From assembly GCA_017541145.1 (NCBI GenBank), contig JAFXZT010000126.1, forward strand, positions 1-32,615: a stretch of DNA of 32,615 bases, in the 5' to 3' direction. Both the position numbers and the translations under genes were made by a program. Source of the DNA: Bacteroidales bacterium (lineage in GTDB: Bacteria; Bacteroidota; Bacteroidia; Bacteroidales; UBA3824). The notes under the pieces were generated by a model, which searched no databases, was not told where the DNA came from, and worked only from the letters and a program-made list of their open reading frames with translations. Shown one piece after another: positions 1 to 32,615 of this stretch (position 1 is its first letter; every line of letters begins with the position of its first letter).

Positions 1-141
1 ATATTTAGAAAATTATTTTAACACAAAATTCAATTTTTAATGGAAAAAATAAAAGTTCAAAACAGAGAATTGGAGTTGTACTCTGACATTAAAGAATTGC
101 CTATTGCGCGGTATCACGCATTTCAAAGAATGTGTCTTTTG
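1..141. repeat. Contig-end direct repeat, copy 1 (circular closure)
   Basis: Bases 1-141 are identical to 32475-32615. The repeat breaks a gene (starts at 40 and again at 32514), so the natural molecule reads straight through from 32474 to 1. A length of 141 equals a common maximum k-mer of short-read assemblers, which favours an assembly overlap on a circular or circularly permuted genome over a true short terminal repeat. Confidence 0.95.
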
Positions 142-501
142 GACGCTGGCATAGGTTCGGATTTGTCCGCGGTGGACAACCATCTTGGACGGATTAAGGC
201 GTTTTTGATTTCTGACGAAAAAGAAAAAGCACTCACCGAAATAGAAAACCTCCGTACAAACTTTTGGTTTATGCAATCGGGGATTTCTCCGGCGTTGATG
301 GCGTTTGCTGTTTTGGTGTACAAATTGGACGGCAAAATCAAAGGCGATCTCACCGATGACGGCATAAAAAAAACGTGTGAAGACATTTCTTTTTTGACGG
401 CGGGACAAATCGAAAAAACAACCTCCGAAATAAAAAAAAAATCGAAACCGATTTGGCAAGATATTTTCCGGCGTTTTTCGATACGGCTGACAAAAAAATA
501 A
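40..501 (+). CDS. Putative tail assembly chaperone, short form (G-like)
   Basis: A 153-aa mostly helical, charged protein without a recognisable enzyme motif. It lies between the head-tail genes and the tape measure, where lambda-like phages encode the G/GT chaperones that coat the tape measure during tail assembly. Near its 3' end is a run of ten A (432-441), followed by a second reading frame in -1 that stays open to 803 and has no ATG near its beginning. That layout is the hallmark of the G/GT pair. The call rests on position and frameshift architecture, not sequence similarity. A copy of the first 34 codons is repeated at the contig end. The start ATG is preceded by an A/T-rich leader without Shine-Dalgarno sequence. 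Confidence 0.6.
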   Translation: MEKIKVQNRELELYSDIKELPIARYHAFQRMCLLDAGIGSDLSAVDNHLGRIKAFLISDEKEKALTEIENLRTNFWFMQSGISPALMAFAVLVYKLDGKIKGDLTDDGIKKTCEDISFLTAGQIEKTTSEIKKKSKPIWQDIFRRFSIRLTKK

Positions 502-803
502 TTGCTGACCTTATCAGAAAAAAAACATTATTATGCTGCAAACAGTTGCAAGGTGAAGAAGTCGGAAAAGAACTTTTAGAAATAGAAAAAAAAATTTTGA
601 CGTTTTCCGCGCCTGAAAGTTTCACGGGAAACGATAACGCCGAAATACGTTTTGAAAAAGATTTTGAAAAATTATGCGTATATTTGAGCCAAGAATTAAA
701 TTCAGATGTTTCACATAAAACGGTGTTTGAGTTCTTCGCGGCTTACGAGTTCGTGAAAAAACAGAAAGACACCGAAAAAAAACAATTACAAAAATGGAAA
801 TAG
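441..803 (+). CDS. Tail assembly chaperone C-terminal extension (T-like), via -1 frameshift
   Basis: This frame is open from 381 to 803 but offers only a TTG (453) as an early start. A -1 slip on the A10 run at 432-441 (heptamer A AAA AAA in the upstream frame) would join 134 residues of the upstream protein to 120 residues here, giving a product of about 254 aa. The extension is acidic and helical. Codons at 707-721 spell V-S-H-K-T through a degenerate copy of the genome-wide GTTTCACGTGAAAC palindrome. The stop overlaps the start of the next gene (794). Independent initiation at TTG 453 is the alternative. Confidence 0.6.
   Translation: METDLARYFPAFFDTADKKIIADLIRKKTLLCCKQLQGEEVGKELLEIEKKILTFSAPESFTGNDNAEIRFEKDFEKLCVYLSQELNSDVSHKTVFEFFAAYEFVKKQKDTEKKQLQKWK
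708..721. promoter_or_regulatory. parS-like palindrome, degenerate (in CDS)
   Basis: GTTTCACATAAAAC, two mismatches to GTTTCACGTGAAAC. Read as V-S-H-K-T in the chaperone extension. Confidence 0.4.
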
Positions 804-1054
804 TAGAAATTTTTCAGAATTTTGGTTTCCCGATTGCGGTTTCGGTTGTATTGTTCTTTTGCTTATACAAAATTTTTGCAACTGAATTAAAACGTAACGA
901 AGTAACCAGCGAGAGAATTTTTAAATTATATTCTGAGCAAATAACCTTTGCAGAAAAACAAATTGAAAAATTAACGTTTGTCATTTCTGAAAATACAAAG
1001 GCTTATACTGCATTAATCGAAGTTTTACAAGAATTAAAAAACACTTTAAAATGA
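794..1054 (+). CDS. Small membrane protein, holin-like
   Basis: An 86-aa protein with one N-terminal transmembrane helix (about residues 10-28, rich in F, V, L and C) followed by a charged helical tail likely to form a coiled coil. This one-helix-plus-coil plan resembles BhlA/UviB-type holin-like proteins, and the G-F-P-I-A-V opening of the helix recalls small phage YvrJ-type proteins. It overlaps the preceding chaperone frame by 10 nt and the next gene by 4 nt (ATGA), so it is translationally coupled in the tail operon. A lysis role is inferred only. No endolysin is encoded nearby or elsewhere that I can recognise, so it could instead be a structural or superinfection-exclusion membrane protein. 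Confidence 0.5.
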   Translation: MEIVEIFQNFGFPIAVSVVLFFCLYKIFATELKRNEVTSERIFKLYSEQITFAEKQIEKLTFVISENTKAYTALIEVLQELKNTLK

Positions 1055-1245
1055 AAATTGATTTAGCGATTAAAATCGTTACAGAGTTTCAAAAATGGCG
1101 GCGAGGTGAGTCCCCCTATGACGGGGACACCCCCGAAACGCACCGCGTTTTTGACTATTCGCAAAAAGTTTTGGGACAAGCAATAGACACACTTTTGAAT
1201 GTTTCACGCGAAACACTAAAACAGCGAAACGATAAAAAAATATAA
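1051..1245 (+). CDS. Small hypothetical protein with VSRET tag
   Basis: A 64-aa protein I do not recognise. It starts in an ATGA overlap with the membrane protein upstream, which supports translation. The C-terminal part contains N-V-S-R-E-T, encoded by a copy of the genome-wide palindrome (1201-1214, one mismatch). It has no membrane segment or cysteines. It ends the first tail-operon segment. After it come a weak hairpin (1246-1267) and about 240 bp of AT-rich sequence. Confidence 0.55.
   Translation: MKIDLAIKIVTEFQKWRRGESPYDGDTPETHRVFDYSQKVLGQAIDTLLNVSRETLKQRNDKKI
1201..1214. promoter_or_regulatory. parS-like palindrome (in CDS)
   Basis: GTTTCACGCGAAAC, one mismatch, with the flanking T and A of the 16-bp parS. 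Read as V-S-R-E-T. Confidence 0.7.
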
Positions 1246-1305
1246 CTCGGTCTCGAAAAATACCGAGAAAACAAAAATTATTTTTTCAAAAAGTCATAAA
1301 AAAAT

Positions 1306-1365
1306 ATGAGCGAAGTAAAACAAATACCGTTGTCGAAACTTGAAGTTAAATTATTTTTATTGTAA
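1306..1365 (+). CDS. Possible 19-codon ORF (ParB-like N-terminal strand?)
   Basis: A 19-codon ATG frame, MSEVKQIPLSKLEVKLFLL, in an otherwise gene-free stretch. The I-P-L-S-K-L-E-V segment looks like the first strand of ParB/Srx-fold proteins, but the frame stops straight afterwards and no continuation in other frames is visible. It could be a leader peptide, a gene remnant or chance. Confidence 0.15.
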   Translation: MSEVKQIPLSKLEVKLFLL

Positions 1366-1418
1366 GATATAAGTTAACATTTTTTTATAATATTTTTAAC
1401 GTTTTTTTCCGTTATAAA

Positions 1419-1490
1419 TTTGGATAAGTTAACAAAAAACACTAACTTTGTAGTGTAATAAAAAAAACAAAGTAGTACAAATTAAAATTT
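1419..1490 (+). promoter_or_regulatory. Bacteroidetes-type promoter and leader, copy 1
   Basis: TTTG at 1419-1422 is separated by 20 nt from TAACTTTG at 1443-1450, an exact match to the Bacteroidetes -33/-7 pattern. The region up to 1490 (GTTAAC, then an A-rich tract, AAAGTAGTACAAATTAAAATTT) is nearly the same as at 14331-14400 and related to 20806-20875. It drives the gene at 1506. Confidence 0.8.
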
Positions 1491-1505
1491 TTGGAGGATA
1501 AAAAA

Positions 1506-1739
1506 ATGAATACAATTAAAGATTTAAAACAAGGAATTGAATGGTTCACTATTTCAGCATTTAAAAATCTGTTTTCGATGGCACACTATATCAACGAAAA
1601 AAACGACTATATGTCGGAGTGTTGTCACAGAGATTTTGAAAACGATTATCGCACTGTAAAGCACTTAAAAAAGTGCTTAATTCAGCGCAAAAAAGAATGT
1701 AAAAAATTCACTAACAAAAGATATTTAAAAAATATTTAA
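1506..1739 (+). CDS. Small basic hypothetical protein
   Basis: A 77-aa lysine-rich protein without a recognisable family. The ATG at 1506 is preferred over an upstream TTG because GGAGG lies just upstream (1493-1497), one of the few clear Shine-Dalgarno sequences in the genome. It has two adjacent cysteines (E-C-C-H) and further C residues in a basic C-terminal half, so metal or nucleic acid binding is possible but unproven. It has its own promoter and leader, shared with the genes at 14409 and 20880, suggesting co-regulation with early functions although it sits among tail genes. The radical SAM gene follows after 12 nt. Confidence 0.6.
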   Translation: MNTIKDLKQGIEWFTISAFKNLFSMAHYINEKNDYMSECCHRDFENDYRTVKHLKKCLIQRKKECKKFTNKRYLKNI

Positions 1740-1751
1740 ACAAATAAAATT

Positions 1752-2528
1752 ATGAGTACTATTTACGAGCCGCAAGGAAGGGCGAGAGAATATTCGCCAC
1801 TTGCATTGAATTTTTATAAAGGTTGCACGCACGGTTGTATTTATTGTTATGTGCCGCCGATGTTCAAACGCTTTAACGCGCAATACAATCACGAAAATTG
1901 TTTTCCAGCTCTGGATATAAAAAAATTGGAGCAATCAGCAAAAAAAATGCAAGGTTGCGGAAAACAAATTTTGCTGTCTTTCACGGGAGACCCTTATTGC
2001 GGCGTTGATGATTCCGCGACGGAGACGGTGTTGAAGATTTTGAACCAGTACGGACACAAAGTCGCTATACTGACAAAAGGCGGTAAACGTTGTTTGAAAC
2101 ATTTATCTATTTTCAAAGAGTTCGGAAACCGTATAAAAATCGGCGCGACCTTGACCTTTGACAATGACGAAATGTCGAAGGGATGGGAACCGGGCGCGGC
2201 TATGCCGTCAGACAGAATTAACACTCTGAAAGAACTTTCTGAAAACGGTATAAAGACGTGGGTCTCCTTTGAACCCGTTATTTATCCGGAGCAAAGTTTA
2301 AGGCTTTTGTCCGCCGTGGCAAAAATTGTTGACCACGTGAAAATCGGCAAAATCAACAATTTTCGTGGCTGGGACAAAAAAATAGATTGGAATGATTTTC
2401 TTAAAAAGGCTGTTCAAATATGCCGTGCGGCTGAATTACCTTTTTACATCAAAGCCGATTTGCGGCAATTCGCGGACGGCGTTGAATTAAGCGAAAACGA
2501 AACAAATATGGATTTTTTAAATTTATAA
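1752..2528 (+). CDS. Radical SAM protein (SPL-like / phage Gp37-Gp68-like)
   Basis: A 258-aa protein with the radical SAM iron-sulfur signature C25-x3-C29-x2-C32 in the context K-G-C-T-H-G-C-I-Y-C-Y. Further motifs fit the spore-photoproduct-lyase-like group: S-F-T-G-D-P-Y (about 76-82), an I-L-T-K-G-G strand, W-V-S-F-E-P-V-I-Y (about 173-181), and a C-terminal H-V-K-I-G-K-I-N-N. Such proteins cleave S-adenosylmethionine to a radical. The substrate of the phage versions is unknown. It lies in a promoter-led insert between the tail chaperone and the tape measure, an unusual place for an enzyme and typical of a moron. It could modify DNA, RNA or a protein. Confidence 0.85.
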   Translation: MSTIYEPQGRAREYSPLALNFYKGCTHGCIYCYVPPMFKRFNAQYNHENCFPALDIKKLEQSAKKMQGCGKQILLSFTGDPYCGVDDSATETVLKILNQYGHKVAILTKGGKRCLKHLSIFKEFGNRIKIGATLTFDNDEMSKGWEPGAAMPSDRINTLKELSENGIKTWVSFEPVIYPEQSLRLLSAVAKIVDHVKIGKINNFRGWDKKIDWNDFLKKAVQICRAAELPFYIKADLRQFADGVELSENETNMDFLNL

Positions 2529-2538
2529 AACTTTTTTA

Positions 2539-2660
2539 TATTTTTGCAACGTGTTTAAAAAAATCGGGAGGTTTTTAATCGAACCAGTTGGAATTGAAAA
2601 GTTGGAATTGAAACAACGTAAATTTTTGATTTTTTCATTTTACCTCCCGATTTTTTTAAC
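2539..2660 (+). ncRNA. Putative small RNA with long-loop terminator hairpin
   Basis: A -7 box TATTTTTG (2539-2546) predicts a transcript starting near 2551. An 18-bp inverted repeat pairs 2555-2572 with 2642-2659. The right arm ends in T7, giving an intrinsic-terminator-like 3' end with a 69-nt loop. The loop holds a tandem AGTTGGAATTGAAA-type repeat. A 74-codon frame crosses it but is not convincing as protein. Confidence 0.45.
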
Positions 2661-2690
2661 GTTGTTTAGAATTGTGTTTTATTGTTGTAA

Positions 2691-2704
2691 GTTTCACGTG
2701 AAAC
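2691..2704. promoter_or_regulatory. parS-core palindrome, perfect (promoter spacer)
   Basis: GTTTCACGTGAAAC, 14/14, between the -33 and -7 boxes of the tape-measure promoter. Confidence 0.85.
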
Positions 2705-2726
2705 TTTTATATTTGCGATATAAAAT

Positions 2727-2740
2727 TTTTCACGTGAAAC
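2727..2740. promoter_or_regulatory. parS-like palindrome (5' leader)
   Basis: TTTTCACGTGAAAC, one mismatch, ending 9 nt before the tape-measure ATG. Confidence 0.75.
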
Positions 2741-2749
2741 TTTTTTATT

Positions 2750-5700
2750 ATGGAAACTCCGATAAAATATTCTGATTTAATTCGTCCGGACGATTCGATT
2801 GAAAAAGCAATTCAGCAACTTGAAGAATTGCAAAAGCAATACGCAGCAATGGCGGCAGAGATAAAAAAACAATCTTCCGAAATTGCAAACGGCTTGAAGA
2901 ACGTTAACGGCGCGACCGAGCAGGGACGGGAAAAAATTGAAACGGCTGCAAAAGAGACTGACAAACTTGCGGCGGCACAAAAACAGTTGGCGTTTGCACA
3001 ATCGGAAACGGGCAAAGAGTTGTTAAAACTTCGTGCGCAAATTTCTGATGTTAACGCGGCGACAAAAAAACAAATTGCGCTTAACAACGCGGCGGAAGGC
3101 TCTTATAATCAACTTTCCGCGCAATACGCGATTAACAAACAGCGATTAAACGCAATGTCAACAGCCGAAAGGGAAGCCGCTGAGCAGTCAGAAAAACTTG
3201 TTACTAAGACCCGCGAGATTTACGAGAAAATGAAAGAACTGCAAAAAGAGACGGGACAAGCGCAGTTAAACGTCGGCAATTATGCGAGCGGATTAGAAGG
3301 GCTTGAAGACAAGTTGAAAAACGCGGTCGGCTTGAATGGCAAGTTTGGCGACTCTCTTTTGGCGTTGGGTCGAGGTGGCGCGGAGGGGCGGTCTGCATTT
3401 ACCGCAATGGCTGACGGCGCAAAGGCATTTGGAAAAACCCTTTTAGAACTTATGACAAATCCCGCCTTTCTCGCTATTGCAGGCGTTGCAGGTGTGGCGG
3501 CTGGTTTTAAATGGTGGTGGGATTATAATGACGGCTTAATTCAGGCTACACGATTAACGAAAGAGTTTACGGGCAAATCCGGCAACGATTTAAAAGCGTT
3601 TAGAAATGAAGTTTCGGCGGTTGCTGATGTCTATGGTAAGGAATTTAAAGACGTGTTAACGGCGGCTGATTCTTTAACTGCGAACTTCGGACTCACGTTT
3701 GACGAAAGCATAAAAGTAATTAAAGACGGTTTTGCGGCTGGTGTTGATGACGGTGGAGACTTCCTTGCCGGGCTTAAACAATTTCCGGCAGCGTTCAAAG
3801 AGATGGGCGTGAGTGCGGAGGGATATGTTACAATTTTGCAACAAACAAATAGCGGCATTTTCGGAACTGACGGAATGGCAGCGATGGAGAAAGCAGCACA
3901 AACACTTCGCACGATGTCAAGCAGCACGGCAGAAAGTTTACGCGCTATTGGCATAAACGCAAATAAATTAAGCAAGGATTTGACAAGCGGCGACAAATCC
4001 GTTTTTGTCGCTATTCAGGAAATAAGTGCTAAAATTGCCACTTTACCGGATAATTCAAAGACGGCGGCAAACGCAATTAAAAACGTTTTCGGCGAAATTG
4101 GAGTTAAAGCCGGGCAAGATATGATTGAAAGTTTTGCAACTTTAAATACAAATTTTGAAGAGTTGCAAAAATCGGCAGGAGCGTACAATGATCAACAGCA
4201 AGCAATTATCGAAAGCCAAATTGAATTAAACAATGCGACTTCCGCATTGTTGGACAATACCGACGGTTTTTTTGAACAACTCAAAACAGACATTCAAGTT
4301 TTAACAAATAAGTTTTTGACAGCGTTAATTAACGGCGTGATTGATTTGTATAATTGGTTTGTAGAATTATACAATGAAAGTGTGATGGTACGCAGTTCTA
4401 TTCAGGCGTTTATTGATCCGATAAAAATAACTTTCAACGTTTTGAAAAATGCTTTAATTGGCATTTGGGATTTGGTAAAGGGTATCGGTCTGACAATGAA
4501 AGGTGTATTTACTTTGGACTGGGATTCTGTTACAGAGGGTATTTCGACGGCGGCAAACGCAATTCCAAAATCGTTTAACAATGCGGCGTCTGATATTATT
4601 GATACAATGAAAGGCACCTTTGACACGATTGAAAATTCACGATTGAAACCGATTGAAATTCCGGTTAAGGTTCAGTCCGACGGCGGCGAGAAAAAAACGA
4701 CAAAGGGCGGCGGTCTGTCTGCAAAAGAGATTGAAGCTTTATATAAAAAACGTTTGGAGGCGCAAAGGAAATACGAGGACGCGGTTTTGGCGTTGCAGGC
4801 TGACGGATTCGACAAACAAAGGAAACAAATCGAATTGCATTATAACAGACAAATAGAAGATTTACAGCATTTGATTAAAACAGACAAACAAAACCGCGAA
4901 ACTTATAAATTGCAAATCATTCTTGCAGAAAACAATAAAAATAAAGAACTTGAAAAACTTGAAACCGAACACGAAATAAAATTTCTTGAAATGCAAAAAA
5001 ATGCACTTTCGGAGCAACTTTTTTTAGTTCAAAAAGGCAGTGAAGAAGAATATAAATTAAAATTGCAAAGTTTGGAGTACGACAAAAAAATTGCACTCTT
5101 AAAAAATCAACTTTTACCGGCAGACAGCCGTCAGTCTGAAATGACTATCGAAACACGTTTTGAGTTTCAAGCCGGGCAAATTTCTGACGAATATCAGAAT
5201 GAACTTTTGCGGTGTTTTGATTTACAACAGAGTTTTAACGAGTCGGAGTTTGAACTCTTAAAAACTACTGAAACGCAAAAAACCGTATTCCGCCTTAATG
5301 CGGAAAAAGAACGATTGCAAAAAATTTTGGAATTAAACAAAACGGCACAAAATAAAATGTCAGACGTTGAAGTAAAAACTATTGAAAACAAAATTAAAAA
5401 AATTGACGCTGATATTGATAAAGCCGAAAGTGGGCAACCGTTTTGGGAAAAAATTGGTATTAATATTCCCGAAGAGGGCAAAAAAGCAATTTCAGAAAGT
5501 TACGATTTTGCAATGGAGCAATTAAATAACTTTATGGAAAAACGGACGGAGGCGGCAGCGCAAAGGGTTGCAGATTCAGAGCGGGAAGTTGCAGCGGCTC
5601 AGGCGGCATTTGATAACGAAGTGAAACTCGCGCAAATGGGGTACGCAAACAACGTTCAAGAAGCGCAAAGAGATTTGGCACTTGCAAAGGAGCAACAAAA

Positions 5701-6286
5701 AAAGGCTCTGGACGAACAACGGAAAGCGCAAAAACAACAAGCGCAAATTCAGAGCCTACAACAAGCGGCGGACCTCATCACGGCGACAGCAAAAATTTGG
5801 GGACAACTCGGATTTCCGTGGGCGATTCCGGCTATTGCTACAATGTGGACTTCTTTTGCAGTTTCAAAAATCAAGGCGAAAAACGAAACGCGCGAGCAGT
5901 ACGGAGAGGGAACGGTTGAATTACTTGAAGGCGGTTCGCACGCGAGCGGCAACGACATAGACCTTGGCACAAAAAAGGACGGCACAAAACGCCGTGCGGA
6001 AGGCGGTGAATTTTTTGCTGTAATTAACAAACGAAATTCGCGGAAATATAGGTCCGTAATTCCGAATGTGATTCGCTCCCTGAATAGCGGCAACTTTGAA
6101 CAAAAGTTTTTGAACTCTGAAAGCCAAAATTTTGAAATTGTTTCCCGTGAAACAAAATTTACAACTTTGGAAAATGATGTTTCAGAATTGAAAACAATGC
6201 TAAAAAATAAAGTTGACAGATACACCGATACGGATGGAAACCTTGTCGAAGTCAGAGGTACGAATAAACGAATAATTAAAAGATAG
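2750..6286 (+). CDS. Tail tape measure protein
   Basis: An 1178-aa protein, the largest in the genome. It has extended coiled-coil N-terminal heptads (about 10-180), a hydrophobic stretch with A-F-L-A-I-A-G-V-A-G-V-A-A-G (about 239-252), a phage tail-tape-measure-like core with D-x-x-K-A-F-R and G-x-x-x-A-A-M-E patterns, more hydrophobic segments (about 520-600), then long K/E/Q-rich coils (about 650-1050). This composition and length fit tape measures, which set tail length. At the usual 0.15 nm per residue the tail would be near 175 nm. V-S-R-E-T near the C-terminus is a parS-like copy (6139-6152). It is preceded by a promoter flanked by two palindromes. Confidence 0.9.
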   Translation: METPIKYSDLIRPDDSIEKAIQQLEELQKQYAAMAAEIKKQSSEIANGLKNVNGATEQGREKIETAAKETDKLAAAQKQLAFAQSETGKELLKLRAQISDVNAATKKQIALNNAAEGSYNQLSAQYAINKQRLNAMSTAEREAAEQSEKLVTKTREIYEKMKELQKETGQAQLNVGNYASGLEGLEDKLKNAVGLNGKFGDSLLALGRGGAEGRSAFTAMADGAKAFGKTLLELMTNPAFLAIAGVAGVAAGFKWWWDYNDGLIQATRLTKEFTGKSGNDLKAFRNEVSAVADVYGKEFKDVLTAADSLTANFGLTFDESIKVIKDGFAAGVDDGGDFLAGLKQFPAAFKEMGVSAEGYVTILQQTNSGIFGTDGMAAMEKAAQTLRTMSSSTAESLRAIGINANKLSKDLTSGDKSVFVAIQEISAKIATLPDNSKTAANAIKNVFGEIGVKAGQDMIESFATLNTNFEELQKSAGAYNDQQQAIIESQIELNNATSALLDNTDGFFEQLKTDIQVLTNKFLTALINGVIDLYNWFVELYNESVMVRSSIQAFIDPIKITFNVLKNALIGIWDLVKGIGLTMKGVFTLDWDSVTEGISTAANAIPKSFNNAASDIIDTMKGTFDTIENSRLKPIEIPVKVQSDGGEKKTTKGGGLSAKEIEALYKKRLEAQRKYEDAVLALQADGFDKQRKQIELHYNRQIEDLQHLIKTDKQNRETYKLQIILAENNKNKELEKLETEHEIKFLEMQKNALSEQLFLVQKGSEEEYKLKLQSLEYDKKIALLKNQLLPADSRQSEMTIETRFEFQAGQISDEYQNELLRCFDLQQSFNESEFELLKTTETQKTVFRLNAEKERLQKILELNKTAQNKMSDVEVKTIENKIKKIDADIDKAESGQPFWEKIGINIPEEGKKAISESYDFAMEQLNNFMEKRTEAAAQRVADSEREVAAAQAAFDNEVKLAQMGYANNVQEAQRDLALAKEQQKKALDEQRKAQKQQAQIQSLQQAADLITATAKIWGQLGFPWAIPAIATMWTSFAVSKIKAKNETREQYGEGTVELLEGGSHASGNDIDLGTKKDGTKRRAEGGEFFAVINKRNSRKYRSVIPNVIRSLNSGNFEQKFLNSESQNFEIVSRETKFTTLENDVSELKTMLKNKVDRYTDTDGNLVEVRGTNKRIIKR
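6139..6152. promoter_or_regulatory. parS-like palindrome (in CDS)
   Basis: GTTTCCCGTGAAAC, one mismatch, V-S-R-E-T near the C-terminus of the tape measure. Confidence 0.65.
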
Positions 6287-6304
6287 GGGGAGGGATTCTC
6301 CCCC
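6286..6304 (+). other. Hairpin after tape-measure stop
   Basis: GGGGGAG (6286-6292) pairs with CTCCCCC (6298-6304) around a 5-nt loop, starting at the last base of the stop codon. No T-run follows, so it may be a processing or mRNA-stability element rather than a terminator. Confidence 0.5.
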
Positions 6305-6310
6305 GTTATT

Positions 6311-6324
6311 GTTTCACGTGAAAA
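6311..6324. promoter_or_regulatory. parS-like palindrome (intergenic cassette)
   Basis: GTTTCACGTGAAAA, one mismatch, ending 10 nt before the ATG at 6335. Confidence 0.75.
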
Positions 6325-6334
6325 TTTTAAAAAA

Positions 6335-8434
6335 ATGGATATAACGTTAAAATGGTATTTAAGACCTCAAACCCCGTACATCACCCCCGCATTGATTGCG
6401 CACCCGATTTTTTCAGGTAAGTGCAAAATGGAATGCTCCCGTAAAACTGGGTATGCTTTTTTTGATAAAAAACTGACTGAGAAATTGACTTTTATAAATA
6501 CGGATTTTGATTTTATAATGCAAAATAAAAATTATCGGTTTTGGTTGACGTGCGTCAACCTTGATAATAATGCGACAATTTTTTCTTCAAGTTTTTCTAT
6601 TAAAGACTGCACAATCAATTATGATGATAGTATTATAACGGTTGTTCCTGAAATTGAAATTCCCGAAAGCAAAATTTTAAAGAATTGGGAAAAAGAATAT
6701 AAAGTAACAGAAATTGGAGCGGCTAAGGGTGGCGGAAACTTAACAATATTTCCCGTTTATCAGTTCTATATGGCAAACGACGACACCGTGTATAGCGTAG
6801 ATCATCACTTTGCTTTTTCTTCGCAGTCGGCAAGCAGCACCGACAATGCGGCGGATTTGCTAAAACATTTGTGGCAACCGGCTGCAATTTTTTTAATGCT
6901 TGAATGGCTTAACAATCAGGACAACGTCGGAGCGGATTTTTCGGGACAATTAAAACGCCCTAATAGCGGGACAATGTGGTCGGGAACTTTAACAGATATT
7001 CACAACCCTAATAACTATATGAATGTTTACTGCGAAGTTAGAACTGATAATGATGAATTGCGTTTTTGGTTCCCGGATGTTGCAGTCTACAAACAGGTCA
7101 TTCATTATAACGGGGTTGACTATAATTTTATTTGCAAAAATAAAAAATACGACTGTAACGACTTGAACACGGCAAGCGGCATTAATATCGCTGACAATGC
7201 TTATAATGCTTGTTATCTTGCTTACGGCGGAATGGCGTGGATGAGACTTGTCTCTGCTGCAAACGCGGAAACGGATTCAGACCTTGAACCCCTAACAGCA
7301 GGAGATATTATTGATAACACGTGTTTTGCAAGCGCGTTAAACACAAATTTCTTTACACCGAGCAACCACCCGTTTGAATTTGTAACAAGCCGCAATACTA
7401 CGAATATACCAACACCGTATTATTCACAGATTCTTAACGCATACTTTTTCGCTCCGGCAGATTGTTTCGCGGCTATCTTTCAAGGAGTGTGGGGCGGCTG
7501 TCAATCAATTTGGCTTAAAACTTCATATTTTGATTTGTTCGACTCGTACTCAAAAACGATTTCGATGTATGACAATTACAGCCTTGCAAGTATCATTCAA
7601 ATTTTGACGCAAAACGCGGACGGAAGTATCACGGGCTTTGATTTTAACCCGACAATTAATTTACTTTATATTTCGCACATCACAAATTACAAAAAAATTA
7701 ATTACACCGTTGCCGCTACCGCCGGGACAATCACACTAAAACATATTTTAGACTTTTTGCAGAATGTTTTGAAAATGTTTTGGTTTGTGGAAAATTCAAC
7801 GCTTAAAATTTATTCGTACAAGAATTTTGTTGACACGTATTTTTATCAAAACCGGTGGAATTTGAAACAATTAACCAACTTACAAAATGACCAAAAAATT
7901 GACTTAGGACAAAACACGGTTAACTATCGCAGCGGCGATAATCCGAGCGTTATCGAATTTGAGTTCCCGAATACGCCGATTCACGAAAATTGGGCTGATT
8001 TTAAAACAATTACTTTTAATTCAATTTTGTGTGCCGATGGGGAAAAACAAACGGTTAACATTCCTTTTGACACTGACATTGAAGGCATAATTTACAACCC
8101 GACAAATTTTTCTGATGACGGTTTTGTTTTGCTGTATATCGAAAATAATTCATTTTTGTATACGTATTTAACACTTCGTAATATAGAAGGAGTGTTTTTT
8201 GCATACGACGTTGCCGATTCTTTCACGCTTGAAGACGGGACTGACATCACCGTTTTGGAGAAATACAAAAAACATTTGTGCGAGCAAAATGTAAAAATTA
8301 ACGTTAAAGATTTTGACTTCGATTTGCAAAAGTTTACAAGTGTAGTAAGCACCGCCGGAGTCGGATTTATCGAAATGGTAAAATTTGCGTTTTATGATAA
8401 TCCGTGTTCCCTTGAAATTACCGCCGTTTTGTAA
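6335..8434 (+). CDS. Large tail protein (distal tail / tail-tip region)
   Basis: A 699-aa protein with no motif I can name, rich in aromatic residues, N and T, and with no predicted membrane helix. It directly follows the tape measure (49 nt, with a parS-like cassette ending 10 nt before the ATG) and precedes the repeat-bearing tail protein. In siphoviruses that slot encodes the distal tail and tail-associated proteins that form the tip. Its beta-rich composition fits a structural role. It could also carry a receptor-binding or wall-degrading domain that cannot be seen by eye. Transcription probably ends at the terminator at 8451-8497. Confidence 0.65.
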   Translation: MDITLKWYLRPQTPYITPALIAHPIFSGKCKMECSRKTGYAFFDKKLTEKLTFINTDFDFIMQNKNYRFWLTCVNLDNNATIFSSSFSIKDCTINYDDSIITVVPEIEIPESKILKNWEKEYKVTEIGAAKGGGNLTIFPVYQFYMANDDTVYSVDHHFAFSSQSASSTDNAADLLKHLWQPAAIFLMLEWLNNQDNVGADFSGQLKRPNSGTMWSGTLTDIHNPNNYMNVYCEVRTDNDELRFWFPDVAVYKQVIHYNGVDYNFICKNKKYDCNDLNTASGINIADNAYNACYLAYGGMAWMRLVSAANAETDSDLEPLTAGDIIDNTCFASALNTNFFTPSNHPFEFVTSRNTTNIPTPYYSQILNAYFFAPADCFAAIFQGVWGGCQSIWLKTSYFDLFDSYSKTISMYDNYSLASIIQILTQNADGSITGFDFNPTINLLYISHITNYKKINYTVAATAGTITLKHILDFLQNVLKMFWFVENSTLKIYSYKNFVDTYFYQNRWNLKQLTNLQNDQKIDLGQNTVNYRSGDNPSVIEFEFPNTPIHENWADFKTITFNSILCADGEKQTVNIPFDTDIEGIIYNPTNFSDDGFVLLYIENNSFLYTYLTLRNIEGVFFAYDVADSFTLEDGTDITVLEKYKKHLCEQNVKINVKDFDFDLQKFTSVVSTAGVGFIEMVKFAFYDNPCSLEITAVL

Positions 8435-8436
8435 AT

Positions 8437-8450
8437 GTTTCACGTAAAAC
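8437..8450. promoter_or_regulatory. parS-like palindrome (intergenic)
   Basis: GTTTCACGTAAAAC, one mismatch, 2 nt after the stop of the 699-aa tail gene and next to its terminator. The frame here reads M-F-H-V-K-Q-R-F and stops. Confidence 0.7.
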
Positions 8451-8497
8451 AAAGGTTTTGAATTATTATAAAAAAATGATAACTCAAAACCTTTTTT
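8451..8497 (+). terminator. Intrinsic terminator after tail operon
   Basis: 8451-8461 (AAAGGTTTTGA) pairs with 8484-8494, with further weak pairing inside, and is followed by a T-run to 8497. It lies 16 nt after the stop of the 699-aa tail gene. Confidence 0.75.
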
Positions 8498-8676
8498 GTA
8501 TACGTCCAATCCCTCACGGCGTTTTTATATACCCAAATCATAAAAAGTTATCATTATTTTATAACAAACAATATCCCGTTATAAATTGAATTAACAAAAA
8601 TTATTAACATACACGGCTTATATAAAAATTATAAGCGGATATTGTTAAAACTATATGAAAAAACCGTTTTTTTTAT
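8498..8676. other. Gene-free AT-rich stretch
   Basis: No convincing coding frame. It is very AT-rich with several TTAAC and TTATAA tracts. It separates the tail terminator from the putative small RNA promoter. I see no clear repeat or operator here. Confidence 0.5.
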
Positions 8677-8808
8677 TACTTTTGTGCCGTGCATAGTTGT
8701 CATTATATTTTCATTTTTTTAGACTAAGGAAAGGGACGGCAAATTTTCCCATTATTTTGTCTGAATTTACCTGCAAACATTCTTCTAACATACTGCCGTC
8801 CCTTTTTT
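8677..8808 (+). ncRNA. Putative small RNA with 11-bp closing stem
   Basis: A -7 box TACTTTTG (8677-8684; the -33 box is weak) precedes a region with no protein frame. 8731-8741 (AAGGGACGGCA) pairs perfectly with 8794-8804, and T6 (8803-8808) ends the unit. The loop is 52 nt. A separate promoter for the tail-fibre gene follows, so this looks like an independent transcript of about 110 nt. Confidence 0.5.
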
Positions 8809-8810
8809 GT

Positions 8811-8824
8811 GTTTCACGGGGAAC
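8811..8824. promoter_or_regulatory. parS-like palindrome, degenerate (intergenic)
   Basis: GTTTCACGGGGAAC, two mismatches, just after the small RNA terminator. Confidence 0.45.
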
Positions 8825-8830
8825 AAATTT

Positions 8831-8863
8831 TTTGTATTGAAGTAAAATTTTTTTATATTTTTG
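8831..8863 (+). promoter_or_regulatory. Promoter for the repeat-bearing tail gene
   Basis: TTTG (8831-8834), 21-nt spacer, TATTTTTG (8856-8863). The predicted transcription start falls on the parS-like palindrome at 8868-8881, which ends 11 nt before the ATG at 8893. Confidence 0.7.
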
Positions 8864-8867
8864 CATT

Positions 8868-8881
8868 GTTTCACGTGAAAT
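8868..8881. promoter_or_regulatory. parS-like palindrome (at predicted transcription start)
   Basis: GTTTCACGTGAAAT, one mismatch, 5 nt after the -7 box and 11 nt before the ATG at 8893. Confidence 0.75.
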
Positions 8882-8892
8882 TTTTTTGAATT

Positions 8893-10680
8893 ATGAAAAA
8901 CAACAATTTAAGTGTTTTACCGTGGTATGATTCCATCGAAAAACAAGATTTTAAAAAAAGTTATGCGTTCGGCGCGGTGTATCCTCTTTTTATGCTGAAA
9001 GGATATATTAACCCTTTTCAAATCGTAAATATTGACGTTGACGATTTCGATGATGGATATACGATTGAACTTGTTAACTTTCAGACGGGCGTAGCGGTTA
9101 ACGTTACAACCGCGATGTCTCCGTATATTTCGGTGGCGTTCGTAACCGGGATTTTTGGGAACGTTATATTTATGACGGATCAGCAAGTTATCACCAGTCC
9201 GAAAATCGGGCGGTATTTTCTGCGAATTACCACCGCTTTACATCAATACTTTTCGGACGTCATTACTTTTGTGGATTCGGTTTCGCCGTTTTTGAAGTTG
9301 GAATGGTGGGACGTTAACGATTTGCAACTTGAATACGGCACTCTGTTTTATGAAAATTACGGTTTTCAAAATCTTCTTTACTTGCAAACCGAACTCGGCA
9401 AACCTGAATACACGTTTACAGACGAAGGCGAAGAAAGGAACGGTTATTTTTTCCCGACAAAACAAATATCCGAAAAAGTGTTTAAATTCAATTTTCTTTC
9501 TTCGGAGTATCTGTTGGACGTTATGCGCTTAATAAGAATGTCTGACTATATCCGCATAACTGACCCTTTCGGAAGGTGCTACAATGCGAATCAGTTCGAG
9601 ATTAAAAGCGAATGGGAAACGCAAGGTAATTTGGCGTCGGCGACCGTCCAATTCCAAACGGACGCGGTTGTTAAAAAAATCGCGTTGCCCGTGTTGGTCG
9701 TTCAGCGTGATGTTATTAATGCAACGCTCTTTCATAACATTGTTCTTACATCAGCGACGGAAATTTGGTTCGCATTTTACGACCAAAGTCCGGACTTGTC
9801 AGGATACAGTTTCGCGGGGTACGTTAACAATAACAACAGAATCGAGGTTTACAAAAATGGAACAAAATATATTTTGGTAAATCCGCAAAATAATGATATG
9901 TATGCGCCGGTAAATTGTTACAGATTTTTGTCTAATTATAATTCTTTGCTAATTTGTAATATAGAAAATTTTAACACGCAGAATGTTACAAATATGGGTG
10001 AAATGTTTAGAAGTTGCGGTAGTTTACAAAGCCTTAATTTGAGTTCTTTTAACACTCAAAATGTTACAAATATGTCCTTAATGTTTTATTTAAGTACACA
10101 TTTACAAAGTCTTAATTTGAGTTCCTTTAACACTCAGAATGTTACAAATATGGGTGGAATGTTCGCTAATTGCAGTAGTTTACAAAGTCTTAATTTGAGT
10201 TCCTTTAACACTCAAAAGGTTACAAATATGGAAACAATGTTCTCGTTTTGCGGTAGTTTACAAAGCCTTAATTTGAGTTCTTTTAACACTCAAAATGTTA
10301 CAAATATGTCCTTAATGTTTAGAAGTTGCGGTAGTTTACAAAGTCTTAATTTGAGTTCCTTTAACACTCAAAATGTTACAAATATGTACTTAATGTTTTA
10401 TTTATGTACACAATTACAAAGTCTTAATTTGAGTTCCTTTAACACTCAAAATGTTACAAATATGGGTGGAATGTTCGCTGATTGCAGGAATTTAACTACC
10501 ATTATTTCTAATACATTTAATCTGATTTTAAACCCATCATCTAATAATATGTTTTATGCATGTTATACAATCCGCGGCGGTAATGGTACAACTTACAGCA
10601 GTTCACACACCAAAGCCGAATACGCCCGTGTTGATGGGGAAGACGGTTTGCCCGGCTACTTCACCGCGCCCGAACCGTAA
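8893..10680 (+). CDS. Tail-tip/fibre protein with BspA-like repeats
   Basis: A 595-aa protein. Residues 1 to about 290 look like a tail-associated domain (aromatic, beta-rich). From about residue 360 there are seven 26-residue repeats of the form F-N-T-Q-N-V-T-N-M-x-x-M-F-x-x-C-x-x-L-Q-S-L-N-L-S-S (DNA units of 78 bp from 9970). These match BspA-type leucine-rich repeats (DUF285), common in surface adhesins of Bacteroidetes and other bacteria. Variation is concentrated at the x positions. A role in host recognition is inferred. It has its own promoter and begins a new unit after the tail terminator. A G-N-G-T-T-Y segment follows the repeats near the C-terminus. Confidence 0.75.
   Translation: MKNNNLSVLPWYDSIEKQDFKKSYAFGAVYPLFMLKGYINPFQIVNIDVDDFDDGYTIELVNFQTGVAVNVTTAMSPYISVAFVTGIFGNVIFMTDQQVITSPKIGRYFLRITTALHQYFSDVITFVDSVSPFLKLEWWDVNDLQLEYGTLFYENYGFQNLLYLQTELGKPEYTFTDEGEERNGYFFPTKQISEKVFKFNFLSSEYLLDVMRLIRMSDYIRITDPFGRCYNANQFEIKSEWETQGNLASATVQFQTDAVVKKIALPVLVVQRDVINATLFHNIVLTSATEIWFAFYDQSPDLSGYSFAGYVNNNNRIEVYKNGTKYILVNPQNNDMYAPVNCYRFLSNYNSLLICNIENFNTQNVTNMGEMFRSCGSLQSLNLSSFNTQNVTNMSLMFYLSTHLQSLNLSSFNTQNVTNMGGMFANCSSLQSLNLSSFNTQKVTNMETMFSFCGSLQSLNLSSFNTQNVTNMSLMFRSCGSLQSLNLSSFNTQNVTNMYLMFYLCTQLQSLNLSSFNTQNVTNMGGMFADCRNLTTIISNTFNLILNPSSNNMFYACYTIRGGNGTTYSSSHTKAEYARVDGEDGLPGYFTAPEP
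9970..10503 (+). repeat. Seven 78-bp tandem repeats (BspA-like units)
   Basis: Units start at 9970, 10048, 10126, 10204, 10282, 10360 and 10438 (the last partial). Units 2 and 5, 3 and 7, and 1 and 5 share their variable codons, suggesting duplication or exchange between units. Confidence 0.9.
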
Positions 10681-10735
10681 TTATTAAATTTTTATAACAA
10701 ACGTTAAAATATTAACAGATAATTATAATTTTTTA

Positions 10736-10816
10736 TATATTTGTAAATCTTTTTATTACGTCATTATTAGGTTTTTGTTCAACGTGCCGTTTGCGACTTC
10801 GTGAACGGCATTTTTT
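10736..10816 (+). ncRNA. Short promoter-terminator unit (small RNA or attenuator)
   Basis: TATATTTG (10736-10743) is followed by about 40 nt and then a hairpin (TGCCGTT at 10785-10791 with AACGGCA at 10804-10810) and a T6 run. It lies 12 nt before the next gene, so read-through would express that gene. It may equally be the terminator of the tail-fibre gene. Confidence 0.45.
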
Positions 10817-10828
10817 AAAAGTCGGGAA

Positions 10829-11107
10829 ATGTTTCACGTGAAAAAAATAAAAACATTTGATTTTTTAATCGGACTTTTGTCGGCTGTTGTCGGAGTTGGG
10901 TCTATATGGTTTTTGTTTACTTTCGCGAGGGAAATTTGGTTATTGCTGAATTTTGTTTTTCAGACTTTTGCGCTGTCTTTTTTTTGCAGCGTTTTTGTTT
11001 TATTTTTGGAATCAGGAGAGAAGAGACGAAAAAAGAAAAAACATAATTTTAATACACACAAAAAAAATGAGCAAATTAACAAATTCACTTTCGACCGCGT
11101 TGTCTAA
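10829..11107 (+). CDS. Small two-helix membrane protein (starts MFHVK)
   Basis: A 92-aa protein with two hydrophobic helices (about 12-35 and 38-60) and a strongly basic tail. The start codon lies inside a parS-like palindrome (10831-10844), so the protein opens M-F-H-V-K. It overlaps the next membrane-protein gene by 41 nt, which suggests coupled expression as a module. The plan (two helices, short N-terminus, basic C-terminus) would suit a holin, but no lysin is adjacent. Function unknown. Confidence 0.5.
   Translation: MFHVKKIKTFDFLIGLLSAVVGVGSIWFLFTFAREIWLLLNFVFQTFALSFFCSVFVLFLESGEKRRKKKKHNFNTHKKNEQINKFTFDRVV
10831..10844. promoter_or_regulatory. parS-like palindrome (over start codon)
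   Basis: GTTTCACGTGAAAA, one mismatch, overlapping the ATG at 10829, so the protein begins M-F-H-V-K. Confidence 0.7.
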
Positions 11108-12542
11108 TTTCGCGGTAAAAAATTGGAAGAAACAAATGTTTCGTGATGAATGGCTTGCTGTCATTCTGTTGGTTCTTGTTTTGAAACTTGGTACTTCGGC
11201 GGTTTCAATCTTTTCAGGCTGGTACTACTTACAGAATTTTTACACCGATTTTGTAAGCAGTGAACTGGCGGCGCGTTGCTTTTCGGTGCTGTCTTTGATT
11301 TTAATAGAGTTTTTGAACGCGCTATTTTTAGCCAAATTCTTTAAGTTTGCTTTGCGCGTTGATTTCAAAACAGCCGTAATGCCGTTAATTTGTGCGGCGT
11401 TAACGTTTTCGGTTTCGTTTATAATTTCGACAAACGGAATAGCGGTATACGTTAACGAAAGCGAAACGCAAACGGAATCCGTAAAAACGGACTTTGCCGA
11501 ACAGAAAAACGCCGTTTCACGTGAAACAGAAAAAAACATCGCAGACGTTGAAAGGTATATCGAAACAATTAAGGAGAATCCGGAGAATTGGAGCAACGGC
11601 AAAAGGTGTATTTTGAGTACCGAACAAAACCGCGAAATTGCGGCAGCGTTTAATCGTATCGAGCAATATAAAGAATCAGCGTCAGCGAGAATAGCCGAAA
11701 TTGAAAAAGCGGAATCGGAGGAACTATCAGCAACGGCAACGGAGATAAAAGCCACCGCCGAAAGGTATTACAAAATTGTTGCAATTATAATGTTAATCCA
11801 AATTTCGTGCAGCGCGCTTTTATGGTTTTTCTATTCCAAAATTGCAATGCAAGACAGCCCCACGGACGGGTACGAGGAAAATATAACAGACGTATTGCAG
11901 CGAACCGACAACCTCATAGAAGACGGTATTTCCAACAGATTCGCAAAAAAAATTGCAATGATAGAAACAGCCTTTGCAGATTTGCAGCCGCAAACTGTAA
12001 CACCGAAATCCGATCCGCAGCCAATGCCGGAAGTTCCACGTGAAACAGAAATTAACATCGCCGCAAAGGTTGAACCACCGATCGCACCGAGAAAGCCGAA
12101 AACGGTACGGATAACTGGATTCCAGCCGCAAAATCAAACGGGAACGGAAATTAACGCCGTTAAAGAATCCGTAAAAGCCGTTAATTTATCCGTTAACCAG
12201 CCGTTAATGTCCGTTAACTCCGTAAATGTTCCACGTGAAACAATAGAGAATCACCCCGATTCAACCGTAAATGTTTCCCGTGAAACGCCGGAAAACGTTG
12301 AAGTAAATTCTATTTTTACGGATATTAACGGCGCGGACACGGCTTCCGTGCCTGCCGAATCTTCATCGGAATCTTTATCTGAGAAAAAAACGCCCGTAAA
12401 AAAATGCTTGCTTTGTGGGCAAGAATTAACAGCAAGCCAAATCGCACACCGGGCAAAATTCTGTTCAACGTTGCACCGCGTGCAATATTTTAACGCAAAC
12501 AACGGCAAACAAATTTCCGTTAAAAAAACGAATTTACGATAA
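11067..12542 (+). CDS. Multi-pass membrane protein with coil, linker and C-terminal zinc-finger-like motif
   Basis: ATG 11067 is chosen over an upstream non-ATG start at 10953 because the N-terminal extension lies inside the preceding gene. The 491-aa protein has three helices near the N-terminus (about 28-52, 72-92, 101-126), an E/K-rich coil, a fourth helix (about 232-258), then a long P/T/N-rich linker. The C-terminus has C-L-L-C-G-Q ... F-C-S-T-L-H, a zinc-ribbon-like motif in which the last Cys pair is C plus H. Four V-S/P-R-E-T pentapeptides (sites at 11514, 12033, 12228 and 12273) are encoded by parS-like palindromes, three of them in the linker. I do not recognise the family. Membrane anchoring of a DNA or protein complex is one possibility. 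Confidence 0.6.
   Translation: MSKLTNSLSTALSNFAVKNWKKQMFRDEWLAVILLVLVLKLGTSAVSIFSGWYYLQNFYTDFVSSELAARCFSVLSLILIEFLNALFLAKFFKFALRVDFKTAVMPLICAALTFSVSFIISTNGIAVYVNESETQTESVKTDFAEQKNAVSRETEKNIADVERYIETIKENPENWSNGKRCILSTEQNREIAAAFNRIEQYKESASARIAEIEKAESEELSATATEIKATAERYYKIVAIIMLIQISCSALLWFFYSKIAMQDSPTDGYEENITDVLQRTDNLIEDGISNRFAKKIAMIETAFADLQPQTVTPKSDPQPMPEVPRETEINIAAKVEPPIAPRKPKTVRITGFQPQNQTGTEINAVKESVKAVNLSVNQPLMSVNSVNVPRETIENHPDSTVNVSRETPENVEVNSIFTDINGADTASVPAESSSESLSEKKTPVKKCLLCGQELTASQIAHRAKFCSTLHRVQYFNANNGKQISVKKTNLR
11514..11527. promoter_or_regulatory. parS-core palindrome, perfect (in CDS)
   Basis: GTTTCACGTGAAAC, 14/14, V-S-R-E-T in the extramembrane coil of the membrane protein. Confidence 0.8.
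12033..12046. promoter_or_regulatory. parS-like palindrome (in CDS)
   Basis: GTTCCACGTGAAAC, one mismatch, V-P-R-E-T in the linker. Confidence 0.7.
12228..12241. promoter_or_regulatory. parS-like palindrome (in CDS)
   Basis: GTTCCACGTGAAAC, one mismatch, V-P-R-E-T in the linker. Confidence 0.7.
12273..12286. promoter_or_regulatory. parS-like palindrome (in CDS)
   Basis: GTTTCCCGTGAAAC, one mismatch, V-S-R-E-T, 31 nt after the preceding site. Confidence 0.7.
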
Positions 12543-12574
12543 TTAATCATCTTATTATTACATTGTTAAACTTT

Positions 12575-12609
12575 CCGCTGTCAGTTGCGAAAACTCACGG
12601 CGGTTTTTT
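12575..12609 (+). terminator. Intrinsic terminator after membrane-protein module
   Basis: CCGCTGT (12575-12581) pairs with ACGGCGG (12597-12603, one G-T pair), followed by T6. It resembles the terminator at 20256-20289. Confidence 0.75.
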
Positions 12610-12657
12610 ATTGATATGCGTTAACATTTTTTTATGTTTGCCCCGCTTTTTTTTGTT

Positions 12658-12671
12658 GTTTCACGTGGAAA
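12658..12671. promoter_or_regulatory. parS-like palindrome, degenerate (origin region)
   Basis: GTTTCACGTGGAAA, two mismatches, 9 nt before the tandem 24-bp repeats. Confidence 0.5.
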
Positions 12672-12680
12672 AATGTCTAC

Positions 12681-12728
12681 CCTATACCCTTTCAAGGGTA
12701 CACCCCTATACCCTTTCAAGGGTACACC
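12681..12728. repeat. Two tandem 24-bp palindrome-bearing repeats (iteron-like)
   Basis: Unit CCTATACCCTTTCAAGGGTACACC occurs twice with no gap (12681-12704, 12705-12728; the sequence given here is split by its own palindrome TACCCTT-TC-AAGGGTA). Each unit could form a 7-bp hairpin or bind a dimeric initiator. Confidence 0.85.
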
Positions 12729-13170
12729 CCCCTCGAAAACACTTATTATATATATATTAAATAATAATAATTAAAGAAATAGATAAAGAAAAAGAAATTT
12801 TTTCAAAATTTCGGCGCGAACTTCAAAAAAACAATTTTACAGAATAAAAAAAGAAAAAAACATCGTTAAAAATCGGCTTTTTACAAAAAAAGAAAAATTG
12901 CGCCAAAAGAAAAAAAAGTTTTTAGGCTGTTTTAACGGTGTTTTATTTATTAAATATACAAATTATCATTTGCAGCAAAAAAGTTTGTTAAATCAAAGAT
13001 TTTAAACCGTTTTGTTTATTATATAATATTTAATAACTCGATATAATTCAAATATCTAATATAAATATATTAGAGTTAACAAATTATGTTAATTAAAAGC
13101 GGATATAAATAAAATAATCGTTTTTGATTTTAAATTTATCGGTATAATTAACAAATATTAATAATAAAAA

Positions 13171-13202
13171 TTTGCAAGGGTGAGAAAAAAAACTTACCTT
13201 TG
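13171..13202 (+). promoter_or_regulatory. Promoter upstream of replication gene
   Basis: TTTG (13171-13174), 20-nt spacer, TACCTTTG (13195-13202): an exact fit to the Bacteroidetes pattern. The transcript would begin around 13209 and enter the pseudoknot-like leader. Confidence 0.8.
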
Positions 13203-13208
13203 CATCAC

Positions 13209-13342
13209 ACAAATTAAAAGAATTATAATAAAAAATAGATGTTTTGGAAGGTATTTATTTTTTATTATACTTCATGTAAATTTTAATTTGTGAATATTTT
13301 CCGCAAAACTACCTTCCCAAGATAACGGTTTTGCGGTTTTTT
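13209..13342 (+). ncRNA. Leader RNA / small RNA with interleaved (pseudoknot) pairing and terminator
   Basis: Two stems are interleaved: A (13246-13253, GGAAGGTA) with A' (13310-13317, TACCTTCC), and B (13301-13309, CCGCAAAAC) with B' (13328-13336, GTTTTGCGG). The order A-B-A'-B' allows a pseudoknot, or two competing folds. B-B' followed by T6 (13337-13342) is an intrinsic terminator whose loop contains A'. The replication gene starts 30 nt later, so the fold could control read-through. Confidence 0.6.
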
Positions 13343-13371
13343 ATTGTATAATATTTTTAAAAAAATAAAAC

Positions 13372-14181
13372 ATGAAGTATAGCGTAACTTATAATTTTTT
13401 AGCTGTCAAAAAAATAAAAGAATTAACTGACGTGCAATTGACTTTTGAAGACGTCTGTATTGCGGAGTTAATTCGAGATTTGCAGACAGCGAAAAAGTTC
13501 CCGAAAGTTGACGGCTTTGTCAGATTGCCAAAAGCTGCAATAAATTCCGCGTTTGGTTGGGATTTTTCTCCGAAAACTTTGCTGAGTAAAATAAACCGGT
13601 TGATTGCTGCTGGAGTTGTCGAAAGACATCCGCAGAGTAGAGAATTGGCTGCACCGCTTTATCGGCTCGGCGAAAATGCAGATTTTCTGCAATACACTAA
13701 CCCGGCTGACTTGCACGGCGGAGAACCGAAACCGCCGCAGCCCGAAGAAGGCGGCAGTTTGTTTCCTGATGTTTCACGGGAAACCTCAAACGCAGATCCC
13801 GGTTCGGGAATCGTGAAAGCGGAAACAACACCGCCGGGGAAAAACGATTGCCGCGCGTTAGTTGAATTTTTTAACGAGTTCGCAAAAAAATACGGGTTGA
13901 AAACAGTTCGCGAAATATCCGAAACGCGGCGTAAGAAAATAAAAAAAATCCTTGCCGATTATCCCCCCGAAACAATTAAAGAAGTCTTTCAGAATATTCG
14001 CGACTCGGATTTTTTGCGAGGGTCAAAAGGTTGGAGATTAACATTTGATTTTCTTATCGAAAAATCAAATTTTATAAAAATATTAGAAGGCGCATATTCC
14101 GGCAAAAAAACGTCCAGCATTGAAAAAATGGTTAATAATCTGGATTTGTCGGCGGATGTTGCAGAGTTGGAAACGTTTTAA
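13372..14181 (+). CDS. Replisome organiser / replication initiator-like protein
   Basis: A 269-aa protein. The N-terminal third resembles a winged helix (residues about 20-85: L-S-K-I-N-R-L-I-A-A-G-V-V-E-R). A P/E/G-rich linker follows, containing V-S-R-E-T from a parS-like site (13771-13784). The C-terminal domain ends with F-L-R-G-S-K-G-W-R-L-T-F-D-F-L-I and N-F-I-K-I-L-E-G-A-Y, close to the conserved C-terminal motif of phage replisome organisers and DnaD-like initiators (W-x-x-D-F-x-W-L-I ... N-x-x-K-I-L-E-G-x-Y). These bind the origin and recruit host helicase loader or helicase. The upstream tandem repeats may be its target. Expression may be set by the leader structure. Confidence 0.7.
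   Translation: MKYSVTYNFLAVKKIKELTDVQLTFEDVCIAELIRDLQTAKKFPKVDGFVRLPKAAINSAFGWDFSPKTLLSKINRLIAAGVVERHPQSRELAAPLYRLGENADFLQYTNPADLHGGEPKPPQPEEGGSLFPDVSRETSNADPGSGIVKAETTPPGKNDCRALVEFFNEFAKKYGLKTVREISETRRKKIKKILADYPPETIKEVFQNIRDSDFLRGSKGWRLTFDFLIEKSNFIKILEGAYSGKKTSSIEKMVNNLDLSADVAELETF
13771..13784. promoter_or_regulatory. parS-like palindrome (in CDS)
   Basis: GTTTCACGGGAAAC, one mismatch, V-S-R-E-T in the linker of the replication protein. Confidence 0.65.
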
Positions 14182-14194
14182 AATAGGAGGCAAA

Positions 14195-14272
14195 ATGTTA
14201 TTAATAAAAATTTTGTTGTACACGGCTTTAATTTTGGTTGTCATACATCAAGCAAAAAAAATACTTGAATAG
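14195..14272 (+). CDS. 25-aa transmembrane peptide
   Basis: A 25-codon ORF, MLLIKILLYTAL followed by ILVVIHQAKKILE, with a clear Shine-Dalgarno TAGGAGG 6 nt before its ATG. It is one continuous hydrophobic helix with a basic end. It starts 13 nt after the replication gene, so it is probably co-transcribed. The strong ribosome-binding site in a genome where these are rare argues that it is real. Function unknown. Confidence 0.6.
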   Translation: MLLIKILLYTALILVVIHQAKKILE

Positions 14273-14330
14273 TATTTAACAAAATTAAACATTTTACGCA
14301 GTCCAAATTAACATAATTTCATAATTAAAA

Positions 14331-14400
14331 TTTGGAGAAGTTAATAAAAAATATTAACTTTGTATTGCAATAAAAAAACAAAGTAGTACAAATTAAAATT
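14331..14400 (+). promoter_or_regulatory. Bacteroidetes-type promoter and leader, copy 2
   Basis: TTTG (14331-14334), 20-nt spacer, TAACTTTG (14355-14362). The following leader matches copy 1 (1419-1490), including AAAGTAGTACAAATTAAAATTT. Drives the gene at 14409. Confidence 0.8.
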
Positions 14401-14408
14401 TACGAATT

Positions 14409-14795
14409 ATGTTGAAAATTGATTTAAGAAAAACAGATTTTCACCCGAACGGGGATTTGGGGCACGATACACGTCAAATTGAAGTGAAAGATTCTTTTGA
14501 TTTTGACGAACTCCCCAACTTGCTATTTGACTATTTTTTTACAGAAATAAAAACATGGCTTGATTGTAGTCAAATTTACATGTTTGCCCGTGCCCAGTTC
14601 ACGCCGGACAAATACGATTATGTAACGTGCAATTTTAATGACAAGCCACAACTTGCCTCGTCAGAGTGTTACGGTTTTTTTGAACAAATATGTCGTTTTT
14701 TTGAAGGCAGAAAAATGCAAGTTGTTCAGACGATTTGGCAGGCTTACGACGGCGCGGCTAACGTTGTAATGAATTTTTATTACAAAGCCGATTAA
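14409..14795 (+). CDS. Hypothetical protein, early operon
   Basis: A 128-aa acidic, aromatic-rich soluble protein I do not recognise. It is the first gene behind the second copy of the shared promoter/leader. Its stop is followed by a standard cassette: T, parS-like palindrome (14797-14810), 10 nt, then the next ATG. No cysteine or metal motif and no membrane segment are visible. The context (between the initiator-like gene and nuclease, dUTPase and SSB-like genes) suggests an early or replication-linked role. Confidence 0.6.
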   Translation: MLKIDLRKTDFHPNGDLGHDTRQIEVKDSFDFDELPNLLFDYFFTEIKTWLDCSQIYMFARAQFTPDKYDYVTCNFNDKPQLASSECYGFFEQICRFFEGRKMQVVQTIWQAYDGAANVVMNFYYKAD

Positions 14796-14796
14796 T

Positions 14797-14810
14797 GTTT
14801 CACGTGAAAA
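14797..14810. promoter_or_regulatory. parS-like palindrome (intergenic cassette)
   Basis: GTTTCACGTGAAAA, one mismatch, 1 nt after a stop and 10 nt before the ATG at 14821. Confidence 0.75.
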
Positions 14811-14820
14811 ACTGAAAACT

Positions 14821-15258
14821 ATGTACACTTTTAAAGGCAAAAGATACACGCATAACGAACTGATAAAAGAATTATGGCAGCAATGTTTTTACAACCGCCG
14901 TAATGGTGTGAGGTTCTTATCGCGGACGTTTGATGTCGAAAATGACAACAGCGAAATTTGGCGTTTTTCTTTCGTTTTCGACAGTATGGATTTTTGTACT
15001 AAATTCACGGCTGTAAAAATTTTGGACGCACCAACGGAGGCAGCGTTTCCCGTGTTTGAATATGATATTAACCGCCCAATCATGAAGTCGTTCCCGACAA
15101 AAAAAGACCTTCTTGATTTCGTAAAAGAGCACCCGGATATGTGGTTCGAGTGTGAGAACTTGAAAAGGTCTTTAAAATTCGGTTGTAAATATTATCCGGA
15201 AACTAACGAGTTAGAAGTCGGGATTTCAGGAGTCGGCAAAAAACGTTATGCATTATGA
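14821..15258 (+). CDS. Hypothetical protein, early operon
   Basis: A 145-aa protein, not recognised. It has a mixed alpha/beta composition with W-R-F-S-F-V-F-D and F-x-V-F-E-Y-D strands and a C-terminal G-C-K-Y-Y-P-E-T-N-E-L segment. The ATG follows the parS-like cassette by 10 nt. Its stop overlaps the next start (ATGA at 15255), indicating translational coupling. It is probably co-transcribed from the promoter at 14331. Confidence 0.6.
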   Translation: MYTFKGKRYTHNELIKELWQQCFYNRRNGVRFLSRTFDVENDNSEIWRFSFVFDSMDFCTKFTAVKILDAPTEAAFPVFEYDINRPIMKSFPTKKDLLDFVKEHPDMWFECENLKRSLKFGCKYYPETNELEVGISGVGKKRYAL

Positions 15259-15992
15259 TTAAAAATTACGAAATGCGACGGGCGTTGACTTCGTCGCAAC
15301 TTGCAAAAGATACCAGCACCGATGTTTTGAAACAGTTAATTGTAAAAAACGCGGTGCGCTTAGGACAAACGCTTTCGGACGTTGAACTTGAAGTAATCAC
15401 GTCCGATTTGCAAACGTATCTTTCCGGGCTGCCGATTTCGTTTGCGGAGGTGAGTTTGGTTCTCCGTGAAGGCGTTAACGGAAATTTATCAACTGACAAA
15501 GTTTACAAAATGACCAGTTCGGCTGTGCAAGGGTGGTTTGATTCGTATTTTAAAATGTACGCGAAACAACGCGCGACACTTGTAGCAGAGTTGCAAGGCG
15601 CGGACTTTAAAAAATTGACAGCCGGAGCAACAGACCCGACGGCAATTTTACAAGAAAGCATAAAAAACGACTTTGAAGAATATAAAAAAAATAACAATTT
15701 TTTATATAATAGAATTTCTTTCAAAGTCAATGCTGTTGCCTATGATTTTTTAACAGACGGGATTTTGTCTGTTTCATGTGAAACAAAAAACAAGATGTGG
15801 AAATGGGCGAAAGAAAATGCAAAGTTCTTTCAAAAATCAGAGCCGGATAATTTAATAAAAAAAATTATTCAGGCTAAATTTCCGCCGAAAACGGACACGG
15901 ATTTTTTGGTTAATTTATCAAAAACAAAATTGCTTGAAGTCTTTTTTTCGTCTGTTGAAAAAATTGATTTTAACAAAAATTATGCGATATGA
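15255..15992 (+). CDS. Hypothetical protein, replication-region
   Basis: A 245-aa helical protein. Residues about 60-100 read L-P-I-S-F-A-E-V-S-L-V-L-R-E-G-V-N-G, then a segment ending in W-F-D-S-Y. This resembles a pattern I associate with unnamed Bacteroidetes phage proteins encoded near replication genes, but I cannot assign a function. V-S-C-E-T (15771-15784) is a palindrome variant in which the Arg codon has become Cys. It overlaps the genes on both sides by 4 nt, consistent with one operon. A helicase-loader role is possible by position only. Confidence 0.55.
   Translation: MIKNYEMRRALTSSQLAKDTSTDVLKQLIVKNAVRLGQTLSDVELEVITSDLQTYLSGLPISFAEVSLVLREGVNGNLSTDKVYKMTSSAVQGWFDSYFKMYAKQRATLVAELQGADFKKLTAGATDPTAILQESIKNDFEEYKKNNNFLYNRISFKVNAVAYDFLTDGILSVSCETKNKMWKWAKENAKFFQKSEPDNLIKKIIQAKFPPKTDTDFLVNLSKTKLLEVFFSSVEKIDFNKNYAI
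15771..15784. promoter_or_regulatory. parS-like palindrome (in CDS)
   Basis: GTTTCATGTGAAAC, one mismatch, V-S-C-E-T. Confidence 0.6.
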
Positions 15993-16333
15993 AACAGATA
16001 GAACATCGTTTGCAATGCAGTTGTGTAACGTGGTTTCGGCTACAATATCCGAGTTTGGTTTTGTTCGCTATTCCAAACGGCGGAGCCAGGTCTATAACAA
16101 CTGGCGCGATGTTGAAAGCGGAAGGTGTTTTGGCTGGTGTCGCGGATTTGTTTTTGATGTTCCCCGTGAAACAATTCCACGGGCTGTTTATTGAAATGAA
16201 GACGGACAAAGGGAGGCAGTCTGAAAGTCAAAAAGAGTTTCAAACGCTTGCAGAAAGCAATGGTTACAAGTATGTTGTTTGCAGGTCGTTTGAAGATTTC
16301 AAAAATGAAATTTTAACATATTTAAAACAATAA
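15989..16333 (+). CDS. VRR-NUC domain nuclease
   Basis: A 114-aa protein matching the VRR-NUC fold of the PD-(D/E)xK superfamily over its whole length. F-A-I-P-N-G-G-A-R-S is the N-terminal motif. L-K-A-E-G-V-L-A-G-V-A-D-L-F-L supplies the catalytic Asp, and L-F-I-E-M-K-T supplies the E-x-K. K-G-R-Q-S-E-S-Q-K and G-Y-K-Y-V-V-C-R complete the pattern. Such single-domain phage nucleases act on branched or damaged DNA during replication and recombination. A degenerate parS-like site (16159-16172) is read here as F-P-V-K-Q. The start overlaps the upstream stop by 4 nt. Confidence 0.85.
   Translation: MKQIEHRLQCSCVTWFRLQYPSLVLFAIPNGGARSITTGAMLKAEGVLAGVADLFLMFPVKQFHGLFIEMKTDKGRQSESQKEFQTLAESNGYKYVVCRSFEDFKNEILTYLKQ
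16159..16172. promoter_or_regulatory. parS-like palindrome, degenerate (in CDS)
   Basis: GTTCCCCGTGAAAC, two mismatches, F-P-V-K-Q in the VRR-NUC nuclease. Confidence 0.45.
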
Positions 16334-16338
16334 CAAAA

Positions 16339-16524
16339 ATGACAGATTTAAACTATATTAAAATGATTCAGGGCGTCTATTTTGCAATGACCGTCAGGCA
16401 GTTGCAAAATTTATTAATCGCTAAAAATTTTTCAATTCCTTTCAGTCATCATATAGACAGAAAAGAATTGCATAAAAAAATAATTATTCAAACAATTTCG
16501 GCAAAACTTAAAAATACATTATGA
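16339..16524 (+). CDS. Small hypothetical protein
   Basis: A 61-aa basic protein, unrecognised. It starts 5 nt after the nuclease stop and overlaps the next gene by 4 nt, so it fits the coupled early operon. The sequence T-V-R-Q-L-Q-N-L-L-I followed by R-K-E-L-H-K-K suggests a helical pair, perhaps a SAP-like or HTH-like nucleic-acid-binding unit, but this is weak. Confidence 0.55.
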   Translation: MTDLNYIKMIQGVYFAMTVRQLQNLLIAKNFSIPFSHHIDRKELHKKIIIQTISAKLKNTL

Positions 16525-17165
16525 AACAAGAAGAAAACATAAAAATAATTCCAGCCCCGTACGGCTTTGTCATTTGCGCGGTGTCAACGCTTATCGCGGG
16601 CGAAGAATTAAAAAAACTTTCGGAGTTTTTAACCCTTGACGGGTGCGGGGATTATCGGACGCAAAAGGCGGTAAAACTTTGCAAGGGTGCTTTTGAAAGT
16701 TGGAAAAACCGCGTTTTTGAGTTTGACAAATTCCGCGCCGAGCGGCAACCGCAGATTCACGAAATAAAAGAAGAGTGCGTTAAAGTTTGCAAATTGCTGG
16801 CGGACGATGTTTCGATTTTCCGCGCACAAATAGCCTCCTATATGGTTGAAGACGATGTTTTGTTTGAAAAAACATTATCAGAAATGTCTTTAATTTATTC
16901 GCTGCTTAATTTGTCCGTTCGGGTTTGTGAAATGCAAATTGAAGCGAAGGAAACGCCTGAATATTTGAAAGACAGTTTCCGGATTGCAACTCCGCGGCAA
17001 TTTTTGCAAAATATAAAAAAGATATACAAAACACTTCCTTGCCCTGACGATTTCGATATTTCGCAGAGTGAAAAAGCACAAACCGCGATGGAAGTATTTT
17101 GCAACAAACTTGAAAAATATTACATTCAATATTTTACAGTTGAAAATGAAAATAAAGAAAATTAA
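16521..17165 (+). CDS. Hypothetical protein, early operon
   Basis: A 214-aa mostly helical protein with many Cys and Lys residues. I see no catalytic motif. It is coupled to the upstream small gene (ATGA overlap) and followed by the palindrome cassette 17167-17180 and the dUTPase. The placement suggests a replication or nucleotide-metabolism accessory. Confidence 0.55.
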   Translation: MKQEENIKIIPAPYGFVICAVSTLIAGEELKKLSEFLTLDGCGDYRTQKAVKLCKGAFESWKNRVFEFDKFRAERQPQIHEIKEECVKVCKLLADDVSIFRAQIASYMVEDDVLFEKTLSEMSLIYSLLNLSVRVCEMQIEAKETPEYLKDSFRIATPRQFLQNIKKIYKTLPCPDDFDISQSEKAQTAMEVFCNKLEKYYIQYFTVENENKEN

Positions 17166-17166
17166 T

Positions 17167-17180
17167 GTTTCACGTAAAAC
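17167..17180. promoter_or_regulatory. parS-like palindrome (intergenic cassette)
   Basis: GTTTCACGTAAAAC, one mismatch, 1 nt after a stop and 9 nt before the dUTPase ATG. Confidence 0.7.
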
Positions 17181-17189
17181 ATTTTAAAA

Positions 17190-17636
17190 ATGAAAATAAA
17201 AATTTATCTTGAAAAAGGTGCAACGCTGCCATCGACGGCACATGATAACGATTTCGGTTATGATGTCAAGGCAACGTCCTTAAAAATAAGCGGTCAAATT
17301 TTGACGCTCGGAACGGGGATTCACGTTGCAGTACCTCCGAAAGACGAAAACGGCAAAAAACTTTGTTTGCATTTTTTTGCAAGAAGTTCAATTTTTAAAA
17401 CCGGTTTGATTTTGTCTAATGGGGTCGGAGTAATAGACCCAGATTACAGAGGTGAAATTAAAGCGCATTTTTATAAAATTGCTTACAATTTCGACCCGAC
17501 TTACTATGTCGGCGACCGTATCGGACAATTAGCATTAAGTAACGGTGAAGAGATTGAATGGGTTGAAGTGTCCAGCCTTGACGAACTCGGACAAACTGAA
17601 CGCGGCTGCGGCGGTTTCGGCAGCACTGGAAAATAA
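17190..17636 (+). CDS. dut: dUTP diphosphatase (dUTPase)
   Basis: A 148-aa trimeric-type dUTPase. All five motifs are visible: I, D-F-G-Y-D-V-K-A (about 21-28); II, A-R-S-S-I (about 65-69); III, S-N-G-V-G-V-I-D-P-D-Y-R-G-E-I (about 76-90); IV, G-D-R-I-G-Q-L-A-L (about 108-116); V, R-G-C-G-G-F-G-S-T-G (about 138-147). It hydrolyses dUTP to dUMP and pyrophosphate, keeping uracil out of phage DNA and supplying dUMP for dTTP. The start is 9 nt downstream of a parS-like cassette. Motif I has F instead of the common A, which is tolerated. Confidence 0.95.
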   Translation: MKIKIYLEKGATLPSTAHDNDFGYDVKATSLKISGQILTLGTGIHVAVPPKDENGKKLCLHFFARSSIFKTGLILSNGVGVIDPDYRGEIKAHFYKIAYNFDPTYYVGDRIGQLALSNGEEIEWVEVSSLDELGQTERGCGGFGSTGK

Positions 17637-17664
17637 AATTACAAACTTAAAAAAAATATTAAAA

Positions 17665-18018
17665 ATGAATTACAACGGAAAAATAGATTTTAAGAAATTC
17701 AAAAATTCAGCGTTAGTAGATTTGAAAGGCAAAACAGCGACAAAACGCTGTATTTGTATACCGATTGAAGACAACAATCTTTTTGTCGGAGAAAAAGGTG
17801 TGTACTTCGATTTTATCATTCGGGAAATTGCCGAAGACAAACGACAGTTCGGAAATACGCATATTATTTGCCCGAATGTCCCGAAAGAAAAATTTGAAAA
17901 AATGACCGAAGAAGAAAAAAAGGCGCAGCCGATTCTCGGACAAATAAAAGAATACCAAACGGCGCAAATGCAGGCAACGGCGGTGGTTACGCCCGAAGAC
18001 GCTGATTTGCCGTTTTAA
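17665..18018 (+). CDS. Putative single-stranded DNA-binding protein
   Basis: ATG 17665 is chosen because the longer frame to 17545 lies inside the dUTPase gene. The 117-aa product has a beta-rich centre (T-K-R-C-I-C-I-P-I ... G-V-Y-F-D-F-I-I-R-E-I) and ends in an acidic tip P-E-D-A-D-L-P-F. That tip closely resembles the D-D-I-P-F tail through which bacterial and phage SSBs recruit partner proteins. The position, beside dUTPase, nuclease and initiator genes, fits replication. The identification rests mainly on the tail and context, and the core has no clear OB-fold signature by eye. Confidence 0.55.
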   Translation: MNYNGKIDFKKFKNSALVDLKGKTATKRCICIPIEDNNLFVGEKGVYFDFIIREIAEDKRQFGNTHIICPNVPKEKFEKMTEEEKKAQPILGQIKEYQTAQMQATAVVTPEDADLPF

Positions 18019-18051
18019 AATCTTGACGTGTTTTTTTATTTATTGTTTTTC

Positions 18052-18086
18052 CGGCGGTGTGAATGGTAAACTTGGCAGCACCGCCG
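18052..18086 (+). other. GC-rich hairpin downstream of SSB-like gene
   Basis: CGGCGGTG (18052-18059) pairs with CACCGCCG (18079-18086) around a 19-nt loop. No T-run follows. A palindrome variant (18094-18107) and a small gene come next. May terminate weakly or stabilise mRNA. Confidence 0.55.
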
Positions 18087-18093
18087 TTCTAAT

Positions 18094-18107
18094 GTTTCAT
18101 GTAAAAC
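18094..18107. promoter_or_regulatory. parS-like palindrome, degenerate (intergenic cassette)
   Basis: GTTTCATGTAAAAC, two mismatches, 7 nt before the ATG at 18115. Confidence 0.5.
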
Positions 18108-18114
18108 AATTTGA

Positions 18115-18291
18115 ATGATGAAAAAAGATATATGTTTAAATTGTCAACATTCACACAAAATTGATATTGACGTAGAAAAAAACAAATTTTTTTTAATTTG
18201 TTATAAGAAAAAAGGCAAAACGTACAGATATATGGAATGTAGATATATTCGTGTATGTCCTTTGATATGTCGAACTGATAAAAAAAGATAA
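18115..18291 (+). CDS. Small cysteine-rich protein (zinc-binding candidate)
   Basis: A 58-aa protein with a doubled ATG start (18115 or 18118). It has several cysteines, C-L-N-C, L-I-C, M-E-C-R and V-C-P-L-I-C, plus nearby His, consistent with a zinc-binding fold, and is very basic. The start lies 7 nt after a parS-like palindrome, where an eight-codon frame (M-F-H-V-K-Q-F-E) ends in TGATG, overlapping this ATG. It is followed after 2 nt by another small gene. Confidence 0.6.
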   Translation: MMKKDICLNCQHSHKIDIDVEKNKFFLICYKKKGKTYRYMECRYIRVCPLICRTDKKR

Positions 18292-18293
18292 AA

Positions 18294-18470
18294 ATGGCAG
18301 CCAAAACAACGATTGGAATAATAATCTTTATTTTGGCAATGTCAGTATTTTTGACGTTGTACAAAATTATAAAATCCGAAGACGAAAAAATAAACCCGTG
18401 GTATTTGTTTTGTGCTTTACTTGTGTCAATCGGCGCAGCTACGGCGGCTTTTATTCTGTTTGAAAACTGA
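18294..18470 (+). CDS. Small two-helix membrane protein
   Basis: A 58-aa protein with two transmembrane helices (about residues 6-24 and 38-55) joined by a charged loop K-S-E-D-E-K-I-N-P. It starts 2 nt after the Cys-rich gene, so the two are coupled. The size and topology are compatible with a holin or antiholin, but there is no neighbouring lysin. Last gene before the methylase promoter. Confidence 0.6.
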   Translation: MAAKTTIGIIIFILAMSVFLTLYKIIKSEDEKINPWYLFCALLVSIGAATAAFILFEN

Positions 18471-18545
18471 TATTTTTTTATTACTTTTTTGTTTTCGGTC
18501 TCAAAAAATTCCGTGAAAACATTTTTATAAGTTATAAAAAAATAT

Positions 18546-18553
18546 TACTTTTG
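18546..18553 (+). promoter_or_regulatory. -7 box upstream of D12 methylase
   Basis: TACTTTTG 17 nt before the ATG at 18570. The -33 position holds only TTTT, so the promoter may be weak or regulated. Confidence 0.5.
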
Positions 18554-18569
18554 CAAAAAAACTAAAATA

Positions 18570-19802
18570 ATGAATTACGGCTTACCTTACATGGGGTCAA
18601 AAAATTTTATTGCGGAGTGGGTTTTGTCGAAAATCCCGCCCCGCACAAATTTTTATGACTTGTTTTGCGGTGGTGGTGCAATAACACACGCGGCATTGTT
18701 AGCGAAAAAACACCGCCGGTTTTTTATGAATGATTTGAATCCGTTTTCCGCGTTGTTTTTCGACGCAGTGTCCGGCAAATATCACAATGAAAAGCGATGG
18801 ATTTCACGTGAAACTTTTGAACGTGAAAAAACAAAAGACCCTTATATTGCGTTTGTGTGGTCTTTCGGGAATAACGGCGCTGATTATTTATACAGCAAAG
18901 AAATCGAACCGTGGAAACGTGCGCTGCATTATTCGCGAGTTTTCGGAGATGATTCTCTTTTGAAAGAAATTGGTGTCCCGTGTTCGAGTTCAACGTGGAT
19001 AAAGAAGAACCACGATTTTTGCAAAGAAAAATATATTTTGTGGTATACGGGAAACGTTATGAAGACAGAGGTGGAGGTGGCAGAAATTCGCAAAAACCTT
19101 TCCGAGAATATCAAAAAAAATACAGAGTATTTGCAAAATTACTTGCTTGACGGTCTTAAAAAATCAGGGAAACGCCCGTGCGACGTTGACCGCTATCTCG
19201 GCACAAATGGAATGGCGAGTCATTATTCCGGCAAGTTGCAATGGGAATTTCCGACAAAAGAAGTATATGAGAAATTACAAAATTTCTTATATTTGCCCGT
19301 GCCGTATTTGGAAATTTACGGCTTGCAAGAATTAATGCAAAGTCTGGAAAGTCTGCAAAGGCTGCAAAGGCTGCAAAGGCTGCAAAGGCTGGAAAGTCTG
19401 CAAAGTCTGGAAAGGCTGCAAAGGCTGCAAAGGCTGGAAAGTCTGCAAAGGATGCAAAGGATGCAAAGGCTGGAATTTACAAATTTGTCTTACAAAGATG
19501 TAAAAATCCTTCCTGATTCCGTTATCTATTGCGATATACCGTATCGCAATACAGCAACATACATCATCAACGATGGCGGTTTTGATTATGAAGAATTTTA
19601 TAATTGGGCGCAAAATCAAACAGAACTTGTTATAATTTCGGAGTATCAAATGCCGGAAGGGTTCACGTGTATCGGGCAAAAATCAAAACGCAGCATATTG
19701 TCGGCGACGGCAAACAACGAAGTTAAAGAATGTTTGTTTATTCCGACAAAACAATTAAATTTGTACAATTATTTGAATAACAGTTTATTTAATTTTGATT
19801 AA
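18570..19802 (+). CDS. D12-class DNA adenine N6-methyltransferase with nonamer-repeat insert
   Basis: A 410-aa protein. Y-M-G-S-K-N-F-I (7-14) and D-L-F-C-G-G-G-A (30-37) form the SAM-binding part, and D322-I-P-Y is the catalytic motif (normally D-P-P-Y; a D-I-P-Y form is seen here). This is the MethyltransfD12 (Dam-like) pattern, which methylates adenine N6 and usually protects phage DNA from restriction. I-S-R-E-T in the N-terminal part is encoded by a parS-like site (18801). Residues 258-302 are an insert of fifteen L-Q/E-R/S tripeptides encoded by 9-bp repeats, just before the catalytic motif. The insert lies in the region where target recognition or dimer contacts are expected. Dedicated promoter. 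The small terminase follows after 2 nt. Confidence 0.85.
   Translation: MNYGLPYMGSKNFIAEWVLSKIPPRTNFYDLFCGGGAITHAALLAKKHRRFFMNDLNPFSALFFDAVSGKYHNEKRWISRETFEREKTKDPYIAFVWSFGNNGADYLYSKEIEPWKRALHYSRVFGDDSLLKEIGVPCSSSTWIKKNHDFCKEKYILWYTGNVMKTEVEVAEIRKNLSENIKKNTEYLQNYLLDGLKKSGKRPCDVDRYLGTNGMASHYSGKLQWEFPTKEVYEKLQNFLYLPVPYLEIYGLQELMQSLESLQRLQRLQRLQRLESLQSLERLQRLQRLESLQRMQRMQRLEFTNLSYKDVKILPDSVIYCDIPYRNTATYIINDGGFDYEEFYNWAQNQTELVIISEYQMPEGFTCIGQKSKRSILSATANNEVKECLFIPTKQLNLYNYLNNSLFNFD
18801..18814. promoter_or_regulatory. parS-like palindrome (in CDS)
   Basis: ATTTCACGTGAAAC, one mismatch, I-S-R-E-T in the D12 methylase. Confidence 0.65.
19341..19475 (+). repeat. Fifteen 9-bp tandem repeats inside methylase
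   Basis: Units AGKMTGSAA (AGGCTGCAA, AGTCTGGAA and close variants) run without gaps for 135 bp, in frame, encoding (S/R)-(L/M)-(Q/E). Copy-number change would keep the frame and alter length by three residues per unit. Confidence 0.95.
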
Positions 19803-19804
19803 TT

Positions 19805-20212
19805 ATGGCAAAGAACAAAGAACAAACGACTGACAAGTTGACCGAAAGGCAACGACAATTTTTGGATATATTCATAAATTCCGCACTTGGCAACGTATCA
19901 GCAGCAGCAAAAGCCGCCGGAATCAGGCGCGAGACGTTTTATTTATGGATGAAAAATCCAGCATTTAAAGAATTGGCGGCAGAGGCGCGTGAACGCCGCA
20001 AAGATTTCATTGAATCGGCGTTGGACAAAAAAATTAAGGAAGGGGACACTTCGGCAATTATTTTTGCTGCCAAAACAATCTGCAAAGACCGCGGATATAT
20101 AGAACGCTCCGAACTGATGTCCGACAACAACATTCACGCCGAAGTCCAAACGCTTGAAGGTCTCCCGAAAGAGACAATTTTAAAAATAGCGTCTTTAATT
20201 GAGCCATACTGA
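19805..20212 (+). CDS. terS: Terminase small subunit (putative)
   Basis: A 135-aa protein. L-T-E-R-Q-R-Q-F-L-D-I-F, then N-V-S-A-A-A-K-A-A-G-I-R-R-E-T-F-Y-L-W-M-K-N-P-A-F (given in two parts), is the helix-turn-helix of phage small terminases that recognise the packaging site. A helical C-terminal part follows. The size is typical. It lies 2.2 kb upstream of the large terminase, separated by ERF, methylase-like and HTH genes, which is unusual but seen in mosaic phages. A general HTH regulator is the alternative. Confidence 0.7.
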   Translation: MAKNKEQTTDKLTERQRQFLDIFINSALGNVSAAAKAAGIRRETFYLWMKNPAFKELAAEARERRKDFIESALDKKIKEGDTSAIIFAAKTICKDRGYIERSELMSDNNIHAEVQTLEGLPKETILKIASLIEPY

Positions 20213-20255
20213 TATTAATTATTAGGTTTAGTTATTTTAGTTTTAGTTAATTTTT

Positions 20256-20289
20256 CCGCTGCATTTGGTTATCATTTGCGGCGGTTTTT
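20256..20289 (+). terminator. Intrinsic terminator after small terminase
   Basis: CCGCTGCA (20256-20263) pairs with TGCGGCGG (20277-20284, one G-T pair), followed by T5. Same stem style as 12575-12609. Confidence 0.75.
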
Positions 20290-20335
20290 ATGTAAACGTG
20301 TTAAATAAAATTCGATTTTTTAACACGAAAAACCT

Positions 20336-20370
20336 ATCATGTTTAAAAAAATCACTTTTTTTAACATGAT
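20336..20370. other. Long AT hairpin with repeated ATCATGTT half-sites
   Basis: ATCATGTTT plus A7 (20336-20351) pairs with T7 plus AACATGAT (20356-20370) around a 4-nt TCAC loop, with one bulge. A third ATCATGTT half-site lies at 20378-20385. Possible operator or transcription barrier. Confidence 0.5.
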
Positions 20371-20404
20371 AACCTCATCATGTTGATTTAATCACTATTA
20401 TAAT

Positions 20405-20541
20405 ATTAATAAAATTTGCTAACTAATTTATAGAGAGTTATTGACTATTATATAACAAAAACAAGTCCTTAACATTTTATTATAATAAAATCGTATTTAC
20501 AACTATTCATACATAAAAAACATTTTGAGTTATTAATAAAA
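20405..20541 (+). repeat. Imperfect direct repeat R1 (upstream promoter region)
   Basis: Related over about 140 bp to 28250-28391, with an identical 42-mer at 20495-20536. The repeat includes the -33 TTTG of the promoter at 20524. It lies upstream of the ERF region. Confidence 0.8.
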
Positions 20542-20554
20542 ATATATAATTTTG
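20524..20554 (+). promoter_or_regulatory. Promoter for small RNA upstream of ERF gene
   Basis: TTTG (20524-20527), 19-nt spacer, TAATTTTG (20547-20554). Confidence 0.65.
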
Positions 20555-20641
20555 CGCGGTGATTGTTTATATCTTTTTTATTGTATTTTTGTTATTGGAT
20601 TTTTTCCACCGTTAAAAAGTTGTTTTTTTGACGGTGTTTTT
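20555..20641 (+). ncRNA. Putative small RNA with alternative pairings
   Basis: About 85 nt from the promoter at 20524 to a hairpin CACCGT (20607-20612) with ACGGTG (20631-20636) plus T5. The 5' end CGGTG (20557-20561) can also pair with CACCG (20607-20611), so two folds compete. Confidence 0.45.
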
Positions 20642-20805
20642 ATTTCCCTTTTATTTTTTTATAGCAAAATAAAACATTCTGAAAATCAGCGTTATAAATA
20701 TTTTTTTCTTTTACCCACCCTTTTTTTATTTTTTTTATGCCAGTTCCCGAAAGATAAAAATTAACACTTTTATATAATTCTTTTAACATTTTTTTGTTTT
20801 TCAAA
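20642..20805. other. AT-rich gap before shared promoter copy 3
   Basis: T-rich sequence with no credible gene. A 70-codon frame that crosses it (20552-20764) starts at a non-ATG codon inside the small RNA and is low-complexity. Confidence 0.4.
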
Positions 20806-20875
20806 TTTGTCTATATTAATAAAAAATATTAACTTTGTAATGTTATAAAAAAATGTTTTACAAATTAAAATTTTA
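20806..20875 (+). promoter_or_regulatory. Bacteroidetes-type promoter and leader, copy 3
   Basis: TTTG (20806-20809), 20-nt spacer, TAACTTTG (20830-20837). The leader ends with ACAAATTAAAATTTT as in copies 1 and 2. Drives the ERF gene. Confidence 0.8.
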
Positions 20876-20879
20876 AAAT

Positions 20880-21449
20880 ATGATTCAGGAAAAAATTTTG
20901 AAAATAGCGACCGCTCTTTCTATTGAAAAGGACGGCAAAGTCGATACGGGGAAAAAGCGTTTCCAGTATCGTAAACTTGAAGATATAAGAATGGCGTTAA
21001 AACCGCTTTTGGTGAAAAACAAAGTTTTTTATAAACCAAACGCCGTTCGGCAAAATGATGTTCTTATCTTTCAAGTCTGTTTTTGTGATGTGGAAGACGG
21101 GACAAAGGAGTGCTACGAATGCCCGATTCAGTACGACGACCACCCCGGTATGAGTCGGGAGCAAGCAAGCGGAGCGGCGTTGACGTACGCGGAAAAATAC
21201 ATTCTTGCTATGGTTTTTATGCTTGACGACGGGTGCAACGTTGACCCGGATTCGCAAACGAATATGCAAGCAGATTGTACCGAGGTAAAACTGCAATTCG
21301 AAGCAGCCAAACGCGAGATGTTGAGCGCAAAAACGGTTGAAGAACTTTTTGAAAAATTTAAGAAGTATCCTCAATTTAAAGACAACGACGAATTAAAGAA
21401 GTTTGGTGCAACTCTTAAAAAGAAATTAGAAAATGGACAAAAAAAGTAA
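20880..21449 (+). CDS. erf: ERF-family single-strand annealing recombinase
   Basis: A 189-aa protein with the ERF signature: F-Q-Y-R-K-L-E-D-I-R and K-P-L-L near the N-terminus, then G-M-S-R-E-Q-A-S-G-A-A-L-T-Y-A-E-K-Y and a D-D-G-C-N-V-D-P-D segment (the conserved aromatic/acidic end of the core). ERF proteins anneal complementary single strands and help circularise or recombine phage DNA. The C-terminal 50 residues are helical and charged. It is expressed from the third copy of the shared promoter, linking it to the early genes at 1506 and 14409. It overlaps the next gene by 17 nt. Confidence 0.8.
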   Translation: MIQEKILKIATALSIEKDGKVDTGKKRFQYRKLEDIRMALKPLLVKNKVFYKPNAVRQNDVLIFQVCFCDVEDGTKECYECPIQYDDHPGMSREQASGAALTYAEKYILAMVFMLDDGCNVDPDSQTNMQADCTEVKLQFEAAKREMLSAKTVEELFEKFKKYPQFKDNDELKKFGATLKKKLENGQKK

Positions 21450-22170
21450 TATATATTGTTTATTTGAACAATCCGGCACGTTCAAAAACGCTTTTAAGCG
21501 TGCCGGATTTAAAAAAACAATAGACGTTGATATAAAAAATGATTTTGGCGAAACATACGAGTTTTGTAATATATTTGACGATGTAGAATTATATTATACA
21601 ACTGGTAATTCTCCACTTATGGGGAGAATTACCGAAAAAGACTTTGTTATGGCTTTTTTCCCATGCATTTATTTTTCACAATTTAATTGTCTTTTTTTTA
21701 CCGGTAATACCGTTCATTATAACGGTCTTACTGAATGCGAAAAAATAAATAAAATCATTGAGAGAGCCGAACAAAGGCAATATTTTTATGATATTTTATT
21801 GAAGTTTTGTTGGATTGTAATGGAACGGCAAATTCCGTGCATAATTGAAAACCCGTATTCTGGCGTAAATCATTATTTGTATCAAAATTTCCCGTTTGAG
21901 CCGAAAATAATTGATTTAAACAGAAATTTGCACGGCGATTATTATAAAAAGCCGACACAATATTTTTGCCTTAATTTTGAACCGACAAAACTAAATACCA
22001 TTGAAAAAAAATACAAGGCAAAAAAAATTAACCAAATAAGCGGACATAAATTTGACGCTACTTGCAACGTTAAAAGGTCGTTAATCAGTCCTGAATATGC
22101 GTTTAATTTTATAAACGATTATATTCTCGGTAAGAAAACAGAGAAAACGGAAAGAACATTGTTTAATTAA
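21433..22170 (+). CDS. C5-cytosine-methyltransferase-like protein
   Basis: A 245-aa protein with a Rossmann-methylase look: L-F-E-Q-S-G-T-F-K-N-A-F-K-R-A-G-F (motif I region), D-V-D-I (motif II), F-F-P-C-I-Y-F-S (motif IV, with the P-C pair holding the catalytic Cys) and I-I-E-N-P-Y-S-G (motif VI, E-N-P). K-K-P-T-Q-Y-F is like the K-P-T segment in small phage C5-methylase relatives. It is short for a full m5C methylase and I do not see the Q-R-R-x-R motif, so activity is uncertain. It overlaps the ERF gene. It may modify phage DNA together with the D12 enzyme. Confidence 0.6.
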   Translation: MDKKSNIYCLFEQSGTFKNAFKRAGFKKTIDVDIKNDFGETYEFCNIFDDVELYYTTGNSPLMGRITEKDFVMAFFPCIYFSQFNCLFFTGNTVHYNGLTECEKINKIIERAEQRQYFYDILLKFCWIVMERQIPCIIENPYSGVNHYLYQNFPFEPKIIDLNRNLHGDYYKKPTQYFCLNFEPTKLNTIEKKYKAKKINQISGHKFDATCNVKRSLISPEYAFNFINDYILGKKTEKTERTLFN

Positions 22171-22182
22171 AAAGTTATAAAA

Positions 22183-22503
22183 ATGGAAGAAAATAAAATT
22201 GAAAATGTTTCACGTGAAAACCGTTTCAGAATTAAGGAGGCGGTTTTACGTGCGAGGGCTACAAACAAGGATTTTAAACAAATAGAAATTGCCAAAAAAC
22301 TTTATCCAGATTGTGGAGAAAAAATTGCCGCTATAAATTTTTCGCGCTTGGTCAACAATAAAAAAAAGGCGTTGACCTTCGATGAAATTAAATTTTTGTG
22401 TGAAAATTTAAACGTTTCACCAAATTTTTTAATGGGCTATGAACTTGAAAGAATTGCAGAAAGTCCCGCGCAGTCTGATACTGAAAACGGCAGCGAGGTA
22501 TAG
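22183..22503 (+). CDS. HTH (XRE/Cro-like) regulator
   Basis: A 106-aa protein. K-Q-I-E-I-A-K-K-L-Y-P (about 36-46) and I-N-F-S-R-L-V-N-N-K-K-K are the helix-turn-helix, and F-L-C-E-N-L-N-V-S-P-N-F-L-M-G matches the end of Cro/CI-type domains. It is a candidate phage repressor or switch protein. Its own N-terminus (V-S-R-E-N) is encoded by a parS-like site (22207-22220), so it is a natural candidate to bind that palindrome, though this is untested. Its 3' end overlaps the large terminase start by 65 nt. Confidence 0.75.
   Translation: MEENKIENVSRENRFRIKEAVLRARATNKDFKQIEIAKKLYPDCGEKIAAINFSRLVNNKKKALTFDEIKFLCENLNVSPNFLMGYELERIAESPAQSDTENGSEV
22207..22220. promoter_or_regulatory. parS-like palindrome (in CDS)
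   Basis: GTTTCACGTGAAAA, one mismatch, V-S-R-E-N at the N-terminus of the HTH regulator, a possible autoregulatory position. Confidence 0.7.
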
Positions 22504-23968
22504 TCTTTTATATTTCGCTAAGCAAATAAAGCCTAATTTAGAATTGTGTGAGTTTCACAAAATTTACTATTCTGTTTTAAACAAATTTGCAGACGGCGAA
22601 ATAAAAAAACTGATAATCCAAATTCCACCCCAGCACGGAAAATCGGAGGGGAGTTCGAGACTTCTCCCCGCATTTATGTTGGGGCAAAATCCGAATTTAA
22701 AAATCTGCATCGCTTCGTATTCGACAACGATTGCGCGGGATTTCAATTTGAACGTCCAGCGCATTTTGGAAACAGATGTTTACAAATACATTTTCCGCCA
22801 TACGCGGTTAAACGGCGACGGCGTAAACGTGCATAATTACACGCGAACGAAAGATGTGTTTGAGATTCCGCACTTTGGCGGTAGTCTTCGGGCGGTCGGT
22901 CGCGGTGGTTCTTTAACGTCCAAAACCGTTGATGTTTCGATTTTGGACGATGTTTACAAGGATTACGCGGAGGGTAATTCGCCTATTATCCGCGAGGCGG
23001 CGTGGAAGTGGTACACTACTGTTGTGCGTACACGTCTACACAATAACAGCAGAGAGTTAATTGTGTTTACCCGTTGGCACGAAGATGACCTCATCGGGCG
23101 GTTGGAAAAGTCAGGTGAAAAAATTGTGGACGTTAATTGTTGGGCGGATTTCGACACCGTTGGCGCGGCTGACTGGGTGCGGCTTAATTTTCCTGCGTTG
23201 AAAGTTGGTGAACCGACAGAGTTCGACCCACGTCAGGAAGGCGAGGCACTTTGGGAAAGTAGACACAGCAAAGAAAAACTATTTCGGCAAAAAGAACTTG
23301 ACCCCGTGCAATTTGAATGTCTATTTCAAGGTAACCCGATTTCGGCAGCTGGATTCTTGTATCACTATTTCAAAACGTATGTGTCGGCGGCAGATTTCGG
23401 GACGGTTGTCCGCCGCGGTTCTTATACAGACGTAGCAGATGAAGGAGATGATTTTTTATGCTCAATATCTTACGACGTTGTAAAATCGGATAACACTATT
23501 TTCAACGAAAAAACAAAAAAGGTTGAAAATATTATGTTTGTTTTGGTGCGCGATATTATCTTCACGCAGGACAATATTGAAGTAACGTCTAACTCTGTAC
23601 CGCTGATGTGGAACGTAACCGGGACTGAATGCAATTATATCGAAAGCAATAATGGCGGCAGCGGTTTTTATAAAATTGTTTCACGTAAAACACTGGGTCA
23701 TTGTGTCGAATTTTCGCAGACGGCGAACAAAGAAAGCCGTATTCTAACGTGCGCGGGCGGCGTGAATAATCAAATTATTTTTCCGCTCGGGTGGGAGACC
23801 AGATGGGAAAAGTTTTATTTTCACGTGAAACATTTTCTGCGAAACTTCAAAGCAAACAAACACGATGACGGCGTGGACACGCTTACGGGAATATACGAAA
23901 AAGAAATTTTAACGTACAATCCGGGCGGTTATAATAATATTAGAAAAGGAATTAAAAGAAGAAATTAA
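22439..23968 (+). CDS. terL: Terminase large subunit
   Basis: A 509-aa ATPase/nuclease that pumps DNA into the prohead. Walker A is Q-I-P-P-Q-H-G-K-S-E (61-70) and Walker B is V-S-I-L-D-D (166-171). F-T-R-W-H-E-D-D is the usual coupling segment. The C-terminal RNase-H-like nuclease has S-Y-D-V-V-K-S-D and H-D-D-G-V-D-T-L. Two parS-like sites fall in its C-terminal half (23678, V-S-R-K-T; 23818, F-H-V-K-H), the second close to the nuclease motif. The ATG at 22439 lies within the HTH gene; a later start would shorten the N-terminus before Walker A. Confidence 0.93.
   Translation: MNLKELQKVPRSLILKTAARYSLLYFAKQIKPNLELCEFHKIYYSVLNKFADGEIKKLIIQIPPQHGKSEGSSRLLPAFMLGQNPNLKICIASYSTTIARDFNLNVQRILETDVYKYIFRHTRLNGDGVNVHNYTRTKDVFEIPHFGGSLRAVGRGGSLTSKTVDVSILDDVYKDYAEGNSPIIREAAWKWYTTVVRTRLHNNSRELIVFTRWHEDDLIGRLEKSGEKIVDVNCWADFDTVGAADWVRLNFPALKVGEPTEFDPRQEGEALWESRHSKEKLFRQKELDPVQFECLFQGNPISAAGFLYHYFKTYVSAADFGTVVRRGSYTDVADEGDDFLCSISYDVVKSDNTIFNEKTKKVENIMFVLVRDIIFTQDNIEVTSNSVPLMWNVTGTECNYIESNNGGSGFYKIVSRKTLGHCVEFSQTANKESRILTCAGGVNNQIIFPLGWETRWEKFYFHVKHFLRNFKANKHDDGVDTLTGIYEKEILTYNPGGYNNIRKGIKRRN
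23678..23691. promoter_or_regulatory. parS-like palindrome (in CDS)
   Basis: GTTTCACGTAAAAC, one mismatch, V-S-R-K-T in the large terminase. Confidence 0.65.
23818..23831. promoter_or_regulatory. parS-like palindrome (in CDS)
   Basis: TTTTCACGTGAAAC, one mismatch, F-H-V-K-H in the large terminase. Confidence 0.65.
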
Positions 23969-23969
23969 A

Positions 23970-24245
23970 ATGAAAGAAAAAACATTGTTTAAAAAATGTA
24001 AAAGAGAAATAAGAGGAGCGTGGAAAGAATTATTCTTAGTTCTTCGTCCTCCAAAAATTAGACGGATAAAAAAAGATTGTAGAAAAATGCTAAAAATTAT
24101 CGAACAAAACGCAGAAATTAATTATGGTGTTTATAGTCGTATTCTTCTTTTAGAGAAGAACATTTGCTTTAAAATTATAAAAATGACTTGGGACGATATG
24201 CTAAAAATTGCGTTGAATAACTTTGCCAACAGGCATTTAAATTAA
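23970..24245 (+). CDS. Small basic hypothetical protein
   Basis: A 91-aa very basic helical protein that I do not recognise. It starts 1 nt after the terminase stop. Its stop lies inside the terminator hairpin (24232-24249). It could bind DNA during packaging, by position. Confidence 0.55.
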   Translation: MKEKTLFKKCKREIRGAWKELFLVLRPPKIRRIKKDCRKMLKIIEQNAEINYGVYSRILLLEKNICFKIIKMTWDDMLKIALNNFANRHLN

Positions 24246-24260
24246 TGCCCGTTTTTTTTT
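24232..24260 (+). terminator. Intrinsic terminator after packaging genes
   Basis: GGCATT (24232-24237) pairs with AATGCC (24244-24249), followed by T9 (24252-24260). The T-run runs into the -33 TTTG of the next promoter. Confidence 0.7.
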
Positions 24261-24289
24261 GTGTGTTTTTGGAAAAATGTATATATTTG
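24258..24289 (+). promoter_or_regulatory. Promoter for probable major tail protein
   Basis: TTTG (24258-24261), 20-nt spacer, TATATTTG (24282-24289), directly after the terminator. Confidence 0.75.
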
Positions 24290-24330
24290 AGCCGTTAAAC
24301 TTTTTAATCATTAATTAATTAATTAAAATT

Positions 24331-24969
24331 ATGGCTTTGACATGTACATGCCCTGCGAACACTTCTTTAACGACAATTCCGTCTTTCACGTGTTCCGAAA
24401 GTTTTGGGCAAATTCAAAAGGTTGCTTTTCAGCGACTTACAGCAAGCGGAACAAAAAATGCTTTTATTTCGCCCGCAACGATTGATTTGAAAGCAAGTTG
24501 GACGGCACTTTTTTCCGCGGCTGATTCGACAAAAATCGTAGTTTCCCCCTACATTGAAGCCCCGACTCAGGAAGCCGGAGCGGCTCGTACTTTCGGCGGC
24601 GGAAATGAAACTCTCGGCGGTATGCAGAGAATTATCGGCAGCGAACCTTCAAGTTTTACGGCAGTTTTGCGCGGTGTGCCGCAATCGTCCGTTATTATTC
24701 CGTTGAAGGAGTTGATGTGCGAGGCAGACGCGGGTAATCTTGGCGTTTACTTATTCGACGAAAATGGCTTTGTTGAAGCAATCCAAGACCCGTCTGTTGC
24801 TACTACTTTCTACCCGATTCCGATTCGCGCGTTTTTCGTTGGGGACAAAGTTCATGGCGGATTAGAAGCACCGGACAACAACACAATCAGTTGGCAGTTT
24901 GCACCGAATTATTCAGACCATTTGAAAATCGTAAAACCAACAGACTTTAATCCGTTGACTGATTTTTAA
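24331..24969 (+). CDS. Probable major tail or other abundant structural protein
   Basis: A 212-aa beta-rich protein with two Cys near the N-terminus (T-C-T-C-P) and F-G-Q-I-Q-K-V-A-F-Q-R. The C-terminal part has N-T-I-S-W-Q-F-A-P-N-Y-S and T-D-F-N-P-L-T-D-F. It is a single-gene unit with a strong promoter, framed by a terminator upstream and a parS-like cassette downstream, as expected for an abundant particle protein. The size fits a tail tube subunit, and no other gene is a better candidate. It sits before the portal rather than among the tail genes, so a head-decoration role is also possible. Confidence 0.45.
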   Translation: MALTCTCPANTSLTTIPSFTCSESFGQIQKVAFQRLTASGTKNAFISPATIDLKASWTALFSAADSTKIVVSPYIEAPTQEAGAARTFGGGNETLGGMQRIIGSEPSSFTAVLRGVPQSSVIIPLKELMCEADAGNLGVYLFDENGFVEAIQDPSVATTFYPIPIRAFFVGDKVHGGLEAPDNNTISWQFAPNYSDHLKIVKPTDFNPLTDF

Positions 24970-24970
24970 T

Positions 24971-24984
24971 GTTTCACGTAAAAC
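24971..24984. promoter_or_regulatory. parS-like palindrome (intergenic cassette)
   Basis: GTTTCACGTAAAAC, one mismatch, 1 nt after a stop and 8 nt before the ATG at 24993. Confidence 0.7.
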
Positions 24985-24992
24985 ATTAAAGA

Positions 24993-25211
24993 ATGAAAGC
25001 AAAAACGACATTTTTAAATCTGTTATTAATTGCCTCCGGCGTGGAAGTTCCTTTTGAGTTCTCACACGCCGAAAGGCTTTTAAATATGAAAAACAGCGGC
25101 TGGGCGTTGCCTGAAAATTCCAAATACCTTTTTGAAAATGGAAAACTTGTTACAAAAAAACAACCGCGCGGCGGAGATTCAGAGAGCGATACACCAACAA
25201 GCGAGAATTAA
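24993..25211 (+). CDS. Small hypothetical protein upstream of portal
   Basis: A 72-aa protein, not recognised. The N-terminus is hydrophobic (F-L-N-L-L-L-I-A-S-G) and the C-terminus is S/T/D/E-rich. Its ATG is 8 nt after the parS-like cassette 24971-24984. It precedes the portal gene and is probably in the same operon. Confidence 0.5.
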   Translation: MKAKTTFLNLLLIASGVEVPFEFSHAERLLNMKNSGWALPENSKYLFENGKLVTKKQPRGGDSESDTPTSEN

Positions 25212-25242
25212 TTTCCACGTGCAAACGGAGACGGAAAATGCT

Positions 25243-26790
25243 ATGTCCCCCGTGTGCGCTGATTTTTTGACATTTGTCCGCAATTTAATTCCGGAAGACA
25301 AATTCAAAATTTTTCAAAGCCTGTTTCGTTTCCCCGTTGCGACAAACGATGTTTGCAAGGTAATCTTTGAACGGTTGTATCAAGTTTTTGACGGGAGAAA
25401 TAAAAATTTTTCGTATTCGTTTAAAAACTTGGAAACCGCCGCAGACTGGGAGGCGTACCGCACAAACGTTTTGAAAGAACCGTTTGTGTGGGAGACAAAA
25501 GGCTGGGAGAAATTCAAGTCTGATATAAATTCGATTATGGTGGTGGATATGCCGACGGACGCAAACACACCGTATTTTTATTTTTTGTCGCTGCAAAACG
25601 TTTTGGATATTATAACCGCAGATGGCGTTATTTTGAAACTTGTTTTCAAACAAGGGGAAGACAAATGTTTTGTGTTGGATTCAGAAAGATACGCGCTTTT
25701 TTCGTTGAAGGATAACAAGCCGTTTAATTTGATTTATGAAAAACAGCACAATTTGGGATATTGTCCGGCGCGGTTCTTTTGGTGTTACAATCTAAATTCT
25801 AAATCTGACATTGTAAAACATTCACCGTTGTCGGAGGTTTTGGACGATTTGGATTGGTACTTGTTTTTTCTGTTATCGAAAAGACAGCTTGACTTGTATG
25901 GATCTTATCCTATTTACAGCGGTTACGAGCAGGAGTGCGACTTCAAAACGGATAACGGAGACTTTTGCGATGGCGGATTTTTGAGGGATTCAAAAGGACG
26001 GTATCTTTACGACGTTAACGGACTGTTGCAACGGTGTCCGCGTTGCGGTAACAAACGCATTGCGGGTGTGGGGTCTTTCGTAGAAATTCCGATTCCGACG
26101 GAGGGGCAACCCGATTTGCGCAATCCCGTGCAAATTTTGTCAATAGACAAAAATTCGCTTGACTTCAACGTTGAAGAACTTAAACGACAAAAGGAAAACA
26201 TAATTAATTCCGTTTGCGGTACTGACGAAATTCTAACGAAAGAAGCGGTTAATGATTCACAAGTAAAAGCCGTCTTTACTTCGCAAAACAGAATTTTAAA
26301 TCAAATTAAAAAAGGGTTTGAAAGTGCGCAAAAGTGGGTTGATGATACAATTTGCCGCCTCCGTTATGGTGATGACTTTCTGTTTTCGTCTATTTCTTAC
26401 GGCACGGACTTTTTTCTTGATACGGAGACAGAACTCCGTACACGGTATCAAACTGCGAAAGAAAACGGTGCAACCTTGTCGGAATTGTCAGCGTTGCAAA
26501 ACAAAATTATTGAAACAGAATACAAAACAAATTCTGTTGAACTTGAACGGCAAAAACTTTTAAAAGAGTTAGAACCGCTTCCGAACTTGACCATTCAGGA
26601 AGTTACAACCTTATTTGAAAAAGGTTTAATTAACCCTGAAATTACAAAAATGAAAATCTTTTTCAATGACTTAATTTCTCGGTTTGAGCGCGAAAACACA
26701 AATATTTTGGATTTTGGCGTTTTAGACCAAAAGAATAACAAAATTAACACTATAAAAAAAACATTAATCGGCTATCTTGCCGAAATGTAG
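25243..26790 (+). CDS. Portal protein
   Basis: A 515-aa protein. ATG 25243 is chosen over a non-ATG start at 25132, because the longer frame overlaps the upstream gene and a degenerate palindrome (TTTCCACGTGCAAAC) lies just before this ATG. It has portal-like features: an alpha/beta N-terminal half with F-F-L-L-S-K-R-Q-L-D, a long helical C-terminal part with coiled coils (about 430-500), a size in the normal range, and location between terminase and scaffold/capsid. An inserted Cys cluster (E-C-D-F ... D-F-C-D-G ... R-C-P-R-C-G-N-K) looks like a zinc ribbon. Portals form the dodecameric DNA channel at one capsid vertex. Confidence 0.8.
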   Translation: MSPVCADFLTFVRNLIPEDKFKIFQSLFRFPVATNDVCKVIFERLYQVFDGRNKNFSYSFKNLETAADWEAYRTNVLKEPFVWETKGWEKFKSDINSIMVVDMPTDANTPYFYFLSLQNVLDIITADGVILKLVFKQGEDKCFVLDSERYALFSLKDNKPFNLIYEKQHNLGYCPARFFWCYNLNSKSDIVKHSPLSEVLDDLDWYLFFLLSKRQLDLYGSYPIYSGYEQECDFKTDNGDFCDGGFLRDSKGRYLYDVNGLLQRCPRCGNKRIAGVGSFVEIPIPTEGQPDLRNPVQILSIDKNSLDFNVEELKRQKENIINSVCGTDEILTKEAVNDSQVKAVFTSQNRILNQIKKGFESAQKWVDDTICRLRYGDDFLFSSISYGTDFFLDTETELRTRYQTAKENGATLSELSALQNKIIETEYKTNSVELERQKLLKELEPLPNLTIQEVTTLFEKGLINPEITKMKIFFNDLISRFERENTNILDFGVLDQKNNKINTIKKTLIGYLAEM

Positions 26791-26818
26791 AATTTTATTC
26801 TATATGTTTTTTTGTAGT

Positions 26819-26832
26819 GTTTCACGTAAAAC
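26819..26832. promoter_or_regulatory. parS-like palindrome (intergenic cassette)
   Basis: GTTTCACGTAAAAC, one mismatch, 17 nt before the ATG at 26850. Confidence 0.7.
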
Positions 26833-26849
26833 ATTTAAATAATTAAATT

Positions 26850-27164
26850 ATGTTAGCAAAATTCAATGACGGGGTAAAAGATTTGCCCCTTGAACAAATT
26901 AACAAAGAAAATTACATTCACGAAGACAAAAGCGGGCGTTATGTACACGCAGTTATTGAAGTGAAAGCGTACAGCCCCGTTGACGGTCGAAAAATTAGTA
27001 GCCCCCAATTACAATTTTTTGACCTCGCAATGGTTAAAAGGGGACTTCTTGAAAACCTCAAAAAACAAGGTTACACCGTTAATGTAGTTTTTGACCCCCG
27101 TGAAAAAGCGGTTTCACGTGAAACCGAAACAAACAACGAAACAAAAAAAAGGAAAAATAATTAA
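26850..27164 (+). CDS. Small structural or head-associated protein
   Basis: A 104-aa protein, unrecognised. It has a beta-rich core (Y-V-H-A-V-I-E-V-K-A-Y-S-P ... L-Q-F-F-D-L-A-M-V-K-R) and a charged, low-complexity tail that contains V-S-R-E-T from a perfect parS core (27111-27124). It lies between portal and scaffold, where head accessory proteins are common. Preceded by a palindrome cassette (26819-26832), 17 nt before its ATG. Confidence 0.55.
   Translation: MLAKFNDGVKDLPLEQINKENYIHEDKSGRYVHAVIEVKAYSPVDGRKISSPQLQFFDLAMVKRGLLENLKKQGYTVNVVFDPREKAVSRETETNNETKKRKNN
27111..27124. promoter_or_regulatory. parS-core palindrome, perfect (in CDS)
   Basis: GTTTCACGTGAAAC, 14/14, V-S-R-E-T in the C-terminal tail of the 104-aa protein. 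Confidence 0.8.
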
Positions 27165-27177
27165 TATTTGAGTTATT

Positions 27178-28068
27178 ATGATTACATCTGAATTAATTGC
27201 AAAGAACGAAGTTTTAAACACTTTAACAGACGAACAAAAGAATGCTATTCTTGTTTTGTCTGAAAACGAAGAAAAAATTTCTTTCGGCTCAAAGTTGGGC
27301 GAAATTTACAGACAACTTGACGCTACAATCGAAAAAACAACCGGCATAAAAAGGGACGGAGACGAAAAAACTTACTTGTACCTTGAACGTGCTGCGAAAG
27401 CGGTTGTCGCTGAACGTAACAAACTTACAGGCGAAAACGAAACGTTAAAAAAAACGATTCAGGAAGGCGGCTCGGATTCAGCATTGAAAGCCGAAAACGA
27501 ACAATACAAAAAAGATTTTTCAGACTTGACAAACAAGTTTTTGAAGTTACAGAAAGACACCGAAATATTAAAAGCAAACCACGCAAAAGAACTGAAAAAC
27601 TTTGCCGTGGAAAATTCTTTGAACGGTGCTTTTTCGGGTTTCAAGTTCAAAAACACAATCCCCGAAAGCGTTGTTAATTTGTGCAAAAATCAAGTTTTTG
27701 ACAAAATAAAAAATTACAACACGGAATTTGTAAAAACCGATTCGGGAGACGTGCTTGTTTTTAAAGACGAAAACGGCGTTATTATGCGCAATGACGAAAA
27801 CGGATTGCGACCTTACACGGCTGTTGAACTCTTAAAAAAAGAATTTAACAATTTCGGTATTTTGGATACGGGCGCGGCTGGTGGCGTTGGCAGCAAAAAC
27901 ACGGAGCAACAATATAACGGAATCGGAGCCCGGACAAGGGTGGAGGCTTATGATATGATTTCCAAAATGCTACTTCAAAAAGGACTGACGGTTGGCAGCG
28001 ACGAATTTAATTCACAGATGTCTGAAATTTGGAAAGTCAATAACGTTTCCGCGTTGCCTGAAAAATGA
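27178..28068 (+). CDS. Scaffold-like head assembly protein
   Basis: A 296-aa protein with a long central coiled coil (about 75-145: L-T-G-E-N-E-T-L-K-K, L-K-A-E-N-E-Q-Y-K-K). The N-terminal part is a compact helical domain, and the C-terminal part ends with G-A-R-T-R-V-E-A-Y-D-M-I-S-K-M-L-L. This plan and its place immediately upstream of the major capsid gene fit a GP20-like scaffold protein that shapes the prohead and is later lost. No protease motif is visible. Confidence 0.75.
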   Translation: MITSELIAKNEVLNTLTDEQKNAILVLSENEEKISFGSKLGEIYRQLDATIEKTTGIKRDGDEKTYLYLERAAKAVVAERNKLTGENETLKKTIQEGGSDSALKAENEQYKKDFSDLTNKFLKLQKDTEILKANHAKELKNFAVENSLNGAFSGFKFKNTIPESVVNLCKNQVFDKIKNYNTEFVKTDSGDVLVFKDENGVIMRNDENGLRPYTAVELLKKEFNNFGILDTGAAGGVGSKNTEQQYNGIGARTRVEAYDMISKMLLQKGLTVGSDEFNSQMSEIWKVNNVSALPEK

Positions 28069-28072
28069 TTGT

Positions 28073-28172
28073 TTTGTTTTCCATCATAATATTTACTTTG
28101 TAGTTTTTTTAGTGTATTAAAATTAGTTTTTCATGTTGATTGGCGGTTACTGATTCAGTAACCGCTTTTTTT
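28073..28172 (+). ncRNA. Promoter-like box and strong terminator (terminator or small RNA)
   Basis: GCGGTTACTG (28143-28152) pairs with CAGTAACCGC (28156-28165), a 10-bp stem with a 3-nt loop, followed by a T-run of at least seven. It terminates the portal-scaffold operon. TTACTTTG (28093-28100) upstream could start a 65-nt RNA, but its -33 spacing is short. Confidence 0.5.
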
Positions 28173-28249
28173 TGTAACCTCATCACCCCGAAAGACATAT
28201 TTTAACATTTATTAATTCAATATCATTATAACATTTTGTTAATTGATTG

Positions 28250-28391
28250 TAATATTAGCAAAAAACGCTAATTAAAATTATAAAGAGTTATTAACTACTA
28301 CATAATAAAATCAAGTAGTTAACATTTATCTATAACAAAATTGCATTTACAACTATTCATACATAAAAAACATTTTGAGTTATTAACAAAA
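28250..28391 (+). repeat. Imperfect direct repeat R2 (upstream of capsid gene)
   Basis: Partner of R1 (20405-20541). The 42-mer at 28345-28386 is identical to 20495-20536. The -33-like TTTG (28374-28377) is kept, but the -7 position reads TATTCGTG and lies in a small palindrome (28400-28415). Confidence 0.8.
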
Positions 28392-28426
28392 ATAAGATAT
28401 TCGTGAACTCACGAAAATGTATAAAG

Positions 28427-28488
28427 AAAGCCGTTTACGGTGGTAGTTTTAACGTAAACGGCTTTGCAATCCTCGGGCTTTTTTTTGA
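28427..28488 (+). other. 13-bp hairpin and T-run in capsid leader
   Basis: AAAGCCGTTTACG (28427-28439) pairs with CGTAAACGGCTTT (28453-28465) around a 13-nt loop. GGGC plus a T-run follows at about 28475-28486. It lies about 180 nt before the capsid ATG and could be an attenuator or mRNA stabiliser. Confidence 0.55.
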
Positions 28489-28543
28489 ATGTGGATAGAA
28501 AAAAGTGTGAGCTTTCCTTATCTGTACGGTGCAAAATTAAAAT

Positions 28544-28557
28544 TTTTCACGTGAAAC
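28544..28557. promoter_or_regulatory. parS-like palindrome (capsid leader)
   Basis: TTTTCACGTGAAAC, one mismatch, 111 nt before the capsid ATG. Confidence 0.7.
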
Positions 28558-28668
28558 ACCAAAAAAATTTGGTAGTAAAAAAAAAGTTTTTTTTCTTTGT
28601 GCGTTGGATTTTTCAAACGGTTAGACTTATCCTCACTTTTATTTGTGTAATTCCTAAAAAAAATAATT

Positions 28669-29706
28669 ATGAGTTTGGTTTTAACAAGATTGCAAAATTG
28701 GCGCATGGAAAATCCGGAGTTCGATAAAAATATGACTCGCCCCGGTCAATATGGCGCTTTGAACTTTTTTGCAGAACAGACAAAAGCAGGCAATTCGATT
28801 ATCCGTCCTGACGTGATTGCGAGAGCGGAGGCAAGTATCGGCAACACCGTACAAATTCCCGTTATTGATTACGATTCGACTGTTACAGTTGCTAACACCC
28901 GCACTTGTACGGTTGCAGATGACGAAAACACTTCTGCACTTTACACCGTTACATTCGTAACTTACGCTACTGGTTTTACGATGGTTCCTGCGGCGTATAT
29001 GAACAACGAAATTTCTTACGAGCACGATTGGCGAAGAAAAATGGAAAAAATCGCCCGTGCCTTGGCAAACGCGTTGGACATAGCAGCCGTTACCGCGTTG
29101 GACGCAAACAAAACGTTGGTATTGAACGAAGCACTTAATCACACTTTTGCGTCTGGCGTTTTGAGTGTAGCGAATACAGATTGGGACAACGCCATCGGAG
29201 ACCTTAACGCAATGATGGGGTCAAACGATTATTTCGGCGGTATTCACGTTATCGGCAATTACGGCACGGAATCAATTATCAACCGTTTAGCGCAATATTC
29301 TACTTACAACGAGGCAAACAAAACCTTGACATATCAGGATAAAACTTTGCATTTCACGGGTAACATTGCAAACGGCTCTGGACAACGTGCAACTTTCTAT
29401 GCAGTAGAAGACGGCAACGTTGCATTGTTTACGAGATACGACCGTGAGACGGTACGCGGTACGAAGAGCGGCGACCACGAATGGAGTAAGGTTCAGATCC
29501 CGTTTTTGGGTGGCGTTCCTGTTGGCTGTCATTACTACACTGCGGTTGGCGACCAGTCCGCTATTGCCGGAGCAGCAACGGACGATTTGACTTGCGCTGT
29601 AAAGGAATATTTCGGATTTTCGCTTGACGCGGCGTTTGTTGTCGCATACAACAGCAGCACCGCAACGGTTGCAAACCCGATTTTGAAAGTTGAAGTTGCA
29701 GCGTAA
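28669..29706 (+). CDS. Major capsid protein (HK97-fold, putative)
   Basis: A 345-aa protein, typical capsid length. It follows the scaffold-like gene. Features expected of HK97-type capsids: an N-terminal arm, R-P-D-V-I-A-R-A-E-A (about 45-54), N-T-V-Q-I-P-V-I, a central helix R-K-M-E-K-I-A-R-A-L-A-N-A-L-D, and a beta-rich C-terminal half. It is highly soluble, with no tags from the palindrome inside the gene. It is an isolated transcription unit: long leader with hairpin and parS-like site (28544) upstream, strong terminator at 29768-29795 downstream, as expected for the most abundant protein. Confidence 0.85.
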   Translation: MSLVLTRLQNWRMENPEFDKNMTRPGQYGALNFFAEQTKAGNSIIRPDVIARAEASIGNTVQIPVIDYDSTVTVANTRTCTVADDENTSALYTVTFVTYATGFTMVPAAYMNNEISYEHDWRRKMEKIARALANALDIAAVTALDANKTLVLNEALNHTFASGVLSVANTDWDNAIGDLNAMMGSNDYFGGIHVIGNYGTESIINRLAQYSTYNEANKTLTYQDKTLHFTGNIANGSGQRATFYAVEDGNVALFTRYDRETVRGTKSGDHEWSKVQIPFLGGVPVGCHYYTAVGDQSAIAGAATDDLTCAVKEYFGFSLDAAFVVAYNSSTATVANPILKVEVAA

Positions 29707-29767
29707 TTAAAAAAAACTTCGTTCTTTGTTTTGATTGATATAATTTAATTTACTCGAATGTTGCTTT

Positions 29768-29795
29768 GAGCGCGTATTTTTTACGCGCTCTTTTT
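29768..29795 (+). terminator. Strong terminator after capsid gene
   Basis: GAGCGCGTA (29768-29776) pairs with TACGCGCTC (29782-29790) around T5, followed by T5. The next ATG is only 13 nt further on, so downstream expression depends on read-through or an internal promoter I cannot see. Confidence 0.85.
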
Positions 29796-29808
29796 ATTAT
29801 ACAAAAAT

Positions 29809-31152
29809 ATGATACGCATTAAAGAAATACAAAAACAGTTGAAAAACGTTGTCGGTTGGGAGCAAGGTATTACGCCCGATTTGCATATAAGCGAAGATTT
29901 GACTGAATCCGAAAGCGGACTTTACTTTCAGGGCGGACACCCACTTTGCACTTTGCAAAACATAAAATCGACAATGCCCGAAAATTACATTTTAAAATAT
30001 TCGGAATGGGACGAAACAAAAAACTACCTGAAAGGCGACAAAGTAAGATTTAATGGTTACGCATGGACGGCAGCGGCTGACAATGTAAACACGTCCCCCG
30101 ATGTAGATTTTAACGGGGATTACACCGCCGATTATTCCGCCGAAACTTGGCAGCCGTTTAATTTTCTGGAAGACTATTTGCAGACGTTGACGGACAAGGC
30201 AATAGCAGACACCGTTAACCGCTTTATTACGGAAAAACTTGTTTCACGTGGAACAAAAAATTTGATTGAAAGATTAACGTTTTTTGACGGTGCGGGACGG
30301 TTAAAGGATACAATCGGCAATAACGGCAAATTGGTTGGTTTTGAAATTGTCCCTTTGCGGTCTTTGGGCGTAACTACTAAGATTGAACGAATCGGGTTGC
30401 AATTCACGGGCGGCACGGGTGTAATTAAGATTTACATTTTTCATTCTTCGCAGACTGACCCAATTTACACCTACGATTTGAATTTTGACAACCAGCGCGG
30501 CACGTTTCAATGGTTCGACTTAAAGGATTGTTATTTGCCTAACATGATAACCGCCGAAGACAATTTGAACACCAACAGCGGCGGCGCGTGGTATTTGTGT
30601 TACAATCAAAACGACCTCCCGTCCGGTATGTACGCAATTAATTTTTACCGCGATTGGAGCCGTGAGCCGTGCGGGACGTGCAATAAGGGAAATTTAGAAA
30701 ACTACAAATTAATAACACAATTTTTGCAGGTTTCACCGTGTCAGAATTACGCTCCGCAAACCTTTGCACAATATCCTGAATTATGGGACGTTCCGCCCGT
30801 CTACACAAACACCCTGAATTACGGTCTAAATTTGGAAATTTCGGTCGGCTGTGATTTGACGGATTTTATTTGTATGCAGCGCGGAATGTTCGCGACGGCT
30901 TTACAAAAAACTATGGCGTACAACGTTTTGAAAATAGCGGCACTCAATCCCGATGTCCGCGTTAACCGTTTTCAAAGTAATGTTTCAACGATGGATATAA
31001 TGTTTGAAATTGACGGCAATACAAACGGGAGGGAAACTGGATTGAAGTCTGAACTTGACACGATTTACAAGGCTTTGAGTTTAGACACAAACAATATTGA
31101 CCGTATTTGCCTAACGTGCCACAACGGAGGAGTAAAATATAAAACTGTTTAA
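29809..31152 (+). CDS. Structural protein with CBM5/12-like segment
   Basis: A 447-aa protein. Residues about 66-116 match a chitin-binding/CBM5-12-like pattern: W-D-E-T-K-N-Y-L-K-G-D-K-V, then F-N-G-Y-A-W-T-A-A and a closing W-Q-P-F. The rest is aromatic and beta-rich, without a catalytic signature, and with several Cys near the C-terminus. It lies between the capsid and head-tail genes, the slot for head fibres, decoration or neck proteins. The carbohydrate-binding module suggests host-surface or mucus binding. V-S-R-G-T at 30241 is a parS-like site. Confidence 0.55.
   Translation: MIRIKEIQKQLKNVVGWEQGITPDLHISEDLTESESGLYFQGGHPLCTLQNIKSTMPENYILKYSEWDETKNYLKGDKVRFNGYAWTAAADNVNTSPDVDFNGDYTADYSAETWQPFNFLEDYLQTLTDKAIADTVNRFITEKLVSRGTKNLIERLTFFDGAGRLKDTIGNNGKLVGFEIVPLRSLGVTTKIERIGLQFTGGTGVIKIYIFHSSQTDPIYTYDLNFDNQRGTFQWFDLKDCYLPNMITAEDNLNTNSGGAWYLCYNQNDLPSGMYAINFYRDWSREPCGTCNKGNLENYKLITQFLQVSPCQNYAPQTFAQYPELWDVPPVYTNTLNYGLNLEISVGCDLTDFICMQRGMFATALQKTMAYNVLKIAALNPDVRVNRFQSNVSTMDIMFEIDGNTNGRETGLKSELDTIYKALSLDTNNIDRICLTCHNGGVKYKTV
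30241..30254. promoter_or_regulatory. parS-like palindrome (in CDS)
   Basis: GTTTCACGTGGAAC, one mismatch, V-S-R-G-T in the 447-aa structural protein. Confidence 0.65.
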
Positions 31153-31154
31153 TT

Positions 31155-31613
31155 ATGATTTCTACACTTTTGGAGCGGGTAAAACGTTTTAATTCTGATT
31201 TGACAGAGGGAAAAATCTTTCAGGAAGTTATAAAAGAGAATGAAAGCGTTATCGTTGATATGAACGCCGAAAACCAACTTTTTGAAAAAGGCGTTAACGC
31301 GCTCGGAGTTTCAATTTCTTCGTATAGACCGTACACCGACAAAACGGTCGAAATAAAAAAAATGAAGGGGCAACCGTTTAACCGCGTAACCTTACGCGAC
31401 ACCGGCGACTTCCATTCGGCTTTTTTCGTCCGTGTTTCACGTGAAAATTTTTCTATTGATTCGACGGATTGGAAAACAAAAAAACTGGTTAAAAAATACG
31501 GAGACCAGAAAGGCGATATTTTCGGTCTGACAGATGAAAATTTGACAGAATTAATTACTGAATATGTCGCTCCCGAAGTGTTAGAAATTGCAAAAAAAAT
31601 GATATTACAATGA
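31155..31613 (+). CDS. Head-tail/tail completion protein (gp10-like, putative)
   Basis: A 152-aa protein. The segment N-Q-L-F-E-K-G-V-N-A-L-G followed by R-V-T-L-R-D-T-G-D-F-H-S-A-F-F-V resembles HK97-gp10-like tail completion proteins of Bacteroidetes phages, which usually lie between capsid and tail genes, as here. V-S-R-E-N (31434) is a palindrome copy inside the gene. It starts 2 nt after the upstream stop and overlaps the next gene by 4 nt. Confidence 0.5.
   Translation: MISTLLERVKRFNSDLTEGKIFQEVIKENESVIVDMNAENQLFEKGVNALGVSISSYRPYTDKTVEIKKMKGQPFNRVTLRDTGDFHSAFFVRVSRENFSIDSTDWKTKKLVKKYGDQKGDIFGLTDENLTELITEYVAPEVLEIAKKMILQ
31434..31447. promoter_or_regulatory. parS-like palindrome (in CDS)
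   Basis: GTTTCACGTGAAAA, one mismatch, V-S-R-E-N in the gp10-like protein. Confidence 0.7.
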
Positions 31614-32158
31614 GCAAAGTTTATACGAGACAAAACCCTTATTTAATAGACAAAACAATCGCCGAAATACAAAATTATATTGCAGAAAAATTGCAGTATG
31701 AAAACATTTTCGGACGATGTGAAAGGACCGTTAAAGAGGTCAACGGACGTAAAGTTTTTATTCCAACTTTTTACAAGGGGGCAAATGAATATTACCCACT
31801 TTTGCCGGATTCAGATTTGAAGAACTTTGTTTTTTTTAATTGTGATGAGCCGCAGCGCGTTGAACTAACACGGGGGAATCCTTTGCAGATTTCGACAACG
31901 GTAAACATAATTTTGTGGTTTGATATTCGCACACTTGAAAACGAAGACGAAAGGAACACCGAAAAAATTAAATATTATTTTTTGGACGCTCTGAAAAATA
32001 TTGTTTTGTCGGCTGGTCGGATTTCTGTAAATAAAATTTACACGCTCGCGGAAAACATTTACAGAGGTTTCTCCCTTGATGAAGTTCAAAATCAATTTTT
32101 AATGTCTCCGTTTGGCGGGTTTCGTTTTGAATGTGATTTACAAATTAAATATTGTTAA
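31610..32158 (+). CDS. Tail terminator-like protein (putative)
   Basis: A 182-aa protein, unnamed by motif. An alpha/beta pattern with N-I-I-L-W-F-D-I-R-T-L and Y-F-L-D-A-L-K-N-I-V-L-S-A-G-R fits the small tail-terminator or neck class in position and size. It is coupled to the upstream gp10-like gene (ATGA overlap). The following membrane-protein gene starts 1 nt after its stop. Confidence 0.4.
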   Translation: MSKVYTRQNPYLIDKTIAEIQNYIAEKLQYENIFGRCERTVKEVNGRKVFIPTFYKGANEYYPLLPDSDLKNFVFFNCDEPQRVELTRGNPLQISTTVNIILWFDIRTLENEDERNTEKIKYYFLDALKNIVLSAGRISVNKIYTLAENIYRGFSLDEVQNQFLMSPFGGFRFECDLQIKYC

Positions 32159-32159
32159 A

Positions 32160-32420
32160 ATGGTACAAATTTTTTTTAATACGGTTGTATGTGCTTTGCT
32201 GGCGGCATTTATGCTACTATTCATTAAAAAAATAGGTTTATTGGAGTTTTGGCAAACGCGGGTCAAGTCTGATTTGCTTTACAAGTTGTTAACGTGCGAT
32301 TTTTGTCTGTCATTCTGGACAAACGTTTTTTTGTCGGTTGTCTTCGGGCTGGTGGCAAAAGAAGTCGCCTTTGTACTTACACCGTTTGCGGCGGCTCCGA
32401 TAACGCGGAAACTTTTGTAA
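32160..32420 (+). CDS. Small membrane protein with C-x2-C-L-S-F-W motif
   Basis: ATG 32160 is preferred over a TTG at 32112 that would overlap the upstream gene by 47 nt. The 86-aa product has two hydrophobic helices (about 3-22 and 50-73) and T-C-D-F-C-L-S-F-W between them, a motif found in small phage membrane proteins of the DUF1360 type. It lies directly before the tail chaperone gene on the circle. Lysis or assembly functions are possible. Confidence 0.55.
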   Translation: MVQIFFNTVVCALLAAFMLLFIKKIGLLEFWQTRVKSDLLYKLLTCDFCLSFWTNVFLSVVFGLVAKEVAFVLTPFAAAPITRKLL

Positions 32421-32474
32421 CTTTTACGGAAAATAAAAAAAACGTTATGTTACTTTACAACCGGAAACTACAAT

Positions 32475-32615
32475 ATATTTAGAAAATTATTTTAACACAA
32501 AATTCAATTTTTAATGGAAAAAATAAAAGTTCAAAACAGAGAATTGGAGTTGTACTCTGACATTAAAGAATTGCCTATTGCGCGGTATCACGCATTTCAA
32601 AGAATGTGTCTTTTG
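32475..32615. repeat. Contig-end direct repeat, copy 2 (circular closure)
   Basis: Exact second copy of bases 1-141. It carries the first 34 codons of the chaperone gene that is complete at 40-501. Removing it gives a 32,474-bp circle. Confidence 0.95.
32514..32615 (+). CDS. Partial copy of chaperone gene (contig overlap)
   Basis: First 34 codons of the gene at 40-501, duplicated by the contig overlap and not a second gene. Confidence 0.9.
   Translation, partial: MEKIKVQNRELELYSDIKELPIARYHAFQRMCLL

Follow-up and report, generated by a model that had tools for sequence, protein, structure and literature searches.

The closest described precedent for host-type parS sites on a phage genome is phi29, whose chromosome is entrapped in spores by host Spo0J, as reported in excerpts of PMC9437464; in its 19.3 kb we counted four one-mismatch sites and one two-mismatch site. 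Other phages, described in excerpts of the same source, carry densely placed sites for CtrA, a regulator of the host. They resemble the reading proposed below in that a host DNA-binding protein is co-opted through many phage sites, but CtrA is a transcription regulator and its sites form regions of high density there, not a genome-wide array. Plasmid RK2 encodes KorB, a ParB-fold CTPase clamp with dispersed OB sites, which can exert its effect at distances above 1 kb and, together with KorA, represses promoters (excerpts of PMC11790492).

The window, by which we mean the whole 32,615-nucleotide stretch analysed here, contains a phage genome that is complete and circular (32,474 bp), since positions 32475-32615 exactly copy positions 1-141 and the sequence of a relative, G098 (about 87% identical DNA, 13.2% divergence overall), continues across the junction of the window's ends. 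Dispersed through it are 32 sites that depart from GTTTCACGTGAAAC at two positions or fewer (perfect in 3 cases, with one mismatch in 24 and two in 5), spanning 619-31447 at roughly one site per kb. As in phi29, a virulent phage whose annotated genes include neither ParA nor ParB, several host-type parS copies occur here without a ParB of the phage's own; the window differs in its 32 sites, about one per kb and mostly in genes, in its apparent Bacteroidales host, in the degenerate, host-genus-like character of the sites and in its unrelated phage family. Bacteroidales chromosomal parS shares the 14-bp dyad, with similar tolerated mismatches in the host-genus cluster, but is clustered (7 in 8 kb), whereas the window's sites run genome-wide with no parA or parB linked. 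The likeness to RK2, that of dispersed sites for a ParB-fold clamp, rests on the reader predicted here, and no ParB-type gene was found in the window whereas KorB is plasmid-encoded. What is new relative to phi29 is the density, the spread through genes and the host phylum; no report of dispersed parS arrays in phages was found in the open-licence literature. The sites are listed below (strand given as ".", mismatches to GTTTCACGTGAAAC in brackets), followed by two further features.

619..632,., site GTTTCACGGGAAAC (1), in gene, read SFTGN; G098 identical
708..721,., site GTTTCACATAAAAC (2), in gene; G098 3 mismatches
1201..1214,., site GTTTCACGCGAAAC (1), in gene, VSRET; G098 has a different one-mismatch site
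2691..2704,., perfect site, intergenic; G098 identical
2727..2740,., site TTTTCACGTGAAAC (1), 10 nt ahead of tape-measure start; G098 2 mismatches
6140..6153,., site GTTTCCCGTGAAAC (1), in tape-measure gene, VSRET; G098 identical
6311..6324,., site GTTTCACGTGAAAA (1), stop/next-start gap; G098 identical
8437..8450,., site GTTTCACGTAAAAC (1), directly after stop codon; G098 identical
8811..8824,., site GTTTCACGGGGAAC (2), intergenic, adjoins promoter-like 8831-8863; G098 one mismatch
8868..8881,., site GTTTCACGTGAAAT (1), intergenic, 12 nt before start; G098 same letters, alignment gap at last base
10831..10844,., site GTTTCACGTGAAAA (1), at ORF start, MFHVK; no G098 sequence
11514..11527,., perfect site, in gene, VSRET; no G098 sequence
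12033..12046,., site GTTCCACGTGAAAC (1), in gene, VPRET; no G098 sequence
12228..12241,., site GTTCCACGTGAAAC (1), in gene, VPRET; no G098 sequence
12273..12286,., site GTTTCCCGTGAAAC (1), in gene, VSRET; no G098 sequence
12658..12671,., site GTTTCACGTGGAAA (2), intergenic; no G098 sequence
13771..13784,., site GTTTCACGGGAAAC (1), in replication-initiation-like gene, VSRET; no G098 sequence
14797..14810,., site GTTTCACGTGAAAA (1), stop/start gap; no G098 sequence
15771..15784,., site GTTTCATGTGAAAC (1), in gene, VSCET; no G098 sequence
16159..16172,., site GTTCCCCGTGAAAC (2), in VRR-NUC gene, FPVK; no G098 sequence
17167..17180,., site GTTTCACGTAAAAC (1), stop/start gap; no G098 sequence
18094..18107,., site GTTTCATGTAAAAC (2), intergenic; no G098 sequence
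18801..18814,., site ATTTCACGTGAAAC (1), in methylase-like gene, ISRET; G098 perfect
22207..22220,., site GTTTCACGTGAAAA (1), within HTH gene, VSREN; G098 identical
23678..23691,., site GTTTCACGTAAAAC (1), in terminase gene, VSRKT; G098 identical
23818..23831,., site TTTTCACGTGAAAC (1), in terminase gene, FHVK frame; G098 identical
24971..24984,., site GTTTCACGTAAAAC (1), stop/start gap; G098 identical
26819..26832,., site GTTTCACGTAAAAC (1), intergenic; G098 identical
27111..27124,., perfect site, in gene, VSRET; G098 identical
28544..28557,., site TTTTCACGTGAAAC (1), intergenic, ahead of virion structural gene 28669-29706; G098 identical
30241..30254,., site GTTTCACGTGGAAC (1), in gene, VSRGT; G098 identical
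31434..31447,., site GTTTCACGTGAAAA (1), in gene, VSREN; G098 identical
22183..22503, +, Cro/C1-type HTH gene, weak match; rival candidate reader of the sites
32475..32615,., exact copy of 1-141, closes the circle

An earlier note on this DNA had reported 31 copies beginning at 708; the array stands, but the site at 619 had been overlooked and the one-mismatch class holds 24 rather than 23. Its chance expectation of about 0.1 agrees with the 0.11 sites predicted from independent bases at the window's composition, and the shuffle control that it had proposed averaged 4.1 sites, and reached 10 at most, in 200 shuffles preserving proteins and pooled codon usage, against the 32 observed, an average that is raised because site-encoded peptides such as VSRET stay fixed. 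First-order Markov sequences (n=60) yielded a mean of 0.27 sites and at most 3, and each of 200 palindromes built from scrambled half-sites occurred no more than three times in the window. Chance is ruled out as the origin of the array by the shuffles, Markov sequences and scrambled palindromes, as is a composition or codon artefact by the codon-preserving shuffles. Isolated half-sites sit at background (4 observed vs 4.9 +/- 2.5 expected), and the enrichment therefore belongs to the whole dyad; half-site binding, reported for some ParBs in excerpts of PMC7022226, is rejected as a basis here on that same count. Even spacing of the kind expected of a packaging or looping device found no support, the gaps showing no extra regularity (CV 0.86 vs 0.96 for random, P=0.25).

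Twenty of the 32 sites can be aligned in G098, and 19 of these are still sites there, so that the loss of the motif in close relatives, which had been named as evidence that would count against the array, is not what is found. Divergence amounts to 2.5% within sites and 9.7% in their 30-bp flanks, and synonymous change affects 2 of 42 codons within sites as compared with 1536 of 6038 outside (p=0.001). The sites are maintained by selection at the DNA level.

A dispersed array is also present in a second, deeply diverged lineage, comprising G407 (23 sites in 32.3 kb) and four further records that are pieces (G414 with 10 sites, G416 with 7, G415 and G417 with 4 each). G407 has structural-block genes in common with the window, and window positions 10829-24245, with the rep-like, HTH and terminase genes, have no detectable counterpart in it; by sequence comparison, the second array lineage and the window have no detectable replication or regulatory genes in common. 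The search of related phages for the same density thus had a mixed outcome, with an array in G098 and the second lineage and 0-1 site in about 65 other relatives (records distinct by name, with contigs recurring between sets and many of them fragments or partly read), and the array is ruled out as a trait of the whole phage family. By set, ten phage records had no site save one record with a single two-mismatch site (L041 among the ten was read for 50,000 of 53,579 bases); terminase-related loci had none in 12 of 12; capsid-gene loci had 0-1 in 34 of 35, the remaining locus being G098; and the 30 loci L301-L330 comprised 26 with 0-1 site and four array phages, the search behind them having found 32 loci, of which L180 and L188 (0 sites) are counted within the capsid-gene set. 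A portal match occurred in 4 of 393 bacterial genomes of the order, the window itself among the four, and the other three had no sites in the short stretches examined.

That the phage has no partition gene, as first noted from the sequence, is borne out: scanned in all six frames with ParB model TIGR00180, the bacterial genome as a whole gave two matches, both away from the contig of the window, and the matches listed for 47 window ORFs (first 25 of 33 Pfam and 63 PHROG families) include neither a ParA nor a ParB family. G407 and G098 gave no ParB-model match above the 58-bit cut-off, with one 11-bit stretch in G098 (E 0.0025). A phage-encoded ParB is accordingly rejected as reader, none being found in the window, G098 or G407, and the linked parA and parB that mark a ParABS system are absent from these phages as far as the listed ORF matches go. 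In the bacterial genome holding the contig ParA and ParB genes adjoin, the second ParB-model match being weak and on contig 5, and Arg and Gly occupy the parS-reading positions of the host ParB when it is aligned by hand to the numbering in excerpts of PMC7383237. Excerpts of that source also give a Noc/NBS rule of A at half-site position 1 and C at position 6; Noc-type (nucleoid occlusion) sites were rejected, position 1 being G in 83% and position 6 being A in 89%.

The same bacterial genome has a chromosomal parS cluster of about seven sites in 8 kb, which is marked by its clustering and by 4 vs 0 control sites at one mismatch, because the 15 sites within two mismatches outside the window fall below the 21 of a reversed control pattern; in further genomes of the order, lone sites are often at or below the control count. 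Across the host genus, 12 loci in 11 genomes hold 67 sites within two mismatches, one of them perfect, forming a degenerate cluster, and the proposed check of the host parS sequence found there the 14-bp dyad with a one-mismatch spectrum like the phage's (cosine 0.74, vs 0.44 to other genera). The spectrum of the second lineage fits the host genus less well (0.58), and window and genus differ in GTTCCAC half-sites (3/24 and 0/49), C-to-T at position 5 (5/24 and 3/49) and T-to-A at position 2 (0/24 and 7/49). Host assignment is by co-binning and mismatch spectrum; the bin has 4.2% estimated contamination and two mnmG-like genes. The match to the parS core and the resemblance to the host-genus cluster suggest that these are putative ParB sites, and the earlier proposal of host ParB as their reader finds partial support in the genus-like spectrum, the parS-reading residues of ParB, the DNA-level selection and the arrays in two lineages without a common detectable regulator.

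Nineteen of the 32 sites lie wholly within genes, in three reading frames (15, 3 and 1), and seven stand 9-18 nt ahead of a start codon. Intergenic sites number 13 of 32 vs 14% of the sequence (p=0.001, tested against 17%), a pattern also expected of regulatory sites. The sites at 8811 and 8868 are on both sides of a promoter-like sequence, and of the 11 promoter-like sequences, 9 lie more than 200 bp from any site.

In cluster A mycobacteriophages, about 30 short, asymmetric stoperators, many near gene ends, are dispersed over the genome and read by the phage's own repressor, and the L5-type repressor reportedly silences the genome through them. The window's array is similar in dispersal, in number and in having many sites close to the ends of genes, and a phage DNA-binding protein, for instance the HTH protein at 22183, could bind the 32 sites and silence the genome, in keeping with the intergenic enrichment, the seven sites close to start codons, the presence of an HTH gene that itself contains a site, and the fixed orientation of variant GTAAAAC, which falls on one and the same half in all 7 window sites that have it and is so unexpected for a freely turned dyad (other mismatch types mostly occur on either half). 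We nonetheless give such control only a slim chance: the sites, GTAAAAC excepted, are dyads rather than asymmetric elements in fixed orientation, the majority are fully inside genes, most promoter-like sequences stand without one, and an operator equal to the parS core with a host-genus-like spectrum would be a coincidence. Moreover, relatives of the HTH protein occur in 5 of 54 array-less relative loci and none is detectable in array phage G407, so that the gene is not conserved with the array and is disfavoured as the operator reader once suggested; a separate, unrecognised phage reader in each array lineage may exist. An mRNA hairpin near start codons, also suggested earlier, could draw on the 5-bp stem that the dyad would make and on the seven start codons close by, but changed pairs are one-sided in 34 cases and compensated in 0 and most sites are within genes, leaving it a negligible probability; RNA elements matching Rfam at gathering scores were not found in the window.

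In light of these comparisons, the window probably carries a genome-wide array of host-type parS sites with host ParB as reader, together with ParB capture on the phage DNA, a claim that overlaps the two readings weighed below, titration and carriage. Host ParB, already present at phage entry, would load as CTP clamps at each site and then slide, and the whole phage genome would become ParB-coated and be treated like the host origin region, held and moved by ParA and offered to condensin. One phage genome could draw most ParB loading because it has 32 sites vs about 7 in the chromosomal cluster, in which case the host origin would lose ParB as replication proceeds. Whether some Bacteroidales phages have had their entire genome turned into a dispersed host centromere seems to us evenly balanced: tens of host-fitted parS sites would be kept at 0.7-1 per kb while their positions mostly shift between lineages, which would make the entire array the object of selection, and the incoming genome would be coated with host ParB before phage gene expression.

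As the selected benefit, coating, positioning and condensation of phage DNA are judged more likely, with ParB titration next, because the sites are spread through genes and not clustered in non-coding DNA. For a pure decoy, which would titrate host ParB and disturb chromosome segregation or division in lytic growth, speak the excess of sites per genome over the chromosomal cluster, multiplied by phage copy number, and the lack of an integrase family among the matches listed; it appears unlikely, given that clustering in non-coding DNA would do whereas the sites run through genes in three frames, and that ParB loss is not rapidly harmful in many bacteria. Stable extrachromosomal carriage, in which the phage would persist as a plasmid-like prophage or in a carrier state by riding on the host's ParABS, is distinctly doubtful, since partition needs no more than one or a few clustered parS sites, B40-8-type phages, regarded as virulent, are among the nearest cultured relatives, and the repressor-like gene is only weak. 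In its favor, the circular contig occurs in a bacterial bin, and excerpts of PMC10294663 describe phages with plasmid-like lysogeny that use chromosome segregation genes.

Should host ParB indeed be captured by the array, a virus would exploit the cell's chromosome-segregation protein as coat, anchor or sink through DNA sequence alone, and a 32-kb genome with tens of ParB loading sites would offer a natural system for testing clamp spreading, condensation and replicon competition. The kind of host-ParB use known from phi29 would also reach outside spore formers, which Bacteroidales are not known to be, and the array would serve as a sequence signature linking uncultured phages to their hosts. 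Five of the sites have about 50 bp of similar surroundings in common, and some sites may therefore have spread by copying.

Rescanning the window at up to two mismatches to GTTTCACGTGAAAC recovers 32 sites (3 perfect, 24 with one mismatch and 5 with two), with 3 more places at three mismatches; the array described in an earlier note is thus borne out, but its count of 31 falls one short, the site at 619 having been overlooked. Independent bases at the window's composition would yield 0.11 sites, in line with the ~0.1 estimated from the sequence alone, and shuffles that preserve the proteins and the pooled codon usage give a mean of 4.1 and a maximum of 10 (n = 200), against the 32 observed. 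Same-letter scrambled palindromes occur in no more than three copies each in the window (200 tried), and half-sites standing alone are not enriched there (4 vs. 4.9 expected).

Selection acts on these sites as DNA. The close phage relative G098 (IMG/VR contig 3300037453_000239, a 25.9-kb fragment with 21 sites) is ~87% identical to the window, and its alignment covers 20 of the 32 window sites, the remaining 12 falling where G098 has no sequence. Of these 20, 14 are unchanged and 19 still qualify as sites, so that the motif is kept in a close relative. Divergence is 2.5% within sites, 9.7% in their 30-bp flanks and 13.2% overall, while among codons that keep their amino acid synonymous change affects 2 of 42 within sites vs. 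1536 of 6038 elsewhere (p = 0.001). The palindromes had alternatively been read as mRNA hairpins, a view opposed by the changed dyad pairs, among which 34 changed on one side and no compensated pair occurs.

By ORF-derived, uncurated gene limits, 13 of the 32 sites are non-coding, vs. a non-coding genome share of 14% (p = 0.001, tested against 17%). A start codon lies 9-18 nt downstream of seven of the 13, and five have ~50 bp of similar surroundings in common, so some sites may have spread by copying. The 19 sites within genes are read as Val-Ser-Arg-Glu-Thr (15), as Phe-His-Val-Lys (3) or in the third frame (1), the last being site 619, whose GGG variant sidesteps the TGA stop codon that the consensus would make there. 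Spacing between sites is random-like; all seven sites with the GTAAAAC variant carry it on one and the same half, and the other variants are seen on either side of the dyad. Five similar promoter-like stretches, four of which fit the promoter pattern used for the scan, TTTG-N-TAnnTTTG, have no parS-like site within 150 bp:

1396-1466, promoter-like stretch
13148-13218, promoter-like stretch
14308-14378, promoter-like stretch
18499-18569, promoter-like stretch
20783-20853, promoter-like stretch

Since the contig ends carry an exact 141-bp repeat and G098 continues across the end junction, the contig amounts to a complete circular phage genome of 32,474 bp, and therefore no partition gene is concealed beyond the window. 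Within it, the reading that the phage has no partition gene holds: a six-frame search with a ParB model gives no match on the contig, and ParA, ParB and integrase families are absent among the matches listed for 47 ORFs (the first 25 of 33 and of 63 families). Portal, virion, tape-measure and terminase genes set the phage near B40-8/B124-14-type phages of Bacteroidota, with portal matches in 75 phage records, every one below 60% identity. Further genes encode a rep-like protein, an ERF annealing protein, a dUTPase, a D12 methylase, a VRR nuclease, a radical-SAM protein and a single, weakly matched Cro/C1 HTH protein. The window also holds two copies (87%) of a 120-bp stretch 7.85 kb apart (20425-20544 and 28275-28394), similar stretches recurring at several places in G098, as well as 78-bp tandem repeats (9891-10520) in a tail-fibre-like gene with DUF285/leucine-rich repeats and 9-bp tandem repeats (19300-19493) encoding Leu-Gln/Glu-rich repeats in the D12 methylase-like gene.

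A second, diverged lineage also carries an array. Its member G407 (IMG/VR contig 3300037455_000233, 32,349 bp) shows no end repeat and carries 23 dispersed sites, all of them imperfect, and related pieces have 10 sites in 15.9 kb (G414), 4 in 7.7 kb (G415) and 7 in 11.6 kb (G416). These three match the window's structural genes; G417, with 4 sites in 4.5 kb, would be grouped here because its sites show spacings of 205 and 587 bp that also occur in G407. G407 and the window have structural blocks in common (portal 52%, virion protein 54%) and share nothing detectable over window positions 10829-24245, which hold the rep-like, HTH and terminase genes. Aligned codons hold four of the 23 G407 sites, each at a position other than that of a window site (for one the offset is 20 bp); array density is thus kept while most comparable positions differ, though by our reading at least two other G407 sites fall in gene gaps that also hold window sites. 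A small gene at 794-1054 (86 aa, membrane-segment-like by eye) has a relative in G407 (30% identity) and is matched in none of 54 relative loci that lack an array.

Arrays are absent from 10 phage records (0 sites each, save one with a single weak site), from 12 terminase loci (0 sites) and from 34 capsid-gene loci (0-1 site), and in a final search of 30 loci 26 had 0-1 site, the other four being array phages. Similar density in related phages is therefore found in G098 and the second lineage, but not in about 65 further records that differ by name, many of which are fragments; most simply, the array is a derived feature. Motif scans of the collection counted at least 120, 75 and 118 viral stretches, and may have missed other array phages. 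Among the matches listed, whole-length arrays occur in these two lineages only, and the highest counts outside them are 7 (L444), 6 (L251, all within 2.3 kb) and 5 each (L079, L124 and L350). L444, an 11.8-kb viral locus, has three sites near each end (173-239 and 11721-11776) and one at 5114.

The likely reader of the sites is encoded by the Bacteroidales genome whose bin holds the window (G000; 4.63 Mb, 192 contigs, 97% complete, 4.2% contamination), in which ParA and ParB genes adjoin, that of ParB being on contig 48; the phage is assigned to this host by co-binning and mismatch spectrum. Three close matches of the host ParB are all from MAGs called Bacteroidales (66-70% identity). An excerpt of Jalal et al. 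2020 (PMC7383237) gives ParB R173 and G201 as absolutely conserved, and by hand alignment to that excerpt's numbering the host protein has Arg and Gly at these positions and Lys at 184. The ParB model has one further hit in this genome, a weak one (28.8 bits) in a 247-aa protein beside a lysozyme-like gene on contig 5 (locus L002, 1492-2235).

Raw counts of parS-like dyads say little, because at up to two mismatches G000 has 15 outside the window vs. 21 for a reversed control pattern in the whole genome; at up to one mismatch it has 4 vs. 0, and 80 genomes of the order outside the genus have 0-7 vs. 0-4. The hallmark of chromosomal parS is clustering, not counts. One-mismatch sites occur in 15 of 18 genus genomes, the listed places lying close together, and G000 has 7 sites in 8 kb around ybeY, mnmG and uvrC (genes recognised by eye). 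Twelve such loci from 11 of the 15 genomes, which are related and not independent, hold 67 sites (1 perfect, 49 one-mismatch and 17 two-mismatch), and the ybeY of host clusters holds a site in the same reading frame as most genic phage sites (VSRET, VSHET).

Compared with this predicted host parS, the phage sites are alike in half-site profile, and the window's one-mismatch spectrum has a cosine of 0.74 to the genus vs. 0.44 to other genera (the other-genera figures hand-copied from the matches listed), but a T-to-A change at position 2 sets them apart, being present in 7 of 49 genus sites and in none of 24 window sites. The second lineage's spectrum has a cosine of 0.58 to the genus. The GTTCCAC half-site accounts for 28 of 52 in other genera, hand-copied among the matches listed, vs. 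3 of 24 in the window, 0 of 49 in genus clusters and 0 of 42 in the second lineage. Contig 99 of G000 carries a second mnmG/ybeY-like copy, whose sites match those of another genome (G003), which suggests strain contamination of the bin.

We propose that host ParB would nucleate at the phage sites and then slide as a CTP clamp, covering the phage genome, and that ParA and condensin might act next on the ParB-covered DNA. The spread of sites over genes suggests that coverage along the whole molecule weighs more than the count of sites by itself; titration of host ParB, which the earlier note had set beside recruitment, is likely a side effect or second benefit.

Phages with host parS but without ParB exist, as phi29 and a phi29-like contig illustrate. 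The chromosome of the virulent phage phi29 is trapped in spores by host Spo0J, according to an excerpt of PMC9437464 citing Meijer et al. 2005. Its genome (NC_011048) has four one-mismatch sites and one two-mismatch site, mostly GTTTCACGTGGAAC, and the window phage differs from it in site number, spread through genes, host and phage family. The phi29-like contig (IMG/VR 3300029906_000047, 18 kb), with a DNA polymerase of the protein-primed type, carries three close pairs of perfect dyads at 5526/5552, 12131/12155 and 15315/15353, intergenic by ORF positions.
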